This document shows, piece by piece, positions 1-64,000 of a stretch of 64,000 nucleotides of DNA. Both the position numbers and the translations under genes were made by a program. The stretch spans positions 1 to 64,000 of the forward strand of contig NZ_JARXVM010000025.1 in NCBI RefSeq assembly GCF_029892285.1. Reading direction: 5' to 3'. Within the stretch, counting starts at the first letter, position 1. Every line of letters begins with the position of its first letter. The notes beneath the pieces are model-generated. The model had not been told where the DNA came from. It saw only the letters and a program-made list of their open reading frames with translations, and made no database searches. Source of the stretch: Rhizobium sp. SG_E_25_P2. GTDB lineage: Bacteria; Pseudomonadota; Alphaproteobacteria; Rhizobiales; Rhizobiaceae.

Positions 1-17
1 CGGCAAAAATCTGGTAA

Positions 18-94
<77 letters not shown>

Positions 95-106
95 AGAGCA
101 ATTCAT

Positions 107-139
107 AAACGCCCAGTGATAAAATCGCTGGGCGTTTTT
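107..139 (+). terminator. Rho-independent terminator of the tRNA
   Basis: A 10-bp perfect stem, AAACGCCCAG (107-116) with CTGGGCGTTT (128-137), has an 11-nt loop and runs into a T tract at 135-139. It lies 13 nt after the tRNA CCA end. From here to the IS3 end at 208 no gene is seen. Confidence 0.85.
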
Positions 140-265
140 GCGTTCCGGAAAATGCCGGCCCCAGCAGTGTAACGGAAATGGCAGCCGCCGTTTGGGCGCA
201 TCTGGCCTGCTGCCGGTTTCGTGGACATCGAGTTAAGGTGTTCCTCCTGAAACCGGAGAGCCTGC

Positions 266-556
266 ATGCAAAGACGAATATTCAGCCGCGAGTATAAGCT
301 TGAAGCGGTGAAGCTGGTCAGGGAACGTGGAGTCACTGTTGCCCAGGCGGCCCGTGACCTTGATGTCCACGAGAATGTGTTACGCAAATGGGTTCGGGAA
401 TACGGCGACGATCCCAGCCAGTCCTTTCCTGGAAAAGGCCAGATGAAGCCGGAGCAGCTTGAGATCGAGCGGCTCCGTCGTGAAGTCGCCAAGCTGAAGG
501 CGGAGCGCGATATCCTAAAAAAGGCTGCAGCCTACTTTGCCAGGGACGCGATATGA
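266..556 (+). CDS. IS3-family transposase OrfA
   Basis: A 96-residue DNA-binding subunit. An N-terminal helix-turn-helix (about residues 5-45, with FSREYKLEAVKLVRERG and the VAQAARDLDV recognition helix) is followed by a leucine-zipper-like helix (about 60-90, EIERLRREVAKLKAE). It overlaps orfB by the ATGA at 553-556, and orfB lies in the -1 frame. A slippery heptamer A AAA AAG in register with orfA occurs at 517-523, the usual IS3 signal for making the OrfAB fusion transposase by -1 frameshifting. The gene itself looks intact, but its partner orfB is broken. Confidence 0.9.
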   Translation: MQRRIFSREYKLEAVKLVRERGVTVAQAARDLDVHENVLRKWVREYGDDPSQSFPGKGQMKPEQLEIERLRREVAKLKAERDILKKAAAYFARDAI

Positions 557-1147
557 AGTTCGCGTTCATTGCAAAGCACCCTTCGATCTGGCCGGTGGCA
601 TGGCTCTGCGAAGCGCTGGGAGTTTCTCGTTCAGGTTTCCATGCCTGGCTCAATCGTTCTCGGAGCGAACACGCCCGCTATGATGAGGTTCTGCTGGACA
701 AGATCACGCAGAGCTTCAAATCCAGCGACCGCACCTATGGTGCTCGCCGCGTATGGCACGACGTGTTGGAAGAAGGGTTATCCTGTGGCCTCCATCGTAT
801 TGAGCGGCTGATGCGTTTGAATGCGCTCAGGGCCAGGCCAAGACGGCGTGGCTTGCCAAAGGATGCCGGTGACCGCGCCGTCATCATGCCGAACGTGCTG
901 GACCGTCAGTTCATGGCAGAGCGGCCGAACCAGAAATGGGTGGCCGACTTCACCTATATTTGGACCGCAGAAGGCTGGCTGTATGACGCTGCCGTCATTG
1001 ACCTGTTCTCGCGCCGTGTCGTCGGCTGGTCGATGAATGCCAACATGACGGCCCAGCGCGTCACAGATGCGCTGATCATGGCGCTCTGGCGTCGAGGAAA
1101 ATCAGATGCTCTCCTGCATCATTCCGATCAGGGCAGCCAATATACTA

Positions 1148-2194
1148 CAGCACATCGCGCCCAGACTGATTCAAGATAGCGCAATGTCGCAAATCATGAT
1201 TCTCTGTTTGCACAACGGAGATACAGATCATGGCCCGCCCTCATCCCATTGAGTTGCGTCAGCGCGTTGTTTGCTTTGTCGAACTTGGTCACAGTCATCG
1301 TGAAGCGGCGCGGATTTTTCAGGTTTCGGTGCGGTTCGTCAACGACATGGTTCTTCTTAAGGCCAGGACAGGCGATCTCTTGGCCTCACCGCAAGGTGGC
1401 TGGCGCGGCAGCAAGCTGGCTGACCATGAAAGCTTTGTGCTGGCGCGGATCGACGAGAACGGTGATCTGACCCTTGATGATCTCCGCAAGGAGCTTGCAG
1501 AGCGTGGGTTGATCATTCACCGCTCATCAATCGGGAGATTGCTGGCCCGCCATAAACGCAGCTGTAAAAAAAACGGTAGTCGCCAGCGAGCAGTTGCGGG
1601 CGGATGTCAGCCACCGCCGCGACTTCTGGATCGCCAAACGTCTTCCGGCGATTGGTCGCGAACTGCATCGCGTTGTCTTCATTGACGAAACTTCGACCAA
1701 CACCTGCATGACGAAGACTATGGGTTGGTGCCAGTGGGAGAGCGCTATTGCGGCTATGCGCCGCTGGGCCATCACCTCACCCAGACATTTATCGCCGGCC
1801 TGCGCAGCTTTGCCATGGTCGCGCCGTGGCTGGTCGATGCGCCGATGAACAAAACCCGGTTCGAATTCTATCTCGAGCATGAACTGGCGCCCACCCTGAA
1901 GAAGGCTGACGTTGTCATTCTCGACAACCTGCCGGTTCACAAGAGCCCTCGCGCCGAAGAAATCATCCGCGACCGGGGTGCCTGGATGCTGTTTCTGCCG
2001 CCCTATTCTCCCGATCTCAACCCGATCGAAATGGCCTTTTGCCAAGCTCAAGGCCCATCTCAGAAAGGCCGCAGCACGATCTATCGATGCTATCTGCGAC
2101 AGCCTCACGGATATTTGCAATATGTTCGATCCCATCGAATGCAGAAACTACTTTCGGGCCGCAGGATATGAATTCATTTGAAGGCGACACGCTG
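1148..2194 (+). mobile_element. IS630-family insertion sequence nested in IS3 orfB
   Basis: A 1047-bp element flanked by TA at 1146-1147 and TA at 2195-2196, the dinucleotide target duplication typical of IS630/Tc1-mariner elements. The ends are imperfect inverted repeats (left CAGCACATCGC, right complement CAGCGTGTCGC). Excising it with one TA copy restores the IS3 orfB reading frame, which fixes both ends to the base. Confidence 0.9.
1230..2181 (+). pseudogene. IS630-family transposase with three frameshifts
   Basis: Homology runs through three frame changes. An N-terminal HTH part (MARPHPIELRQRVV...) reads in one frame to about 1570. The catalytic D in HRVVFIDETS is in the next frame to about 1732. 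The segment with VVILDNLPVHKS and the PPYSPDLNPIE motif is back in the first frame to about 2040. The C-terminus FAKLKAHLRK...NYFRAAGYEF reads in the second frame. The breaks sit at an A8 run (1567-1574), near a CC pair (about 1729) and at a TTTT run (about 2037-2040). All DDE motifs survive, so the decay is recent, or some breaks could be sequencing errors in homopolymers. Confidence 0.85.
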
Positions 2195-2487
2195 TAGCGA
2201 ACAGTTCCAGCGCCTCATGGGAGACCACAACATCACCTGCTCGATGAGCCGCTCTGGAAATGTCTGGGACAATGCGGCGATGGAGAGCTTCTTCTCATCA
2301 CTGAAAACGGAGAGAACAGCACGAAAGGTTTATCGCACGAGGAATGACGCAAAATCGGATGTCTTCGATTACATAGAGCGCTTCTACAATCCGAAGCGCC
2401 GCCACTCGACACTGGGCTATCTCAGCCCCAATGACTTTGAAACCAAGGTGGGATTAGCTTAACCTCGCGTCCGATAAACCGGCAGCA

Positions 2488-3001
2488 GATCAGGGCTTCG
2501 TTTATGTGGCCTTCGTCATCGATGCCTTCGCCCGCCGCATCGTCGGCTGGCGGGCGAGCCGGACGGTGCATGCGGGTTTTGTCCTAGACGCTCTGGACCA
2601 GGCACTTCATGACCGGCGGCCCGTCCATCGCGGCGGGCTCATTCACCATTCCGGCAGGGGCGTCCAATATCTCGATCAAGTATTCCGAGCGGCTGGCGGC
2701 GGCAGGCATAGAGCCGTCGGTCGGCAGCGTTGGCAATTCCTATGACAACGCTCTCGCCGAAACGATCAACGGCCTTTACAAGGCAGAGGTCATCCATCGA
2801 CGAGGACCATGGCGCAACTTCGAAGCTGTAGAGTTCGCCCCACTCGAATGGGTGGACTGGTTCAACAACCGCCGACTTCTGGAGCCCATCGGAAACATTC
2901 CGCCCGCCGAGGCCGAACAACGCTACTACGCCATGCTGGACGTGCCAGCCATGGCGGCATAACTTAAACCAAACGGTCTCCGGCAAACCCGGGGCGGTTC
3001 A
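2488..3001 (+). pseudogene. Remnant of a second IS3-family element (orfB 3' half and right end)
   Basis: The sequence picks up mid-orfB at DQGFVYVAFVIDAFARRIVG (first catalytic Asp). A frameshift near 2672 moves the frame to YSERLAAAGIEPSVGSVGNS, with the last acidic residue in NALAETINGL, ending at 2962. The second catalytic Asp is lost: IHHSGRGVQY replaces the usual HHSDRG. The right terminal repeat follows, ending ...GGGGCGGTTCA at 3001. Its 5' half is missing because the first IS3 element replaced everything upstream. Confidence 0.8.
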
Positions 3002-3131
3002 GACCGCTACATCGATGGCTTCTACAATCCCGTCCGGCGGCACTCGGCGCTTGACTACCTAAGCCCCGCACAGTTTGAGAGACTGGCCGCTTGATCTGAA
3101 AATGCCTCTCCACTTTTCCGATGCAAGTCCA
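3002..3131 (+). pseudogene. Remnant of a third IS3-family element (orfB C-terminus)
   Basis: From 3005 to 3094 the sequence encodes RYIDGFYNPVRRHSALDYLS followed by PAQFERLAA and a stop, the standard IS3 OrfB C-terminus. The right terminal region after the stop seems to end near CAAGTCCA (3131). It begins exactly where the right end of the second IS3 relic stops, so the second element had probably inserted into this one. Confidence 0.7.
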
Positions 3132-3174
3132 TCCGAGCTCGGGTTGGTATGGAACACACCTGTCACTCCTGCAG

Positions 3175-4077
3175 TCATTCAGGTACGTTGAACGAGCGAC
3201 GGAAATAGGCTCGCACAGCTTCCATGGCGGGGCTGAATTCGGCGCTCCGCTTCCAAGCCAAGCCGACATCCATAGAGGGGATCGGATCGGTAAGTGAGAT
3301 CGTTTCGATCCGTCTGCCTTCAAGGGACCACGGACGGTGCACCATATCCGAGAGGATTGCGACACCCTGTCCATTCGCCACGAGCGAGCGTACGGCCTCT
3401 ACCGATGACGTACGAAGCGTGATTTTTGGGAGATAGGGCGTCTGGCTCCAGTATTTCATCGAGCTGTGCGAGGCCTCATCCACGGTCAGCATGATATAGT
3501 CTTCCTCAGCGACGTCCTTGAGGCCGATCTTGCTTTCGCTCAGCAATCGGTGGCGCGCCGGCACCCAGAGGCGTCGCTGTGAACTCAGGAGTTTTTCGGC
3601 AACGAGTTCCGGGTTGAGGATGTTGGAGGTCAGCATCACCGCAATATCGTAGCGATTGGCCAGCAGTCCTTCCTCGACCGATTCCCGGTTCATCTCGAAG
3701 AGCTGGATCGAAAGGCCGGGGAACTGGCGTTTCATCCGCTCGATATGAAAGGGCAGGAAATAGCCGATGACGGTATAGGTCGCCGCGATGCTGAGCGTGC
3801 CGGTGACCTCTTCCGAAACGAGGCTGAGCTGTGTCGCCTCCTCGACCTTCTGCAGGATCTCATAGGCTTGGGACAGAAACCGCCGACCGGCGCCGGTCAG
3901 GTCCATGCCATGCGGCGTGCGCTCAAAAAGAGCAGCGCCAATCGTCTCTTCCAGATCCTTGATCGCGGTTGTCACCGCCGATTGGGAAATTGCCAGGTTG
4001 ATGGCGGCCTGGGACACCTGGCCTGCTTCTGCCGTTGCGACGAAGTAGCGAATTTGGCGAAGGCTGAGCGACATCAC
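3175..4077 (-). CDS. LysR-family transcriptional regulator
   Basis: 300 residues, normal LysR length. A winged helix-turn-helix fills about residues 1-62 (SLRQIRYFVATAEAGQVSQA, then the recognition helix in AISQSAVTTAIKDLEETIGA), followed by a linker helix and a periplasmic-binding-protein-like effector domain (about 90-295). It is divergent from pxpA with about 280 bp between starts. By the usual LysR logic it should regulate the pxpA-to-permease operon at 4356-12321 in response to the substrate. It lies next to the IS relics at its 3' side but is intact. Confidence 0.93.
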   Translation of the reverse strand: MMSLSLRQIRYFVATAEAGQVSQAAINLAISQSAVTTAIKDLEETIGAALFERTPHGMDLTGAGRRFLSQAYEILQKVEEATQLSLVSEEVTGTLSIAATYTVIGYFLPFHIERMKRQFPGLSIQLFEMNRESVEEGLLANRYDIAVMLTSNILNPELVAEKLLSSQRRLWVPARHRLLSESKIGLKDVAEEDYIMLTVDEASHSSMKYWSQTPYLPKITLRTSSVEAVRSLVANGQGVAILSDMVHRPWSLEGRRIETISLTDPIPSMDVGLAWKRSAEFSPAMEAVRAYFRRSFNVPE

Positions 4078-4100
4078 TGTTCCAATCTGTTTCGTGGATA

Positions 4101-4244
4101 TCCGATATTGGAAAATCAGATGAATATTCCAAAAAATTGAATTTCATCACCGCGCAACCAAGAAGAACTATCGCCAAATGCTTAATTTCAGGGGGGATTC
4201 GGCTTTAGAGATCGATCGCGTTGTCTTCTGAATTTCCGATATTG
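4101..4244. promoter_or_regulatory. Divergent LysR/pxpA control region with a repeated decamer
   Basis: The AT-rich spacer between the LysR gene and pxpA carries the decamer TCCGATATTG twice, at 4101-4110 and 4235-4244, 134 bp apart in the same orientation. The first copy sits in an inverted-repeat-like stretch (TATTGGAAAATCAGATGAATATTCC region, 4106-4130). These are reasonable candidate LysR binding sites, one near each promoter, but no -35/-10 pair is convincing. Confidence 0.35.
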
Positions 4245-4355
4245 TCCTTCTGAAAATAGAATTTTTCAAATGAATTGATTCTTCCTACCATTTTATGACC
4301 AAAACAAAAGCGCCTCCAGAAGATGCGCAATAAATAGGCAACACAGGAACGAAAC

Positions 4356-5132
4356 GTGGCACTCGAAGTCGTGGACATCAATTGCGATATGGGCGAAGCC
4401 TTTGGTCGCTGGCGCGTCGGGGATACGGACGACGATGTGCTGATGGGTTTGATCAGCTCCGCCAATATTGCGACCGGTTTTCATGCCGGCGACCCCAATC
4501 TGATGGACCATACGGTGCGCACTGCGGTTCAGCATGGCGTCGGGATCGGCGCCCATCCCGGCTATGACGATCTGCAGGGTTTCGGTCGTCGCAAGATCAA
4601 TGGCACGGCCCGCGAACTGGTCAACGACATGGTCTATCAGGTCGGCGCCCTGCGCGAATTTGCACGACGCCACGGTGCCAGCCTCCAGCATGTGAAGCCA
4701 CATGGTGCGCTCTACATGGAGATGGCGATCAATCCCGAACTGGCGCAGATCTTCGTCCAGTATATGCGCACAGTCGCACCCAATGCCTATGTGCTGTGCA
4801 TGGCAGGGTCTGCAACAGAAAGGGCAGCGATCGAGGCCGGCCAGCCCGTCGTGCGCGAATTCTATGCCGACCGGGATTATGACGAGAACGGATCGATTGT
4901 CTTTACCCGCGATGTCGGTCGCCCGGATGCTGCCGTGATCGCCCGCAAGGTGGTGCGCGCCTGCACACATGGCACCGTAACGACCGTGACTGGCAAGGAC
5001 ATCGACATCCCCTTTGAAAGCGTCTGTTTCCATTCCGACACGCTCGGCGCACTCGATATCGTCCGCCAGATGCGTGAGGCGCTGGTCGCGGAAGGCATTC
5101 GCATCGCGCCCCTGTCCGAAATCATCAAGTAA
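4356..5132 (+). CDS. pxpA: 5-oxoprolinase subunit A-like protein (LamB/YcsF family)
   Basis: 258 residues, the full family length. LamB/YcsF proteins are TIM-barrel-like hydrolases; PxpA with PxpB and PxpC opens 5-oxoproline using ATP. Family motifs are present: [11 protein letters not shown] at residues 7-17, [13 protein letters not shown] near 35, GAHPGYDD near 68, [10 protein letters not shown] near 111 and [12 protein letters not shown] near 169. Two positions depart from the usual pattern: the Asn after GALY is Met, and the late HGD motif reads HSD (CFHSDT). It starts at GTG 4356 after AGGAA. It opens an operon that also encodes a biotin carrier and biotin carboxylase, so the substrate may be an amide or lactam other than 5-oxoproline. 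Confidence 0.9.
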
Positions 5133-5144
5133 CCGGAGACAAAG

Positions 5145-5387
5145 ATGAGCAAGCTTGAGATCAGATCGCCACTTCCCGGCACCTTCTACCGTAAGCCGTC
5201 TCCGGATGCCGCTGAGTTCAAGGCCGATGGCGAAGCCGTCGCCGTTGGCGATGTGATCGGCCTCATCGAGGTGATGAAGACGTTTCACGAGATCCGCGCC
5301 GATATCGCCGGTGCAGCCGTCGTCTTCATCGCCGAAGACAACGAACCGATCATGGCGGGCCAGGTGATTGCCGAGGTCGAGGCATGA
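5145..5387 (+). CDS. Biotin carboxyl carrier protein
   Basis: An 80-residue single biotinyl-lipoyl domain. The biotin attachment motif EVMKTF is at about residues 43-48 with Lys46 as the acceptor, in the beta-hairpin position expected for the fold. It has no long N-terminal linker, unlike AccB of fatty acid synthesis (about 150 residues), so it is a dedicated carrier. It starts 12 bp after pxpA and overlaps the biotin carboxylase gene by 4 bp. In this operon it should shuttle carboxylate from the carboxylase to the PxpB/PxpC-like carboxyltransferase. Confidence 0.9.
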   Translation: MSKLEIRSPLPGTFYRKPSPDAAEFKADGEAVAVGDVIGLIEVMKTFHEIRADIAGAAVVFIAEDNEPIMAGQVIAEVEA

Positions 5388-6766
5388 CCATCCGCTCGAT
5401 CCTTGTCGCCAACAGGGGTGAAATCGCCGTCAGGATCATCCGGGCCGCCAAGGCCCTCGGCATCCGCAGCGTGCAGGTCTACTCCGCCGCCGACCGGGAC
5501 ATGCTGGCGGTGAAGATGGCCGATGCCTCGGTCGAGATCGGGCCGCCGTCTGCCGCCAAGTCCTATCTCAACATAGCAGCCGTGATGAAGGCGGCTATAG
5601 AGACAGGCGTCGATGCGGTTCATCCGGGCTATGGCTTCCTCTCGGAAAACGCAGCTTTCGCGCAAGCGGTGGTGGATGCGGGCCTCATTTTCATCGGGCC
5701 GAGTGCGGACGCCATCCGGCTGCTCGGTGATAAGGTCGAGGCCCGCAAGGTCGCCAAGAAGGCCGGTGTGCCCACAGTGCCGGGATCGGAGGGTCGCATC
5801 GACGATCTCGATGCCGCCCGCGCTGTTGTCGTCGGGATCGGTTTCCCGGTGATGATCAAGGCGGCAGCCGGTGGTGGTGGTCGCGGTATCCGCATTGCCG
5901 AGACCATGGAGGATTTCGAACGCCATTTCCCCCAGGCCTCCGCAGAGGCGCTCGCAGCCTTTGGTGACGGCGGACTTTATGTCGAAAAGGTCATTACGCG
6001 CGCCAGGCATGTCGAGGTTCAGGTACTCGGTGACGGCACCGATGCGGTTCACTGCTTCGAACGCGAGTGCTCGCTGCAGCGTCGCCGGCAGAAGGTCTGG
6101 GAAGAGGCGCCCGCCTTCCGCCTGCCGGATGCCGTGCGCGCAAAACTCTGCGCCAGTGCGGTCGCGCTTGCCCGCGAGGTCCAATATCGGGGCGCCGGCA
6201 CTGTCGAATATCTCTATGACGAGGCGAGCGGCGAATTCTATTTCATCGAGGTCAATACCCGTATCCAGGTCGAGCATCCGGTAACCGAAATGGTGACGGG
6301 CATCGATCTCGTGCAGGAAATGATCCGCATTGCAGGCGGCGCTCGGCTTTCTGTCCGTCAGGACGAGATCAAGGTCCAGGGACATGCCATCGAATGCCGC
6401 ATCAATGCCGAGGATCCGGCGCGCGGCTTCCTGCCGGCGCCCGGCACGATCGAGGCGCTGACGGTTCCGGAAGGCGAGGGCATCCGCTTCGACACCATGC
6501 TCTATGCCGGCTATCAGGTGCCGCCCTTCTATGACTCGCTGCTCGGCAAGCTGATTGTCTGGGGCGAGACCCGCGAAAGCTGCATCGCCCGCCTGAGCGA
6601 GGCGCTTCAGACCCTGGAGATCAAGGGGCTCGCCACGACCATCCCGTTGCACCAGGCGCTGGCCGCTGACCCCGCCGTCGCCTCTGGCGATGTCCACACC
6701 CGGTTCCTCGAACCCTGGCTGGACACCGCGTTCCAGACGGCTGTTCCACCAAAGGAGGTTGCGTGA
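5384..6766 (+). CDS. Biotin carboxylase (AccC-type)
   Basis: 460 residues, the size of AccC. It carboxylates biotin with ATP and bicarbonate. An N-terminal pre-ATP-grasp domain starts IRSILVANRGEIAVRIIRAA. The ATP-grasp domain has the glycine-rich loop KAAAGGGGRGIR near residue 159. HCFERECSLQRRRQKV lies near 221 and the catalytic stretch FIEVNTRIQVEHPVTEM near 285. The C-terminal BC domain is complete. It is translationally coupled by 4-bp overlaps to the carrier upstream and to the PxpB-like gene downstream, which argues against a role in fatty acid synthesis and for a dedicated carboxylase with PxpB/C. Confidence 0.93.
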   Translation: MTIRSILVANRGEIAVRIIRAAKALGIRSVQVYSAADRDMLAVKMADASVEIGPPSAAKSYLNIAAVMKAAIETGVDAVHPGYGFLSENAAFAQAVVDAGLIFIGPSADAIRLLGDKVEARKVAKKAGVPTVPGSEGRIDDLDAARAVVVGIGFPVMIKAAAGGGGRGIRIAETMEDFERHFPQASAEALAAFGDGGLYVEKVITRARHVEVQVLGDGTDAVHCFERECSLQRRRQKVWEEAPAFRLPDAVRAKLCASAVALAREVQYRGAGTVEYLYDEASGEFYFIEVNTRIQVEHPVTEMVTGIDLVQEMIRIAGGARLSVRQDEIKVQGHAIECRINAEDPARGFLPAPGTIEALTVPEGEGIRFDTMLYAGYQVPPFYDSLLGKLIVWGETRESCIARLSEALQTLEIKGLATTIPLHQALAADPAVASGDVHTRFLEPWLDTAFQTAVPPKEVA

Positions 6767-7641
6767 TGCCCATGCGATATACATTCGGCGGCGACGAACA
6801 CCTGTTCGTCGAATGCTCGGACGAAATGTCCCTCGATGCCTTCTTCAATTCGATGTCGATGACCAGCGGCATCCGGCAGGCCGGCATCAAGGGCATTACC
6901 GAAATCTGCCCGGCCAATGCCTCCTTCCAGATCAAGTTTGATCCCGACGTCATTCATCCCAACGACATTTTGAAGGAAGTGCAGGCGATCGAGCTTGCGG
7001 CGGCGAAGGCTGAGCCTGTGATCTCCACCCGCATCGTCGAAATCCCGGTCTTCTACAACGATCCCTGGACCCATGAGACATTGATGCGTTTTCGCGAGCG
7101 CCACCAGGACCCGGCTGGAACCGATCTCGACTATGCAGCCAGGATCAACAATTACGGCTCGGTCGATGATTTCATCAAGGCCCATGCCGGTTCGCCCTGG
7201 TTCGTCTCGATGGTCGGATTCGTGTCCGGCCTGCCTTTCATGTACCAGATGGTCGAGCGCCAGCGGCAGATCGAAGTGCCGAAATACCTGCGCCCGCGCA
7301 CCGATACGCCGCGCCTGACCATCGGCCATGGCGGCTGCTTCGGCTGCATTTATTCGGTGCGTGGTGCTGGCGGCTACCAGATGTTCGGCATCACGCCGAT
7401 GCCGATCTACGACCCGACCCAGACGACGTCCTATCTGAAGGACTTCATGGTCTTCTTCCGCCCCGGCGACATCGTCAAGTTCAAGCCGGTGGATCGCGAT
7501 GGATACGACCAGGCGGTGGAAGACGTCGACAAGGGCCGTTTCTCCCCGCCGATCCGCGAGGTGAAGTTCGACCTTACCGAATTCGGCAAGGACATCGACG
7601 GCTACAACGCAAAGCTGGAGGGCATTCTCCATGGCTATTAA
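6763..7641 (+). CDS. PxpB/KipI-like carboxyltransferase subunit (AHS1 domain)
   Basis: 292 residues, about 70 more than E. coli PxpB. The first 80 residues form the usual N-terminal KipI domain (FGGDEHLFVECSDEMSLDAF) and the rest is a cyclophilin-like AHS1 domain. Conserved blocks are divergent: FVSGLPFMYQM stands where most KipI proteins have an APGFPYL block, and GHGGCFGCIYSVRGAGGYQM replaces the usual serine/glycine region. In urea carboxylase the AHS1 and AHS2 halves together form the carboxyltransferase. The divergence, with the biotin genes next door, suggests a biotin-dependent relative of PxpB. It overlaps pxpC by 11 bp. Confidence 0.82.
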   Translation: MMPMRYTFGGDEHLFVECSDEMSLDAFFNSMSMTSGIRQAGIKGITEICPANASFQIKFDPDVIHPNDILKEVQAIELAAAKAEPVISTRIVEIPVFYNDPWTHETLMRFRERHQDPAGTDLDYAARINNYGSVDDFIKAHAGSPWFVSMVGFVSGLPFMYQMVERQRQIEVPKYLRPRTDTPRLTIGHGGCFGCIYSVRGAGGYQMFGITPMPIYDPTQTTSYLKDFMVFFRPGDIVKFKPVDRDGYDQAVEDVDKGRFSPPIREVKFDLTEFGKDIDGYNAKLEGILHGY

Positions 7642-8599
7642 GGTTCTCCATCCGGGTCTTGCCACCTCCATCCAGGACCTCGGTCGCCCGGGTTATTTCC
7701 ACCTCGGCATCCCGCTCGGCGGCGCCATGGATCGGCTGGCGCTGAAGGCTGCCAATCTGCTTGTCGGCAATGACGAGGGGGCTGCCGGCCTCGAAGCCGT
7801 CTTCATCGGACCGAAGCTCGAGTTTGAAACGGATGCCATGGTCGCCGTCACCGGCGCCGAAATGCCGATCAAGGTCGATGGCGAGGAAAAGCCCGGCTGG
7901 ACGGCCTTCAAGGTCAAGGCAGGCCAGGTGCTGACCTTCGATTACCTGAAGACCGGCGCTCGCATCTATATCGCTATATCAGGCGGTATCGACGTGCCGC
8001 TCGCACTCGGTTCCCGCTCGACCTATGCCATCGGCGCGCTCGGCGGCCTGAACGGTCGACCGCTCGCGGCAGGCGATGATCTGCCCGTGGGGCAAGCGCG
8101 GAACGCTGTCGAAGGAAAGTCCATTCCGGAAGTCCTGCGTCGCAGGCCCGGAATGCCGGCCGAACTGCGCGTCCTGCCGGGTCTCTACTGGCATCGCATC
8201 ACCGAGGAAGCGGGCCGGAACTTCTTCGAGGACACCTGGAAGGTGGCGCCAGAGGCCGATCGGATGGGCTACCGCTTCCGGGGTGGTCGCAAGCTCGATT
8301 TCGTCGATCGCACGCCGCCCTTCGGCGCAGGCTCCGATCCCTCGAACATCGTCGACAGCTGCTATCCCTATGGCTCGATCCAGGTGCCGGGCGGAACCGA
8401 GCCCATCATTCTGCACCGCGATGCCGTCTCCGGCGGCGGCTATTTCATGCTCGGCACGGTGATTTCCGCTGACATGGATCTGATCGGCCAATTGCAGCCG
8501 CATACACCCACTCGCTTCGTCAAGGTCGACATGGAAACCGCCCTGACGGCGCGCAAGGACCGCACCGCGCTGATCGACCAGATCCGCGCACTCTTCTGA
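7631..8599 (+). CDS. PxpC/KipA-like carboxyltransferase subunit (AHS2 domain)
   Basis: 322 residues, full length for KipA/PxpC. Typical blocks are VLHPGLATSIQDLGRPGYFH at the N-terminus, PLGGAMDRLALKAANLLVGN near residue 29, VAVTGAEM near 75 and the ISGGIDVPLALGSRST block near 116. This is the partner of the PxpB-like protein. The AHS1-AHS2 pair is homologous to the carboxyltransferase domain of urea carboxylase, so with the carrier and biotin carboxylase all catalytic parts of a urea-carboxylase-like enzyme are present as separate chains. It is the last enzyme gene before the transporter. Confidence 0.87.
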   Translation: MAIKVLHPGLATSIQDLGRPGYFHLGIPLGGAMDRLALKAANLLVGNDEGAAGLEAVFIGPKLEFETDAMVAVTGAEMPIKVDGEEKPGWTAFKVKAGQVLTFDYLKTGARIYIAISGGIDVPLALGSRSTYAIGALGGLNGRPLAAGDDLPVGQARNAVEGKSIPEVLRRRPGMPAELRVLPGLYWHRITEEAGRNFFEDTWKVAPEADRMGYRFRGGRKLDFVDRTPPFGAGSDPSNIVDSCYPYGSIQVPGGTEPIILHRDAVSGGGYFMLGTVISADMDLIGQLQPHTPTRFVKVDMETALTARKDRTALIDQIRALF

Positions 8600-8627
8600 T
8601 CATCAATAACCAATAAGGGGAACGATC

Positions 8628-9701
8628 ATGACGCATAAAATCGTATTGACACTGGCAAGCTCGCTGCTTGCGCTGTCCATCGCCAGCCCGACGCTTGCCG
8701 ATAGCTGGTATCCCTATCCCGCCCAGGCCATGGAGCCGCCCTTTGCCGCCGATGCCAAGCCCGTCGACGTCGAATACACGCCGCTGGAAAAGGCTGAGAA
8801 GCCCTGGAACATTTGCGTTTCCTTCCCGCATATGAAGGATGCCTACTGGCTCGGCGTCGATTATGGTGTCGTTGAACAGGCCAAGGACCTCGGCGTCAAG
8901 ATGAACCTCGTCGAGGCCGGCGGCTATACCGAACTCAACAAGCAGATCAGCCAGATCGAAGACTGCGTCGCCGGTGGCGCTGAGGCCGTGGTGATCGGCG
9001 CCATCTCGTTTGACGGATTGAACAACCTCGTCGGCGAGATCAAGGAGAAGAACATCCCTGTCATCGACGTGATCAACGGCATGTCCTCGCCGGATCTCAC
9101 GGCAAAGTCGCTCGTTTCCTTCTACACCATGGGTTACGAGACCGGCGCCTATCTCGCCAAGAAGCACCCGGCGGGTTCGGAAGAGGTGAAGGTCGGCTGG
9201 TTTCCGGGGCCGGCCGGCGCCGGCTGGGTCGAGGCTGCCAATACCGGCTTCCTTGAAGCCATCAAGGGCTCCGCGGTCAAGGCACTGGAGCCGAAATATG
9301 GTGATACCGGCAAGGAAGTGCAGCTGAAGCTCGTCGAAGACATGCTGCAGGCCGAGCCGGATGTACGCTATGTCGCCGGCACTGCTGTCACGGCGGAAGC
9401 GGCCCAGGGCCTCATCCGCGAACGTGGCCTGCAGGGCAAGGTCGATCTGCTCGCCTTCTACATGACGCCCGGCGTCTATGAAGGCATCAAGCGCGGCTTC
9501 ATCCTCGCAGCCCCTGCCGATTCCATGGTCATTCAGGGCCGGATCGCCATCGACCAGGCGGTTCGTGCGCTCGAAGGCAAGGAACTGGTCAAGCATGTCG
9601 GTCCGAAGATCTTCGTCGTCGATCCAGACAACATTGCAACCGTGCCGCAGACCAACATCCTGCCGCCGGATGGCTTTGCACCGGTCTTCTCGGTCAACTG
9701 A
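8628..9701 (+). CDS. Periplasmic substrate-binding protein, TorT/ribose-type
   Basis: 357 residues. A Sec signal peptide covers about residues 1-24 (hydrophobic LTLASSLLALSIA, cleavage likely after LAD). The mature protein has a type I periplasmic-binding fold of the sugar/TorT group (WNICVSFPHMKDAYWLGVDYG, then QISQIEDCVAGGAEAVVIGA). The ligand is unknown. It starts after a clear AGGGGAA ribosome binding site and is followed by a hairpin before the ATPase gene. It should deliver the compound handled by the carboxylase/PxpA enzymes upstream. It could also act as a TorT-like sensor, but no kinase gene is nearby. Confidence 0.87.
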   Translation: MTHKIVLTLASSLLALSIASPTLADSWYPYPAQAMEPPFAADAKPVDVEYTPLEKAEKPWNICVSFPHMKDAYWLGVDYGVVEQAKDLGVKMNLVEAGGYTELNKQISQIEDCVAGGAEAVVIGAISFDGLNNLVGEIKEKNIPVIDVINGMSSPDLTAKSLVSFYTMGYETGAYLAKKHPAGSEEVKVGWFPGPAGAGWVEAANTGFLEAIKGSAVKALEPKYGDTGKEVQLKLVEDMLQAEPDVRYVAGTAVTAEAAQGLIRERGLQGKVDLLAFYMTPGVYEGIKRGFILAAPADSMVIQGRIAIDQAVRALEGKELVKHVGPKIFVVDPDNIATVPQTNILPPDGFAPVFSVN

Positions 9702-9719
9702 TACCTCCCCCGAGGCAAC

Positions 9720-9744
9720 CCCCGGCGCGCGAATGCGCCGTGGG
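9720..9744 (+). other. Intercistronic hairpin after the binding-protein gene
   Basis: CGGCGC (9723-9728) pairs with GCGCCG (9735-9740) around a 6-nt loop, extended by C/G pairs after one mismatch. There is no T tract. Such hairpins often stabilise the binding-protein part of ABC operon mRNA. Confidence 0.4.
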
Positions 9745-9775
9745 CATTTCTTTGAGTGTTCAGGAACCAGTGCGG

Positions 9776-11290
9776 ATGACCGTGACCGAAACTCTTGTGC
9801 AAATGTCGGGCATCGCCAAGGTCTATCCGGGCGTGCGTGCGCTCGACGGCGTCGACTTCGATCTGAAATCCGGTGAGGTGCATGTCCTGTTCGGGGAAAA
9901 CGGCGCCGGCAAGTCAACGCTGATCTCGATCCTCGCCGGGGTCACACCCCAAAGCGAAGGCCGGCTGGTCATCGATGGCAAGGAACGGCATTTCCAGTCT
10001 GTCACAGATGCGCGCCGGGCCGGCATCGGCGCCGTGTTCCAGGAATTTTCGCTGGTCCCGACGATGAGCGTGTCCGAGAACATCTTTCTCGGCCAGGAGC
10101 CCCGCCGCTTTGGCCTCGTTGATCGCAGCCGGATGAACCGCGAGGCGAAGGCGCTCTTTGTCCGGCTGGGCTTTGACATCGACATTCGCCGGTCGGTCAT
10201 CTCCCTGTCGCGCGCCGAGCAGCAGATGGTCGAGATCGCCAAGGCACTGCACCAGGACGCAAGGATCCTGATCCTCGACGAACCGACCGCCTCCCTGACG
10301 GAGCGCGAGACGGAAAAACTCTTCGAATTCATCGGCAATGCCAAGGCGGCAGGCGTCGGTATTGTCTACATTTCGCACCGGATCCAGGAATTCAAGGCGA
10401 TCGCCGACCGCATCACCGTGCTTCGGGACGGACGCTTGATCGGCACCATCGCCGGGCACGAACTGACGGAAACCCGGCTGGTCGAGATGATGACCGGGCG
10501 CCGTATGGAGGAGATCTATCCGCAGATCATCCGCAATCCTGACCTGCAGCCGATCATGACGGTGAGGGGCCTCAGAGCCTGGGGCGTCGCGGGCGTCGAT
10601 ATCGATGTCCGCCGTGGCGAAGTGCTGGGCGTTGCCGGGCTCGTCGGATCGGGCAAATCGCGCAGCTTCCGCGCGCTGATGGGCCTCCTGCCCGTTGAGG
10701 CAGGTTCGGTCACCCTGAATGGAGTGAATTGCACCGGCGCCGCCACCCGCCACATGATGCAGTATGGCGTCTTCTTCCTGCCCTCAGACCGCAAGGAGGA
10801 GGGACTGGTCCTCGGCGCCAGTGCCCGCGCCAATATCGCGCTCTCGGTCATCGACCACACGGACAGCCGCTCCGGGCTTGGTTTCCTGTCGACACGCGCC
10901 ATGAACAGGCAGACCAGCGAAATCGGCGCCAAGGTTGACCTGACCGAGGCCTTTCTCGAGCGCGGAACCGCAAAGCTGTCCGGCGGCAATCAGCAGAAGA
11001 TCCTGTTCGGCAAGAGCTTCGGCCAGGACTTCGACATCTACATCTTCGATGAACCGACGGTTGGCGTCGATGTTGGCACGCGCGCGGCGCTCTACCGGAT
11101 CATCAAGTCCATCGCCGAGGCCGGAAAGGCGGTTGTTGTCATCTCCTCCGATCTGCCGGAGGTCATGCATCTCGCTCATCGCCTCATTGTTTTCAGCCAT
11201 GGCCGCATCGCCGCTGAATTCGAAGGCGAGGGCATACAGGAACAGGCGGTCCTTGCGGCCTTCTTTGATCAGGAAAGACAACGGGCATGA
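9776..11290 (+). CDS. Ribose-type ABC importer ATPase with two nucleotide-binding domains
   Basis: About 504 residues in two tandem ATPase domains, as in RbsA/MglA. Domain 1 has Walker A GENGAGKST, signature LSRAEQQMVEIAKAL and Walker B ILILDEPTASLT. Domain 2 has the shortened Walker A GLVGSGKS, signature LSGGNQQKILFGKS and IFDEPTVGVDVGTR. The ATG at 9776 has AGGAA about 9 nt upstream and is preferred over a GTG 36 nt earlier. It overlaps the permease gene by 4 bp. It powers uptake together with 8628-9701 and 11287-12321. Confidence 0.93.
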   Translation: MTVTETLVQMSGIAKVYPGVRALDGVDFDLKSGEVHVLFGENGAGKSTLISILAGVTPQSEGRLVIDGKERHFQSVTDARRAGIGAVFQEFSLVPTMSVSENIFLGQEPRRFGLVDRSRMNREAKALFVRLGFDIDIRRSVISLSRAEQQMVEIAKALHQDARILILDEPTASLTERETEKLFEFIGNAKAAGVGIVYISHRIQEFKAIADRITVLRDGRLIGTIAGHELTETRLVEMMTGRRMEEIYPQIIRNPDLQPIMTVRGLRAWGVAGVDIDVRRGEVLGVAGLVGSGKSRSFRALMGLLPVEAGSVTLNGVNCTGAATRHMMQYGVFFLPSDRKEEGLVLGASARANIALSVIDHTDSRSGLGFLSTRAMNRQTSEIGAKVDLTEAFLERGTAKLSGGNQQKILFGKSFGQDFDIYIFDEPTVGVDVGTRAALYRIIKSIAEAGKAVVVISSDLPEVMHLAHRLIVFSHGRIAAEFEGEGIQEQAVLAAFFDQERQRA

Positions 11291-12321
11291 CCAGCGTAGA
11301 CACTTCACCCGCAGCACAGGCATCTCAGGGCAGGGCATTCGGCGCCGTCATCAAGATGCTCTTTATCAAGCTCGGCGTGCTGCCGTTTTTCCTGCTGGCC
11401 GCGCTCATTGTTTTCACCCTGACCTCCAAACAGTTTCTCACGCTCGACAACATCACCAATGTTGCGCGCCAGTCGGTTTATCTGGTGCTGGTCTCGCTCG
11501 GGCAGATGCTGGTTCTGGTGACCGGTGGCTTTGATCTCGCCGTTGGTACCGCGATTGCGCTCACATCAGTGGTATCAGCCCTTGCCATGGTCTATTTCGC
11601 AGCGCAGTTCCCCGACATGGCCTGGCTGGTCATACTGCTCGGCATGTCCGCGGGATTTCTAGCCGCACTGGCGCTCGGTGCCCTCAACGGTCTCGGTATT
11701 GCCCAGTTCGGCGTCTCGCCCTTCATCATGACGCTGGGCGTGCAATCGGTCGGGGCGGGCTTTGCACTCTTCCTGACCGGCGGCGTCCCGATTGGCAACC
11801 TGCCCTATGAATTCGGCAATATCTTCGGCTTTGGACGCCTGTTCGGCGTACCGGTTCCGGTGCTGATCGCGATTGTTGCCATTGTCGCCATGTGGATCCT
11901 GATGAACAGGACGCGCACCGGTGCTCGCATCTATGCCGTCGGCGGCAACATCAAGGCGGCCAATCTGTCGGGCATCGACACCAAGAAGACCCTGTTCATC
12001 GCCTATCTCATCTGTGCCTTCCTGGCCTCGGTCGCCGGCATCCTGCTGACTGCACGCGTGGAAAGCGGCGAAACCAATCTCGGCGGCTCGATTGCGCTTG
12101 AATCGATTGCCGCCTGCGTCATCGCCGGCGTGTCGCTGCGCGGCGGGATCGGTCGCGTTGAAAGCGTCGTACTCGGCGCCTTCTTCATCGCGCTGGTCCA
12201 AAACGGCATGAACCTGATGCAGATCGGCTCCTACATGCAGATGGTCCTGCTTGGCTCGCTTCTCATTCTGGCCGTGGTTATTGACCAGTTCCGCTATCGT
12301 TTGCTGGTGGGTGGGCGTTGA
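11287..12321 (+). CDS. Ribose-type ABC importer permease
   Basis: 344 residues with a long cytoplasmic N-terminus and about eight to ten hydrophobic segments. It carries the RbsC-family block GGFDLAVGTAIALTS near residue 79 and the late ESIAACVIAGVSLRGGIGR stretch that contacts the ATPase. It is translationally coupled to the ATPase (ATGA overlap). It ends at 12321, within a few bases of the left end of a broken IS5-family element, so any further operon genes may have been separated or lost. Confidence 0.92.
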   Translation: MTSVDTSPAAQASQGRAFGAVIKMLFIKLGVLPFFLLAALIVFTLTSKQFLTLDNITNVARQSVYLVLVSLGQMLVLVTGGFDLAVGTAIALTSVVSALAMVYFAAQFPDMAWLVILLGMSAGFLAALALGALNGLGIAQFGVSPFIMTLGVQSVGAGFALFLTGGVPIGNLPYEFGNIFGFGRLFGVPVPVLIAIVAIVAMWILMNRTRTGARIYAVGGNIKAANLSGIDTKKTLFIAYLICAFLASVAGILLTARVESGETNLGGSIALESIAACVIAGVSLRGGIGRVESVVLGAFFIALVQNGMNLMQIGSYMQMVLLGSLLILAVVIDQFRYRLLVGGR

Positions 12322-13412
12322 CGGGCTTTGTCGCAATGATCCCGACCTGCGACCGTGTTGCACGGATGGAGTTGGGAAGGTATTGCCGAACTTTACCAAG
12401 CTGTGAACCGGTCCGATGCCCTACAAATTTCACGATAGCCGTCGTGGCAAATTCCGGAAGGGGCGATACCGGGTTACGAACTGGCCGGCGTATAACGAGA
12501 GCCTTCGCCGTCGAGGCGATCTGACGATCTCAGTTTCGGAGGATGTGGCTCTGGAATGGACGGCGGGACCGCGCAAGACGCGTGGTGGGCGGCGCAAGTA
12601 TTCAGATCTTGCGATCGAACTCTGTCTGACCTTGCGCGTTGCGTTCCGCTTGGCGCTGCGCCAGACCCAAGGCTTTATGCGGTCACTTGCGAAGCTGATG
12701 GAGTTAGCCCTGCCAGTGCCGGATTTCTCGACCCTTTCACGGCGTGGTAAGCGCCTGAAGGTGGCACAAAAGAGCCGTGGTCCGACAAGCCGATCACTCT
12801 AATTGTGGACAGCACAGGACTGAAGGTTCACAGCGAGGTTGGCTGGAACGGTCACAAGCATGGCGCCAAAGGCGCTCGTAAGAGTTGGCGAAAGCTGCAC
12901 CTTGCCCTCGATCCTGACTGCGGAGACATTCTCGCATCCGAACTAACGACCGAGCACGTTGGCGACAAGACCACGCTGCCAAGTCTCCTCGATCGTGTCG
13001 ACGCACAAGTCGGTCGGTTTCTGGCAGACGGCGCCTATGATGGCTCTGGCGTTTCGGATTGCCTGGCTGGCGCTTTCGGAAACGAGGTCGATGTCGTCGT
13101 CCCGCCTCCCAAGAACGCTGTTCCCGGCGGCAATTGTCAACGGAACCAGCATATCGAGCATATCGCCAAACATGGCCGGATGGCTTGGCAGGCTGCGGCC
13201 GGCTACAATCAGAGATCACGGATCTAAGCTCAGATAGGGCGCTTTAAAGCGGTCATCGGCGACCGGCTGCACGCCAGGAGCATCGAAAATCAGATCACCG
13301 AAACGAACATCGACGCCAGCGCGCAGAACCGCATGTCCGCCTTGGGACGGGCAAACTACGAGCGTGTCAGCTGATCATTTGCTGAATGGCCAAATGCTGA
13401 TTACGACACGAT
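12322..13412 (+). mobile_element. Defective IS5-family element (IS903 group)
   Basis: The element lies between the permease gene and cbiM. The left end near GGGCTTTGTCGCAATGATC and the right-end complement near GATCGTGTCGTAATCAGC share TGTCG.AAT.A, so they look like degenerate terminal repeats; both ends are approximate. The transposase inside is broken. It separates the pxp-type operon from the cobalt locus and lies directly upstream of cbiM, so it may have removed the cbiM promoter. Confidence 0.65.
12416..13374 (+). pseudogene. IS5-family (IS903 group) transposase, frameshifted and with a nonsense codon
   Basis: Homology runs over the whole protein: an N-terminal RYRVTNWPAYNESLRRRG block, LIVDSTGLKVHSEVGW with the first catalytic Asp, FLADGAYDGSGV with the second, and a C-terminal Glu region AQIGRFKAVIGDRLHAR. 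The frame shifts near 12775-12785 (second frame opens into ITLIVDSTGL). An in-frame TAA at 13225-13227 replaces the catalytic-region codon just before AQIGRFK, probably a former GAA. The copy is inactive. Confidence 0.85.
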
Positions 13413-13427
13413 CGTTTAGGGTGTATT

Positions 13428-14096
13428 ATGCATATCATGGAAGGCTATCTGCCGGCTGCGCATGCGGCTGGCTGGGGCGTGGTTTCTGAACCATTCGTTT
13501 TTTGTGGAGCCCGGCGCATCGTGACGCTGGTTCGGTAGAAGCCGGAGGTCAAGCTGCTGATCGCGGCGTCTGGCGCTTACGTGTTTGTTCTATCCGCACT
13601 GAAAATCCCCTCTGTGACAGGAAGCTGCTCGCATCCGACCGGAACGGGCCTTGCGGCGTCATTGTTTGGTCCAACGGTGACGACGGTGCTTGGCGCGATC
13701 GTTCTTTTGTTTCAGGCGCTGCTTCTCGCGCATGGCGGATTGACGACGCTTGGCGCGAATATTTTTTCGATGGCCATCGTCGGCCCGTTCGTCGCCTACG
13801 GGTTGTTTAAAGGCATTACGAGCGCAGGCCTCAGCGGCGCGGTTGCGATCTTTGTAGCTGCAACGCTTGGCGATCTGGCGACCTATGTCACAACGTCCCT
13901 GCAACTGGCATTGGCCTTTCCGGACCCTATCTCGGGGGTAACCGGCGCTGCCGCCAAATTTCTTGGAATCTTTGCTGCGACACAGGCGCCGCTTGCCATC
14001 AGCGAGGGTCTTTTGACCGTGATCGTGTTTAATCTCTTGCAACGCTATAGCCGCGGCGAGCTGAACGCTCTCAACATTTTTTCTGCGAAGGCCTGA
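13428..14096 (+). pseudogene. cbiM: CbiM cobalt ECF transporter S-component, amber codon at position 37
   Basis: The protein starts at ATG 13428 with MHIMEGYLP, the CbiM signature whose N-terminal residues bind the metal. An in-frame TAG at 13536-13538 breaks it after 36 codons. The frame continues without other damage through [36 protein letters not shown] and several membrane segments to 14096. Total length with the stop ignored is 222 residues, normal for CbiM. The stop replaces a codon usually Glu or Arg in this stretch, consistent with GAG to TAG. Downstream restart at the first in-frame start would lack the metal-binding N-terminus. Confidence 0.88.
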
Positions 14097-14098
14097 TC

Positions 14099-14389
14099 AT
14101 GCTGAAACGTAATCTCTTAATGCTGTTCGCTGTTATCGCTCTGGCCATCTTGCCGCTCGTCATCCACCACGGCGGAGACGCGGAATTCGCCGGCGCCGAT
14201 GGCGAAGCTGAAGCGGTGATCACGGAAATCCGGCCCGACTACAAACCTTGGGCGTCACCGCTTTGGGAGCCGCCGAGTGGTGAGATCGAAAGCCTGTTGT
14301 TTGCTCTGCAGGCGGCAATCGGCGCCGGACTTGTCGGCTTTTACTTCGGTCGCAGAACCTCGCCTGCCAAACGTCCGGAAGTTCATTGA
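14099..14389 (+). CDS. cbiN: CbiN cobalt transport accessory protein
   Basis: 96 residues with two membrane helices (about 5-22 and 66-86) around a periplasmic loop that contains the family block PDYKPWASPLWEPPSGEIESLLFALQ (about 45-70). CbiN joins CbiM in group I Co2+ ECF transporters. It starts 2 bp after the cbiM stop and ends 3 bp before cbiQ. The gene is intact, but its partner CbiM carries a stop codon. Confidence 0.93.
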   Translation: MLKRNLLMLFAVIALAILPLVIHHGGDAEFAGADGEAEAVITEIRPDYKPWASPLWEPPSGEIESLLFALQAAIGAGLVGFYFGRRTSPAKRPEVH

Positions 14390-14392
14390 CCG

Positions 14393-15139
14393 ATGCGCGC
14401 TATTGATCGCTGTGCGCAGACCAACCGGTGGCGGCGCCACGCCGCCGGTGAAAAACTCTTGTGGGCCCTTGGCGTTTTGGCCGTTTCGCTCACCACGGCG
14501 GGATGGGTGGGGCAAATCGCGATCCTCTCGTCCATGCTGGCGCTGTTGAGCATTGGCGCCAGGATCCCATGGCGCGATATCGCCAAAGCCGCGCGCATTC
14601 CTTTTCTGTTCATCGCAACGGGCACAGCTGCCCAACTTGTTTCTGTCGCGCTGGTGGATCATGCGCCAACGTTTTCACTGGTTTCGGGACAAGAGATGGA
14701 GAAGGCATGCTTCGTAGCCCTTAGAAGCAGCGCCTGCATTTGCGCCTTGCTGTTTCTGGCGTTGACGACGCCGCTTTCGAGCATTCTGCAATTGTTGCAA
14801 CGCATGGGTCTCAACGCGGAAATATCCGATATCGCGATGGTGATGTTTCGGATAATCTGGCTGCTGTTGGATTGTCTGGAGGCGGGTCAGCAGTCGCTTT
14901 GCTCGCGGTTGGGCTATACCAGCAACTCACGCATGCTGCGGTCCAATGGCCTTCTGCTTGCATCCCTTCTACCGCGTGTTTTTGCGCGGGCGCGGCGAAT
15001 GGAAACGGGCCTGGCCGCACGCGGATATACCGGTCGACTGTCCTTCATCTCTGTGGAAAGGCCTGCGTCTGGCGTCCGGTTGCTGATAATCGGCAGCGGG
15101 CTGGCTGGAGCCCTTGTCTTCACCTGGTGGCTTGGATGA
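14393..15139 (+). CDS. cbiQ: CbiQ ECF transporter T-component
   Basis: 248 residues with several hydrophobic segments and the coupling motifs in the cytoplasmic helices, notably RRMETGLAARGYTGR near residue 201, the Ala-Arg-Gly type motif that binds the CbiO ATPase. It is in the operon order cbiM-N-Q-O and overlaps cbiO (ATGATG at 15136-15141). It shows no damage itself. Confidence 0.9.
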   Translation: MRAIDRCAQTNRWRRHAAGEKLLWALGVLAVSLTTAGWVGQIAILSSMLALLSIGARIPWRDIAKAARIPFLFIATGTAAQLVSVALVDHAPTFSLVSGQEMEKACFVALRSSACICALLFLALTTPLSSILQLLQRMGLNAEISDIAMVMFRIIWLLLDCLEAGQQSLCSRLGYTSNSRMLRSNGLLLASLLPRVFARARRMETGLAARGYTGRLSFISVERPASGVRLLIIGSGLAGALVFTWWLG

Positions 15140-15975
15140 TGCTGGAAGCCCGGGACGTAGAGTACAGATACGAAGACGAAAGCCAGGCGCTCCAACGCGC
15201 GTCGTTGGCAATCCGCGCTCGGGAGAAGCTAGCAATTCTGGGGCCGAACGGGGCCAGGAAATCGACTTTGTTGTCGTTGCTCAACGGATCTTTCAAGCCA
15301 TTTGCGGGTGAGGTGTTGCTGCATGGCGCGCCGGTGACCTATAGCCGCAAAGGCCTGACCGTCTTGAGATCTGCGGTCGGGCTCGTGTTGCAGGACCCAG
15401 ATGACCAGCTGTTTGCGGCAACCGTTTTTGAAGACGTCTCCTTCGGGCCTCTCAATCTCGGCCTGTCCACCGCTGATGCGCGAATGCGGGTAACGCATGC
15501 GCTCGAGGTGATGGGGATCGAAGAGCTATCGCATCGCCCGACGCATCTGCTGAGCTTTGGCCAGCGCAAGCGAGTTGCGATCGCTGGCGTTCTTGCCATG
15601 TCTCCGTCCGTTCTCCTTCTTGATGAGCCGACCGCGGGCCTCGATCCGCAGGGCGTCGAGGAACTTGCCGCAACGCTGCATACCTTGGCTGGGCAGGGCG
15701 TTGCCGTGGTGGTCGCTACGCATGATATCGATATGGCCTATGCGTGGGCTGAAAGAGTGGCGGTGTTTGGCGGTGGTAAAATACCAATGGATGGGACCCC
15801 GGACGAGGTGTTCAGCCACGAAGGGTTCAGTGCGTGTGGCGGGTTGCGCATGCCGACGATCCACCAGGTGTCGAAAGGTCTGATGGAGCTTGGCCTGATG
15901 TCTGCCCAGGATGGTTTGCCGCGGAGCGTCGCTGATTTGCTGAGATGTGTTCGTACTGTCCGTGATCGCGGATAG
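15136..15975 (+). CDS. cbiO: CbiO ECF transporter ATPase with a defective Walker A motif
   Basis: 279 residues of a canonical CbiO: Q-loop VLQDPDDQLFAATVFEDVSF, signature LSFGQRKRVAIAG, Walker B VLLLDEPTAGLD and the H-loop THD. The Walker A motif reads GPNGARKST where the family has GPNGAGKST: codon 41 (15256-15258) is AGG, Arg, replacing the last glycine of the P-loop. That glycine is needed to wrap the ATP phosphates, so the protein is expected to be inactive although the frame is open. With the amber codon in cbiM the whole locus appears to be decaying. Confidence 0.9.
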   Translation: MMLEARDVEYRYEDESQALQRASLAIRAREKLAILGPNGARKSTLLSLLNGSFKPFAGEVLLHGAPVTYSRKGLTVLRSAVGLVLQDPDDQLFAATVFEDVSFGPLNLGLSTADARMRVTHALEVMGIEELSHRPTHLLSFGQRKRVAIAGVLAMSPSVLLLDEPTAGLDPQGVEELAATLHTLAGQGVAVVVATHDIDMAYAWAERVAVFGGGKIPMDGTPDEVFSHEGFSACGGLRMPTIHQVSKGLMELGLMSAQDGLPRSVADLLRCVRTVRDRG

Positions 15976-16113
15976 TGCGCCGGATCTGACGGAGCCATGC
16001 TTTTGCCACGACAGTTGAGACTTGCAAAGCCGCGCCAATTTCCGCAACATTTGTGAATGCCCATCTTGCCCCGAAGGGGACGGTAAAGGCTCATTAGGAA
16101 AGCCAGCCAGCGG

Positions 16114-16740
16114 CTAGAACTCGCCCATCGTGACAATCCGGTCGCAAAAGGACTGCAACAGGCTCAGATTGTGCGATACGACCAGCACGGCGGTTCCCAT
16201 GCGGCTGGCCTGATGCAGCATCCGCACGATAGCGGCGGCATTGGTCGGATCGAGCGCCGATGTTGGTTCATCGGCAATGAGGACCTTGGGGCAGGGCGCA
16301 AGGGCGCGGGCGAGCGCCACGCGCTGGGCCTGGCCAACCGAGAGCGTTGACACTCTTGTATGCCTGGCAAGATGGCCCAGGCGCACCGCCGCCAGCGCCT
16401 GATCTGTCGCCACCTCGACATTGCTGTGACCGGCCGCGCGCAGTGGCTCGGCAATGCAGGCGCCGATGGTCCAGAGTGGATCGAGCGCGCCGACCGGGTC
16501 CTGCCAGACCATGCCGATCAGGCCCGGCGGCGGCGTATCGCGTCCGGGTGTCCAGTCCGCGATCCGCGCCTGTCCGCTTATGGGGCGCAGTTCGCCGGTC
16601 AGGCAGCGCAGCAGGGTTGATTTGCCCGAACCGGAAGGTCCGACCAGGCCGACGCATTCGCCGGCGGCAATTGTCAGGCTGGCGTCCGTGATGATTGTCC
16701 GGCTCCGATAGCCGGCCGTCAGATTTGCAACAGAGATCAT
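16114..16740 (-). CDS. Nickel/peptide-type ABC importer ATPase (NikE-like)
   Basis: 208 residues, short for the Dpp/Opp/Nik group because the C-terminal oligopeptide domain is absent. Walker A GPSGSGKST near residue 36, signature LSVGQAQRVALARAL near 134 and Walker B VLIADEPTSALD near 157 are intact. Start ATG at 16740 overlaps the preceding ATPase stop as ATGA. It is the last gene of the operon read from 21958 down to 16114, converging on the decayed cbi operon. Confidence 0.9.
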   Translation of the reverse strand: MISVANLTAGYRSRTIITDASLTIAAGECVGLVGPSGSGKSTLLRCLTGELRPISGQARIADWTPGRDTPPPGLIGMVWQDPVGALDPLWTIGACIAEPLRAAGHSNVEVATDQALAAVRLGHLARHTRVSTLSVGQAQRVALARALAPCPKVLIADEPTSALDPTNAAAIVRMLHQASRMGTAVLVVSHNLSLLQSFCDRIVTMGEF

Positions 16741-17642
16741 GACCTCACCGGATTGCGGCAAGCGACACCGTCAGCAAGCTGCGGGATCTGCTGGCAGGAC
16801 GCGGTCACACGGGCGCATCGGGGCGCAAAAGCGCAGCCCAGATCCGGATGTCGCGGGGATGGCGGATCGCCATCCAGCCCTTCGGGCAGTTGACCCGGTT
16901 TGGGCAAGGCGGCGAGCAAAGCTCGAGAATAGGGATGGCGTGGCTGGCGGAAGAAATCCTCGGCCGAGGCGTTTTCGACGATGCGCCCGGCGTAAAGCAC
17001 AATGACCCGGTCAAACAGGCCGTCGACCAGATCCAGATCATGGGTCACGGCAATCAGCGCATCGGCGCGGTCCGCCAGCAAGCGCAGCATCTGCCGGGCG
17101 AGGGGCTGGTCGACGGCGCTGGTCGGCTCATCGGCCAGAACCAGCGACGGGCGTAGCGCGGTCGCCGCCACGATCAGCACGCGCTGTAGCATGCCGCCGC
17201 TCCAATACGCCGGGCGTCGCCCCAGCAGCTCGATTGCTGAGCCAATGCCGACATCCTCCAGCATTGTCGCCAGCGTCGTCATGCTGATCGTTTTACCATG
17301 CGCCGTCCAGGCCTCGGCGAGCTGCGTTCCGACAGACGCCAGCGGATTGAGGGCCGCCAACGGGTTCTGCGGCACGAAGCCGATCTTTTGGCCACGAATT
17401 GCCCGCCAGTCCCTGGGGCTGGCGTCGCTCAACTCCTTGCCCAGAAGCTGCAGGCGGCCCTGCACCCGTGCGCCATCTTTCAGCAGGCCGAGAATGCTGC
17501 GCACCAGCGTGGTCTTGCCGCAGCCGCTTTCGCCGACAATGGCAATCCGTTCGCCAGCCTTAACGTGGAGATCGAGGCCGCGCAGCACCCAGGCATCGCT
17601 TGGAAACCGCACCTGAAGATCCTTGATGCCAAGAATGCTCAT
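16737..17642 (-). CDS. Nickel/peptide-type ABC importer ATPase (NikD/DppD-like)
   Basis: 301 residues. Walker A GESGCGKTT near residue 37, signature YWSGGMLQRVLIVAATAL, Walker B LVLADEPTSAVD, and a C-terminal oligopeptide/dipeptide domain with its Cys cluster (GCAFAPRCARVTASCQQ). The ATG at 17642 gives the normal N-terminus MSILGIKDLQVRF; longer readings run into the permease gene. It overlaps the permease stop by 4 bp. Confidence 0.92.
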   Translation of the reverse strand: MSILGIKDLQVRFPSDAWVLRGLDLHVKAGERIAIVGESGCGKTTLVRSILGLLKDGARVQGRLQLLGKELSDASPRDWRAIRGQKIGFVPQNPLAALNPLASVGTQLAEAWTAHGKTISMTTLATMLEDVGIGSAIELLGRRPAYWSGGMLQRVLIVAATALRPSLVLADEPTSAVDQPLARQMLRLLADRADALIAVTHDLDLVDGLFDRVIVLYAGRIVENASAEDFFRQPRHPYSRALLAALPKPGQLPEGLDGDPPSPRHPDLGCAFAPRCARVTASCQQIPQLADGVACRNPVRS

Positions 17643-18427
17643 GCGCGGCGCTCCTGCAGCTTGGCGTCGCTGGACAGAAGCAAGGCGACACTGACGACAA
17701 GGCCGATCGCCACGCAAGGGCCCGCCAGCAGCCAGGGCGCTACTGTGAAAAACATCTGCGCATCCCGCAGCATCATGCCCCATTCGGCAGCCGGAGCCTG
17801 GGCGCCGAGCCCGAGATAGGAGAAACCTGCAAGCGCCCCCAGCGTATAGCCGAGATCCAGCGCCGCCGCCGTGGCCAGCCTCTGGGCCAGATGCGGCAGG
17901 ACATGGCCGAGAATGATCGAAAGCCTGGACACGCCGGCCAGCCGTGCGGCCAGAATGTCGGCGCCGGTCAGCCGCTCGACGGCGATGCCGCGCACCAGCC
18001 GCGCATACCAGGGCCAGCCAACGGCGGTAAAGGCCAGTATCAGATTGACAATTCCGGCTCCCAGCGCGCCGACAATCGCCAAGGCAATGATCATGGAGGG
18101 CAGCGCAAGGGTCGTGTCCACAAGCTGGGTCAGGCCATAGGCGAGCCAGGAACGGCCCGCAGCCAGGACGCCGACGGGAATGCCGATTGCAAGGCTCCCA
18201 GCCACAATTGCAAGCGCCGACAGAACCGAGACCCGCCCGCCATCCATCAGCCGCGCCAGCATATCGCGGCCATATTGATCGGCGCCGAGCGGATGGCGCA
18301 AACTCGGGGGCTGGACAATCGCCATCAGATTCTGGTCGGTGGGACTGATGGTCCACAGAAATGGCCCCAGCCAGATGAAGGCCATCATGGCGCCAAACAG
18401 AACAAGACCGCTGCTTCGCCGTGTCAT
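17639..18427 (-). CDS. Nickel/peptide-type ABC importer permease (NikC-like)
   Basis: 262 residues with the N-terminal PPSLRHPLGADQYGRDMLAR motif that marks the DppC/NikC group and about six membrane segments. The EAA-type coupling loop lies around DILAARLAGVSRLSIILGHV. The start at ATG 18427 overlaps the upstream permease stop by 4 bp. Longer readings upstream lie inside that permease. Confidence 0.92.
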   Translation of the reverse strand: MTRRSSGLVLFGAMMAFIWLGPFLWTISPTDQNLMAIVQPPSLRHPLGADQYGRDMLARLMDGGRVSVLSALAIVAGSLAIGIPVGVLAAGRSWLAYGLTQLVDTTLALPSMIIALAIVGALGAGIVNLILAFTAVGWPWYARLVRGIAVERLTGADILAARLAGVSRLSIILGHVLPHLAQRLATAAALDLGYTLGALAGFSYLGLGAQAPAAEWGMMLRDAQMFFTVAPWLLAGPCVAIGLVVSVALLLSSDAKLQERRA

Positions 18428-19362
18428 GATTGCGCTCCTCCCTGGTCGGCGCGCGGCGATAGCAGCCAGAACATCAGGTCCGCAGCCGCCGTTGTGGCGA
18501 TGTAGAAGGTGACGGCCAGCATGGCGAAAGCCTGCACCACCGGCAGATCGCGCCGCTTGATGGCGTCCACAATGAAGGCGCCGAGGCCCGGCCAGGAAAA
18601 CACGTTCTCGATCATGATCGTTCCGGTCAGTGCGCCGGCAAGGCCGATGCCGAGAAATGGCAGAAAGCCGACCAGCGCATTGGGAATGGCGTGCCGCCAC
18701 AACAGCCGCGTCTCGCCAATGCCGCGCGCCCGCGCCGCCAAGGCCCAGTCGGACGCCAACGCCGCGCCGACCAGACTGCTGAACGGCCGCCCCCAATAGC
18801 TGGCAAGACCAAGCCCGCCTACGGCTGCAGGCGGCAGAACCGTGCGCGGGGTTCCGTCGCCAATCACCGAGGCCCAGCCAAGGCCATTGGCGAAAATCCG
18901 GATGGCAATCAGCCCGAGCACAAAGCCCGGCAGGGCCGTGCCGATCAAGGCCTGCGCAGATAGCAGCCGGTCAGCCACGCCTCTTGGCTTGAGCGCCGCA
19001 AGCCCGCCCAGCACAAATGTCAGCAGGCAGCCTGACAGAAACAGGAAGACGCCGAGCAGCGCCGTTGCGCCGATCCGCTGGCCCATAAGGTCCATGACCG
19101 ATGCGCCCGTCAGCCAGGAACGACCAAAATCTCCGTGCAGCGCATTGGCCAGCCAGTGCAGGTAGCGCAGCGGTAAGGGTTGATCCAGCCCCAGTTGCTC
19201 GCGGATGAGCGCCAGGGTTTCAGGCGACGCACGCGTCGAGGCCCGGCTGGCCAGAAAGGCAGCAGGATCGCCCGGCAGCACAGCGAGGATCAGATAAATG
19301 ACCATGCTGGCCACACCGAGTGTGGCCAGCATGCCGGCAAGACGGGCAAGGACGACCCGCAT
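18424..19362 (-). CDS. Nickel/peptide-type ABC importer permease (NikB-like)
   Basis: 312 residues. The N-terminus MRVVLARLAGMLATLGVASM followed by VIYLILAVLPGDPA is the DppB/NikB signature helix. The coupling loop ARARGIGETRLLWRHAIPNA lies near residue 212. It follows the binding-protein gene by 2 bp and forms the membrane channel with the next permease. Confidence 0.92.
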   Translation of the reverse strand: MRVVLARLAGMLATLGVASMVIYLILAVLPGDPAAFLASRASTRASPETLALIREQLGLDQPLPLRYLHWLANALHGDFGRSWLTGASVMDLMGQRIGATALLGVFLFLSGCLLTFVLGGLAALKPRGVADRLLSAQALIGTALPGFVLGLIAIRIFANGLGWASVIGDGTPRTVLPPAAVGGLGLASYWGRPFSSLVGAALASDWALAARARGIGETRLLWRHAIPNALVGFLPFLGIGLAGALTGTIMIENVFSWPGLGAFIVDAIKRRDLPVVQAFAMLAVTFYIATTAAADLMFWLLSPRADQGGAQS

Positions 19363-19364
19363 CT

Positions 19365-20906
19365 TCAGGCCTTCGGCGCGGTTTTCTCGTTGACCAGCAG
19401 ATAGAAGGGTGTGAGTTCCACATCCTTGAACCGGTCAGACAGGATGAATCGCGACTTGTCGTCAATGGTCGGCAGCCAGTAATATTGTTCGGCATTGATC
19501 TGAAGCGCCTTCAGCATCGCAGCCTTGATCTGCGCCTCGTCGCTGATGCTCATGACCGGATCAAGCGCGTCCTTGATGTCGGTGAATGCCTGGCCTGCAT
19601 AGTCGGTCGAGGCAAACACCGCGTAAAGCGTGCCGAGCGGATTGGCGTTCAATCCCAGGCTTTCGGTGTAGACCGTATAGAGACCACCGTCGACCGAATG
19701 AACTGCCGGAATTTCGGTATAGCTCTCAAACCGCCGCACCGTCGCGGCAAAGCCGATCTTGCTCAGCATGTCGGCCGAGGCGGTGGAAATGCCTTCGCCA
19801 ATCGCCGTGTAGCAATAGAAGCGGGCCTCCAGCGGCTTGCCATCCTTCGAGCGAAGACCATCGGCGCCCTTCACCCAGCCGGCCTCATCCAGCAGCTTTT
19901 CTGCCTCAGTCACATCATGCTTGATGAAATCGAGCGCCAGCGGATGGTTCGACGGGAACCAGCCTTTCATCGCCGTGCCGATATTCATGCCGACGCCGGC
20001 AGCCAGCGCATCATTGTCGACGGCCAGCGAGACTGCCTTGCGCACCCGGACATCGTCAAACGGCGCGATGTCATTGTTGGGCAGAAGGCCGATGAAACCG
20101 ACGCCTTCGGTGACCTCGTAATGCACATTCGGCAAGGCTTTCGCGGCCAGGACCAGCGACAAGGCCGGATAGGCCAGGACATCGGCTTCGCCTGCGGCAA
20201 TGGCCTGAAGTCCTGCCTGTTCGTCTGGAACCTGGCGGATCTCAACCGATTCCAATTTGGGCATGCCGCCCCAGTAGAGGTCATTGCGGGCATAGGTGAT
20301 CTTGCCCGCTTCGATCGATTTCCATTTGAACGGCCCGGTGAAAATACCCTTGTCGACCAGGCTGGCATAGTCGCCTTTGGCAGCAGCCACCATTGCCGCA
20401 TCGAAAATCGGGAAGGCATAGTGAGCGCAGCCAAACGGCAGCATCGGATAGGGCTTGGCCAGCACCAGATCGACCGAGAGATCGCCCGACACATCAATCG
20501 ATACGGGCGCTCCCAGCAGCGTTGCGCCCGGATTGCCCTGGTTGGCCTTGTCGGACTTGTAATAGTCGATGCAGGCCTTCAGGGCTTTTGCGTCGAGCGC
20601 ATTGCCATTCTGGAACTTGATGCCCGGCTTCAGGGTGATGCGCCAGCGGGTCGGCTCCATTTCGCTCACGCTTTCGGCAAGCCAGGGCTTTGGGCCGTTC
20701 CAGGTCGGCCGCAGCAGGAACTCGGAATTGCCGTAGAGATTTTCGGTCTGGACATCATAGCTGCCGGGGGCCGGGGCCGCCTTCAGCACGTAATCGGCGA
20801 CAAACACAATGGAATTGCCGCCATTGCTGGCAAAGGCAAGACGCGGTGCGAAGGCTGTAAGGGCGGCGGCGCCGAGAAAATTGCGGCGCGAGAGTGGAAG
20901 CGTCAT
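19365..20906 (-). CDS. ABC importer substrate-binding protein, nickel/peptide family (SBP_bac_5)
   Basis: 513 residues, normal for NikA/DppA-type proteins. The N-terminus LSRRNFLGAAALTAFAPRLA has a twin-arginine signal (RRNFL). The mature protein shows the family block LRPTWNGPKPWLAESVSEME and WRITLKPGIKFQNGNALDAK. The ligand is not certain, but the gene overlaps a DUF1636 gene by 4 bp and sits beside a cobalt transporter, so a Ni/Co complex or metallophore is more likely than a peptide. Confidence 0.9.
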   Translation of the reverse strand: MTLPLSRRNFLGAAALTAFAPRLAFASNGGNSIVFVADYVLKAAPAPGSYDVQTENLYGNSEFLLRPTWNGPKPWLAESVSEMEPTRWRITLKPGIKFQNGNALDAKALKACIDYYKSDKANQGNPGATLLGAPVSIDVSGDLSVDLVLAKPYPMLPFGCAHYAFPIFDAAMVAAAKGDYASLVDKGIFTGPFKWKSIEAGKITYARNDLYWGGMPKLESVEIRQVPDEQAGLQAIAAGEADVLAYPALSLVLAAKALPNVHYEVTEGVGFIGLLPNNDIAPFDDVRVRKAVSLAVDNDALAAGVGMNIGTAMKGWFPSNHPLALDFIKHDVTEAEKLLDEAGWVKGADGLRSKDGKPLEARFYCYTAIGEGISTASADMLSKIGFAATVRRFESYTEIPAVHSVDGGLYTVYTESLGLNANPLGTLYAVFASTDYAGQAFTDIKDALDPVMSISDEAQIKAAMLKALQINAEQYYWLPTIDDKSRFILSDRFKDVELTPFYLLVNEKTAPKA

Positions 20907-21379
20907 TCGGATTTTCCTGATTTTGGCAGCGACAGCGAAACGGCCGAAATGGCCTGGTTAGGACGCTGGTCGATGGCGGTGTTGAGACAATTGCGGTGAT
21001 GATCCGGCGGTGGAACGCGGCCGATGATCTTGTTTTTGAGGCTGGGCGGCCGCTCGGCCTTGACGATTTCGCCAAAAGGCCGGGCAAGCCAGGCGCCGAT
21101 ATAGTCGCACAGCGGACGTGGATCGGTGCGGTCATCAAGGCCGCCAAACACCACGCCCCAGCGCCCCTCCGAGGCAATTGAAACCCGCCCGCGCCGCTGG
21201 CATGACCCCAGGCATTCAAAATCCAGCAGCGTGCAATCGGCAGCAAAGCTGCGCGTTTCGATTTCAGACCGTATGGCCTCCAGCAAATCCCTGCCGCCCC
21301 CCTGCTTCAGCCGCCGACGTTCAATGTCGGGGTCGGCGCAGGTGGTGCAGACATGCACTTCAAAGCGGGGGCCAGTCAT
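20903..21379 (-). CDS. DUF1636 metal-associated protein
   Basis: 158 residues. A thioredoxin-like ferredoxin/DUF1636 pattern with Cys pairs: VHVCTTC near the N-terminus and FECLGSCQRRGRVSI near residue 60. DUF1636 genes are commonly found with cobalt/cobalamin genes. The ATG at 21379 follows a GGGGGA ribosome binding site; the longer reading from 21517 has a poor N-terminus. It overlaps the binding-protein gene by 4 bp, so it belongs to this transport operon. Its biochemical role is unknown. Confidence 0.8.
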   Translation of the reverse strand: MTGPRFEVHVCTTCADPDIERRRLKQGGGRDLLEAIRSEIETRSFAADCTLLDFECLGSCQRRGRVSIASEGRWGVVFGGLDDRTDPRPLCDYIGAWLARPFGEIVKAERPPSLKNKIIGRVPPPDHHRNCLNTAIDQRPNQAISAVSLSLPKSGKSE

Positions 21380-21559
21380 GGGGTTTCCCCCTGCCGGATG
21401 GCGTAACGATCGCCTGAATCCGGCGAAGAGAAAGCCAGATTGAGGCAGCAGAAAGAGTGGCTGGAAAACATCGGTCAACAACGGGTGCGCAGCGGCAACG
21501 GCCGGTGAGGCAGTCACGGGTGCAGGGTCACGGAATCGCGCTTGCGGGCGACGGCGTTG

Positions 21560-21958
21560 CTAGATCGTGATGCTGATTGGCGGGCCGCGCGGACCAAAAT
21601 TGGGAGAACAAGCATGGTAATGCCGCGACGCTATCGTCTGGATGCGCAGGATGGCGTCTGCAACCATCCTCCGTTCGCCAATCGCGTCCTGCTGATGGGG
21701 CATATCGAAGGAGGCGCTGATCCGGCAGGCGCTGCAATCGGGAACATGCCCGTGCTGTTGCGATTTGCCATCGCTGTTGTTCCCGGTCAAGCAGAACGCG
21801 GGAACCTTGCCATCCGGCAGCACATATTGCGCGATTTCCACCGCACTCAGTTCCGGAGTAACCGCGTCGATTGGTTTGTGGGCAAAGGACAACAATAGGA
21901 GCGCCAACACGCACAAAGCGCGTATCGCCACCATCGCATTTCCCGTCCGCAAGTTCAT
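21560..21958 (-). CDS. DUF2946-like small secreted or membrane protein
   Basis: About 132 residues with an N-terminal hydrophobic segment (AIRALCVLALLLLSFAH) acting as a signal or anchor. A Cys-containing CLTGNNSDGKSQQHGHVPDC segment follows, and the C-terminus RGPPISITI resembles the terminal RGPP motif of DUF2946 proteins, which occur beside metal and TonB transport genes. The ATG at 21958 has GGGGG about 8 nt upstream. It is the first gene of the run that continues with DUF1636 and the Ni/peptide-type importer. His and Cys suggest metal contact, which is inference. Confidence 0.65.
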   Translation of the reverse strand: MNLRTGNAMVAIRALCVLALLLLSFAHKPIDAVTPELSAVEIAQYVLPDGKVPAFCLTGNNSDGKSQQHGHVPDCSACRISASFDMPHQQDAIGERRMVADAILRIQTIASRHYHACSPNFGPRGPPISITI

Positions 21959-22190
21959 GCCGAAGCCCCCATGAACCATGGGTTAGCACCTCTGCCTTTC
22001 TGCGGCAATGTGGCTGATTGGTTGTATATTCGCTTGCAATACGGACCCTTGGGGGCGAGTCCAATCGCAACCCCTTCTGATAATAAGAGTGGGCTCGGTC
22101 TGCCTGAACAGTTCCGGGTGCTGCTTTAAGTGGATATTTGCCTCGATTATGCCGGCGCCATCATTGACGTCAGCGCGTTTAAGTAAGGAT

Positions 22191-22257
22191 GGGCTTGTTG
22201 CAAACTTTCGGCAGAGTCAGAATGGCCCCTATTTCGCCGGCTTTATGCTTTGTTGAA
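22191..22257 (+). mobile_element. Probable end of an IS6-family element (relic)
   Basis: GGGCTTGTTGCAAACTTTC at 22191-22209 resembles the terminal repeat of IS6-family elements such as IS6100 (GGCTCTGTTGCAAA...). The relic ends where an acetoacetyl-CoA synthetase reading frame is cut off, about 22257, so it marks the junction between the metal-transport module and the catabolic island. No transposase is left. The 21980-22190 stretch beside it holds nothing I recognise. Confidence 0.4.
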
Positions 22258-22870
22258 GCTTTCCGCCATACCAATAGGCATCGCAGGTTAAGAAGAGCCT
22301 CGGTTCGATCTGGCCGAAGCGGTCGACGACTTCCTGGACTCCGAAGTCGGGCGAACACGATGCCCAAACGGCTCCGATCGAACTGGCCGCAAGCATGCAC
22401 GCGACTGTTTCCGGCATATTCGGCAACATGGCCGCGACCCGGTCGCTGGGAGCGATCCCCATGGCGAGGAACGCCTGCTGCAATCTTGAGACCTCTTCCC
22501 TCAACCGATCCCAGCTCCATCGGTAGGCGACCTTGTCCTCTCCTTGGAAGATGATCGCGTCTTCGGGCCCGATGCAGGACAAGAGGTTGCGGGCAAAGTT
22601 CAGCCGCGCGTCTGGGAAAAAGCGCGCACGGAGGATGTCCGACCCGTCGACAGGGGGCCTGTCTCCCGGAGCTCCCTTGACCTGGCAAAAATCCCATACG
22701 CCGCGCCAGAAATCGGAAGGTTCGTCTACAGACCACTTGTGCAGGCTCGCGTGGTCGGGAAGTTCGATCCGGAAAGAATAGGCGCACAACCAGCTGAAGG
22801 CGCTCATTGCGCTGCTTCCCGCGCGTTCCGGAGACGGGGACCATAGAGGCGCGGTTAGCGTTAGCGCCAT
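22229..22870 (-). pseudogene. Acetoacetyl-CoA synthetase, 5' third only
   Basis: 213 codons of an enzyme normally about 650 residues long. The N-terminus APLWSPSPERAGSSAMSAFS, the middle block RWSWDRLREEVSRLQQAFLA and the stretch ASCSPDFGVQEVVDRFGQIE are typical. The frame matches up to DAYWYGGK and then runs into foreign sequence with a stop. The AMP-binding active-site loop lies in the missing part, so it cannot work. It is the last gene of the catabolic operon. In intact form it would have activated acetoacetate, the expected by-product of the BKACE enzyme encoded at 31259-32125. Confidence 0.88.
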
Positions 22871-22892
22871 GAAATCATCCTATGGACTGTCA

Positions 22893-23705
22893 CTAGGCGG
22901 CATTCTTGCCTGCGATTTCAGAGATCGCGCGCCGGGCCATCACCCGCACGAGGTTCTCCCGGTACGCCCGGGAACCGTTGCGGTCCTCGAAGAAGTCAAA
23001 CGACGACAGGTCGACCCGGTCGGCCGTTTCGGCACTGAAGTCCTCTTCAAGCAGAGCCTCGAGTTCGGTGAGCCGAAACGCGCCTTCCGATCCGGCCCCC
23101 GTCACAGCCACCCGTACTGAAGAACCCGTTCGGCAGATAAACACTCCGGCCAGAGCATATCCGGATGCCGGATGGGGGAACTTCGCATAAGCCGCCTGTT
23201 CGGGGGTCTCGAATTCGAAGGACGTGATGAGCTCGTGCTCTTCGAGCGCGGTTTCGAAGATGCCGAGGAAGAAATCCTCCGCCGCCATCTCGCGCTTGTC
23301 GGTACGTATCGTCGCGCCCAGAGCCAGGATGGCGGCCGGATAGTCCGCAGCCGGATCGTTGTTGGCGACTGACCCGCCGATCGTGCCGCGATTGCGGACG
23401 TGACGATCGCCGATCTTGCCAGCCAGCCGTCCAAGGGCAGGGCACAAGTTTCCGACCGTCGAGTCACGTGCGACGGCGGCGTGGGTGGCTGCCGCTCCGA
23501 TCGTGACCGTGCGGTCTTTGCTCGAGATTTCCGCGATGCCAGGAAGAGCGGTGAAATCGATTAGGTCCGTCGGTGCGATCAGGCCGAGTTTCATCGACGG
23601 CAGCAGCGTCATGCCGCCAGCGAGAAATTTCGGATCGGTCGCCCCCGCAAGCGTCGACTGGATGCTGTCGATTGCGGTCGGCCTATGAAGGTTGAAGGGT
23701 AACAT
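22893..23705 (-). CDS. Molybdenum hydroxylase FAD subunit (CoxM-type)
   Basis: 270 residues, the medium subunit of the xanthine oxidase/CO dehydrogenase family. FAD-binding blocks are LAGGMTLLPSMKLGL near residue 31 and RNRGTIGGSVANNDPAADYP near 105. The C-terminal domain is complete. It passes electrons from the 2Fe-2S subunit to the acceptor. Its gene lies 9 bp after coxS-type gene, in the order large, CoxG, small, medium on the minus strand. Confidence 0.92.
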   Translation of the reverse strand: MLPFNLHRPTAIDSIQSTLAGATDPKFLAGGMTLLPSMKLGLIAPTDLIDFTALPGIAEISSKDRTVTIGAAATHAAVARDSTVGNLCPALGRLAGKIGDRHVRNRGTIGGSVANNDPAADYPAAILALGATIRTDKREMAAEDFFLGIFETALEEHELITSFEFETPEQAAYAKFPHPASGYALAGVFICRTGSSVRVAVTGAGSEGAFRLTELEALLEEDFSAETADRVDLSSFDFFEDRNGSRAYRENLVRVMARRAISEIAGKNAA

Positions 23706-23714
23706 TCGCCGCTC

Positions 23715-24206
23715 CTATGCCAGTTTTGCGATGGTTGACGCGGAGTACTTGTCCGCAGCGTCGAGGATTGCGGCCACGATGTTCTGATATCCCGTGCACC
23801 GACACAGATTGCCCTTGAGCTCCTGCCGAACGGTATCTTCGTCGAGAGGACGATCTGCCTTCTCGATAATGTCGATCGCCGTCAGGATAAGGCCGGGCGT
23901 GCAATAGCCGCATTGAAGGGCATGGTGCCGATGAAACGCCTCCTGGACGGGATGAAGCCTGTCGTCGTCGGCCACGCCTTCGACTGTCGTGATCGAACAC
24001 CCGTGCGCGTGGGCCGCGAGGAAAGTGCAGGACTTCACTGTATCGCCATTGACGTTCACCACGCATGCGCCGCATTGCGTCGTGTCGCATCCGACATGGG
24101 TCCCCGTCAGGCCGAGGTCCTCGCGAAGGAAGCTCACGAGGAGACGGTGGTCTTCGACGTTCTTCGTCACTTTCCTGCCGTTGACGACGGCTTCAACTCT
24201 GGACAT
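23715..24206 (-). CDS. Molybdenum hydroxylase 2Fe-2S subunit (CoxS-type)
   Basis: 163 residues with both iron-sulfur clusters. The plant-type ferredoxin cluster uses GCDTTQCGACVVNVNG plus the later Cys of VKSC. The second cluster uses CGYCTPGLI and LCRCTGYQNI. This is the small subunit joining the molybdopterin large subunit to the FAD subunit. All eight Cys are present. Confidence 0.95.
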   Translation of the reverse strand: MSRVEAVVNGRKVTKNVEDHRLLVSFLREDLGLTGTHVGCDTTQCGACVVNVNGDTVKSCTFLAAHAHGCSITTVEGVADDDRLHPVQEAFHRHHALQCGYCTPGLILTAIDIIEKADRPLDEDTVRQELKGNLCRCTGYQNIVAAILDAADKYSASTIAKLA

Positions 24207-24229
24207 TGGGTTCCTCCCTTGGGTGACGC

Positions 24230-24670
24230 TCAGGCGTTCCTGGCAATTTCGGCGATGCGCTCGAAGAACTGGCCGGACAGTTTCTTGGACGTGGACTCGA
24301 TCAACCTGCTGCCGAGCTGAGCCAGCTTGCCGCCGATGGCGGCGTCGACCGCGTAATGGATGGTCGTGCCGCCTTGCGTTTCTTCCAGGCGCACATTCGC
24401 TCCACCCTTTGCGAAGCCAGCGATGCCGCCGCTACCTTCGCCGGAAATGCGATAGCTCTCGGGGGCGATGATATCCTGCAGCTGAACCCGGCCGTTGAAC
24501 TTCGCCTTCACCGGGCCGATCGCTATCGCAACGGTCGCGGAATATCCGTCGTCAACCGCTTCGAGGGACTGGCATCCGGGGATCGCCTCACGAAGCACGT
24601 CGGGATCGTTTATCAACGCCCACACCGTCGGCCTTGGTTTATCGACGAAAAAGCTTCCTTCGAGATTCAT
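24230..24670 (-). CDS. CoxG-family SRPBCC protein
   Basis: 146 residues beginning MNLEGSFFVDKPRPTVWALI, the CoxG/SRPBCC start, followed by DPDVLREAIPGCQSLEAVDD. It has a lipid-binding-like helix-grip fold. CoxG proteins are encoded with molybdenum hydroxylases and are thought to help assemble the enzyme or attach it to the membrane. Here it lies between the large- and small-subunit genes, so it is part of the same enzyme module. The long C-terminal membrane anchor of some CoxG proteins is absent. Confidence 0.87.
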   Translation of the reverse strand: MNLEGSFFVDKPRPTVWALINDPDVLREAIPGCQSLEAVDDGYSATVAIAIGPVKAKFNGRVQLQDIIAPESYRISGEGSGGIAGFAKGGANVRLEETQGGTTIHYAVDAAIGGKLAQLGSRLIESTSKKLSGQFFERIAEIARNA

Positions 24671-24683
24671 GATCTTATCCTAT

Positions 24684-27014
24684 TCAATGCGAGTGTTGGC
24701 GCGCGGCATGGAGCGCGTCCCAGAGTTTGCCCGGAGTGACGGGCATATCGATATCCAGGACTCCGGCTGGCCGCACGGCGTCGAGGACGGCGTTGACGAT
24801 GGCGGCCGGGGTTCCGATCGTGCCGGATTCACCGATGCCCTTCACGCCCAGAGGATTGCTCAGGCTCGGGATTTCGATGAGTTTCGATCGGATGGTTGGC
24901 ATATGCTCGGCGCGAGGCAGGCAGTAGTCCATGAAAGACCCGCTGATCAGCTGGCCGTCGTCGTCGTAGACGACTTCCTCGCAGAGAGCCTGGCCAAGAC
25001 CCTGGGCGCATCCGCCGTGAATCTGGCCTTCGCAGATCTTCGGGTTTAGCGCCTTGCCGACATCGTCGACCGAATAGAACCGGTCAATGGTGACGACGCC
25101 CGTATCCGGATCAACCTCTAACTCGACGACCTGACAGCCATTGGGAAAGTTCGGTTGCGCGCCGGGTTTCCCCGCGGACGTGCCCTCGCCATAGAGGCCG
25201 AGAGAAAACCTCATCACCGGACCAGCAGGAAGGTAAAAGAACTTCGCGACATTCTGGATGGGCATGCTCTCGTTGGAGTTACGGACCTTGAAGAGGCCGT
25301 CCTCGAAGAATACGTCCGCTTCGTCGGCCTTGAGCAACAGCGCGGCCATCTTCGACGCTTTGCCGATCACGTCGTCAACAGCGCGTTTCAGGGCGGTGCC
25401 GCCGAGCATGGAGCTGCGTGCCGCGAAAGTACCTCGTCCTATGAGCACCTTGTCCGTGTCGCCTTGGACGAACCGGATGTCCTTTTGATCGATGGACAGC
25501 CAGTCGGACACCATCTGAGTGAAAACGGTGGCGTGACCTTGGCCATGCGAATGCGTCCCGGCCAGGATGGTCAGCGTGCCCGAAGGGTCGAAGCGCACTT
25601 CCATCCGCTCGTTCATGACCCCCGCGATCTCGATATACGACGTGATCGAACGACCTCTCAGCCGACCTCTCTTACGGCTTTCCGCCTGTCGGGTCTCGTA
25701 TCCTTCCCAGTCCGAGAGCTGGACGCATTCGTCGGCAAGTCGTTCGAACTCACCGCTGTCGTAGGTCAATCCGGCGGGATTGGAATAGGGCATCTGGTCT
25801 GGTTTGACGTAGTTCCGGCGTCGGAATTCCAGCGGATCCATTCCGAGCTCGTACGCGGCTTCGTCCATCAAACGTTCGATCGCGTATGCCGCCTCAGGCC
25901 GTCCCGCTCCGCGATAGACCGACATCGGGCAGATGTTGGTAAAGACGGCCCGTGTTTGAAGATCGACCGTCGGCACGTCGTAGGTGCCCGGAATAAGCTG
26001 CATCGAGAAGAATAGAGGAGGCGTGGCCGTGCCCCAGAAATAGGCTCCGAGATTGTGGAAGCCGCGGGCGCGGATACCTAGGATTTTCCCCTCCGCGCTG
26101 AGCGCCATGTCCGCGTAGACGATCTGGCCGCGGCCCTGGGTGTCGGTTTGCATTGACTCCGAGCGCGTCGCAATCCATTTCACCGGTCGACGGACCCTTT
26201 TCGAAGCCCAAAGGACGATGGCGTCCTCCGGATGGACGTGTGCCTTGAGACCGAAACCGCCGCCGACGTCCGGAGAGATCACCCGCAGCGTCGACTCGGG
26301 AATTTTCAGGATCACCGATGCAAGTACACGCCGGAAACCGTGCGGGTCCTGGGAGCTGGTGTGGAGAGTGAAGGTGTCCGTTCCGGCATCGTAGTCGCCG
26401 AGGCATCCCCTGGGTTCCAAGGATGCTGGCGTAACCCGGCCACTGGCCAGTCGACGGGAGACGATGAGGCTTGCGCCGTCAAAGGCAGCGGAAGTCTTTG
26501 CCTCGTCGCCGAACTTGAGATGAACCGAAAGATTTCCGGTCGGATTTTCATCCCAGACAACCGGAGCGCCCTCTGCCAGGGCCGCTTCGGCGTCGACGAT
26601 CGCGGGAAGGGGAGCGTAGTCGACGTAGACCTGGTCGGCAGCGGCCTTGGCCTCGTCAACCGTCTCGGCGATGACCACGGCGACCCGCTCTCCCACGCAG
26701 CGTACGCGGTCCGCTACGAGGATCGGCCTCAGCGTTGCGAAGCCCTTGGGGCCGCCCCACACTTCCGGCATGAAGAACGGCGGTACGGAACCGAGATCGT
26801 CTGTGGCGACATCCGCTCCCGTAAGCACGGCGATAACGCCGGGCATTTCCGACGCCGCGGAGATGTCTATCGAAACGATATCGGCGTGCGCGTGTGGAGA
26901 CAGCACCAACGCGGCGTGACATTGACGCTGAAGCGAGAAATCGTCGACATATCTCCCTTCTCCAGTCAAGAAGCGGCGGTCCTCGATCCGTAATGCGGGC
27001 TTGCCTATGGTCAT
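24684..27014 (-). CDS. Molybdenum hydroxylase large subunit (CoxL/xanthine dehydrogenase family)
   Basis: 776 residues, full length. It starts MTIGKPALRIEDRRFLTGEG behind a GGAGG site; longer readings run into the hydrolase gene. Molybdopterin contacts include GGGFGLKAHVHPED near residue 250 and SVYRGAGRPEAAYAIERLMD near 346. The catalytic Glu lies in KGIGESGTIGTP near 724. The active-site loop YRGAGR is that of form II and other hydroxylases, not the AYXCSFR of true CO dehydrogenase, so an organic ring or aldehyde is the substrate. It hydroxylates with water-derived oxygen and needs molybdopterin cytosine dinucleotide, not encoded here. Confidence 0.92.
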   Translation of the reverse strand: MTIGKPALRIEDRRFLTGEGRYVDDFSLQRQCHAALVLSPHAHADIVSIDISAASEMPGVIAVLTGADVATDDLGSVPPFFMPEVWGGPKGFATLRPILVADRVRCVGERVAVVIAETVDEAKAAADQVYVDYAPLPAIVDAEAALAEGAPVVWDENPTGNLSVHLKFGDEAKTSAAFDGASLIVSRRLASGRVTPASLEPRGCLGDYDAGTDTFTLHTSSQDPHGFRRVLASVILKIPESTLRVISPDVGGGFGLKAHVHPEDAIVLWASKRVRRPVKWIATRSESMQTDTQGRGQIVYADMALSAEGKILGIRARGFHNLGAYFWGTATPPLFFSMQLIPGTYDVPTVDLQTRAVFTNICPMSVYRGAGRPEAAYAIERLMDEAAYELGMDPLEFRRRNYVKPDQMPYSNPAGLTYDSGEFERLADECVQLSDWEGYETRQAESRKRGRLRGRSITSYIEIAGVMNERMEVRFDPSGTLTILAGTHSHGQGHATVFTQMVSDWLSIDQKDIRFVQGDTDKVLIGRGTFAARSSMLGGTALKRAVDDVIGKASKMAALLLKADEADVFFEDGLFKVRNSNESMPIQNVAKFFYLPAGPVMRFSLGLYGEGTSAGKPGAQPNFPNGCQVVELEVDPDTGVVTIDRFYSVDDVGKALNPKICEGQIHGGCAQGLGQALCEEVVYDDDGQLISGSFMDYCLPRAEHMPTIRSKLIEIPSLSNPLGVKGIGESGTIGTPAAIVNAVLDAVRPAGVLDIDMPVTPGKLWDALHAARQHSH

Positions 27015-27040
27015 TGGTTCCTCCAGTCCTCCTGAGACGA

Positions 27041-27817
27041 TCAGCCGTTCGCCAATGCCGCGGCGAGCAGATCGTTGACTTGCGGTGCTGCTTCGAACAG
27101 CGGGATGTGAGCTGCACCTTTGATGGTCTTGACTTCGACGCCGCCCAGTACCGCCGCCAGCGCTTCTGAGGCTGCCCGCGGCGTGGCTTCGTCGAACTCG
27201 CCGAGCGCGATGGTTACGGGCATGCCGAGCCTGGAAGCGGTCGCCCTGCAGTCCGCGTCCGCCAGCGCGTCGCATCCCGCAGCATAGCCTTCGTCAGGTG
27301 TCCTCGACAGCATCGTCGCGAGGGCCCGACCCTCAACCGTTTTTCGGTAGCCGGGTGTCATCCACCGCGAAAGCACCCCTTCGGCAATGCTGGCGAGACC
27401 GTCCGCGCGGCACTTCTTGGCTCGGTCACGCCACATCGGCGGGTTCAGGCTGGCGAGGTTCGAATCCAAAAGCGTGAGCGTTTTGACGCGAGCGGGTTGT
27501 TTTCCCGCGAAAGCCTGCGCGACGAGGCCCCCGATCGAGATACCGCAAAGGTGATAGCTCTCCAGCCCAAGAGATGTGACGAGGGCATCGACGTCATCCG
27601 CAAGCGACTGGATCGAAACAGCCGTCTTCGAGACCTCGCTCAGGCCGTGCCCTCTGAGATCGGGGCAGACGATGTAGAAATCGCGACGCAACGCCTCGAC
27701 CTGCCTCGCCCAAACGCTGGCGGATGTCCCCAAAGAGTGGAGCAGCACCAAGGCTGGCTTCGCCTGGTCTCCGTGGGTTTCGGCGTGCAGCACGTGACCG
27801 TCAAATTCGATGAACAT
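27041..27817 (-). CDS. Alpha/beta hydrolase, 3-oxoadipate enol-lactonase/deformylase-like
   Basis: 258 residues, typical of PcaD, NicD and similar enzymes. The catalytic triad is visible: nucleophile Ser in CGISIGGLVAQ near residue 98, Asp in GEFDEATP near 205 and His in KGAAHIPLFE near 235. The oxyanion strand is LLHSLGTSASVW near 25. It follows the flavin monooxygenase gene by 1 bp. In the pathway it probably opens or deformylates the ring-cleavage product. Family members act on lactones, esters or amides and cannot be told apart by eye. Confidence 0.85.
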   Translation of the reverse strand: MFIEFDGHVLHAETHGDQAKPALVLLHSLGTSASVWARQVEALRRDFYIVCPDLRGHGLSEVSKTAVSIQSLADDVDALVTSLGLESYHLCGISIGGLVAQAFAGKQPARVKTLTLLDSNLASLNPPMWRDRAKKCRADGLASIAEGVLSRWMTPGYRKTVEGRALATMLSRTPDEGYAAGCDALADADCRATASRLGMPVTIALGEFDEATPRAASEALAAVLGGVEVKTIKGAAHIPLFEAAPQVNDLLAAALANG

Positions 27818-27818
27818 A

Positions 27819-28943
27819 TCAGAACTCCTGATTGAGGTGGACGAGAGCCTTCTCGACCACGGCGGTTTGGGCTTCAGGAGCCGCGCGCTCGCGTTCCAGA
27901 CGGCTGATCTCCAGGGAGGAGTCCACGACGAGCTTGCAGCGCCCATAGCGGCGGTCCATGAAGGACTGGAGCGCCGCGGGAATGTCGCCCGCCTTGAAGA
28001 CCTCCTGGGCAAGGACGATACCGTCTTCGATGCCCATGCCCGCACCCGACGCAAGCTGTGGCGTGGTAGCGTGGGCCGCGTCGCCGATCAGAACGACGTT
28101 GCCATTGCTCCAGGCGCCGTCCACGAATACCGTTTCCAGAGGCCTGCAGATGATGTTCGATGTCGCCGATAGCCCGTCGCGGACTTCGGCCAGGACGCCG
28201 CCGTAGCCCTCCATGAGCTCGTGCAGGACCAGGTGCTGTCCGGCTTCCTCACGACGCAGCGGTACGGGCTGGGCCTCAAGGTAGAACATGTACATCTGGT
28301 CTTTCGAGACGGGGTTGAGTCCGACCTTGGCAAGGCCGCCTAGAAAGAAGGTCCGGCGTTCAATCGACGGGTGCCGATCGGTCATCAGGCGCCAGCAGAG
28401 CTGTCCTGCGTACCGCGGCGCGGGCGTCTGCGGAAACAACCGCGTCCTTGTGTCGGAGTAAATCCCGTCGGCACCGACTATCAGATCGTATTCCGCGACC
28501 GACCCGTTCTCGAACCGGACCCTGCTTTTGCTCGCTCCGGCTTCGATGTCTTCGACGCCGACTCCAAGGATTGGAGAGACGCCGAGCGTTTGCAGGCGAC
28601 GCTGCATGATCCGATGAAGGACGGGACGCAGAACTCCCCCGGCGCTCGGTATTCCCCCGAGCGCATCGTTCTTGGTGTCGACGGTGAAGAGGTGCTTTCC
28701 CTGTGCCGAGCAGATGTCGATTCCGTCGGCGGCGTAGCCCTCTTCGAGCACGTCGTCGAGTATCCCGAGTCGTCCCATTGCACGGAGGGTCGGCCCGGTG
28801 ATCGTGATGCCCGCGCCATAGACCTTCCATTGCGGATCGCGCTCGCAGAGGTCGACGGCTATTCCGCCGTTGCGGAGGGCTATCGCCGCCGCCATACCCG
28901 CGATCCCGCCTCCGACGATCAGGACCTTGATGTCTCTAAGCAT
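27819..28943 (-). CDS. FAD-dependent aromatic-ring monooxygenase
   Basis: 374 residues of the class A flavoprotein hydroxylase group (salicylate or 6-hydroxynicotinate monooxygenase type). The GGGIAG dinucleotide-binding loop is at residues 11-16, the VGADGIYSDTR motif near 156 and the GDAAHATTPQLASGAGMGIE motif near 288. It hydroxylates a phenolic or hydroxypyridine ring, often with decarboxylation, using NAD(P)H and O2. It lies 0 bp after ligB, so its product is likely the diol cleaved by LigAB. Confidence 0.88.
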   Translation of the reverse strand: MLRDIKVLIVGGGIAGMAAAIALRNGGIAVDLCERDPQWKVYGAGITITGPTLRAMGRLGILDDVLEEGYAADGIDICSAQGKHLFTVDTKNDALGGIPSAGGVLRPVLHRIMQRRLQTLGVSPILGVGVEDIEAGASKSRVRFENGSVAEYDLIVGADGIYSDTRTRLFPQTPAPRYAGQLCWRLMTDRHPSIERRTFFLGGLAKVGLNPVSKDQMYMFYLEAQPVPLRREEAGQHLVLHELMEGYGGVLAEVRDGLSATSNIICRPLETVFVDGAWSNGNVVLIGDAAHATTPQLASGAGMGIEDGIVLAQEVFKAGDIPAALQSFMDRRYGRCKLVVDSSLEISRLERERAAPEAQTAVVEKALVHLNQEF

Positions 28944-29789
28944 TTAGGCCGCCTTCTCGTCTTCGCCAACGAAGTGACCGATCCCGATCCCGGTGTACCA
29001 GTCGTTGACGGCCTTGTAGTAGGCGCGCTTGAATTGCATGCCTGAGACTTCCGCAGCTCCCATCGCCGCCATCCACATACGGATTTCCTCGGCGCCGTTC
29101 CCTGCGGTGTGAACGAAGTCGGTCGCGTAGGCGATGACCTCGTCGGGGTCTCCGGCCTCGAGACGCTGGAGGAGGTTCTCGTCGAATTCGCGATTGACCA
29201 TCCCCATCCGCGGCGTCGCGATGTCATGGCTGATGCCGCCTGTCGCCAGGATGGCGACGCGTTCGACACCTTCGTATTCGCGGATTGCCTTGCCGAGGAA
29301 GCGGCCGAAATTGTAGCAGCGGCGCATCGTCGGCATCGGCGGCTGGACGCAATTGAAGAGCACCGGGACAATTGGCAGATCGGGCTCCAGCCCCGCCAGT
29401 TCTAGCGGGGTCAGCGAGCCGTGGTCGAGGACCATGTCCATGGAAAAGGAAGGATCGAACTCGGCCTGTAGCGCGGCTTGCAAAAGGTAAGACCCGAATG
29501 CCTGGTCACCCTGGAAGGTCCTGCGCTTTGCCTTGAGCCAGTGCTCGATCGGGCTATCGTAACTTTCGGCGGTTCCGATGCAGAGGGCGGGAAAGTTGTC
29601 GAGAAAGAAATTGTGCAGGTGGTCGTTCGACAGGACGATCAGGGCGTCGGGCTTACCGGATTCGAAATCCCTGCCCATCGCTTCATACGCACCGAAGATT
29701 TCATCCTTCAGCTCGACCGGGATGCGGTCGGGGAAGTTGAGCATCACAGGCGTGTGGCTCGCAGTATAGATTCCGGTTATTTCAGCCAT
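28944..29789 (-). CDS. Class III extradiol dioxygenase catalytic subunit (LigB-like)
   Basis: 281 residues, normal for protocatechuate 4,5-dioxygenase beta chain. Iron ligands of LigB are recognisable: His in YTASHTPVM near residue 12 and His in LSNDHLHNFF near 55-60, with the later VLDHGSLTPLEL and ATGGISHDIATPRMG blocks. It cleaves a catechol-like ring next to a hydroxyl with Fe(II) and O2. It overlaps ligA by 13 bp. Candidate substrates include protocatechuate-type diols, gallate or dihydroxypyridines; sequence alone does not decide. Confidence 0.92.
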   Translation of the reverse strand: MAEITGIYTASHTPVMLNFPDRIPVELKDEIFGAYEAMGRDFESGKPDALIVLSNDHLHNFFLDNFPALCIGTAESYDSPIEHWLKAKRRTFQGDQAFGSYLLQAALQAEFDPSFSMDMVLDHGSLTPLELAGLEPDLPIVPVLFNCVQPPMPTMRRCYNFGRFLGKAIREYEGVERVAILATGGISHDIATPRMGMVNREFDENLLQRLEAGDPDEVIAYATDFVHTAGNGAEEIRMWMAAMGAAEVSGMQFKRAYYKAVNDWYTGIGIGHFVGEDEKAA

Positions 29790-30088
29790 TTGTCGTCTCC
29801 TTCTTTCATGAGGCTACGAAGCGCAGCCAAGGACACGTCCTCGGGGATTCTTACACCGATGCAGTGCGCGCGCAGGAGGTAGGGATTGACGCCGGCCTCG
29901 TAGAGTCCGGCAACGTCGTTGCCGCTGATCTTCGCCTTCATTTCGGGCGTAAGCTTGTAGCGTGACAGATACTGATCCTTGTCCTGGTTGTAGGCTGCCA
30001 GGTCGTCGGGCTTGTGATGCAGTTCGTAGAGGACCTTGTCCAAAAGGTAGGCCTCCGTCGTCGGCATCATCAGTCGCCAGTTGCTCAT
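29777..30088 (-). CDS. Class III extradiol dioxygenase small subunit (LigA-like)
   Basis: 103 residues, all alpha-helical by composition, with the LigA block LDKVLYELHHKPDDLAAYNQ near residue 16 and LYEAGVNPYLLRAHCIGVRI near 61. LigA caps the active site of LigB. It precedes and overlaps ligB, so the two are translated as a pair. Confidence 0.92.
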   Translation of the reverse strand: MSNWRLMMPTTEAYLLDKVLYELHHKPDDLAAYNQDKDQYLSRYKLTPEMKAKISGNDVAGLYEAGVNPYLLRAHCIGVRIPEDVSLAALRSLMKEGDDKWLK

Positions 30089-30104
30089 CTCGTTTCCTTT
30101 CGTG

Positions 30105-31241
30105 TCATTTCAGGCGTTGTTCGATCCAGCGCACGATGGTGGGAATCGTATGCGGCCCGAAACCCATGTGGCCGCCGGGGAAAAGCCGCACCGTCTTGGG
30201 GCTGCCGTGTTCGAGGAGAAGATAGATGTCCGCGATGGGGCACTGCTTGTCGTCCTTGCCGTTGACGAGAAGCAGGGGAGCCGAGGGACGGTCTAGGATG
30301 CCCTGATCCAGCAAGGAAAGAACCCGGAACCCTTCCGCGTATTCCTCATCATCGGACACTCCGAGCATGCGACTGCGGGTCTCGACGAGTTCCATCAGGT
30401 AGCTGTCGGGATACCGGGACTGTTCGACCCAGTCGCGCTGGAACATGTAATGCACGCCGCCGCCCCAGTTCACCGCGCCACGTAGCGCGTCGGGAATAAG
30501 ATGTGCGAGCTTGGTCGCCCAGTGACCGCCAAACGACCGACCGATAAGGACGATGCGAGTTCCGTCGAGCTCGGCATTGTTCCGAGCCCAGTCGATCACC
30601 GGGAGAAACTGCCTCTCGCCATCCGGCTTGGCCTTGATGGGAGATTCTCCTGTCCCGACATTGTCCACGGCGATGGAGGCAATACCTGCCGCCGCCAACT
30701 GTGATGAAAGCTCGGTCATCTCCTCCTTCCATGCATCGACACCGCCCCACATGATCACCACAGGGGGCTTGGAAGCACCTTCGGGCTTGCGGAGATAGAA
30801 GCGCACGCGGTCGCCATGCGTCCCGCCTTTGAACGGGACGGTGACGGCTTCGATCGGCGGAGACGCCAACCGGCCGAAATTGCCGTAAGCCTCAAGCTCC
30901 AGCTCGTAGCTTTCTAGCTTGTCGGGGTGGTTGGGGCAGGGGAAGCGGCCCAGGAAGAAAAATCCGTAGGCCTGGTAGTAGTCGTCGCGAGCGGCTTTCA
31001 GGTCTCCCCGGGCCTCAGCATCGCGCCCCCGTTGAACGAACGCCTTACCCGATGCGACCCATGATCTGGCCCACTTCTCGCCGTCGAGTCCCTCCAGGCG
31101 ATCGATCGCCGCTATCGTCTCTGCGGGGTCGGTCAGGCCGAGAGGATGCACCCGCTTGCTCAGGCGATCCTTCATCCATTCCTTGGCGTTCTCGAGGCTT
31201 CTCGGTCCGTCGGCATGGGCTGTTACATTGTGTGCGTTCAT
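30105..31241 (-). CDS. Alpha/beta hydrolase, FrsA/2,6-dihydroxypseudooxynicotine hydrolase-like
   Basis: 378 residues with a helical N-terminal domain (about 1-120, including ARGDLKAARDDYYQAYGFFF) and a C-terminal alpha/beta hydrolase. The triad is Ser in IGRSFGGHWA near residue 230, Asp in NGKDDKQCPIA near 325 and His in PGGHMGFGPH near 355. The oxyanion strand is IMWGGVDAWKEEM. This two-domain layout is that of the C-C bond hydrolase of nicotine breakdown and of FrsA-type esterases. It may cleave the ring-fission product or a ketone side chain. Confidence 0.82.
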   Translation of the reverse strand: MNAHNVTAHADGPRSLENAKEWMKDRLSKRVHPLGLTDPAETIAAIDRLEGLDGEKWARSWVASGKAFVQRGRDAEARGDLKAARDDYYQAYGFFFLGRFPCPNHPDKLESYELELEAYGNFGRLASPPIEAVTVPFKGGTHGDRVRFYLRKPEGASKPPVVIMWGGVDAWKEEMTELSSQLAAAGIASIAVDNVGTGESPIKAKPDGERQFLPVIDWARNNAELDGTRIVLIGRSFGGHWATKLAHLIPDALRGAVNWGGGVHYMFQRDWVEQSRYPDSYLMELVETRSRMLGVSDDEEYAEGFRVLSLLDQGILDRPSAPLLLVNGKDDKQCPIADIYLLLEHGSPKTVRLFPGGHMGFGPHTIPTIVRWIEQRLK

Positions 31242-31258
31242 TCAGTTGCACTCCGAAT

Positions 31259-32125
31259 TCATTGTAGTCTGGAAAGGGTTTCCCTGAGTCCGTCAGCGGT
31301 CTCCAAGGGTATGCTCAGCGATCCGAGGGCACTCGCGACAACGGCAACGGAAGCCGCATTCGATGGGGCGATTTCGCCACTCGGAAGAAGTAGGTTGTTC
31401 TCGAAGCCGATCCTGGCGTTGCCACCCAGAAGGCTTGCGGCAACGACGCATTCCGCTTCGCGGGGGCCGAAAGCGCAGACGCTCCAATGCGGCGGCCTTT
31501 TGGCATCGAGGAAAGATGTCAGGTCGGCGGGATCGGATGTCTGGTTTGCCGTATATCGTCCGAGGACATACAGAAGCGGTATGCGATCGGAGACGAGGCC
31601 GCGGTCCTGCAATGCCTTGAGCACTTGTTGTTCCACCTGATCGTAGAGAATGATCTGCGGCGCTACGCCTTCGCTCGACATCCACCGCATGAACCCGGCG
31701 AAGTGGCGCTCGTCAGCCTCGTTGCGCACTATCTCGCGCAGCGCGATCGAGGCAGCCTCCGGCCTGACTTCCTGGACCGCGGCGATCATGTCGGACGGCG
31801 AGAACCTACCGAGCGATTCTGTGGTGATCTGCACAACCAAGTCGTTGCCCACCTCACGACGAATGGCACGCGTCACCGCTTTGTAAGCATCCGCGTCCAG
31901 CGAGTGGCTCCCCTCGGCGTCCCGGACATGCACGTGGATGAGGCTGGCTCCTGCATCCCGGCATTCGGCGGCGCAGCGCGCCAGCTCGGTTGCCGAAATT
32001 GGCAGCGCCGGGTGGTCCGCCTTGGTTTTCCGTCCGCCGTTCGGAGCAACGGAAACCATCACGCGGCGACGCTCCGAAGAGCCAGCCCCATCCCGCGTCG
32101 ACATGTCTTGGGAGGACATGGTCAT
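31259..32125 (-). CDS. Beta-keto acid cleavage enzyme (BKACE, DUF849 family)
   Basis: 288 residues. The zinc-binding HVH of LIHVHVRDAEG lies near residue 58, and RIGFENNLLLPSGEIAPSNA near 246 matches the conserved RVGxED/N loop. The N-terminal APNGG block is typical. BKACE enzymes react a beta-keto acid with acetyl-CoA to give acetoacetate and a new acyl-CoA. The start at ATG 32125 overlaps the SDR stop as ATGA. Together with the truncated acetoacetyl-CoA synthetase at the operon end this suggests an acetoacetate-producing lower pathway. Confidence 0.88.
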   Translation of the reverse strand: MTMSSQDMSTRDGAGSSERRRVMVSVAPNGGRKTKADHPALPISATELARCAAECRDAGASLIHVHVRDAEGSHSLDADAYKAVTRAIRREVGNDLVVQITTESLGRFSPSDMIAAVQEVRPEAASIALREIVRNEADERHFAGFMRWMSSEGVAPQIILYDQVEQQVLKALQDRGLVSDRIPLLYVLGRYTANQTSDPADLTSFLDAKRPPHWSVCAFGPREAECVVAASLLGGNARIGFENNLLLPSGEIAPSNAASVAVVASALGSLSIPLETADGLRETLSRLQ

Positions 32126-32880
32126 GAAGAAAATCCGCCGTCGACCATGATGGCCGATCCGTTCGTGTAACGGCTGCGGTCGGAAGCCAGGAAGCACACC
32201 GCCTCGGCCACTTCCTCGGGCATGGCGTGGCGGCCCAGAGGTATCTGCTCGTCGAAGAACGCTCCCGCGTCGCGTCCGAGAACCGCAGACATCGTCTTCT
32301 CGGCCGTGCGCATGAATTCGTTATCGACAGGGCCAGGATTGACCGTATTCACACGAATGCCGCGATGGCCGAGCTCTTTAGACAACCCGCGCATGAGACC
32401 CGTCAGGGCATGCTTGGCCATGACATAGGAGCAGTTTCCCGGAACGCCCTTGAGGCCGACGATGCTGGATGTGATGACGATACTTCCGCCGTCGCGCATG
32501 TGGGGCACGGCATATTTGCAAGTGTAGAACCCGCCGTAGACGTGCGTCTTGATGATCTTGTCGAAAAGGTCCTCGGGATAATGCTCGATCGGACTGAGCG
32601 GCCCGTCATTGCCCGCATTGCTGAACAACAGGTCGATCGGACCAAAGGCCTCGACGGTCTGCTGGACAAAACTGCGGACCTGCTCGGGGTCGGTGATGTC
32701 GGCCACGCAGGATCGGGTCGTTGCCGGATCGAACTCGCCGACGACCTCGGCGAGCCGGGCGGCGTTGAAGTCTACGAGCATCACTTTGGCGCCTTCGCTG
32801 GCCAAAAGCTTGGCTGTAGCCAGGCCCAGGCTCCCGGCCGCGCCCGTGATGATGCAGGTTTTGTTGTCTACAAGTCCCAT
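32122..32880 (-). CDS. SDR-family dehydrogenase
   Basis: 252 residues of a classical short-chain dehydrogenase. The cofactor loop is TGAAGSLGLATAK near residue 12, followed by SNAGNDGP near 90, the catalytic Ser in ITSSIVGLKG near 140 and YVMAK near 155. An acidic residue after the second strand (VDFNAARLAE) favours NAD over NADP. It lies 9 bp after the livM-type gene. It probably oxidises a hydroxyl to the keto acid used by the BKACE enzyme. Confidence 0.9.
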   Translation of the reverse strand: MGLVDNKTCIITGAAGSLGLATAKLLASEGAKVMLVDFNAARLAEVVGEFDPATTRSCVADITDPEQVRSFVQQTVEAFGPIDLLFSNAGNDGPLSPIEHYPEDLFDKIIKTHVYGGFYTCKYAVPHMRDGGSIVITSSIVGLKGVPGNCSYVMAKHALTGLMRGLSKELGHRGIRVNTVNPGPVDNEFMRTAEKTMSAVLGRDAGAFFDEQIPLGRHAMPEEVAEAVCFLASDRSRYTNGSAIMVDGGFSS

Positions 32881-32889
32881 TATAAGCTC

Positions 32890-33882
32890 CTACTGGGCAT
32901 TCTTCTCGGCGATCAGGCGCTTAGGCTCAGGCTGCCCAATCGGAATTTTCGAAAGCAAACTGTCATGGAATGTTGGCCACAGGCCCTTGGGAGCCAGAAG
33001 TATCGTGGCGATCGCGATGAGGCCCATCGCCGTCAGGTGCCAGCTTCCTGACAATCCAAAGCCGACCATCATCAGCTGCCTGAGCCCGTAGTAGAGAAGG
33101 GTTCCGACCACGGGGCCTCCGATGGTCCCGATCCCGCCGACGATTACGATGAAGATCATCGTCACCACCCAGTTCACGTCGAACCCGCTGGAGACCGTCA
33201 CGAACATCGCGCCGGAGTAGCTGATCGCGCCCGCCAGGCCGCAGACGGCTCCCGTCGCGACCAATGCAAGGAGACGATTGCGCCTGACATCGACCCCGAT
33301 GCTCACCGCGGCGAGTTCGTTGTCTCGGACACCCTTCATCGCCAGACCGGTCGGCGACCTCATCAGAAGACCCATGCCGAAGACCGTGGCGATCGCGAGG
33401 CCCGAACTCAGCCAGAAGATCGCCTTGAGAAAGACGTCGAAGTCGAGGTCCCTGGTCGCTTCGAGCGTGAGGCCCGTGACGTTCCCGAGGTTCGGCGCGA
33501 TGAAAACCAGCATGGCGACGACCTCGGCGATGACCCAGGTGCTGATTGAGAAGTAGGCGTCGCGAAGCCGGAGCAGAAGAAACGAGGTGACGACGGCGAG
33601 GGCGATTCCGGCGACCGGTCCGGCGAACAACGCGGAGTAGGGCGAGATGCCGAGTGCGTTCGAAGCGTAGATCGCAGCATATGCGCCAAGCCCGACATAT
33701 GCCTGGAGACCCAGCGAGACGAGCCCCACATACCCGGCCATCAGGTTCCAGGCGCTTGCCATGGCCAACATGAGACAGGCTTCGCCGACGACGGCGGTGA
33801 TGCCTTCGTCCGCAAGAAGTGGCATCACGGCAGCCGCGCAGACGGTGAAGACGAATACCGCGATTTCGGAAAATCGTGTCAT
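32890..33882 (-). CDS. Branched-chain amino acid-type ABC permease (LivM-like)
   Basis: 330 residues, about nine membrane segments, with the LivM block NLMAGYVGLVSLGLQAYVGL near residue 46 and the coupling region MKGVRDNELAAVSIGVDVRR near 177. Part of the Liv-type importer encoded with the catabolic enzymes. It overlaps the livH-type gene by 4 bp. Such transporters often import aromatic acids and other carboxylates besides amino acids. Confidence 0.92.
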   Translation of the reverse strand: MTRFSEIAVFVFTVCAAAVMPLLADEGITAVVGEACLMLAMASAWNLMAGYVGLVSLGLQAYVGLGAYAAIYASNALGISPYSALFAGPVAGIALAVVTSFLLLRLRDAYFSISTWVIAEVVAMLVFIAPNLGNVTGLTLEATRDLDFDVFLKAIFWLSSGLAIATVFGMGLLMRSPTGLAMKGVRDNELAAVSIGVDVRRNRLLALVATGAVCGLAGAISYSGAMFVTVSSGFDVNWVVTMIFIVIVGGIGTIGGPVVGTLLYYGLRQLMMVGFGLSGSWHLTAMGLIAIATILLAPKGLWPTFHDSLLSKIPIGQPEPKRLIAEKNAQ

Positions 33883-34745
33883 GCCCGTGCTCCAAACAGG
33901 CCGTTCGGCCTCACCAGCATGAATGCGAGGAAAAGCAGATGCGCATAGAGGAAACCAGCGTTCGGGTTGAGTTTGAGCCCGACGAGCTGGGCGATCCCGA
34001 GAGCGATCCCGCCCAGCATCGCGCCCCAGAACGAGCCAAGTCCGCCCAGCACCACGACTTCGAACGAGATCAGCAGACGTTCGACACCGGAGAACGGCGT
34101 AAAGGTCGTCCTCATGGCAAGCAGGACACCTGCGACACCCGCGAGGGCAAACGAAACACCCGTTACGATGCTGTAGACGCGGTCCGGCGTAATCCCCATG
34201 ACCCTGGCGATCTCGGGGTTATCGGCGGTAGCCCGTACCATCCGCCCGAACTTCGTCTTCTTGAGAATGATTTCAAGAGCGAGGAAGAGACCAATCGCTA
34301 TCAAAAGGGTGACCACCGGAAGGACCCCGATCTTCATTCCGAAGAGTTCGAAACTCTGCTGGGCAAAGTCCCCCTGTTTGATCATCCGGGGGCTCACTCC
34401 GAACCCTTCCGCCATCATGTTGCGCGCGACGACGGAGATGCCGAATGTCAGCAGCAGCGGGGCGACCATATTGTTGAGCTTTAGCGCCCGGTTGATGAGA
34501 GCCGCCTGGAGAGCGTAGCCCAACAGGAACGAAACGGCGGTGACCGGGACGATCAGCAGGAGAGGATGGAGGAACGGCAGAAGGGCGGACGCGCCCAGCC
34601 CGATGAACGCCGCAAGTGCGATGAACTCGCCGTGTGCGATGTTGACGATGCGCGTAACGCCGAAGACGAGTGCAAGACCCACGCCGAACAGGCCGTAAAG
34701 ACCGCCGAGAAGCGAGCCGTTTATAATAGTCGAAACCCAGGTCAA
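33879..34745 (-). CDS. Branched-chain amino acid-type ABC permease (LivH-like)
   Basis: 288 residues. The N-terminal GLYGLFGVGLALVFGVTRIV with NIAHGEFI is the LivH signature, and RATADNPEIARVMGITPDRV near residue 180 is the coupling loop. It overlaps livF- and livM-type genes by 4 bp on each side. Confidence 0.93.
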   Translation of the reverse strand: MTWVSTIINGSLLGGLYGLFGVGLALVFGVTRIVNIAHGEFIALAAFIGLGASALLPFLHPLLLIVPVTAVSFLLGYALQAALINRALKLNNMVAPLLLTFGISVVARNMMAEGFGVSPRMIKQGDFAQQSFELFGMKIGVLPVVTLLIAIGLFLALEIILKKTKFGRMVRATADNPEIARVMGITPDRVYSIVTGVSFALAGVAGVLLAMRTTFTPFSGVERLLISFEVVVLGGLGSFWGAMLGGIALGIAQLVGLKLNPNAGFLYAHLLFLAFMLVRPNGLFGARA

Positions 34746-35455
34746 TGCGTCGTCTCCCCCAATCCGAAATAGGCGCGTGTCAACTGCTCGTCGGTCAGGT
34801 CGGCGCTATCGCCATGAAGCGTTACCCGCCCTTCGAGCAGGCAATAGAGCCGTCGCGCAAACGATCGTGCGCGGCGTACATCCTGTTCGACCAGGACAAT
34901 GGAAGTCCCTTGCCGGGATATCGCTTCAAAGGATCGGTAGATCGCCTCGACGGCGATCGGGGCGAGACCGAGCGAAATCTCGTCGCAGAGCAAGACCTTG
35001 GGGTTCGACATGAGTGCCCGACCGATGGCCACCAAACCTTGTTGGCCGCCTGAAAGGGTGTTGGGCCGCTGCGACCGCCGCTCCTCGAGCAATGGAAACA
35101 GCTCGAACACCGTTTTGAGATTCCAGTGTCCCGGTCGGCCCGAAAATGCACCGATCTTGAGATTCTCCTCTACGTCGAGCGATGGGAAGAGAGCGCGACC
35201 CTCGGGAACGAGCGCAATCCCGGAACGTGCGATCTGCTCGGCCTTTCGACGGCCGATGTCGTTACCTTCGTAGATCACGCGGCCGTCAATCCTTGCGACT
35301 AGGCCAGCGATGGCGCGCAGCAGGGTGGACTTTCCAGCCCCGTTCGCGCCGACGATAGCTACGCATTCGCCAGCTTCGAGCGACATGGACAGGCCGTGCA
35401 AAGCCCGTAGGTCGCCATAAAAGGCGTGCAGCTGTTCGACTTCAAGCAGCTTCAT
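34742..35455 (-). CDS. Branched-chain amino acid-type ABC ATPase (LivF-like)
   Basis: 237 residues, the LivF size. Walker A GANGAGKST near residue 36, signature LSGGQQGLVAIGRAL near 134 (the Q after GGQQ is Gly-Leu rather than the usual Met-Leu) and Walker B VLLCDEISLGLAP near 154. In LivF the Glu of this block is the catalytic base. It overlaps the livG-type gene by 14 bp. Confidence 0.92.
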   Translation of the reverse strand: MKLLEVEQLHAFYGDLRALHGLSMSLEAGECVAIVGANGAGKSTLLRAIAGLVARIDGRVIYEGNDIGRRKAEQIARSGIALVPEGRALFPSLDVEENLKIGAFSGRPGHWNLKTVFELFPLLEERRSQRPNTLSGGQQGLVAIGRALMSNPKVLLCDEISLGLAPIAVEAIYRSFEAISRQGTSIVLVEQDVRRARSFARRLYCLLEGRVTLHGDSADLTDEQLTRAYFGLGETTH

Positions 35456-36188
35456 CGGCAGGAATTCCCATGTAGATTTCGCGGACGAGCGCGCTGTTCA
35501 TGACTTCGTCGGGCGCGCCCTCCATGACCTTCCGCCCGAAGTTGAGAACCATGACGCGGTCCGCGACGGCCTTGAGAGCGTGGGGGATGTGCTCGATCCA
35601 GATGATCGAGTGCATGGTCTTGAGTTCCTGGATCAGCGCGATGAGAGACTCCGTCTCGGCATCGGTCAGTCCCCCAGCTATCTCGTCGAGCAGCAGCAGC
35701 CGGGCGTTCGACGCGAGGGCTTTCGCCAGTTCGAGACGCTTTCGGTCGAGAAGCCGCAGCTTTCCCGCTGGAATATCGGCGGCGCCGGATAGACCAGTCC
35801 GCCTCAGGGCATTGTGTGCCAGCTCCCTTGCCCGCGCTCCCCGCAGCCGAGCTGCGGCATATGAAGCAAGAAGAACATTTTCGTAAACTGACAAGCTCTC
35901 GAAACACTGCGGTATCTGGAAGGCCCGGACGACGCCCAGCGAGGGGCGTCGATGAGGAGGCTGCGCGCAAAGGTCCACGCCATCGAGCATCAGGGAGCCG
36001 CTATCCTGGCGCACCACCCCGGTGAGAAGATGGAAAAGCGTGCTCTTTCCGGCCCCGTTCGGCCCGATCACGCCCAGGCAGCCTCTGTCGGGAAGCTCAA
36101 GATCGATGTCGTCAGCAACGACGATCGATCCGTATCGCTTCTTGAGACCGGATATGCGCAGGAGCGGAGCGCTCTTGGCCATTTCCAT
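35442..36188 (-). CDS. Branched-chain amino acid-type ABC ATPase (LivG-like)
   Basis: 248 residues. Walker A GPNGAGKST near residue 40 and Walker B LLLLDEIAGGLTDAETE near 163 are clear. The usual LSYG signature before Walker B is weak here (KLRLLDRKRLELAKALA). This LLDRKRLELA form is found in some LivG proteins of aromatic-acid importers. The start at 36188 is chosen to avoid a non-homologous extension that would overlap the binding-protein gene. Confidence 0.88.
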   Translation of the reverse strand: MEMAKSAPLLRISGLKKRYGSIVVADDIDLELPDRGCLGVIGPNGAGKSTLFHLLTGVVRQDSGSLMLDGVDLCAQPPHRRPSLGVVRAFQIPQCFESLSVYENVLLASYAAARLRGARARELAHNALRRTGLSGAADIPAGKLRLLDRKRLELAKALASNARLLLLDEIAGGLTDAETESLIALIQELKTMHSIIWIEHIPHALKAVADRVMVLNFGRKVMEGAPDEVMNSALVREIYMGIPADEAA

Positions 36189-36192
36189 TCTC

Positions 36193-37509
36193 TCAGCTCC
36201 GAATCTGCGAGAGCGGAACAAGCTCGGCTGTCGGGGTCACGCCGCTCGTCCCGGCGTGCACGACGACGAGTTCGAACGGGAATTTGCCGTCCTTGGTCTT
36301 TCGCCATTGGCCGCCGACCAGCTTCTGGATCGCGACGTTCTTGACCGGCGAACCTGCGAAATCCAAGGGGCCGACAACGGTGTCCACCTTGAGAGAGGCG
36401 ATGGAGTCGCGGATAGACTTGTTGTCCTTGGGATCGGCCGCGCCCTTGAGCGCCGCAAAGCCGACTTCCCAAAGCGAATGGGAGATGCCCAGCGGCTGGG
36501 TCCACTGCGTTCCAGTATTCTGCTCGTATTCGTCCGCCAACTGCCGCGCCGTCTGGCCGGTCATCGAGGATGTGTAGGGCAGGGCGGGATTCCAGAGGAC
36601 TTCAGTCGACATGCCGTCGCCGAGGTCCCCGAGGCCTTCAAGGGCGCTTGGAAACAGGAACGGTCCTGCGACTGTGACTGCCTCTGGCTGGAATCCGTTT
36701 TGTGCGGCCTGGTTCCAGAAAGTGGCAAAGTGGTTCGGATAGCAACTGCCGGAAAGAATGCCGACTTCGCCGCCGACCAGAGAGGCTATCTGGTTCGTGA
36801 AGTCATCGTTGCTAAGCTGGAAGAAGCCCGTGTTGACTTCGGTGTAACCGTTCTTCTGCAGGAGAACCGGAAGCCCGTGCGCGGGGTCCGCGAAGCCTCG
36901 CGCGGCCGCAGAATCCATGTAGATCGTTCCAACTTTCTTGTTGGTCTTGAGGCTGTTCCACATGTCGGTATAGAGCTTGAAAACGTCTCCTGCGCCGATG
37001 CAGTAGTGGAACGTGAACGGGAAACCCTTATCGGGGGCGCCGTGACGGCCGAACACCCATGCCTCCCACGGCGATAAGGTGGAGATCATGGGAACACCGC
37101 GGGCGTCCGCAAGTTCGGCGGCCGCGCCGGAGGAATTGTCGCCGTCGTCCGTGAGGATCAGATCGCACTTCTCGCGAAGGATCAGGTCGCGTGCTGCCAC
37201 GGCGGTTTGATTGGGATCGGACTGGTTATCCTTGACGATGATTTCGACCGGATAATTGGTGCCCTCGATATCAATGCCATTTGCGACTGTCTTTTGAACG
37301 CGCTCAACAATCCAGGTGTCTACGGCTCCGAAATCCGATCTCAGTCCCGAAATGCTCGCGAGCAATCCGATCTTGAGAGACCGGGTTTCCGCACGGGCTA
37401 CAAGCGGGGTGGGGAACTGCGCCAGCGCGCCTGCGGCGACGGCGCCGCCCATGCGGGCGAGTGCGCCTCGCCGAGTGAGCTGTGCGGTGAATCCTTCGCG
37501 TTCCGTCAT
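36193..37509 (-). CDS. Branched-chain amino acid-type ABC substrate-binding protein
   Basis: 438 residues. A twin-arginine signal peptide is seen in LTRRGALARMGGAVAAGALA. The mature part is a type I periplasmic-binding fold (SLKIGLLASISGLRSDFGAV, then DLILTDDGDNSSGAAAELAD). It is the first gene of the 17-gene minus-strand operon, downstream of the TetR-type operator at 37673. Proteins of this class in catabolic clusters usually bind an aromatic acid or amide. The ligand is not known. Confidence 0.9.
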   Translation of the reverse strand: MTEREGFTAQLTRRGALARMGGAVAAGALAQFPTPLVARAETRSLKIGLLASISGLRSDFGAVDTWIVERVQKTVANGIDIEGTNYPVEIIVKDNQSDPNQTAVAARDLILREKCDLILTDDGDNSSGAAAELADARGVPMISTLSPWEAWVFGRHGAPDKGFPFTFHYCIGAGDVFKLYTDMWNSLKTNKKVGTIYMDSAAARGFADPAHGLPVLLQKNGYTEVNTGFFQLSNDDFTNQIASLVGGEVGILSGSCYPNHFATFWNQAAQNGFQPEAVTVAGPFLFPSALEGLGDLGDGMSTEVLWNPALPYTSSMTGQTARQLADEYEQNTGTQWTQPLGISHSLWEVGFAALKGAADPKDNKSIRDSIASLKVDTVVGPLDFAGSPVKNVAIQKLVGGQWRKTKDGKFPFELVVVHAGTSGVTPTAELVPLSQIRS

Positions 37510-37672
37510 GATTTTGATCCTCCCAGACCATAGTTGATGGCGCTCGATCAGGCGCGTCGATCCGGCAATGGAAAACCCTTCACGCGGACGACGGTCCGCG
37601 CGGCGAATTTCTGTCAAATCGAGCTTCTGACGCCTCCTGCTTCGTGCCCGTCGACCTCCTCAAGCCGAAAAT

Positions 37673-37718
37673 AAATGAGCACGCTCATTTTTCTGCTGCA
37701 GCAAGAACCAATTGTCAA
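37673..37718 (-). promoter_or_regulatory. Catabolic operon promoter with TetR-type operator
   Basis: On the minus strand a TTGACA (37718-37713) is followed at the -10/start distance by the 18-bp near-perfect palindrome AAATGAGCACGCTCATTT (37673-37690). Its core TGAGCACGCTCA matches the second palindrome at 38251-38262 in 9 of 12 positions. The placement over the -10 region fits a repressor operator. The -10 hexamer itself is not convincing. A separate 12-bp palindrome TGATCATGATCA lies at 37722-37733. Confidence 0.6.
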
Positions 37719-37762
37719 TACTGATCATGATCAATTTTTTTGAAGGGATGGAATTGGTGCAA

Positions 37763-38085
37763 GGATCACATTTCAACATCTTGCATCTCTGCGGCCGGGA
37801 TCGGACATAGGTAGATTGATCCCGGATGCCGCACAAACATAACGCCTCCCGCCGCCATCACATCGGTAAAGTGAAGTTCAAGGTGACGAACTGGGCGGAG
37901 TATGAGGCGGGCCTTCGGCGCCGTGTCAGCAAGAACCTTTGGATAACTCCGGATGCGCTGGCGGGCTGGGCTGCCCCACGTTGCAGGACGTATGGTGGCC
38001 AGCCCCATCTATACGGGCGCAACCAAATAATCGGCCCATCAAAGACCAAATTCCGCACATCTGCTGATTCCCGCACCGACGCCCT
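37763..38085 (+). repeat. IS5-family relic A
   Basis: From 37826 the sequence encodes MPHKHNASRRHHIGKVKFKV followed by TNWAEYEAGLRRR, an N-terminal fragment of an IS5-family transposase with frame damage after about 60 codons. It shares the leader and N-terminus with relics B (39021-39463, opposite strand) and C (49745-49999). Its 3' side, TCGGCCCATCAAAGACC and on (38031-38067), is found again in relic B. No catalytic residues remain. The relic lies between the two TetR-type operators, separating the regulator from its operon. Confidence 0.75.
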
Positions 38086-38247
38086 GACGAGGCTTATTGA
38101 ACGGCGGGGGAAACCGTTTCGGACAGCTGCGCGCGCAGATAGCCTCCAACTCCACCCCATGCAACACGGTCGCTGGAATCCAGCCGAAAAGGACAACGAC
38201 AAAGCGGAAACGCGTGGACATTTTCACCGGCCACCGACGACGATTCC

Positions 38248-38265
38248 TTTTGAACGCGTTCAAAA
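38248..38265 (+). promoter_or_regulatory. Second TetR-type operator, upstream of the regulator gene
   Basis: TTTTGAACGCGTTCAAAA is a perfect 18-bp palindrome 62-80 bp before the TetR start. Its core TGAACGCGTTCA and the core at the catabolic operon (TGAGCACGCTCA) give a shared consensus TGARCRCGYTCA, so the same protein probably binds both, with autoregulation here. Confidence 0.6.
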
Positions 38266-38326
38266 ACCTTGATAGGAAACCAGCTTTGCATCTATTTGTG
38301 TACTGTCTGATGCATTGGAGGTCGTC

Positions 38327-38977
38327 TTGGACGCAGCACTCGAAAAGGCGCGGAAGATCGGAACCCGCGAGCGGAACAAGAACGACAAGCTCAGGAGGAT
38401 TAAGTCATCTGCTCTCGAGCTGTTCGTCTCGAAGGGCTTCGACGACACCACGACCCGAGAGATCGCGAGCGCGGCGGGTGTGGGTCTTGGCACCGTGTTC
38501 GTCTACGCCGAGACCAAGCGCGACCTGCTCTTTCTCATCGTCAACGATGACCTCGAGGATTGCGTCGACCGCTCCGTACAGGCGTGCTCCAGCAACCAAT
38601 CGCTTCTCGGCAACGTTATGTCGATCCTTCGCATCCACTACGAGTATTTCTCGAGACTTCCAGTACTTTCCAGGCAGGCGTTGAGGGAAATGTACTTTTA
38701 TCAATCGGGCAAGCAAGCCGAACGCTTCATGCGAACTCGTGAGCGACTGAGCGCATTGCTCGAGCGGCTGATCGAGGAAGCGAGCGCGGCCCGCGTCATT
38801 CATTCCGACGAATCGACGCAAGCGATCGCGCAAACCATCTTCGCGATCTACCAGGTAGACCTGCGTCGTTGGCTGTCGACGGACGACCTGAACCTCGATT
38901 CCGCGATGGACCACCTCAGCCATCAGCTCAAGGTCCTCATCAAGGGTCTGTCGCCTCGGCCCGAAGCTCTGGCCTGA
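38327..38977 (+). CDS. TetR-family transcriptional regulator
   Basis: About 216 residues. The N-terminal helix-turn-helix covers SSALELFVSKGFDDTTTREI with recognition helix AGVGLGTVFVYAETKRDLLF; the rest is a helical ligand-binding domain. The TTG at 38327 with GGAGG five bases upstream is preferred; a TTG at 38315 is possible. It is divergent from the catabolic operon and flanked by matching palindromes, so it most likely represses the operon until an aromatic intermediate binds. It is also bracketed by IS5 relics A and B. Confidence 0.92.
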   Translation: MDAALEKARKIGTRERNKNDKLRRIKSSALELFVSKGFDDTTTREIASAAGVGLGTVFVYAETKRDLLFLIVNDDLEDCVDRSVQACSSNQSLLGNVMSILRIHYEYFSRLPVLSRQALREMYFYQSGKQAERFMRTRERLSALLERLIEEASAARVIHSDESTQAIAQTIFAIYQVDLRRWLSTDDLNLDSAMDHLSHQLKVLIKGLSPRPEALA

Positions 38978-39020
38978 GCGAGTTCACGCACAGCATCTTC
39001 AAAAGCCATTCCCTCCGGCG

Positions 39021-39463
39021 TTGGCGCGGGGATCAGCAGATGTGCGGAATTTGGTCTTTGATGGGCCGATTGACAGGTTGCTCCCGTCGAGGCTTGGAAA
39101 CGAACGGATATCGGGCGTCCGCAGGCAAGCATTCGGTTCAGGATGGCCACGCCAATCGCAGCACCATGCCAAGCATCAAAGTAGTTTCTATCGCCAGATC
39201 CGAATAGAGAGGCTGGCCACCACGCGTCCTGCGACGAGGCGCTGCCCAGCCCGCCAGAGCATCCGGCGTTGTCCAAAGAGTCAAACTGCCACGGCGGCGA
39301 AGGCCCGCCTCATACTCCGCCCAGTTCGTCACTTTGAACCTCACTTTTCCGATGTGATGGCGGCGGGAGGCGTTATGTTTATGTGGCGTGCGGGATCAAT
39401 CAAGCTGGTTTCGACCGCAATCGGATAAGCAGAAATCGTTGAATTATAATTCAAGCACCAACG
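39021..39463 (-). repeat. IS5-family relic B
   Basis: Read on the minus strand it has a leader starting near GCGTTGGTGCTTGAATTATA (39463 downward), then from about 39384 codes MPHKHNASRRHHIGKVRFKV with TNWAEYEAGLRRRGSLTLW, and stays open to about 39138. The internal and C-terminal parts of the transposase are absent. The inner end 39032-39070 is an inverted copy of 38031-38067 in relic A. The leader is almost identical to relic C, which lies in the opposite orientation at 49745. Confidence 0.78.
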
Positions 39464-39498
39464 CTAAGCCCGACCCAACCATTGCCCGGATCAGGCAG

Positions 39499-40311
39499 TT
39501 AGACGGCATGCCCGGAAAGCTCCGCCAGTCGCCTCTCGGCCTGGCGCCGGCGAATCTCCACCGCAAGCACCCCCAGAAGCGTGGCGGCGATCAGGATCAC
39601 GGCCAAGGCATTGATGGTCGGGGTGATGCCGCTGCGCACCTTGGAGAACACATAGACCGTCATCGTGTCATAGGGGCCGCGGGTAAACAGCGTCACGTTG
39701 AAATTCTCGATCGACTGGAAGAAGGCGATTGCGGCCCCCGCGCCGATCGCCGGGTAGAGATGCGGCAGCAGGATGCGCCGCATCACCATGGCATGGCTGG
39801 CGCCGAGATCAAGCGCGGCTTCCTCGAAGGACCGGTCGAAGCTCTGCAGCCGCGCCAGCACCAAGAGCATCACGAAGGCGGCGATATAGGAGACCTGGCC
39901 GAGCACCGACAGATGCAGGCCGGCCGGCACCGACAGCGTGTTCCAGAACAGCAGCGTCGAGATGCCGATCACCGCCCCCGGCGTCAGGATCGGCGCCACC
40001 ATCAGCCCGTAGAGCGCGTTGCGGGCAGTGCCCGCCAGGCTGTTGATCAGGATGGCGGCGGCGGTGCCAATCGGCACCGACAGCGCGACGACGGCCAGCG
40101 CCACGATCAGCGTGTTGCCGAACGAATTCAGCAGCCGCGTGTCGTTCCACAGTTCCACGAACCAGGTCCAGGTGAAGCCTGCCCAGGGATAGACGGAGGG
40201 AAAGCGCGAATCGTTGAAGGCAGCGCCGCCCATGACGATCAGCGGCGCCAGGAGATAGGCGAGGAAGAGATAGAGGTAGACCCGGAAGAGCCAGTCTGAC
40301 TTGCGATTCAT
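39499..40311 (-). CDS. Polyamine-type ABC permease (PotC-like)
   Basis: About 270 residues with six membrane segments. The coupling loop is EEAALDLGASHAMVMRRILL near residue 165. The ATG at 40311 has AGGTG directly upstream. It is the last gene of a four-gene Pot-type importer and ends near the IS5 relic B. A C-terminal tail rich in Arg (RRRQAERRLAEL) follows the last helix. Confidence 0.92.
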   Translation of the reverse strand: MNRKSDWLFRVYLYLFLAYLLAPLIVMGGAAFNDSRFPSVYPWAGFTWTWFVELWNDTRLLNSFGNTLIVALAVVALSVPIGTAAAILINSLAGTARNALYGLMVAPILTPGAVIGISTLLFWNTLSVPAGLHLSVLGQVSYIAAFVMLLVLARLQSFDRSFEEAALDLGASHAMVMRRILLPHLYPAIGAGAAIAFFQSIENFNVTLFTRGPYDTMTVYVFSKVRSGITPTINALAVILIAATLLGVLAVEIRRRQAERRLAELSGHAV

Positions 40312-40318
40312 GGTCACC

Positions 40319-41203
40319 TCACTTGGCGATGTCGGAGAGCTTGACGCGGAACAGCCGCATCACGAGCGTCACGAATACGGTGCACAGGATCAGCAGCAGG
40401 AAGGCATAGGCAGAGCCGGTGTTCCAGTCGAGCGATTCAAACATCCATTGCTGGATGATCTCGGTGAACCAGCGCGAATTGGTCGACGCCAGCAGGGTGG
40501 GCACAAGGATCGAGCCGGCCGACAGCATGAACACCATCACCGACCCCGAAGCGATGCCGGGTTTGGCATGCGGCAGGATCACCCGCCAATGCGTCCGCCA
40601 CCAGGGTGCGCCGAGATCCTCGGCTGCCTCGATCTGGTTGGTGTCAAGAGACTGGATGGCGTTGTAGACCGGAAACAGCATGAACAGCACATAGGTATAG
40701 ACCAGGCCGATGATGATGCTGCGAAACCCGCTCATCCAGCGGATCGGCTTCTCGATCAGGTCGAGATTGATCAGCAGGTAGTTGAGCGGTCCCTTGAGCG
40801 ACAGGATGATGAACCATGCAAACGAGCGCATGATCTCGCTGACCCACAGCGGCACCGTCAGCAGCAGGAAGATGGTCGGCAGGCTCCTGGGCGATGCCTT
40901 CTTCGAGAGGAAGAAGGCCAGCGGATAGGCGATCAGGAAACACAGCACCGTGACAAAGGACGAGTAAAGCACCGTCGACACGAACACGGTGATGTGGATC
41001 GGACTTTGGAAGAAGGTCAGGTAGTTCTTCAGCGTGTAGACATCCTTCGGCCCGCCCATCTCCTGGACGGGCAGGTAGAGACGGAAGGAATTCTCGAACA
41101 AGTAGAAATTTGGCAGGATGACCAGCGCCAGCAGCCAGAACGTGGTCAGCAGGCAGATCAGCACCGTCAGCGCCATGCCATAGCGGTTGACCAGGTCCTT
41201 CAT
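40319..41203 (-). CDS. Polyamine-type ABC permease (PotB-like)
   Basis: 294 residues, six membrane segments, PotB-type large periplasmic loop (FRLYLPVQEMGGPKDVYTLK) and coupling loop IEAAEDLGAPWWRTHWRVIL near residue 205. It overlaps the ATPase gene by 4 bp and forms the channel with PotC-like. Confidence 0.92.
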   Translation of the reverse strand: MKDLVNRYGMALTVLICLLTTFWLLALVILPNFYLFENSFRLYLPVQEMGGPKDVYTLKNYLTFFQSPIHITVFVSTVLYSSFVTVLCFLIAYPLAFFLSKKASPRSLPTIFLLLTVPLWVSEIMRSFAWFIILSLKGPLNYLLINLDLIEKPIRWMSGFRSIIIGLVYTYVLFMLFPVYNAIQSLDTNQIEAAEDLGAPWWRTHWRVILPHAKPGIASGSVMVFMLSAGSILVPTLLASTNSRWFTEIIQQWMFESLDWNTGSAYAFLLLILCTVFVTLVMRLFRVKLSDIAK

Positions 41204-42294
41204 GTCGCTTGCCCCAGGCTAGCCGGAATTTCATCCGACAGAATCACCGCCCGATCGGCATCGAACGCGGCAAACAGCTTGGCGCCGCGCTCGATTTCCA
41301 GTCCCTGGCCCTCGTTGCGCATTTCCGAGACGATGGTGCGGCCGGAGCCATCGCGGGTGAGGATGGAGATGAAATTGCCTTCGAAGGCGATGTCGGTAAC
41401 CTCGACGGAGACCGCATTGGCTTCAGCCGGCGCGTTGGTCAGGGTGACATGCTCGGGCCGGACATAGAGCTTGGCGCTGGCATCGAGATTGGGCCCGAGC
41501 CGCGCTGTGAAGATGCCAGTGTCTGTCTTGAAGTTACCTTGGCCGGCATTGACCGTCACCAGCTCGCCCTTGAAGATGTTGCTTTCGCCGACGAAGGAGG
41601 CCACGAAACCGTTGGCCGGACGATCGTAGATCTCGCGCGGCCTGGCCACCTGCTGCAGCTTGCCATGCGACATGACGCCGACGCGGTCCGACATCGCCAG
41701 CGCCTCGCCCTGGTCATGGGTGATGTAGATGAAGGTGACATTGGTGCGCTTCTGGATGGCGCGCAGTTCGGCGCGCATGTGCTGGCGCAGTTTCAGGTCG
41801 AGCGCCGACAGCGGTTCATCGAGCAGCATCACCGAGGGCTCGACGGCCAGTGCCCGGGCAATGGCGACGCGCTGTTTCTGGCCGCCCGACAGGTGGCTGA
41901 CGGCCTTGTCGGCGGCATTGGGCAGATCGACCAGTGCCAGCAGTTCCTCGGCACGGCTCCGGCGGATCTTCTTGTCGACACCGCGCGCCTCCAGTCCGAA
42001 AGCGATATTTTCCCAGACCGGCATCAGCGGAAACAGCGCCAGGTTCTGGAAGATCAGCGCCGTCGGCCGCTGGTTGGGCCGCTGGTCTTTCATGTCCTTG
42101 CCGCCGATGCGGATCACGCCGCTGCTTGGAGACACGAAGCCGGAGACCATGCGCAGGATCGTCGTCTTGCCGCAGCCGGAGGGGCCGAGAAACGAGAAAA
42201 ATTCACCCGCCTCAATTTTGAGCGATACGTTGTCCACGGCGCGGAAATTACCGAAATCCGCACATACATCCTGTAATTCGACACTGGCGCTCAT
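41200..42294 (-). CDS. Polyamine-type ABC ATPase (PotA-like)
   Basis: 364 residues, the PotA/UgpC size. Walker A GPSGCGKTT near residue 37, signature LSGGQKQRVAIARAL near 134, Walker B VMLLDEPLSALD near 154, followed by a TOBE regulatory domain (LYVRPEHVTLTNAPAEANAV near 285). It powers the importer of 39499-43520. The binding-protein gene lies 95 bp upstream. Confidence 0.94.
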   Translation of the reverse strand: MSASVELQDVCADFGNFRAVDNVSLKIEAGEFFSFLGPSGCGKTTILRMVSGFVSPSSGVIRIGGKDMKDQRPNQRPTALIFQNLALFPLMPVWENIAFGLEARGVDKKIRRSRAEELLALVDLPNAADKAVSHLSGGQKQRVAIARALAVEPSVMLLDEPLSALDLKLRQHMRAELRAIQKRTNVTFIYITHDQGEALAMSDRVGVMSHGKLQQVARPREIYDRPANGFVASFVGESNIFKGELVTVNAGQGNFKTDTGIFTARLGPNLDASAKLYVRPEHVTLTNAPAEANAVSVEVTDIAFEGNFISILTRDGSGRTIVSEMRNEGQGLEIERGAKLFAAFDADRAVILSDEIPASLGQAT

Positions 42295-42389
42295 TGCCGG
42301 AGTTTTTCCCCTGTGACCTCAGCGGGTCATTTCTTTTGATTGTGGTCGGAACGGTCGCCGGGAAGATCCCGGCGACCGGCAGCAGTGTT

Positions 42390-43520
42390 TTAGGCTGCCT
42401 TGTACTTGTCGGCATATTCGCCGCGCTTGGAGAGGAACCAGGCGGCCTGGTCGGGCCACCAGTAAAGCTTGCTGATCGCATCGCCCGGGAAGCTTGCCTT
42501 ATAGAATTCCAGCACCGCCGGATCCATCAGATCGATTCCGCTCTTGCCGACCGGGTTAGAGGAAAACGCCGTTGCCCACAGGGCAGAGCCTTCGGCGGTC
42601 GACACCCATTTGGCAAATTCATGCGCCTGCTCGACATTCCTGGCGCTCTTCAGCAGCACCAGGCCCTGGTTCCAGGCAAACGCGCCTTCCTTGGGTGCGA
42701 CATAGGCATAGCCTTCCTTCACCAGGTTGAAGCCGGTGGAATCCCAGCACAGGCCGAGGACGGCGCCGTTGCTGCGGAAGGCCGCCTGGGCTTCGTTCTC
42801 ACCGCTCCAGAACTGCACGACATTGGTCTTGGCCTTGATCGCCTCGGCCAGCGCGATGTCCCACAGCTCGACCATGGTCTTCTCGTCCTTGTAGCCGTCG
42901 ATCCACGGCTTGGGCAGCTTGCCCTGGCTGTCGAGGAAGCGGCCCATGGCGGCGATCGCCGAATGGCCGCGCACGGTCACCTGGTTCTTCGGGTCGAACA
43001 GGTCGCCGAGGCTGGCCTTGCCGTATTCGGTCGGGAAGCCTTCCTTGTTGTAGACCAGCGCTTCGGTGCCCCAGACCGAGGGGACGAACAGCTTCTTGCC
43101 TTCGATCGTGGCGCGCTCGCCGGCCGAACCGTCGGCCAGGCCCGGCGCATAGTTGTCGATCGCCAGCTTGCTGACGTCCCAGCCTTGCAGCAGGCCGTTG
43201 GAGGCCCAGGCGGAGACGCGGTCCAGCGTCGGCTCGACGACATCGGAGGCACCGGTTTCCAGCGAGATCTTGGCCTGGGCAAACATCGTGTCCTGGTCAG
43301 GTTGCTCGGTGAAGTTGACCTTGATGCCAGTGGCCTTGGTGAAGGCCGGGAAGACCTTCTCGGCCATGCCGGGATAGCCGGCCCAGCCGGTGAAGTTGAC
43401 TTCGCCGGACGAAGCCAGCGCGCCGGAGGAAAGGAAGGCGGGGGCGGCAAGCGCGCCTGCGCCGATGGCCGTGCTTTTGAGGATCGTGCGGCGCGTCAGC
43501 GCCTTGTCGAGAATGGTCAT
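42390..43520 (-). CDS. Polyamine-type ABC substrate-binding protein (PotD/F-like)
   Basis: 376 residues. The N-terminus LTRRTILKSTAIGAGALAAP is a twin-arginine signal. The mature protein opens EVNFTGWAGYPGMAEKVFPA, a type II binding fold of the PotD group. It is encoded directly after the agmatinase-family gene, which suggests agmatine, putrescine or a guanidino acid as ligand. The start at 43520 gives the signal peptide directly; longer readings are not supported. Confidence 0.9.
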   Translation of the reverse strand: MTILDKALTRRTILKSTAIGAGALAAPAFLSSGALASSGEVNFTGWAGYPGMAEKVFPAFTKATGIKVNFTEQPDQDTMFAQAKISLETGASDVVEPTLDRVSAWASNGLLQGWDVSKLAIDNYAPGLADGSAGERATIEGKKLFVPSVWGTEALVYNKEGFPTEYGKASLGDLFDPKNQVTVRGHSAIAAMGRFLDSQGKLPKPWIDGYKDEKTMVELWDIALAEAIKAKTNVVQFWSGENEAQAAFRSNGAVLGLCWDSTGFNLVKEGYAYVAPKEGAFAWNQGLVLLKSARNVEQAHEFAKWVSTAEGSALWATAFSSNPVGKSGIDLMDPAVLEFYKASFPGDAISKLYWWPDQAAWFLSKRGEYADKYKAA

Positions 43521-43597
43521 GGTAGTCTCCCGGTTAGAGATGAAGTTTGTGTGATGTTCCCGCCGGTGTCCCCGGTCTTGCTGTTGTGATCTGAATG

Positions 43598-44608
43598 TTA
43601 CGAATTGGATTGGCGTCCGCTTGCCGTCATGCCCACGGCTTGCTTGCCGCCGGAGACGCATTCCGCCAGCACGCAGAGCAGCTCGAACAGCACGGTGGCG
43701 CCGAGAAAGGCGGTGGCGCCTGCCGGATCGAGCGGTGGCGACACTTCCACGACATCGGCGCCGACCAGGTTCAGCCCGCGCAGGCCGCGCACGACCTGCA
43801 GCGCCTGGTAGCTGTTGGGGCCGCCGACTTCGGGCGTACCGGTGCCGGGCGCGAAAGCCGGGTCGATGAAATCGATGTCATAGCTGCAATAGGTCTCGCC
43901 GGTGCCGGCGATGGCGCGGGCCTCTTCCATCAAATCGTCGACGCCGCGCTTATGGAACTCTTCGATCGGGATCACCCTGATGCCGACCGCATCGGCAAAG
44001 TCGCGATCCTCGAAATCATAGGCAGGGCCCCTTATGCCGATCATGCAGACGCGCTTTGGATCGAGCAGGCCTTCCTCGACCGCCCGCCGGAACGGCGTGC
44101 CGTGGGTGTATTTGAAGCCGCCGAAATAGGAGTGGAAGAGATCGGTGTGGCTGTCGAAATGCACCATGCCCAGCGGCCGCTCGCTGGCCAGCGCTCTGAG
44201 GATCGGCAAGCTGCAGAGATGGTCGCCGCCGGCCGTCAGCGGCACGATGCCGGAGGCCCGCACCTGCTGGTAGAAGTCGGTGATCCGGCGCATGGAATCG
44301 GCCACGTCGGCGGGATTGGGGCCGACATCGCCGAGATCGGCGCAGCGGGCCAGGTCATAGGGGCGCACTCTTGTCGCCCCGTTCTGGAAGCGGACCATCG
44401 TCGATTGGTCGCGCAACTGGCGCGGTGCATGGCGCGGGCCGGGGCGGTTGGTGGTTCCGCCATCCCATGGCACTCCGATCATGCCGATCTCCACTTCTGA
44501 CAGGCGCGGATTGTCGAGCGCGATATGCGGTAGGCGCATGAATGTCGCTATGCCGGCAAATCGTGGCAGATCCACCCCTGAAATCGGGTGAAAATCGTTG
44601 TTGGCCAT
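43598..44608 (-). CDS. Ureohydrolase of the agmatinase/guanidinobutyrase group
   Basis: 336 residues. Manganese ligands are visible: His in AGGDHLCSLP near residue 126, FDSHTDLFH near 150 and the CSYDIDFIDPAFAPGTGTPE block near 242. Most agmatinases have DAHxD; DSHTD is seen in some guanidino-acid hydrolases. It removes urea from a guanidino compound, for example agmatine to putrescine or 4-guanidinobutyrate to GABA. It is the first gene of the minus-strand unit with the Pot-type importer. Confidence 0.88.
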   Translation of the reverse strand: MANNDFHPISGVDLPRFAGIATFMRLPHIALDNPRLSEVEIGMIGVPWDGGTTNRPGPRHAPRQLRDQSTMVRFQNGATRVRPYDLARCADLGDVGPNPADVADSMRRITDFYQQVRASGIVPLTAGGDHLCSLPILRALASERPLGMVHFDSHTDLFHSYFGGFKYTHGTPFRRAVEEGLLDPKRVCMIGIRGPAYDFEDRDFADAVGIRVIPIEEFHKRGVDDLMEEARAIAGTGETYCSYDIDFIDPAFAPGTGTPEVGGPNSYQALQVVRGLRGLNLVGADVVEVSPPLDPAGATAFLGATVLFELLCVLAECVSGGKQAVGMTASGRQSNS

Positions 44609-45015
44609 TCCGTTCCCCTCGCGGATTTTCCCGCTGTTGTTACAGGCAAGCTAGCCATGAACGGAAGGACTGACAACGATATATTTGGAAAAATGCCTCG
44701 ACGCTAAGATTAGAATTTAGTTAGATTGCCAACTTTCGGATTATTGCTTATATAGAAGTCTTGCTGTGCATCTTTATTAGTCGTATTGCCGAAAAATATA
44801 TCACGTATTTGCTGCAGAGAATCTGCGCGCCGCAATAAAAACGCCCGGTAAATGGCCAGAAATCAACGGCCGGCAAGGGGCGAAGGGCGCCATAGGCAGG
44901 ATAGCTGACCGCTGGATGCTCTGGACCCCCGTTCGCCGGATTCTGGACCTGTCTGACACGACGGCGCCTGACTATGAGTGGAGTGCCCGTCGACCGGCAT
45001 ATCGGAGAAAATCGG
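44609..45015. promoter_or_regulatory. Divergent intergenic region with a sigma-70-type promoter
   Basis: About 400 bp between the ureohydrolase and exporter genes, AT-rich on its left half. TTGCCA (44726-44731), a 17-bp spacer and TATATA (44749-44754) form a good plus-strand promoter, about 260 bp before the exporter start. The minus-strand promoter for the ureohydrolase operon is not clear. I see no gene and no structured RNA here. Confidence 0.5.
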
Positions 45016-45756
45016 ATGGACGCCGTCATCATCGCTCTTGTCACCACAGGCGCTGCCGCCTTTCGCGGCATGACCGGCTTTGGTTATGCGCTGGTGGCAG
45101 CACTCGGCTTTGCCGGCAGCTTCTCGCCCACGGCCATGGTGCCGTTCATCTTGATCAACGACCTGATGCTGACAGGGTTCACGGTCGCCGACAGAGGCCG
45201 CAGTCCAATCGATTGGCCGGTGACGCGGCGGCTGCTGCTGGCCGGATTGTGCGGCGCCCTGTGCGGCAGTTTCCTGGTACCGTATCTGGCGGACGATCTG
45301 GCGCGGCTGCTGGTGTCGGCCACCATCGTGCTGGCGGCCTGCACCGCGTTGGTCCATCAACCGCCTGCCTGGCTGGCCAACTGGATGCTGGGCCTTGTCA
45401 TCGGTTTCGTGGTCGGCGTGCTGCTGTCGGCCTTTGCTGTCGGCGGGCCATTGATCGCTGCATGGCTGCTGGCCGGCGGCACGCGGCGCGAAATGATGCG
45501 CGGCACGCTGGCGGTTTTCTTCGGCGTCATCGACCTGTTCACGCTGGCAAGCCGCGCCTATCTCGGCGGTCTCGGCGGTGACCTGCCGCATCTGCTGCTG
45601 CTCTATAGTCCGCTGACGCTGGCGGGCTTCGGGCTCGGCTATTTCCTGTCGCACCGGCTGCCACCGGAGGTCTGGACCCGCGTCTCGGCTATCGGACTGG
45701 TGATCATCGCCGCTGTCGGTTTCATCCAGTCGCTCTATACCCTTGTTTTCGTCTAG
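45016..45756 (+). CDS. TauE/SafE-family membrane exporter
   Basis: About 246 residues with seven to eight hydrophobic segments. The N-terminal VTTGAAAFRGMTGFGYALVA segment is the TauE repeat motif, echoed in the second half. TauE/SafE proteins move sulfite, organosulfonates or small organic acids across the inner membrane. The ATG at 45016 has GGAG 8 nt upstream and gives a proper first helix. It is followed by an SDR gene 20 bp on, likely one transcript. Confidence 0.85.
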   Translation: MDAVIIALVTTGAAAFRGMTGFGYALVAALGFAGSFSPTAMVPFILINDLMLTGFTVADRGRSPIDWPVTRRLLLAGLCGALCGSFLVPYLADDLARLLVSATIVLAACTALVHQPPAWLANWMLGLVIGFVVGVLLSAFAVGGPLIAAWLLAGGTRREMMRGTLAVFFGVIDLFTLASRAYLGGLGGDLPHLLLLYSPLTLAGFGLGYFLSHRLPPEVWTRVSAIGLVIIAAVGFIQSLYTLVFV

Positions 45757-45776
45757 TTCTTCGGAGAGGTTCCACC

Positions 45777-46532
45777 ATGTCCAAAATCGCGATCGTTACC
45801 GGCGCCACGTCAGGCTTTGGCAAGGCCATTGCCCAGCGTCTAGTCGCCGAAGGCTGGAATGTCGTACTGACCGGACGTCGCAAGGAGCGGCTGGATGCGC
45901 TGGTGGCCGAACTCGGCGGCCCTGACCGCGCCTTCCCACTGTGCTTCGACATCCGTGATGAACAGGCCGCGCGCTCCGCACTCGTCGAACTGCCGGAGCG
46001 CTTTGCCGCCATCGACCTGCTCGTCAACAATGCCGGCCTGGCGCTCGGCAATGGCCCTGCCCAGGACTGCGACCTGGCGCAATGGCGAACGATGATCGAC
46101 ACCAACATCACCGGCCTGGTGACGATCACGAGGTTGCTGCTCGAGACGCTGATCGCCCGGCGTGGCCTGGTGGTCAACCTCGCCTCGATCGCCTCCAGCT
46201 GGCCCTATCCGGGGGGCAATGTCTATGCCGGCACCAAGGCCTTTGTCCGGCAATTCTCGCTCGGACTAAGGAGCGATCTGTCCGGCAAGGGCGTGCGCGT
46301 CACCTCCATCGAGCCGGGCCTGTCGGAAAGCGAATTCACCCTGGTGCGCACCGGCGGCGACCAGGCTGCATATGACAGGCTCTATGCCGGCGCTCATCCG
46401 CTGCAACCCGAAGACATCGCCGAGACGGTGCATTGGGTGGCGTCGCTACCGGCCCATGTCAACATCAACAGCATCGAGATCATGCCGGTCAGCCAGTCCT
46501 GGGCGCCGTTCCAGATTTATCGCGAGGGGTGA
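45777..46532 (+). CDS. SDR-family dehydrogenase, YdfG-like
   Basis: 251 residues. The cofactor loop TGATSGFGKAIAQ is near residue 9, NNAGLALG near 85, Ser in LASIASSWPYPG near 135 and YAGTK near 148. The C-terminus NINSIEIMPVSQSWAPFQIY is typical of the YdfG group (serine, 3-hydroxy acid and malonic semialdehyde dehydrogenases). TGRRKER after the second strand favours NADP. It could act on a semialdehyde made by the aminotransferase that converges on it. Confidence 0.87.
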   Translation: MSKIAIVTGATSGFGKAIAQRLVAEGWNVVLTGRRKERLDALVAELGGPDRAFPLCFDIRDEQAARSALVELPERFAAIDLLVNNAGLALGNGPAQDCDLAQWRTMIDTNITGLVTITRLLLETLIARRGLVVNLASIASSWPYPGGNVYAGTKAFVRQFSLGLRSDLSGKGVRVTSIEPGLSESEFTLVRTGGDQAAYDRLYAGAHPLQPEDIAETVHWVASLPAHVNINSIEIMPVSQSWAPFQIYREG

Positions 46533-46569
46533 GGACCAGGCCGGAGATCGTGCCCTCCCGACATCGCCT

Positions 46570-46599
46570 CCCCCTCTGTCGCGAAGCTGACAGAGGGGG
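46570..46599. terminator. Strong hairpin between convergent genes
   Basis: CCCCCTCTGTC (46570-46580) and GACAGAGGGGG (46589-46599) form an 11-bp perfect stem with an 8-nt loop. It lies between the ends of the SDR and the aminotransferase genes and can stop transcription from both sides, though no T tract follows. Similar GC-rich palindromes are dispersed in rhizobial genomes. Confidence 0.55.
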
Positions 46600-46627
46600 G
46601 CCTGGGGACAATGCAGATATGATAGCG

Positions 46628-48010
46628 CTACCCGAACACCTTGGTCAGCGCCTTGTCGATCGCATCGGTAATCGCGTCGATATCCGCCTCCCGGGCGATC
46701 AGCGCCGGGCTGAGGCAGAGCGTGTTGTTGAAGCCGGGCAGCGAGCGGTTGGTGGCGCCGATGATCACCCCCTGCGCATAGCAATCGGCAATCACCGCCT
46801 GCACCAGCTTTTCCGGCGCCGGTTCCTTGCTCGTCCGGTCGGCGACCAGTTCGGCGCCGCAGAACAGGCCGGCGCCACGCACGTCGCCGATAACCTTGTG
46901 GCGCTCCATCAAGGCGTTGAGGTTGGCAACCAGCCGCTTTCCCATGACAAGCGTGTTGTCGAGAAGGTTCTCGTCCTCGATGATGCGCATGTTCTCGAGC
47001 GCCGCGGCCGGGCCGGCCACGCAGCCGCCGAAGGTGGAGATGTCGCGGAAATAGGACATCGGATCGTTGGCGTCGTCCTTGAATTGCTCGAAGATCGCCT
47101 CCGTCGTCACCGTGCACGAGATCGCCGCATAGCCGGAAGCCACGCCCTTGGCCATGGTGACGAAATCCGGCTGCACGCCGAAGTTCTGATACCCGAACCA
47201 CTGGCCGGTGCGGCCGACGCCGCAGACGACCTCGTCGATATGCAGTAGGATATTGTAGCGCTTGCAGATCTCCTGCACCTTCTCCCAATAGCCCGGTGGC
47301 GGCACGATGACGCCGCCACCGGCGGTGATCGGCTCCAGGCACAGCAGGCCGATCGTGTCGGGGCCTTCGCGCAGGATCACCTCCTCGATGGCCTGTGCGG
47401 CACGCTCGCCGTAATTGTCGATGGCGCCGTACTGGCTGCGATATTCCAGGCAGTGCGGCACTTCGACGAAACCCTCGGGCAGGGGGCCATACTGTTCGCG
47501 GCGCTGCGGCTGGCCGGCCGCCGCCAGCGTCCCGAGCGTTGTGCCGTGATAGTCGCGGTCGCGGTAGAGGATCTTGTATTTCTTGCCGGCATGGTGGCGA
47601 TAGGAGATCTGCCGCACCATCTTGAAGACCTTCTCATTGGCCTCCGAACCGGAATTGGAATAGTAGACGCGGCTCAGGCCAGGCATTTTCGAGATCAGCT
47701 TTTCCGCGAATTTCGCTCCGGCAATCGAGCCGGCCGAATTGGCGAAGTAGTTGAGCTTGACCAGTTGGTCGCGCACCGCATCGGCAATGCTTTCGCGACC
47801 GAAGCCGACATTGACGGTCCAGACGCCGCCTGACAGCGCGTCGAGATACTCCTTGCCGGCGGCATCCCAGACACGCATGCCGCGGCCTTCCACGAAGATG
47901 CGCGGATCGACGGTCTCATAGCCCTTGTGCTGGCTGAGATGATGCCAAACATGGGCGCGGTCGGCCTCGATGACGTCGCGGATGTCGTTGGGTTGGGCGG
48001 CGATGTTCAT
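46628..48010 (-). CDS. Class III (omega) aminotransferase
   Basis: 460 residues of a PLP-dependent fold-type I aminotransferase. The PLP phosphate-binding and ring regions are YYSNSGSEANEKVFKMVRQI near residue 115 and DYHGTTLGTLAAAG near 152. ILLHIDEVVCGVGRTGQWFG near 256 carries the PLP-pyridine Asp, and TMAKGVASGYAAIS near 290 the Schiff-base Lys. With an agmatinase and polyamine importer nearby it is a candidate putrescine or omega-amino acid:pyruvate transaminase. The start at 48010 avoids an unconserved extension. Confidence 0.9.
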   Translation of the reverse strand: MNIAAQPNDIRDVIEADRAHVWHHLSQHKGYETVDPRIFVEGRGMRVWDAAGKEYLDALSGGVWTVNVGFGRESIADAVRDQLVKLNYFANSAGSIAGAKFAEKLISKMPGLSRVYYSNSGSEANEKVFKMVRQISYRHHAGKKYKILYRDRDYHGTTLGTLAAAGQPQRREQYGPLPEGFVEVPHCLEYRSQYGAIDNYGERAAQAIEEVILREGPDTIGLLCLEPITAGGGVIVPPPGYWEKVQEICKRYNILLHIDEVVCGVGRTGQWFGYQNFGVQPDFVTMAKGVASGYAAISCTVTTEAIFEQFKDDANDPMSYFRDISTFGGCVAGPAAALENMRIIEDENLLDNTLVMGKRLVANLNALMERHKVIGDVRGAGLFCGAELVADRTSKEPAPEKLVQAVIADCYAQGVIIGATNRSLPGFNNTLCLSPALIAREADIDAITDAIDKALTKVFG

Positions 48011-48119
48011 GGCAGGTCTCCGTGTGTCTGGATGTGCGCTCACCCTAGCATGACGGGCGTGTTGCGGGAGGCGCCTCGCTGCCTGGATCCGTGGAAAATC
48101 CCGTCTGGTCCTGCACCTG

Positions 48120-49682
48120 TCAGGCTCCCGACGGCGGCGGGCTTTCAGCCGGCTCGGCCAATGGGCGAAAGACCCGCCCGCGGCGGCAGCAATCCTCGAC
48201 GACGGCGCCGAGCAGCAACAGCCCGGGCTCGATGCGATGGGTAGCGATCGAGCTGAATCCCAGGCGGAAGAAGCGCCGTCCCATCGCCGGGTTGGAAAAG
48301 AAGATGTCGCCGGCCTCGATCAGGATGCCCTGCGCCCGCGCCATCTCCACCAGCAGCCGGCTGTCGAGTTCCGGCGGCCCCTCGATCCACAGGCTCGTCG
48401 ACCCGGCGCCGCGCGAAAACCGGCAGGACGGCATCGCCACTGGCAACAGCCTTTCGATCAGTTGGGCCCGCTCGAGCATCGCCTTTCCGGCCCGGGCCAG
48501 ATGTTGGCGATGGTGGCCAAGTGCGATGAAGGTGGCGAGCGTCCGCTGATTGTTGGTCGGCGGGTGCCGCAGCATCAGCCGGCGCAACACCCGCAATTCG
48601 TCGATCACCGGTTTGGGGGCGACCACGTAGCCGATCCGCAGGCCGGGCGCCAGCACCTTGGAAAAGCTGCCGACATAGATCACGCGGCTGGCAGAATCGA
48701 GGCTCTTCAGCGACGCGATGGCGCTGTCGGCCTCGATCGAGAGATCGGCATCGTAGTCGTCTTCGACGATCAGCACGTCGTGCAGCATCGCCGCCTCGAG
48801 CAGCGCTTGCCGCCGCTCCAACGGCATGACCGTGGTGGTCGGGCATTGATGCCCTGCCGTCAGGAAGGCCACCCTGCTGCGGGCGAACCGCTCGTCCGGC
48901 AGCACGCCCTGGTGGTCGCTGGCCAGGAACACCGGTTTGCGTGTCGCCAGCTGCACCATGTTGCGCAGATCCGGATAACCGGGATCCTCGAGCCCGACCG
49001 GTGTGTCGCGGCCGACCAGCAATTGCACCAGCATCGACAGCGCCTGCTGCGAGCCGATGGTGACGATGATCTCGCCGGGGGCCGCGATGATGCCGCGACG
49101 CGGCAGCACCTGCAGGCGCAACTGTTCCGACAGGTCGGGATCATCGTCGTCGATCATGTCGCTGGCCCAGACCTGGATCTCCTGGACGCTCGAGGTTGCT
49201 CGCACCGCCTCGCGCCAGTCATTGGTGGGAAACAGACCCGGATCATACTGGCCGAACAGGAAGGGATAGGGATGGGCGCGCCAGTCTCGCGGCTTGCAGA
49301 TCTGCGGCAGCCGCGATGGTTGCATGGCAAAGCGCGATGACCAGTCCGGGGCGGATTCGGCAGACGCCGCCGGGGCGGGCGCCAGCCGGTCGGCCGATGC
49401 GGCAGCAAAGATACCGCTGCGCTCGCGCGACACCAGCACGCCCTCGTAGATCAGCTGCTGATAGGCCGCCGTCACCGTGTTGCGGCCGATGCCGAGATCG
49501 GCAGCCAGCTGCCGGCTGGATGGCAGCCGGGCATGGGCGCCCAGCACGCCAGTCTCCACCGCCCGCACGATCATGCGGCGCACCTGAAGAGTCAACGCCT
49601 GCCCTTCGTGATCGATCCCGCCAAACAGCCGCCGCCAGGTCAGGTCCGGCTGCAGCCGGAGATTTTGCTTGGAGAGTCTCAT
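48120..49682 (-). CDS. MocR-type regulator (GntR HTH fused to aminotransferase domain)
   Basis: 520 residues. The winged HTH of the GntR type is near residues 30-90 (LPSSRQLAADLGIGRNTVTA). A fold-type I aminotransferase domain follows, with the PLP Lys in VIYVGSFSKVLAPGLRIGYV and Asp in VLIVEDDYDADLSI. MocR proteins sense PLP adducts of amines or amino acids. It lies 110 bp upstream of the aminotransferase on the same strand, so it most likely controls that gene. The ATG at 49682 starts at the conserved N-terminus; longer readings run into the IS5 relic C. Confidence 0.92.
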   Translation of the reverse strand: MRLSKQNLRLQPDLTWRRLFGGIDHEGQALTLQVRRMIVRAVETGVLGAHARLPSSRQLAADLGIGRNTVTAAYQQLIYEGVLVSRERSGIFAAASADRLAPAPAASAESAPDWSSRFAMQPSRLPQICKPRDWRAHPYPFLFGQYDPGLFPTNDWREAVRATSSVQEIQVWASDMIDDDDPDLSEQLRLQVLPRRGIIAAPGEIIVTIGSQQALSMLVQLLVGRDTPVGLEDPGYPDLRNMVQLATRKPVFLASDHQGVLPDERFARSRVAFLTAGHQCPTTTVMPLERRQALLEAAMLHDVLIVEDDYDADLSIEADSAIASLKSLDSASRVIYVGSFSKVLAPGLRIGYVVAPKPVIDELRVLRRLMLRHPPTNNQRTLATFIALGHHRQHLARAGKAMLERAQLIERLLPVAMPSCRFSRGAGSTSLWIEGPPELDSRLLVEMARAQGILIEAGDIFFSNPAMGRRFFRLGFSSIATHRIEPGLLLLGAVVEDCCRRGRVFRPLAEPAESPPPSGA

Positions 49683-49744
49683 GGACCCGGCGAAGCAAGA
49701 AGCGGGCCAGACTGAGGCGAGCACCGTGCGCTTTTGATAAGCGT

Positions 49745-49999
49745 TGGCGCATGAATTATAATTCAACGATTTCCGCTTATCCGATTGCGGTCGAAACCAG
49801 CTTGAGTGATCCCGCATGCCACATAAACATAACACCGACCGCCGCCGCCACATCGGCAAAGTGAGGTTCAAACTGGCGAACTGGGCGGAGTATGAGGCGG
49901 GCCTTCGCCGCCGTGGCAGCTTGACCCTTTGGATAACGCCGGATGCGCTGGCGGGCTGGGCTGCCCAACATCGCAGGACGCGTGGTGGCCAGCCTTGCT
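49745..49999 (+). repeat. IS5-family relic C
   Basis: The leader GCGTTGGCGCATGAATTATA (49741 on) and N-terminal codons from 49816 (MPHKHNTDRRRHIGKVRFKL, then NWAEYEAGLRRRGSLTLW) match relic B in inverted orientation and relic A less closely. The match stops at GGTGGCCAGCC (49984-49994), the same point where relic A diverges. With relic B it brackets the polyamine module in inverted orientation. Confidence 0.75.
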
Positions 50000-50319
50000 C
50001 CCAGTCAAATTTGCCGACAAACCTTAGAGAACGCCAACTAAAGTAGCTTTTTGCTATCGTACGGAAATGTTCGATAAAGTATCCATATTGACGTCGAGCG
50101 AAGCACTTTCTAGCCTTTCTTAGTAGGGGCTGCTGCGGCAACCGAACGTCGAAAGTTTCGCGCCAAGGCATCGCGACATCAAAAGCACTCCAATCCCGCT
50201 TCTTGTGATGGCGTCATTACGACAAAGCCTTTTATAGTGTTTTGAGGCGCCGTACTTGATAGCACTTGGCGTGCCGGCGCCCTGATGGCTGTCATTTTTC
50301 GCCAGTCGGTGGCCTGCTC

Positions 50320-50336
50320 TGGCATAAATATTGCTT
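50320..50336 (+). promoter_or_regulatory. Candidate sigma-54 promoter upstream of the LuxR gene
   Basis: TGGCATAAATATTGCTT has GG (-24) and GC (-12) with the 10-base spacing required by sigma-54 and agrees with TGGCACNNNNNTTGC at all key positions except one. It is about 100 bp before the LuxR start at 50436. No enhancer-binding protein gene is nearby. The rest of 50000-50435 shows no gene. Confidence 0.45.
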
Positions 50337-50435
50337 CTCCAAGCAAGGGCGCGCCGACAGCGATGACGATTTTTGGTCCGCAAGTTCCCCCTCGCCGGAC
50401 AAGGTTTGTCTGTGCACGATTCCTGGAGAACTGGA

Positions 50436-51131
50436 ATGGGTATGATGCAGAGGGATAGCGCAGTTTTCATCGACCAGACGATGAATTACCTGGGATCATT
50501 GCTGAACTCCGATCGAATAGCGTTCTATCAGGTTGTTGACGATCAACGGATGATCGATTTCGCACTCAAGAACATCGATTCCAGTTTTCACCACGGTTAT
50601 CTCGATGAAATGCATGTCTTTGATCCACTTCATGTTTCGAGGCTGAACCGGGGCGACGCGCCTCAGAAGCTTTACCATCTTTGGCGACAGGAACGCGATT
50701 GCCTTCCCGAGACCACCGTAAAATATCGATCCTTTCTGAATTGCTTCGAGGTTTCCGATGTCCTTGAGCTTTTGTTCAGATTCGAGGGGCATGTCGTTGC
50801 TGGAGCGAGTATCCTCTACAGGGATCTACAGCCCGCCGGATGCGAGCCGGCGCACCTGCAGGCAGCACACGCTTATATTGAGTTCAATCTCGAACAATAT
50901 ATTCGGCAATCTGGTCAATATCTACGCATGGCGCTGAGCACTCGGTTCGGCCTTTCGTCGCGCGAGATTGATGTGATCGAACTAATCTGCTGCGGCCGAA
51001 CCAATTCAGAGATTGCAGAATTGCTGCAAATCGGCATGGCGACTGTTAAGACACATCTCATCAGGATCTATCAGAAGCTGGGCGTCGAAAATCGTGCCAG
51101 TGTCGTGGCGTTCATTGCCCATCTCGGTTAG
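50436..51131 (+). CDS. LuxR-type transcriptional regulator
   Basis: 231 residues. The C-terminal HTH_LuxR domain is unmistakable: LSSREIDVIELICCGRTNSE near residue 170, then IAELLQIGMATVKTHLIRIY. The N-terminal 160 residues do not show the acyl-homoserine lactone pocket residues (WxxYxxxxY) and no receiver domain is visible, so the signal is unknown. The ATG at 50436 has GGAG 8 nt upstream. It is 93 bp before the MoaF gene on the same strand and probably controls it. Confidence 0.88.
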   Translation: MGMMQRDSAVFIDQTMNYLGSLLNSDRIAFYQVVDDQRMIDFALKNIDSSFHHGYLDEMHVFDPLHVSRLNRGDAPQKLYHLWRQERDCLPETTVKYRSFLNCFEVSDVLELLFRFEGHVVAGASILYRDLQPAGCEPAHLQAAHAYIEFNLEQYIRQSGQYLRMALSTRFGLSSREIDVIELICCGRTNSEIAELLQIGMATVKTHLIRIYQKLGVENRASVVAFIAHLG

Positions 51132-51224
51132 GCCTCCACCGTTCGGTTGATTGTCAATCAGTGGGTTTTTGCGAAAGTCTCGATCTTCACCGGGGAAGCC
51201 GGAAAGAGACGGAGCAAGCAGAAT

Positions 51225-52049
51225 ATGAGCGATATCAATCCCGCATGGATCATGGTTGGCGATCTGGAAAAAGGGTTCTCCACCGACAACAACAAGTTGG
51301 CACGTACCGATGACCTTGTTGGAAAGGTCATTCGGTTGACAGGTCCCCAAGATACGGAAACAGAAATCACGTTCGAAACGGCCGACACGCTGACCTGGCG
51401 GCAGACAGATGACGCGCGACGTGGCGCCGAACAATATTCGGCAACATCGCTGCGGGATTCCATATTCTTCATCGACTATATCTCAGCCGGAACTAGCGTC
51501 AGCATCGTTCTGGATCTTGCGCGGAATCTGTTCACATCCGTCACAGTACGCATGCCAGCGGAAGAGCAGATCGAGAAGAGCCTTTTCAAACGCGCGGCCG
51601 AGGGGCAGGAACTGACGTCAGTGGAGCCAACAATCGTCTCTGGCCGTCTGTCGGGATTAGATCCTCACGGGTCCGAAATCCACCATCCGACCACGGAACT
51701 GGTTGGAAAGCGTGTGATGTACACCTACAGCAAAACCGAATGCTACGAGCATATCTATCTGAACTCCAGCTTCTACACCTGGCATTGCCTTGAAGGCGTC
51801 GAGAAGGGGTTGGGCGACACCGACCGCTGCCATTACATCAAAATCGATCAGAATCTTTACCTGTTCGTCTGGCGCGAAAAGATTGTTCCGACGCTGGGCG
51901 TGGTGATGATCGATCTCGACCGCAAAAAGACCACCGGAAAGATCCTGGGCTACGAAGGCCAGAATGTCGGTGCCTTGTCCAACTTTCCCGTTGGAGCCCA
52001 TGCGCGCGTGTTGAACGTCACCAGCTATGCGGACGATCCGTCAAACTGA
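51225..52049 (+). CDS. MoaF-family protein
   Basis: 274 residues with two calycin-like MoaF domains. The C-terminal one carries the strongest signature, YEHIYLNSSFYTWHCLEGVE near residue 187, then GDTDRCHYIKIDQNLYLFVW and VPTLGVVMIDLDRKKTTGKI. MoaF is named for a link to the molybdenum cofactor and tyramine oxidase in Klebsiella, but its reaction is not known; no other Mo-cofactor gene lies here. The start at 51225 is the first codon after a GGAG-like site. It is flanked by LuxR and an APC permease, suggesting metabolism of an amine or amino acid. Confidence 0.82.
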   Translation: MSDINPAWIMVGDLEKGFSTDNNKLARTDDLVGKVIRLTGPQDTETEITFETADTLTWRQTDDARRGAEQYSATSLRDSIFFIDYISAGTSVSIVLDLARNLFTSVTVRMPAEEQIEKSLFKRAAEGQELTSVEPTIVSGRLSGLDPHGSEIHHPTTELVGKRVMYTYSKTECYEHIYLNSSFYTWHCLEGVEKGLGDTDRCHYIKIDQNLYLFVWREKIVPTLGVVMIDLDRKKTTGKILGYEGQNVGALSNFPVGAHARVLNVTSYADDPSN

Positions 52050-52058
52050 ATTCGACAA

Positions 52059-52082
52059 GGCGCCTTGAACGTTCAAGGCGCC
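52059..52082. terminator. 24-bp perfect palindrome after the MoaF gene
   Basis: The two 12-base arms GGCGCCTTGAAC and GTTCAAGGCGCC (52059-52082) are exact complements starting 10 bp after the stop codon at 52047-52049. It can form a long GC-rich hairpin, so it is a likely terminator, though without a T tract. A protein-binding site is the alternative. Confidence 0.5.
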
Positions 52083-52335
52083 AATGCACAGGCGACGGCT
52101 GTGAGATTGGAAATCTTTTCCCGCCTGTCGGGCGTCCACCATAACGGCGGTTCTCTCCGTGAGTCTGCTGGCTAGCCCGCCGCATGCGCCCCAGACGGAA
52201 GAATATGATCGATCGTAGCAACGGACAGACACAAACCCGGAGCGTGCCGAAAAGCCGGTTTCGCAGTCGGCGTCGGACCAGACAAACTTAAAATAACGAA
52301 ACCGAAGCCATCAAGGGCAATATCGGAGGGGTAAC

Positions 52336-53784
52336 ATGACAGAGCTTTCTTATGCGGGCAACTCGCAAGGGCTGCGCCGGAATTCACTGGGGGTCGGGGC
52401 GATCACATTTCTGGTGGTGTCTGCCGCGGCTCCGCTGACGGCGGTCGCTGGCGGGGTGCCGCTCGCGATGCTGCTCGGCAACGGCGCTGGCGTTCCGCTG
52501 GCATTTCTGCTCGTCACCGGGATCCTGTTTCTGTTCGCGATCGGCTATGTCGCGATGGCAAGGCATATCCACAGTGCTGGCGCATTTTATGCCTATACCG
52601 CGCAGGGCCTTGGGGGCATGATGGGCGGTGCGGCCGCCCTTATCGCAATCCTCGCCTACAACGCCATGCAGATCGGGGTTTTCGGCTTGTTCGGGGCGGC
52701 GACGGCTAGCCTTTTTGCAGGTCTGGGCCTTGATCTGCCCTGGTGGATCTGGACCTATGTCGGCATCGCAGCGGTCGCTGTTTTCGGCTATCGCCGGGTC
52801 GATCTGTCCGCTATGGTTCTGACCGTCCTGGTGATCCTCGAATATCTCGTGGTTTTCATCATCGATGCCGCCATTCTTGTAAAAGGCGGAGACAGCGGCC
52901 TGTCATCTGCTCCTTTCACCCCTTCCGCCATGTTGAACGGCGCGCCCGCCATCGGGGTTCTATTCTGCTTTGCCTCTTTCATCGGCTTTGAAGCCACTTC
53001 GATCTACAGCGAGGAGGCGCGCGAACCACACAAGACAATTCCCCGCGCGACCTATATTTCCGTCTTCATCATCGGCCTGTTCTACATGGTGACATCATGG
53101 CTTATGGTGGTTGGCGCAGGCGTCGACAAGCTCGTGCCGGAACTTCAGGGCCTAGCCGACCCGACGACCTTCCTGTTCAATCTGGCCGAACGCTATGTCG
53201 GTCATGGCATCGTCGTCGTCATGAACATTCTGTTCGTCACCAGCCTGTTTGCCGGCGTGCTGGCCTTCCACAATGGGGTTGCCCGCTACATGTATGTTGC
53301 AGGACGGGAGGGCCTGCTGCCGAAACGGGTCGGCGTCACGCATTCCGTTTTCCAAAGTCCCCATATCGGTTCAATCATCCAGACAGTCATTGCCGTCCTC
53401 GTCACTTCGCTCTTCGTCATGACCGGTCAGGATCCCGTGCTCGCCATGTTCTCCTGGCTGACCAATGTCGCCACATTGGCCATCATCCTGCTGATGGCGT
53501 CGACGTCCTTCGCTATCGTTGCCTTCTTCCGTCGCAATCCGGGTCTGGAAAACAATGTCCTTGTCACCAGAGTGCTGCCGATCATCACCGGCGTGACCCT
53601 ACTGGCCCTGGTTGTCTATATCACCATCAATTTCGGCGGCATTGCTGGGGCGAGCGGCTTCGTCGCCATACTCCTGCCGGGCCTCGTAGTGGTGGCTGGC
53701 GTGGTGGGCTTGGCTGCGGCAGCACGGCTGAGAGCGGCCGACGCCGTCGCTTTCGCGCAGCTTGGAGCTGGCCAGGAAGCCTGA
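52336..53784 (+). CDS. APC-superfamily amino acid/amine permease
   Basis: 482 residues, about twelve membrane segments. The N-terminus GVGAITFLVVSAAAPLTAVA and the helix region SFIGFEATSIYSEEAREPHK near residue 220 are typical of the APC family. GGAGGGG lies just before the ATG. It probably imports the amine or amino acid handled with the MoaF protein. The 286-bp gap from the MoaF gene holds only the palindrome at 52059. Confidence 0.9.
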   Translation: MTELSYAGNSQGLRRNSLGVGAITFLVVSAAAPLTAVAGGVPLAMLLGNGAGVPLAFLLVTGILFLFAIGYVAMARHIHSAGAFYAYTAQGLGGMMGGAAALIAILAYNAMQIGVFGLFGAATASLFAGLGLDLPWWIWTYVGIAAVAVFGYRRVDLSAMVLTVLVILEYLVVFIIDAAILVKGGDSGLSSAPFTPSAMLNGAPAIGVLFCFASFIGFEATSIYSEEAREPHKTIPRATYISVFIIGLFYMVTSWLMVVGAGVDKLVPELQGLADPTTFLFNLAERYVGHGIVVVMNILFVTSLFAGVLAFHNGVARYMYVAGREGLLPKRVGVTHSVFQSPHIGSIIQTVIAVLVTSLFVMTGQDPVLAMFSWLTNVATLAIILLMASTSFAIVAFFRRNPGLENNVLVTRVLPIITGVTLLALVVYITINFGGIAGASGFVAILLPGLVVVAGVVGLAAAARLRAADAVAFAQLGAGQEA

Positions 53785-53811
53785 CTGCCGATACCATCAA
53801 AAACGAGCAAT

Positions 53812-53899
53812 ACGGTTTCCGGTTCGCGAAGGAACGAGCCTGAAACCGTGTAACTGGCACCAGGTCCGGATCTCCGTCGATCAACCCTCAAGGGGTTGA
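53812..53899 (+). terminator. Two hairpins downstream of the permease gene
   Basis: ACGGTTTC (53812-53819) pairs with GAAACCGT (53842-53849), and TCAACCC (53881-53887) pairs with GGGTTGA (53893-53899) around a 5-nt loop. Neither has a T tract. They lie in the 317-bp gap before the ECF sigma gene, in which I see no other feature and no convincing iron-box. Confidence 0.4.
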
Positions 53900-54101
53900 A
53901 CTGATGGGGTGGATACCCACGGTTCTCTCGCGTCGCGCCTGTCGGAAGCCGATAAAAAAGAACAACACCGCTGAAAACGTCGCTGCTTGGTTGTGACGGA
54001 ATTTGACAGGCCCTTGGTTGATCTGCCTGATTGCGATAGACGGTAAAACCGGATAAATACCGTCATGAATTCGACAAACGGCAAAGCGCTGACAAAAAGA
54101 C

Positions 54102-54608
54102 GTGACGGACAAGACGCTGAAGGGGCTGTTCTTTGCGCATCAGCGTGAACTGCATGCCTATCTCACCGAAAAATTGAAGGATGCCGATATCGCTGCGGAC
54201 CTGACGCAAGAGGCATTCCTGCGTTATGCCGAGCAAAATCGGGCTGGGCGCGCCGTTGTGCTGAACGAGCGATCCTATCTCTATCGAACCGCGCACAATC
54301 TTGCCGTGGATTACGTTCGCCAGAAGGCGCGTCAAAAAACGGATGCCGCCGCGCATGATGAAATGGCGAGCCACCCCGATGATCGCCCGTCGCAGGAAGA
54401 TGAGGCGGATGCGCGGCAAAAGCTGGATCGGCTACGCTCGATCGTGGCGGAACTGCCGGAGCGGACACGGCGGATATTTGTATTGAACCGGGTCGAGGGA
54501 TTGAGTTACGCCGAAACCGCTGAACGCCTTGGCATATCGGAAAGCTCCGTGCAGAAACATCTGGCCAAGGCGCTGTTGCACGTCACCAAACGGCTGCGGC
54601 CGCAATAG
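54102..54608 (+). CDS. ECF sigma factor, FecI-type
   Basis: 168 residues. Region 2 starts GLFFAHQRELHAYLTEKLKD with the DLTQEAFLRYAE block, and region 4 contains LPERTRRIFVLNRVEGLSYA with the ISESSVQKHLAKALLHV helix-turn-helix. Start GTG at 54102; no upstream ATG is in frame. It is followed by a FecR-like gene and a TonB receptor with an STN domain, the standard cell-surface signalling set, so it should transcribe the receptor and uptake genes when the siderophore is bound. Confidence 0.9.
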   Translation: MTDKTLKGLFFAHQRELHAYLTEKLKDADIAADLTQEAFLRYAEQNRAGRAVVLNERSYLYRTAHNLAVDYVRQKARQKTDAAAHDEMASHPDDRPSQEDEADARQKLDRLRSIVAELPERTRRIFVLNRVEGLSYAETAERLGISESSVQKHLAKALLHVTKRLRPQ

Positions 54609-54692
54609 CGAAAATAAGCTGCGGAACGTTACCGGATAGAGACGCCTTGAACGTCTCATTAAGGACAGCGTCTGACGTGGCGGTGCAAGAAC

Positions 54693-55727
54693 ATGGACCG
54701 AAGTGTGGGACACCGAGACGACAAAGAACAGATCGAAGCGGAAGCTGCCGAATGGGTCATCCGGCTCGGCGGCGATTCGCCTGACGTGCAGGCGCGCGCC
54801 TCGTTTCAGCGCTGGCGCTCTCAAAGCGTCTATCATGCCGAGGCTTTTGAATTCGCACAAAACACCTGGGGCGATCTTGCGGGACTGCGTGAGGCTCCCG
54901 GCTTGCTTTCCTTCGATCGTGTCTCCTCAAAACCGGACACGGAGCGGCTGCTCGCCCATATGAGCATGCCGCGTGCGCCCCGAAGGTCGCTCTGGTCCAG
55001 GGCGGGCATTGCCGCGATCTGTCTTGCCGCCGTGATCGGCGTGTCGAGTTTCTGGTATGGCAGCCCCATGACCATGATGATTGCGGATTACCGGACGTTG
55101 CCTGGCGAACAGCGCAGCGTGACCTTGCCGGACGGCAGTGTCGTGGACCTGTCTTCCGCAAGCGCGATAGCCTTGCACTTTTCCGATCGCGAGCGGCGCG
55201 TCGAACTGCTGGAGGGAGCCGCCTACTTCACAGCCGCGCCCAAGGCAGGGGGCGAAAACCGCCCGTTTGTCGTCGAGGGCGCGGAGGGGACGGCGACGGC
55301 GCTTGGCACGCAGTTTGTGGTGGACCGTCTGCCGGACGCGGTTGAGGTGACGGTGGTCGAACACGAAGTTCGTGTGAACCTGACCGATCCGGACCATCAA
55401 ACCGCCAGCGCCATTCTGGCCCCCGGCCAATCCGTCCGCTATTCAGCACGGAGCGGTCTGGGCAAGGTTCAGGAGAAGGATGTCGAACTGGCGGCTGCGT
55501 GGCGACAGGGAAAGCTGGTTTTCGACCGGGTGCCGCTGGCCGATGTCGTGGCCGAACTCAACCGCTATCGCCGGGGCCGCATCGTCATTGCTAACCCCAC
55601 ACTGGCAAACCGCACGGTCAGCGGCGTGTTCGAGACGCGGGATCTCGGCCGGGCGCTGGCCACCATCACGCATGAACTCGGCATCGTGTCTGCCTCCGTT
55701 CCGCCGCTCGTGACGCTGCTGTACTGA
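54693..55727 (+). CDS. FecR-type anti-sigma/signal transducer
   Basis: 344 residues. An N-terminal cytoplasmic DUF4880 domain (EAEAAEWVIRLGGDSPDVQA) is followed by one membrane segment (about residues 105-125, IAAICLAAVIGVSSFWYG) and a periplasmic FecR domain (RSVTLPDGSVVDLSSASAIA, EGAAYFTAAP). The C-terminal STN-contact region (DVVAELNRYRRGRIVIANPT) is present. It relays the signal from the receptor's STN domain to the FecI-type sigma factor. Confidence 0.9.
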   Translation: MDRSVGHRDDKEQIEAEAAEWVIRLGGDSPDVQARASFQRWRSQSVYHAEAFEFAQNTWGDLAGLREAPGLLSFDRVSSKPDTERLLAHMSMPRAPRRSLWSRAGIAAICLAAVIGVSSFWYGSPMTMMIADYRTLPGEQRSVTLPDGSVVDLSSASAIALHFSDRERRVELLEGAAYFTAAPKAGGENRPFVVEGAEGTATALGTQFVVDRLPDAVEVTVVEHEVRVNLTDPDHQTASAILAPGQSVRYSARSGLGKVQEKDVELAAAWRQGKLVFDRVPLADVVAELNRYRRGRIVIANPTLANRTVSGVFETRDLGRALATITHELGIVSASVPPLVTLLY

Positions 55728-55865
55728 CCCGGCGAAGGGTCAGTTTCTACAGACACAAAAAAAGTCAAAAAAACCTTACCGGAAAACATGAGCGGATTCG
55801 TCTTATTTGCGAACCGGCGGAAGCAGCCTTCCGCCTGCGTAAGCGAGTGACGAAAGGGTTTTGTA

Positions 55866-58382
55866 ATGGGGGTAAAGGTGGGACACAGCAGCCGGGGCCA
55901 TGATGTTCGCCAGCGGCTCGGATCGACGGTCAGCGTGGTTGCGCTGGCAATCGGCCTGTCGCTTGCCGGTTCGACGGTCCTTGCGCAGCAGAGCGCCTCA
56001 AAAAACACGGCCCAGCCGCAATCCATCACCTTCAATATTCCCGCGCAGAACCTCAACAGCGCGATCCTGTCCTTTGCCAACAAGGCGGGCATCCAGGTCT
56101 TCTACGATGTTTCTCGCGTTGAAGGGCTGCGCAGCACCGCCGTTCGCGGCGCCTATTCCCCCGAACAGGCGCTGGCTCAACTGCTTGCGGGCACGGGCGT
56201 CTCCTATCGCTTCTCCGGAAACAGCGTCTCCTTGAAAAAACCGGAGGCTGCCGCAGATTCACCGATTGGCGCCGACGGGTCGACCGTTCTGGAGACGATC
56301 ACTGTGCAAGGGCAGGGCGGCGGCGCCACGGAAGGAACAGGGTCATACACGACCAGTCAGATGAATACGGCGACCGGCCTGCCGCTTTCCATCCGAGAGA
56401 CACCGCAATCGGTGACGGTGGTGACACGCCAGCGAATGGAGGATCAGGCCAGCAATTCGTTGCAGGATGTCCTCGAAACAGCTGGCGGCATTTCTATTCA
56501 GAAGTATGACAGCGATCGGACCGAATATCTGGCGCGCGGCTTCACGATTGGAGAGTTCCAGTATGATGGCGTGGTGATCCAGAACGAAGGAGTCTACGAT
56601 TTCGGTCTCACCAATCCCGACACGACAATCTATGACAGGGTGGAGATCGTGAAGGGCGCCAACGGCCTTCTGCAAGGCTCGGGAAGTCCAGGCGCCGCCG
56701 TCAATCTCGTGCGCAAGCGGCCGACAGACACGTTCCAGGCCTCCGTTACGGGAACTGCGGGATCCTGGAATGCCTACCGCACGGAGGCCGACGTATCGGG
56801 GCCTATCAACCCCGACGGATCCTTGCGTGGTCGCCTCGTCGGCTCATTCGAGGATACCGAATCCTACCTCGATCATTACCAAAAGAAGTCCTTTAGTCTC
56901 TATGGCATTCTGGAGGCTGATGTTACCGACAACACGACATTGTCGCTCGGCGCCGACTATCAGCAGAGCAGGCCGCGGGGCACGAGTTGGACCGGACTGC
57001 CGATGTTCTTCAGCGACGGCAGCAGGACCGATTTCGACGTCTCGACCAATCCGGCGACCGACTGGAGCCGGCGCGATACCTTCACCAACAATTACTTCGT
57101 CACGCTCGATCATGAATTCGACAATGGTTGGCAAGCCGACCTTACTTACAATCATCGCCGGAACGGACATGACAGTGTGTTAGGCTCCGCAGGCAGCGGC
57201 TATCCAGACCCGGTTACCGGGGCGGGAGTCTATCAGTATGTTGGCAAGTATTCCGGTCGTTTGACCCAGGATACTGTCGATGCCAAGCTATCCGGTCCCG
57301 TCGAACTATTCGGTCGCGAACACGATCTTATGTTCGGCGCAACGGCGTCGCACAAAACGACCAAGGGGCCGCTCTATGGCTATGGGGGCGTCAACTACGA
57401 TCCATCCGTACCGGACTTCTTCGCCTGGGACGGCGGCGCCGATGAGCCCGATTTCGATCTGACGGGGCGCTACGAGAACAGCCTGACGCAGTATGGCGCC
57501 TATGCAGCGACCAGACTTCGCCCGACAGACGATCTGTCTGTCATCCTGGGCAGCCGCATCAGCTGGTATGATTATGACGACCAGGGATCTTACGACAATG
57601 CTACGGCGAGCTGGAGCGGCGCGAGCCAGTATTCGACGAATGGCAAGATTACCCCATACATGGGGGTGGTTTACGACCTGACCCAAGACTGGTCGGTCTA
57701 TGCGAGCTATACTGGCATCTTCAAGCCGCAGGGAAACCAGGACGTAAACGGCGCTTATCTCGATCCTGAAGAAGGCCACAGCTATGAAGCTGGCGTGAAG
57801 GCCGAGTTGTTTGATGGCAGGTTGAATACGAGCGCCGCCGTCTTCATGATCAAGCAGGACAATCTTGCCGAGACGGCTGGATATGATGCGGATCTCGGGC
57901 GGTATTATTACACGGCTGCCGACGGCGTGACGACGAAGGGCTTCGAGATCGAGGCTTCCGGCGAGATCATGCCCGACTGGAACGTTTATGCGAGCTACAC
58001 CTATTCCCACGCTCGCAAGGCGGATGGCGAGAGGGTTTTTTCCTTCATCCAGACTACCGCGCCCGAGAATGTCGTCAAGCTCTATACGACCCACACGCTT
58101 CCAGGCGCATGGGACAAGCTGACCATCGGCGGCGGCGTGCGTTGGCAGGACAAGATCTATGGTTATGTGTGGAGCCCTGCGAACGTCTATGAGGACATCA
58201 CCCAGAAGAACGTGTTCCTGGTTGATCTGATGGCGAAGTACGCGCTGAACGAAAAGGTGGCCATCAACTTCAATGTGAAGAACCTCCTGGACGAAAAATA
58301 CTACGTCGGGCTTGGCAATTTCGACACCGGGTATTACGGCGAGCCGCGCAGTTTCAGCGTTTCCACCAAGTTCAAGTTCTGA
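55866..58382 (+). CDS. TonB-dependent ferric-siderophore receptor with signalling STN domain
   Basis: 838 residues. After the signal peptide (cleavage near VLAQQ) an STN domain covers about residues 60-125 (ITFNIPAQNLNSAILSFANK). The plug begins near 170 (SIRETPQSVTVVTRQRMEDQ) and a 22-strand barrel follows, ending KFKF with the terminal aromatic of outer-membrane proteins. The plug motif IVKGANGLLQGSGSPGAAVN is typical of the FhuE/FpvA/FoxA group. The STN domain fits the adjacent FecI/FecR pair. The ligand is probably a hydroxamate-type siderophore, which is inference. Confidence 0.93.
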   Translation: MGVKVGHSSRGHDVRQRLGSTVSVVALAIGLSLAGSTVLAQQSASKNTAQPQSITFNIPAQNLNSAILSFANKAGIQVFYDVSRVEGLRSTAVRGAYSPEQALAQLLAGTGVSYRFSGNSVSLKKPEAAADSPIGADGSTVLETITVQGQGGGATEGTGSYTTSQMNTATGLPLSIRETPQSVTVVTRQRMEDQASNSLQDVLETAGGISIQKYDSDRTEYLARGFTIGEFQYDGVVIQNEGVYDFGLTNPDTTIYDRVEIVKGANGLLQGSGSPGAAVNLVRKRPTDTFQASVTGTAGSWNAYRTEADVSGPINPDGSLRGRLVGSFEDTESYLDHYQKKSFSLYGILEADVTDNTTLSLGADYQQSRPRGTSWTGLPMFFSDGSRTDFDVSTNPATDWSRRDTFTNNYFVTLDHEFDNGWQADLTYNHRRNGHDSVLGSAGSGYPDPVTGAGVYQYVGKYSGRLTQDTVDAKLSGPVELFGREHDLMFGATASHKTTKGPLYGYGGVNYDPSVPDFFAWDGGADEPDFDLTGRYENSLTQYGAYAATRLRPTDDLSVILGSRISWYDYDDQGSYDNATASWSGASQYSTNGKITPYMGVVYDLTQDWSVYASYTGIFKPQGNQDVNGAYLDPEEGHSYEAGVKAELFDGRLNTSAAVFMIKQDNLAETAGYDADLGRYYYTAADGVTTKGFEIEASGEIMPDWNVYASYTYSHARKADGERVFSFIQTTAPENVVKLYTTHTLPGAWDKLTIGGGVRWQDKIYGYVWSPANVYEDITQKNVFLVDLMAKYALNEKVAINFNVKNLLDEKYYVGLGNFDTGYYGEPRSFSVSTKFKF

Positions 58383-58384
58383 CC

Positions 58385-59362
58385 GTGTTCGCCCTGACGC
58401 GACGCGTCCTGAACAAGAGTGCGGCGGCATTGCTTGTGTCGCCCTCCTTCGCCAGGGCTGAGGTCGGGATCTATCCGCGGGTTATCGAGCATTCCTTCGG
58501 GCGCACCGAGGTGCGCTGGACGCCGCGCCGGCTCGTCACCATCGGCTATGGCGACGAAGCGCCATTCCTCGCGCTTGGGCACAAACCGGTTGGCATCGTC
58601 TATTCCGGTATGTTTCCCAGCGGCATGACCCCCTGGTGCGAGCAGAAATTCGGAGCACAAAAACCGGAGCTGCTTGATGGCGGCATGATCGATTTCGAAG
58701 ATATTGCGCGTCTGAAACCGGACTTGATCGTTGGCGTATTCTCGCAACTCGACGCGGTTTCCTACGGGCGGCTGAGTCAGATCGCTCCAACCATTGCTTA
58801 TCGCAGCGGGCCGTGGCGAGCTGAGTGGCGCGAGCAGACGGAAATTGCTGGCGCGATCCTTGGACTGGATGATCGGGCAAGACAGCTCATAGACGAGACC
58901 GAACGCCTTTTGCGAAGCTATGGCGACGCCTATCCTGCCCTGAAAGGCAAGAGCTTCACCTTCGGCTCCTATTTTGCCGGAAGCAGCAGAATAGTCGTCT
59001 ATCTTCCGGGCGAGACGCGGGTCGATTGGATGATCGAAATCGGCATGCGACCCTCCCGCGGCGTTCGGCGGCTTGCCGAGGCAGGCGGCGGCCATGTTTC
59101 ATCCGATGCCAGCCTCGAAGACCTCGAAAGCGTAGCCGCCGATCTTTTGGTCATGTGGTACGAACCAGGTGCTCGTTCGGCGCTCGAAAGCCAAAGCCTA
59201 TTCCAGATGTTCTCGCCCGTGCGGCAAGGCCGATACGTCGCGCTCGATGACCCGACGGAGATCTGGGCGGCTTCCTGGCCGAGCGTTCTGGCCATTCCCT
59301 ACGCATTTCCGGGGTTCCTCCCGCGACTGGCGGACGCAGCCAAGAATTCAGAGAGACAATGA
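58385..59362 (+). CDS. Iron-siderophore ABC substrate-binding protein (FhuD/FepB group)
   Basis: 325 residues. A signal peptide (LNKSAAALLVSPSFARA) precedes a type III periplasmic-binding fold: RRLVTIGYGDEAPFLALGHK, then EDIARLKPDLIVGVFSQLDA and a long backbone helix. Start GTG at 58385, 2 bp after the receptor stop. It hands the ferric siderophore from periplasm to the FecCD-type permeases. It overlaps the next gene by 4 bp. Confidence 0.9.
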   Translation: MFALTRRVLNKSAAALLVSPSFARAEVGIYPRVIEHSFGRTEVRWTPRRLVTIGYGDEAPFLALGHKPVGIVYSGMFPSGMTPWCEQKFGAQKPELLDGGMIDFEDIARLKPDLIVGVFSQLDAVSYGRLSQIAPTIAYRSGPWRAEWREQTEIAGAILGLDDRARQLIDETERLLRSYGDAYPALKGKSFTFGSYFAGSSRIVVYLPGETRVDWMIEIGMRPSRGVRRLAEAGGGHVSSDASLEDLESVAADLLVMWYEPGARSALESQSLFQMFSPVRQGRYVALDDPTEIWAASWPSVLAIPYAFPGFLPRLADAAKNSERQ

Positions 59363-60207
59363 CAATGCACGCAAACGCACACGCTCTTTCGGGCGCGCTC
59401 GACCATGATCACGAGGCCTATGTGGAGGATAATTTCCTGGCCTTTGTGGTGTCGATTGGGCGCCTGACGCCATCCATGATGCGGGTGGTGTTGAAGCTTG
59501 ATGGTGGGGAGCGGTTGCTGGGCAGCGGGCATCCGGATGAGTGGGTGCGTCTGGCGGTGCCGGCGGATGAGGCGACGCCGGTAGTGCTGCCGGTGCTCAA
59601 GGAGAATGGCCGGTGGGAGATGCCGGAGGGATCGGACTATGCGCCGAACCGGCCCTATACGGTGCGCCGCTGGAATGCGGAAAGCTCAGAGATGGTGCTC
59701 GACATGGTGGTGCATGAGGGCGGCGTGGCGGCAGGCTGGGCGATCAAGGCCAAGGTGGGCGACGTTGTCGGGATCTGTAATCCGGAAGGCCGCTTCTGGT
59801 TGCCGAAGGGCAGCCGGTGGCTGTTGATGCTGACGGATATCACCGGCTTGCCGGCGGTCGGCCGTGTGCTGGAGGAACTGCCTGATGGGTTCCCGGCGGT
59901 GGTGCATGTGGAGATCCCGTCGGATGCCGATCGTCAGGAGATCGGGGAGATGATCGAGACGGTGGCCGATGTGGAGGTGAGCTGGCACGCCTGCCACGGA
60001 CTGCGCCCGGAGCGGCCCGGCTATACGGAACTGCCGCGCATCGCACGCGAGATCACCACGCTGCCGGAAGGGCCGGGCTATATCTATATCGCCGGGGAAG
60101 CCAAGGCCGCAGCCGAGTGCCGCAAGCATTTCCGGGATGCGCTTGGCTTCGACAAGCGCTGCATCGATGCGGTCGGCTACTGGATTGAAGGGCAGGCTCG
60201 GGTGTGA
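59359..60207 (+). CDS. Siderophore-interacting FAD-binding ferric reductase (SIP)
   Basis: 282 residues with an FAD-binding domain (about 30-140, RPYTVRRWNAESSEMVLDMV) and a C-terminal SIP/NAD(P)H domain with GYIYIAGEAKAAAECRKHFR near residue 234. SIP proteins reduce iron(III)-siderophores in the cytoplasm to release iron. The Lys in GEAKAA marks the ferredoxin or NADH-using branch. The gene is in frame-coupled overlap with both neighbours. Confidence 0.92.
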   Translation: MTMHANAHALSGALDHDHEAYVEDNFLAFVVSIGRLTPSMMRVVLKLDGGERLLGSGHPDEWVRLAVPADEATPVVLPVLKENGRWEMPEGSDYAPNRPYTVRRWNAESSEMVLDMVVHEGGVAAGWAIKAKVGDVVGICNPEGRFWLPKGSRWLLMLTDITGLPAVGRVLEELPDGFPAVVHVEIPSDADRQEIGEMIETVADVEVSWHACHGLRPERPGYTELPRIAREITTLPEGPGYIYIAGEAKAAAECRKHFRDALGFDKRCIDAVGYWIEGQARV

Positions 60208-61271
60208 GCGCGGCGGTTCTCATCAAGGCTGGCGAGAAGGCGCGCGCCGCGAGGCCCGGACATGCGGCGCAGATGGCCGTGGTCCTCTTTGGTCTTGGCC
60301 TTCTGGCGGCCCTGTCGATCACCAGCCTCTCGCTCGGAGTGCGGCCTGTCGCTCTCTCGACCGTGCTGGAGGCGCTGTCGGCTTATGATGGCGGCTCAGT
60401 CGATCATATCGTGATTGTCGATTACCGCCTGCCGCGCACTCTTCTGGCTTTGTTGTGCGGAGCGGGTTTCGGCGTGGCGGGGGCGCTGATCCAGGCGGCG
60501 ACGCGCAATCCGCTCGCCGATCCGGGCATCTTGGGTGTCAATGCCGGGGCGGCCTTCTTCGTGACACTGGCGGTCGGGCTGTTCGGCTTTCCGTCGATCC
60601 ATGCCTATCTTTGGTTTGCTCTTCTCGGCGCCGTGCTGGTGACGCTGGCCGTCTACGGGCTGGGCATGGCGGGCGGCGGGATGGCTGGACGGGGTGGCGC
60701 AAGCCCGGTGCGTCTGGTGCTGGCGGGTGTGGCGCTGTCGGCGGTGCTGGGCGGCATTAGCTCCTCGATCACGCTTTTGAACCCGCAGGCCTTCGATGCC
60801 ATGCGGCAATGGGCGATCGGCTCGGTGGCGGGGCGCGACATGGATGTCGTTGTCGCCATCACCCCCTTTATCGGTATCGGCCTTGTGATAGCGCTGTCGA
60901 GCGCAGGTTCCCTGAACGTCGTGGCGCTCGGCGAGGATCTCGCCCGCGCGCTCGGGGCCGGTCTTGTCCGCACCCGGATTTTGACGCTCGTTGCCGTAAC
61001 CCTGCTCGCCGGGGCGTCGACTGCAGCCTGCGGACCGATCGGCTTCATCGGCCTGATGGCGCCGCATGTGGTGCGCTGGTTCACCGGGCCGGACCAGCGC
61101 CTGATCATACCCATGACCATGATCTATGCGCCGGTGCTGATGCTGTGCGCCGATATTGCCGGTCGCCTGGTGCTTCATCCGGGGGAGTTGGAGGCCGGCG
61201 TCGTCACCGCCTTCCTCGGCGCGCCGGTGCTGATTGCGCTGTCGCGGCGCAGACAGGCGGGTGGATTATGA
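60204..61271 (+). CDS. FecCD-family siderophore ABC permease
   Basis: 355 residues, about nine to ten membrane segments. Signature blocks are YRLPRTLLALLCGAGFGVAG near residue 73, followed by ATRNPLADPGILGVNAGAAF, and GPIGFIGLMAPHVVRWFTGP near 275. It starts at GTG 60204 overlapping the SIP stop, and overlaps the next permease gene by 4 bp. Confidence 0.93.
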   Translation: MSAAVLIKAGEKARAARPGHAAQMAVVLFGLGLLAALSITSLSLGVRPVALSTVLEALSAYDGGSVDHIVIVDYRLPRTLLALLCGAGFGVAGALIQAATRNPLADPGILGVNAGAAFFVTLAVGLFGFPSIHAYLWFALLGAVLVTLAVYGLGMAGGGMAGRGGASPVRLVLAGVALSAVLGGISSSITLLNPQAFDAMRQWAIGSVAGRDMDVVVAITPFIGIGLVIALSSAGSLNVVALGEDLARALGAGLVRTRILTLVAVTLLAGASTAACGPIGFIGLMAPHVVRWFTGPDQRLIIPMTMIYAPVLMLCADIAGRLVLHPGELEAGVVTAFLGAPVLIALSRRRQAGGL

Positions 61272-62344
61272 CAAGGCCATCTCGTCGTCCGCCCCATCCT
61301 GCAAGGCTGGAGTTCGGCCGCGTCGTTTTCGCCATTCGCCTCTTATCTGGCGGCCTGTCGTTCCGGCTCGATAGCCGTACGCTCACTTTGGCACTGGTTC
61401 TGCTTGTTCTCACCGCGTCACTCGCGGTCCTGTCGCTTCTGAGCGGCAGATATCCCGTTCCGTTGGCCGAAGTGCTCTGGGCTTTGGGGGGCCAGGGCGA
61501 GGACATGGTGCGGACGGTCGTGGTGGAATGGCGCTTGCCGCGCGTGGCGCTTGCCGTTCTGCTCGGCGCGGCATTGGGCGCGAGCGGCGCTATCTTCCAG
61601 AGCCTGACGCGCAATCCGTTGGGAAGTCCCGATGTCATCGGCTTCTCCGCCGGCTCCTATACCGGCGCGCTCATGATGATCCTGCTGTTCTCCGGCGGGT
61701 ACTATCAGACGGCGCTCGGCGCGCTGGCGGGCGGTATAGTGACGGCAACCGCCGTCTACCTGTTGGCCTGGCGGCAGGGCGCGCAGGGCTTTCGGCTCAT
61801 CATTGTCGGCATCGGCGTTGCCGCCATGCTGTCGGCCTTCAATGCCTGGATGATCCGCGAGGCGGAGCTTCAGGTGGCGATGGCCGCCGCGATCTGGGGA
61901 GCAGGCTCGCTGAACGGGCTTGGCGTGGAGCAGCTTTTGCCAGTGGCGCTGGTGCTCTGCGTCCTGTTGCCGCTGGCGCTTTTCCTGTCGCGCCCGATGC
62001 GCCAGCTGGAACTGGGCGAGGATGTCGCGCGCGCCTCTGGTGTCGATGCAGGTCGCACGCGGCTTTTGCTGATGGTGCTCGGCGTGACGCTGACGGCGCT
62101 TGTCACGGCCACGGCGGGGCCGATTTCCTTCATCGCGCTTTGCGCGCCGCAGATCGCCCGGCGGATGACCCGCTCGGCGGGCGTCGCGTTCCTTCCGTCG
62201 GCGCTGACCGGCGGGCTGCTGCTGCTTGCCGCAGACTGGGCCGCCCAGCATGCGCTGGGTCCGCAGCTTCCCGTCGGGGTCATGACCGTCAGCATCGGCG
62301 GGGTCTATTTCCTATTCCTTCTTCTGCGCGAGGGTCGCAAATGA
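61268..62344 (+). CDS. FecCD-family siderophore ABC permease, second subunit
   Basis: 358 residues. VVEWRLPRVALAVLLGAALG near residue 80, SLTRNPLGSPDVIGFSAGSY near 117 and AGPISFIALCAPQIARRMTR near 280 define the family. ATG 61268 overlaps the first permease stop as ATGA. A 50-residue N-terminal Arg-rich extension precedes the first helix. Confidence 0.93.
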   Translation: MTRPSRRPPHPARLEFGRVVFAIRLLSGGLSFRLDSRTLTLALVLLVLTASLAVLSLLSGRYPVPLAEVLWALGGQGEDMVRTVVVEWRLPRVALAVLLGAALGASGAIFQSLTRNPLGSPDVIGFSAGSYTGALMMILLFSGGYYQTALGALAGGIVTATAVYLLAWRQGAQGFRLIIVGIGVAAMLSAFNAWMIREAELQVAMAAAIWGAGSLNGLGVEQLLPVALVLCVLLPLALFLSRPMRQLELGEDVARASGVDAGRTRLLLMVLGVTLTALVTATAGPISFIALCAPQIARRMTRSAGVAFLPSALTGGLLLLAADWAAQHALGPQLPVGVMTVSIGGVYFLFLLLREGRK

Positions 62345-63282
62345 CCAGGACACCTGCCCATCCCACGCCCGCGCGCCTCTATGCCGATACCGTGACGCTG
62401 CGTTACGCCGAGCGCACGATCTCGCGCAATCTGTCGGTCGCCATTCCCGATGGGTCCTTCACCGTCATCGTCGGGCCGAATGCCTGCGGCAAGTCTACGC
62501 TCCTGCGCGCCTTGTCGCGGCTGCTTGCGCCATCGGTGGGTCAAGTGATCCTCGATGGGCGCAGACTGCGCGATATCCCGACCAGAGAGGTTGCCCTCCG
62601 CCTCGGCCTCCTGCCGCAGTCCTCCACCGCGCCCGACAGCATCACGGTTGCGGATCTCGTGGCGCGCGGGCGCTATCCGCACCAGTCCTTGCTGCGCCAA
62701 TGGTCGAAGGCCGATGCGGAAGCCGTCATCGCCGCAATGGAGGCGACCCGTGTGACGGACCTCTCCGGGCGGCTGGTGGATGAGCTGTCTGGCGGCCAGC
62801 GGCAGCGTGTCTGGATCGCCATGGTGCTGGCGCAGGAGACGCCGCTGCTGCTGCTCGACGAGCCGACCACCTTCCTCGACATCGCCCACCAGATCGAGCT
62901 GATGGATCTGCTGGCCGATCTCAACGCTGAAGGCCGCACGATCGTTGCCGTGCTGCACGATCTCAACCATGCCTGCCGCTATGCCACGCATCTGATCGCC
63001 ATGAAGGATGGCGCAATCCTTGCTGACGGCAGTCCGTCTGCCATCGTCAGCGAAGGACTGGTCGAAGACGTCTTCGGTCTGCCCTCCGTCATCATCCCCG
63101 ACCCCGTCACGGGCTCGCCGCTGATCGTGCCGAAGGCGCGAGGCAAAACGGGCATGAACGCGCTGGCGAATGTCGATCAGCCAAAAACAGAGGATCTGAC
63201 GCGAGAAAGTTTTACCGAAAGCGGCCCTCTCTTTCGTCATAGCTCTTGCAGCAACCGAACGGAAGGAGGGCACGGTGGGTGA
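62341..63282 (+). CDS. Siderophore ABC ATPase (FecE/FhuC-like)
   Basis: 313 residues. Walker A GPNACGKST near residue 43, signature LSGGQRQRVWIAMVLAQ near 146, Walker B LLLLDEPTTFLDIAHQ near 167 and HDLNHA. It is longer than FecE (about 255 residues) owing to a C-terminal tail with Thr-Glu-rich sequence. It overlaps the permease by 4 bp and the following exporter gene by 8 bp. Confidence 0.93.
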   Translation: MTRTPAHPTPARLYADTVTLRYAERTISRNLSVAIPDGSFTVIVGPNACGKSTLLRALSRLLAPSVGQVILDGRRLRDIPTREVALRLGLLPQSSTAPDSITVADLVARGRYPHQSLLRQWSKADAEAVIAAMEATRVTDLSGRLVDELSGGQRQRVWIAMVLAQETPLLLLDEPTTFLDIAHQIELMDLLADLNAEGRTIVAVLHDLNHACRYATHLIAMKDGAILADGSPSAIVSEGLVEDVFGLPSVIIPDPVTGSPLIVPKARGKTGMNALANVDQPKTEDLTRESFTESGPLFRHSSCSNRTEGGHGG

Positions 63283-64000
63283 CCTGTTGAAGCGCTTCGT
63301 AGCCTATTATCGTCCCCATCGCGGCCTGTTTGCGCTCGATTTCTCCAGCGCGGTCGTGGCCGGGCTGTTGGAACTGGCCTTTCCCGTGGCGGTGACGCTG
63401 TTCATCGACAGGCTGCTGCCGACAAACCAGCTCGGCATGATCGCGCTGGCCTCTCTTGGCCTGTTCCTCATCTATCTGGTCAACGCGGGCCTGCAGGTCA
63501 TCGTCACCTATTGGGGGCATATGCTCGGCCTCAAGATCGAGACCGAGATGCGCCGAAAGGCTTTCGACCATCTGCAAAAGCTCTCCTTTGGCTTTTTCGA
63601 CAACCACAAGACCGGTCATCTGGTGGCGCGGCTGACCAAGGATCTCGAGGAGATCGGCGAAGTGGCCCATCACGGTCCCGAGGATCTGTTCATCGCCATC
63701 ATGACGCTGATCGGCGCGCTTGCCCTGATGCTGTGGGTGCATGTGCCACTGGCGCTTTTGACGGCGATCATCGTGCCGGTCACTGCCATCCTCACCACCG
63801 TCTATGGTCAACGGATGACGGCGACCTGGCACGCACTCTATGGCCGGGTGGGCGAGTTCAACGCGCGCATCGAGGAAAATGTCGGTGGTATCCGCGTCGT
63901 CCAGGCCTTCGCCAACGAGGATCACGAGCGGGCGCTGTTTGCCGAGAATAACGGCAATTATCTCGCCACCAAGCTTGAGGCCTATAAGGTGATGGCAGCG
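63275..64000 (+). CDS. ABC exporter (MsbA/multidrug type), 5' part
   Basis: The window ends inside this gene after 242 codons. Only the membrane domain is present, with six-helix ABC exporter features such as DRLLPTNQLGMIALASLGLF and the coupling helix FGFFDNHKTGHLVARLTKDL near residue 110. The start GTG 63275 follows a strong GGAAGGAGGG site that lies inside the end of the ATPase gene. As the last visible gene of the iron operon it may export a siderophore precursor, or be a siderophore exporter/importer of the YbtPQ or IrtAB type. Confidence 0.85.
   Translation, partial: MGDLLKRFVAYYRPHRGLFALDFSSAVVAGLLELAFPVAVTLFIDRLLPTNQLGMIALASLGLFLIYLVNAGLQVIVTYWGHMLGLKIETEMRRKAFDHLQKLSFGFFDNHKTGHLVARLTKDLEEIGEVAHHGPEDLFIAIMTLIGALALMLWVHVPLALLTAIIVPVTAILTTVYGQRMTATWHALYGRVGEFNARIEENVGGIRVVQAFANEDHERALFAENNGNYLATKLEAYKVMAA

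Follow-up and report, generated by a model that had tools for sequence, protein, structure and literature searches.

A putative TetR-controlled operon on an acquired island of Rhizobium sp. SG_E_25_P2 may link meta cleavage of an aromatic ring to a beta-keto acid cleavage enzyme

The window analysed here (64,000 nucleotides of contig NZ_JARXVM010000025.1, Rhizobium sp. SG_E_25_P2, assembly GCF_029892285.1) contains a run of 17 tightly spaced genes at 22229-37509, all on the minus strand, with a TetR gene adjoining (Table 1). In order of transcription they are LivK, LivG, LivF, LivH, LivM, SDR, BKACE, hydrolase, LigA, LigB, FMO, PcaD-like, CoxL, CoxG, CoxS, CoxM and an AACS fragment. Every gene named in a first-pass annotation is present in this one run; its limits of 22191-38977 are corrected to those given above, the TetR gene being on the opposite strand. 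Intergenic gaps range from -76 to +29 bp. The former value applies to BKACE with a GTG start and becomes -4 with an internal ATG at 32125, the likelier start in a frame open to 32197, and the latter becomes 26 when the CoxL ATG at 27014 is used. An alternative TTG start of LivK at 37617 is also open.

Table 1 Predicted genes and features of the gene run and its right edge.
Feature	Position	Strand	Evidence
AACS (acetoacetyl-CoA synthetase), truncated remnant, about first third	22229..22870	-	alignment to R. tropici protein
CoxM, FAD subunit	22893..23705	-	FAD_binding_5 7e-41
CoxS, [2Fe-2S] subunit	23715..24206	-	Fer2_2 3e-31, Fer2
CoxG-like protein	24230..24670	-	PF06240 8e-35
Molybdenum hydroxylase large subunit, CoxL type	24684..27014	-	MoCoBD_1/2; YRGAGR motif
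Alpha/beta hydrolase, PcaD-like	27041..27817	-	TIGR02427 222.8 bits, below cut-off 255.85
FMO, group A flavin monooxygenase	27819..28943	-	NF005313 404 bits, cut-off 372; FAD_binding_3
LigB-type extradiol dioxygenase	28944..29789	-	PF02900 3e-41, 141.6 bits vs 26.3
LigA-like small subunit	29777..30088	-	PF07746 1e-7, 32.2 bits, cut-off 25.3
Predicted C-C bond hydrolase, Yg1/DHPON-hydrolase/FrsA superfamily	30105..31241	-	sequence and structure matches
BKACE, beta-keto acid cleavage enzyme	31259..32125	-	PF05853 208.8 bits, cut-off 24.8
SDR oxidoreductase	32122..32880	-	adh_short_C2 2e-61
LivM permease	32890..33882	-	BPD_transp_2 2e-31
LivH permease	33879..34745	-	BPD_transp_2 2e-34
LivF ABC ATPase	34742..35455	-	ABC_tran 3e-31
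LivG ABC ATPase	35442..36221	-	ABC_tran 5e-21; 88% in R. tropici
LivK-type periplasmic binding protein, first gene of run	36193..37509	-	Peripla_BP_6 8e-39; R. tropici gene 87% identical
Palindrome TGAGCACGCTCA, candidate TetR operator	37676..37687		single match in window, 0.10 expected
IS5-family remnant	37814..38083		inverted partial copy of remnant 39017..39466; family name via annotated matches
TetR-family regulator	38315..38977	+	TetR_N 1e-11; inverted vs R. tropici
IS5-family remnant, island right edge	39017..39466		family name via annotated matches

A search for the gene order in other genomes, as the first-pass annotation had suggested, located the identical 17 genes in identical order on plasmid c of Rhizobium tropici CIAT 899. 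In 8 congeners the genes for ring cleavage and the hydrolases find only weak matches, the right edge carries IS5-family remnants, and the AACS gene is truncated. For these reasons the gene set is predicted to be an accessory, acquired island, which agrees with its earlier description as a catabolic island. A congener matches the stretch 39399-50029 at 98.2% identity. The AACS fragment noted in the first pass is a truncated gene of 213 aa; its R. tropici counterpart has 652 aa, of which residues 6-206 are covered by the alignment. A second, full-length AACS that is 66% identical is encoded elsewhere in the same genome.

The candidate operator was compared across hand-chosen intervals between the TetR gene and the operon in 15 further loci and the window, with mononucleotide shuffles as control. 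Between the TetR gene and the first gene, 9 or 10 of 10 positions of the palindrome are kept in all 16 loci (the 15 plus the window). The observed score was attained by 0-7 of 500 shuffles in the 15 loci, the control for the window being the whole-window expectation. No exact match exists in 10 of the 15 loci or in six further ones (L041, L042, L043, L048, L049, L084), and a weaker copy (8/10) lies 46 bp from the window's palindrome. This conservation supports TetR control of the putative operon.

The hydrolase had been described as DHPON-hydrolase-like. Its AF2 model (pLDDT 92.8) has the alpha/beta-hydrolase fold with the Ser, Asp and His of the Yg1/DHPON-hydrolase superfamily aligned, and Ser236, Asp331, Asp338 and His358 are invariant across 30 aligned sequences, so that the superfamily assignment stands. 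The closest kinship lies elsewhere: fungal Yg1 enzymes match at 1e-47 and 8e-41, against 1.7e-11 over 148 residues for the Arthrobacter DHPON hydrolase, and the best Foldseek matches are WdYg1/Ayg1 (TM 0.89-0.90) as opposed to DHPON hydrolase (TM 0.77-0.80). The latter is thereby ruled out as nearest relative. The window hydrolase shares fold and aligned catalytic residues with the polyketide-shortening WdYg1/Ayg1, its best sequence and structure match; those enzymes, according to their structure entry titles, belong to melanin biosynthesis, whereas the window hydrolase is set in a putative catabolic context.

LigAB is the sole ring-cleavage dioxygenase family among the 17 genes. LigB exceeds its gathering score and keeps the active-site His and Glu of class III extradiol dioxygenases: His12, His57, His123, His188 and Glu235 line up, in an alignment to 3wku, with DesB active-site residues. 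BKACE lies far over the PF05853 gathering score; none of its four NCBIfam matches reached the cut-off, and the same holds for the SDR with every one of its 25 listed NCBIfam models, out of 232. For the protein called PcaD-like in the first pass, identity as a 3-oxoadipate enol-lactonase was rejected on the missed TIGR02427 equivalog cut-off.

How widely is this gene set conserved? A hydrolase-based search of genomes gave 109 confirmed loci, of which the best 80 were analysed. Neighbours were counted by tblastn, since ORF-based clustering suffers from antisense frames; a match had to cover over half of the query within a set distance, bounded by contig ends. Among the best 80 of 109, LigB lies within 3 kb of the hydrolase at 55, and LigA precedes a contig end at 2 more. 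At 12 others, all actinobacterial, LigB is absent and a VOC-type protein lies 29-215 bp from the hydrolase (identity to the query is 65-75% for 10 of these proteins and 23% for 2); models for catechol and HpaD dioxygenases are matched by two of the VOC examples, with scores under the cut-offs. LigAB and VOC matches are both absent at 11 of these 80 loci, and by the tblastn test a dioxygenase match is absent at 13. By their record names, hosts of the hydrolase-LigAB pairing are Alpha-, Beta- and Gammaproteobacteria; the hydrolase-VOC pairing occurs in Actinobacteria. Two unrelated dioxygenase types thus appear to be paired with one hydrolase, and for this reason we read it as a putative ring-fission-product hydrolase; it might instead act ahead of ring cleavage, like DHPON hydrolase.

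Across the same best 80 of 109 loci, FMO is near 62 and the PcaD-like gene near 48 (51/55 and 44/55 within the LigB loci, so neither is universal), BKACE is near 19 and CoxL near 10. On these counts the predicted conserved core is hydrolase, LigA, LigB, flavin monooxygenase and second hydrolase, and BKACE and CoxL are putative add-ons. Distance matrices of hydrolase, LigA, LigB, FMO and PcaD-like proteins correlate at r 0.72-0.92 (permuted maximum 0.20; 500 permutations per pair), and those of CoxL and hydrolase at r 0.97 (n=14; permutations reached at most 0.52), values that partly reflect shared species descent. The correlations of LigB with BKACE (0.55 vs permuted maximum 0.49) and of BKACE with CoxL (0.86 vs 0.89, n=7) are weak.

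Gene content, gene order, conservation and conserved catalytic residues are the observations from which we infer the reactions, their order and the substrate. They point to what is probably a meta-cleavage operon under TetR control, carried by an acquired island and yielding a beta-keto acid for BKACE. The Liv-type transporter would import the compound. In an optional entry step, the molybdenum hydroxylase would place one hydroxyl, from water, onto a ring that lacks it, and the flavin monooxygenase would add a second at the adjacent position. LigAB would then open the ring, the Yg1-type hydrolase would make a retro-Claisen C-C cut in the resulting poly-oxo acid, and the second hydrolase would open a lactone or make another hydrolytic cut. 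BKACE would convert the beta-keto acid and acetyl-CoA to acyl-CoA and acetoacetate, the latter being activated by acetoacetyl-CoA synthetase or, in some other loci, a CoA transferase. The sequence proposed in the first pass (hydroxylation, meta cleavage, hydrolysis, BKACE) is thus a plausible scheme. Because the AACS in the run is a remnant, activation would probably depend on the copy elsewhere in the genome. A 3-oxoacid CoA transferase, called via broad subfamily models in the R. rosettiformans locus, is near 3 of the best 80 of 109 loci. By tblastn AACS is near none of these 80, so its link to the operon is drawn from the window and R. tropici; since tblastn also gave no BKACE within 10 kb for 37 of the 55 LigB loci, an exit through acetoacetate would not be universal.

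The KDH-DHPONH-DHPH portion of the Arthrobacter pAO1 nicotine pathway has, like the window, a molybdenum hydroxylase, a C-C hydrolase of the same superfamily and an FMO. Its DHPONH is a distant relative of the window hydrolase, and the pathway is not known to have LigAB or BKACE. The closest architecture among known clusters is that of asd, for acetosyringone catabolism in Pseudomonas rhizophila AS1, where the available text shows activity for AsdA only (PMC12911418). Its order of hydrolase, VOC-type protein, FMO, hydrolase and transporter resembles that of the window in architecture; as described in that text, the VOC protein stands where the window has LigAB and the five genes include no BKACE or Cox. 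A VOC gene is in turn absent from the window's 17 genes. The ifc (isoflavone) and fde (naringenin) clusters likewise combine an FMO, a dioxygenase and a DHPON-hydrolase-like protein for a plant phenolic, and differ in that their dioxygenase is of the glyoxalase type and cupins are present; the available part of the paper mentions neither BKACE nor Cox genes (PMC11069340). Membership in the fde/ifc type was rejected, as the 17 genes contain LigAB only and no FdeC/IfcB-type glyoxalase dioxygenase. The hcdABC system for 3-(2,4-dihydroxyphenyl)propionate also has an FMO, an extradiol dioxygenase and a hydrolase of a dihydroxy-oxo ring-fission product; the dioxygenase is of type I, unlike LigAB, and the accessible portion does not mention BKACE (PMC6222606). 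The initial statement that no described pathway has this gene set holds in the open-access literature searched, which yielded no homologous cluster that has been characterised and whose substrate is known, no data on substrate, induction or enzymes for any member, and no cluster of such kind in work on orcinol, mimosine or BKACE. The terms sought are not mentioned in the available main text of an R. tropici apigenin/salt RNA-seq paper (PMC4782375).

Three alternatives address the substrate or one module; they are compatible with the general scheme, and their probabilities need not total one. Form I aerobic CO dehydrogenases carry the active-site loop AYXCSFR. The CoxL loop is SVYRGAGR, with Cys absent there, and the TIGR02416 score is 503 vs 991 bits; CO dehydrogenase identity was therefore rejected, in support of the earlier reading of an organic substrate. 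The nearest solved chains are CO dehydrogenase, then quinoline 2-oxidoreductase (1.5e-131) and 6-hydroxypseudooxynicotine dehydrogenase (8e-121), and as the top match is CO dehydrogenase, the family gives no substrate. A CoxL scan of viral contigs gave no confirmed match. It is unlikely that the Cox genes merely share the operon while serving a separate function in aldehyde or purine oxidation: just 10 of the best 80 of 109 loci have CoxL nearby and its best NCBIfam score is for glyceraldehyde dehydrogenase (620.6 bits, below the cut-off of 790), but CoxL occurs beside the core in distinct arrangements in Alpha- and Betaproteobacteria, and its distances follow those of the hydrolase.

The first-pass annotation considered an N-heteroaromatic substrate plausible. 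The molybdenum hydroxylase would act next to the nitrogen of a pyridine or quinoline, the hydrolase would remove an acyl side chain in the manner of DHPON hydrolase, the FMO would form a dihydroxypyridine and LigAB would open it. The second and third solved relatives of CoxL, the wider superfamily of the hydrolase, pyridine hydroxylases among the FMO relatives and an Amidohydro_1 enzyme near 8 of the best 80 of 109 loci are all consistent with this, and PydA, annotated as the 3,4-dihydroxypyridine dioxygenase of the mimosine pathway, is a LigB protein according to the source excerpt. However, among the 55 LigB loci in the best 80 of 109, 45 gave no CoxL match inside 9 kb, close rhizobial relatives included (L059, counted in the 45, carries CoxM where the locus ends), the hydrolase is closest to carbocyclic polyketide (Yg1) enzymes, and the clusters most similar in plan act on plant phenolics. 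A dedicated amidase is also absent from the five core families, though an alpha/beta hydrolase like NicD can be a deformylase, as the part of the source available indicates. Such a substrate is possible, not favoured, and we consider it rather improbable. Somewhat less doubtful is that the operon corresponds to fde/ifc or asd with LigAB as the dioxygenase, degrading a plant phenolic (flavonoid or acyl-phenol) from roots. The asd gene order and the ifc gene content, as far as described, are in line with this, as is an R. rhizoryzae copy with a nearby FMO, glyoxalase-fold protein and second DHPON-hydrolase-like hydrolase. Against it, the ring-cleavage proteins of those clusters are glyoxalase/VOC types, and a close hydrolase is absent in 296 of 298 sampled genomes of the P. 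frederiksbergensis genus, and in the other two it sits in a LigAB locus. A GH106 rhamnosidase lies next to the Povalibacter copy, yet GH106 is in just 5 of 35 genomes searched (35 of the 80 genome loci), and it was rejected as general proof of flavonoid glycosides. Disruption of the ifc hydrolase gene, in the portion available, left daidzein degradation unaffected (PMC11069340). Overall, a ring of the resorcinol or acyl-phenol type seems to us somewhat more likely than a pyridine.

We tentatively hypothesize, at somewhat below an even chance, that the meta-cleavage operon represents a widespread, undescribed type of aromatic pathway, in which a fungal polyketide-shortening family would serve bacteria as a ring-fission-product hydrolase whose partner may be either a LigAB or a VOC dioxygenase, and some lineages would pass a beta-keto acid to BKACE, giving acyl-CoA and acetoacetate, and not use the usual hydratase-aldolase exit. 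The pairing with LigAB is spread over three Proteobacteria classes and that with VOC occurs in Actinobacteria, yet no assigned substrate was found in the open-access literature. If this reading is right, it would give relatives of Yg1 hydrolases a bacterial role, tie BKACE to aromatic ring cleavage, and provide a testable operon in R. tropici CIAT 899, a well-studied bean symbiont.

The minus-strand gene run proposed in the first-pass annotation is real, and all of the genes it named were placed by Pfam and NCBIfam models in the order LivK, LivG, LivF, LivH, LivM, SDR, BKACE, FrsA-type alpha/beta hydrolase, LigA, LigB, flavin monooxygenase (FMO), PcaD-like hydrolase, CoxL, CoxG, CoxS, CoxM and the N-terminal part of an acetoacetyl-CoA synthetase (AACS). 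Adjacent genes are spaced by -76 to +29 bp in the initial coordinates, and with checked ATG starts the largest overlap is -29 and the largest gap 26. A candidate operator, TGAGCACGCTCA, lies between the TetR gene and LivK; TGAGCNNGCTCA occurs once in the 64 kb window, where 0.10 occurrences are expected, and is present in 9 of 100 shuffles. In all 15 other loci inspected, the palindrome recurs in the TetR-to-operon interval with at least 9 of its 10 positions matching; two such sites are present in 12 of the 15, and a perfect 10/10 site is found in 6 of 16 loci when the window is counted. Fourteen of these loci lack the operon Liv genes, and there the next matched gene is BKACE (12/14) or the hydrolase (2/14). 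The recurrence of the palindrome between TetR and the operon supports control of one operon by TetR through this putative operator, short of proving co-transcription.

Which of these genes travel together was addressed by a genome-contig scan with an alignment of seven hydrolases as query, and neighbors were counted within set distances of the hydrolase at the best 80 of 109 loci. At these 80 loci the hydrolase lies near FMO (62), LigA (56), LigB (55) and a PcaD-like gene (48), and near BKACE (19, one at 27% identity), SDR (11), CoxL (10), amidohydrolase (8), a PnpD-like gene (5), a Rieske protein (4) and a CoA transferase A subunit (3). The 55 loci with LigB carry LigA in 54, FMO in 51, PcaD-like in 44, BKACE in 18 and CoxL in 10, and one LigB locus outside those ten (L059) has CoxM at the locus end. 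Among the 25 loci without LigB, a VOC-type protein lies 29–215 bp away in 12, all of them actinobacterial records (ten proteins 65–75% and two 23% identical to the query), and LigA precedes the contig end in 2; neither LigB/LigA nor a VOC-type protein was found in 11 of the 80, and four of these, in Pseudacidovorax, have a PcaD-like gene nearby. Over 49–69 loci, the five core proteins (hydrolase, LigA, LigB, FMO and PcaD-like) have pairwise distances that correlate with one another at r of 0.72–0.92 when kinship is ignored (highest permuted value 0.20), and part of this correlation is common descent. BKACE–LigB distances correlate weakly (0.55 versus a permuted maximum of 0.49), and the BKACE–CoxL correlation is within chance (0.86 versus 0.89, n = 7). 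Transport genes differ between loci (Liv, MFS, TctC, DctM and NMT1-type), and Cox genes and BKACE occur at only part of them; all three therefore appear to be modules attached to the core. Other neighbors were also seen: a PnpD-type hydroquinone dioxygenase gene lies near the core at loci L025, L054, L056, L069, L072 and L103 (Novosphingobium, Pseudomonas and Curvibacter), and a Rhodococcus plasmid holds a set related to the operon yet different.

A matching operon lies on plasmid c of R. tropici CIAT 899 (tblastn against plasmid records; LigB 94%, hydrolase 88%), where all 17 genes are present in identical order with TetR upstream and the AACS gene is full (652 aa). The window AACS is cut at 213 aa, and a separate full-length copy in the same genome is 66% identical. 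The R. rosettiformans, Allorhizobium pseudoryzae and R. rhizoryzae clusters gave no match to Liv or SDR genes, and that of R. rhizoryzae none to Cox genes as well; the R. rosettiformans locus has, besides an MFS transporter, a pair of 3-oxoacid CoA transferase genes. The extra genes near the R. rhizoryzae core resemble the naringenin (fde) and isoflavone (ifc) clusters. Among eight congeners, three of which are less than 85% complete, LigB has no match in seven and a 31% match in the remaining one, and the hydrolase has weak matches in seven (best-scoring 28% identical, 3e-20). On the right, a 98.2% identical match to one congener (G004) ends at 39399. Two mutually inverted IS5-family remnants lie on either side of the TetR gene, which is inverted relative to R. 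tropici with the palindromes left beside the operon; recombination between the two remnants is a likely cause. For the left flank, congener matches are confined to short stretches in three genomes, the longest-scoring being 246 bp at 70%, and for this reason the accessory region seems to extend leftward of the operon. Judged by sequence comparison, the peptide-type ABC transporter region on that side would be accessory too, and a tRNA-Met gene followed by a transposase-type frame may mark where a larger island begins on the left.

Positions of features in the window and at related loci
Feature	Record	Positions	Remark
tRNA-Met gene	window	18-94	
Transposase-type frame	window	553-1176	rve and HTH_21 domains
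Left flank compared	window	10000-22300	
Peptide-type ABC transporter genes	window	16740-20906	binding protein ~31% identical to best-scoring congener matches
Operon	window	22229-37509	minus strand
Hydrolase	window	30105-31241	
Candidate operator	window	37676	
IS5-family remnant	window	37814-38083	
IS5-family remnant	window	39017-39466	
Match to congener G004	window	39399-50029	
IS5-family copy	window	49740-49995	within the stretch common to window and G004
Genes near core	R. rhizoryzae (L024)	5300-8854	second FMO (39%), glyoxalase-fold protein, second FrsA-like hydrolase (27%)
Related set	Rhodococcus sp. USK13 plasmid (L027)	10516-14994	FrsA-like hydrolase (26%), small protein, LigB (38%), dihydrodipicolinate-synthase-family protein, SDR
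GH106 rhamnosidase directly following the core	Povalibacter uvarum (L055)	13044-16430	

The hydrolase had been called DHPON-hydrolase-like, and that enzyme is indeed among its solved relatives, but others are nearer: these rank as WdYg1 (1e-47), Ayg1 (8e-41), AbyA5, DHPON hydrolase (1.7e-11) and FrsA. The AlphaFold2 model (pLDDT 92.8) likewise superposes with TM 0.89–0.90 on WdYg1/Ayg1, 0.77–0.80 on DHPON hydrolase and, more weakly, 0.68–0.73 on AntI, another polyketide-shortening enzyme. Ser236, Asp331, Asp338 and His358 are unchanged across 30 aligned sequences. WdYg1/Ayg1, DHPON hydrolase and AntI-type enzymes cut C–C bonds of poly-oxo or acyl-phenol compounds. Meta cleavage of a resorcinol-derived triol would yield a poly-oxo acid, and since the hydrolase pairs with dioxygenases, we place it after ring cleavage, where it would act on the ring-fission product. 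The HcdB product of the 3-(2,4-dihydroxyphenyl)propionate (hcd) pathway, 2,4-dihydroxy-6-oxonona-2,4-dienedioate, is a case of such an acid (PMC6222606).

What, then, is the substrate? An N-heteroaromatic, as first suggested, is possible, and the kinship of CoxL to quinoline and pyridine hydroxylases speaks for it. However, CoxL is absent near most core loci, Yg1 is the nearest relative of the hydrolase, and the clusters most similar in plan (asd, ifc and hcd) have phenolic substrates, so a carbocyclic phenolic is somewhat favored. The acetosyringone (asd) cluster has the gene order of the operon with a VOC protein where the operon has LigAB, a likeness in gene order. Among 298 genomes sampled from the P. 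frederiksbergensis genus, only 2 encode a close hydrolase.

BKACE converts a beta-keto acid and acetyl-CoA to an acyl-CoA and acetoacetate, and the acetoacetate would be activated by AACS or, at other loci, by CoA transferase. Apart from the window, where it is truncated, and R. tropici, no AACS gene was found next to the core: none lies within the set distances at the best 80 of 109 hydrolase loci. A CoA transferase adjoins the core in R. rosettiformans and is close to it at 3 of those 80; the models that it matches, TIGR02428 and TIGR02429, are the broad 'pcaJ_scoB' and 'pcaI_scoA' subfamilies. Gene content thus lends limited support to a predicted exit via acetoacetate. The claim that no described pathway has this set agrees with the open-access literature searched, the available text of which yielded no account of one. 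Every enzyme family of the operon is already known, and we file it as a meta-cleavage pathway with a variant gene set.
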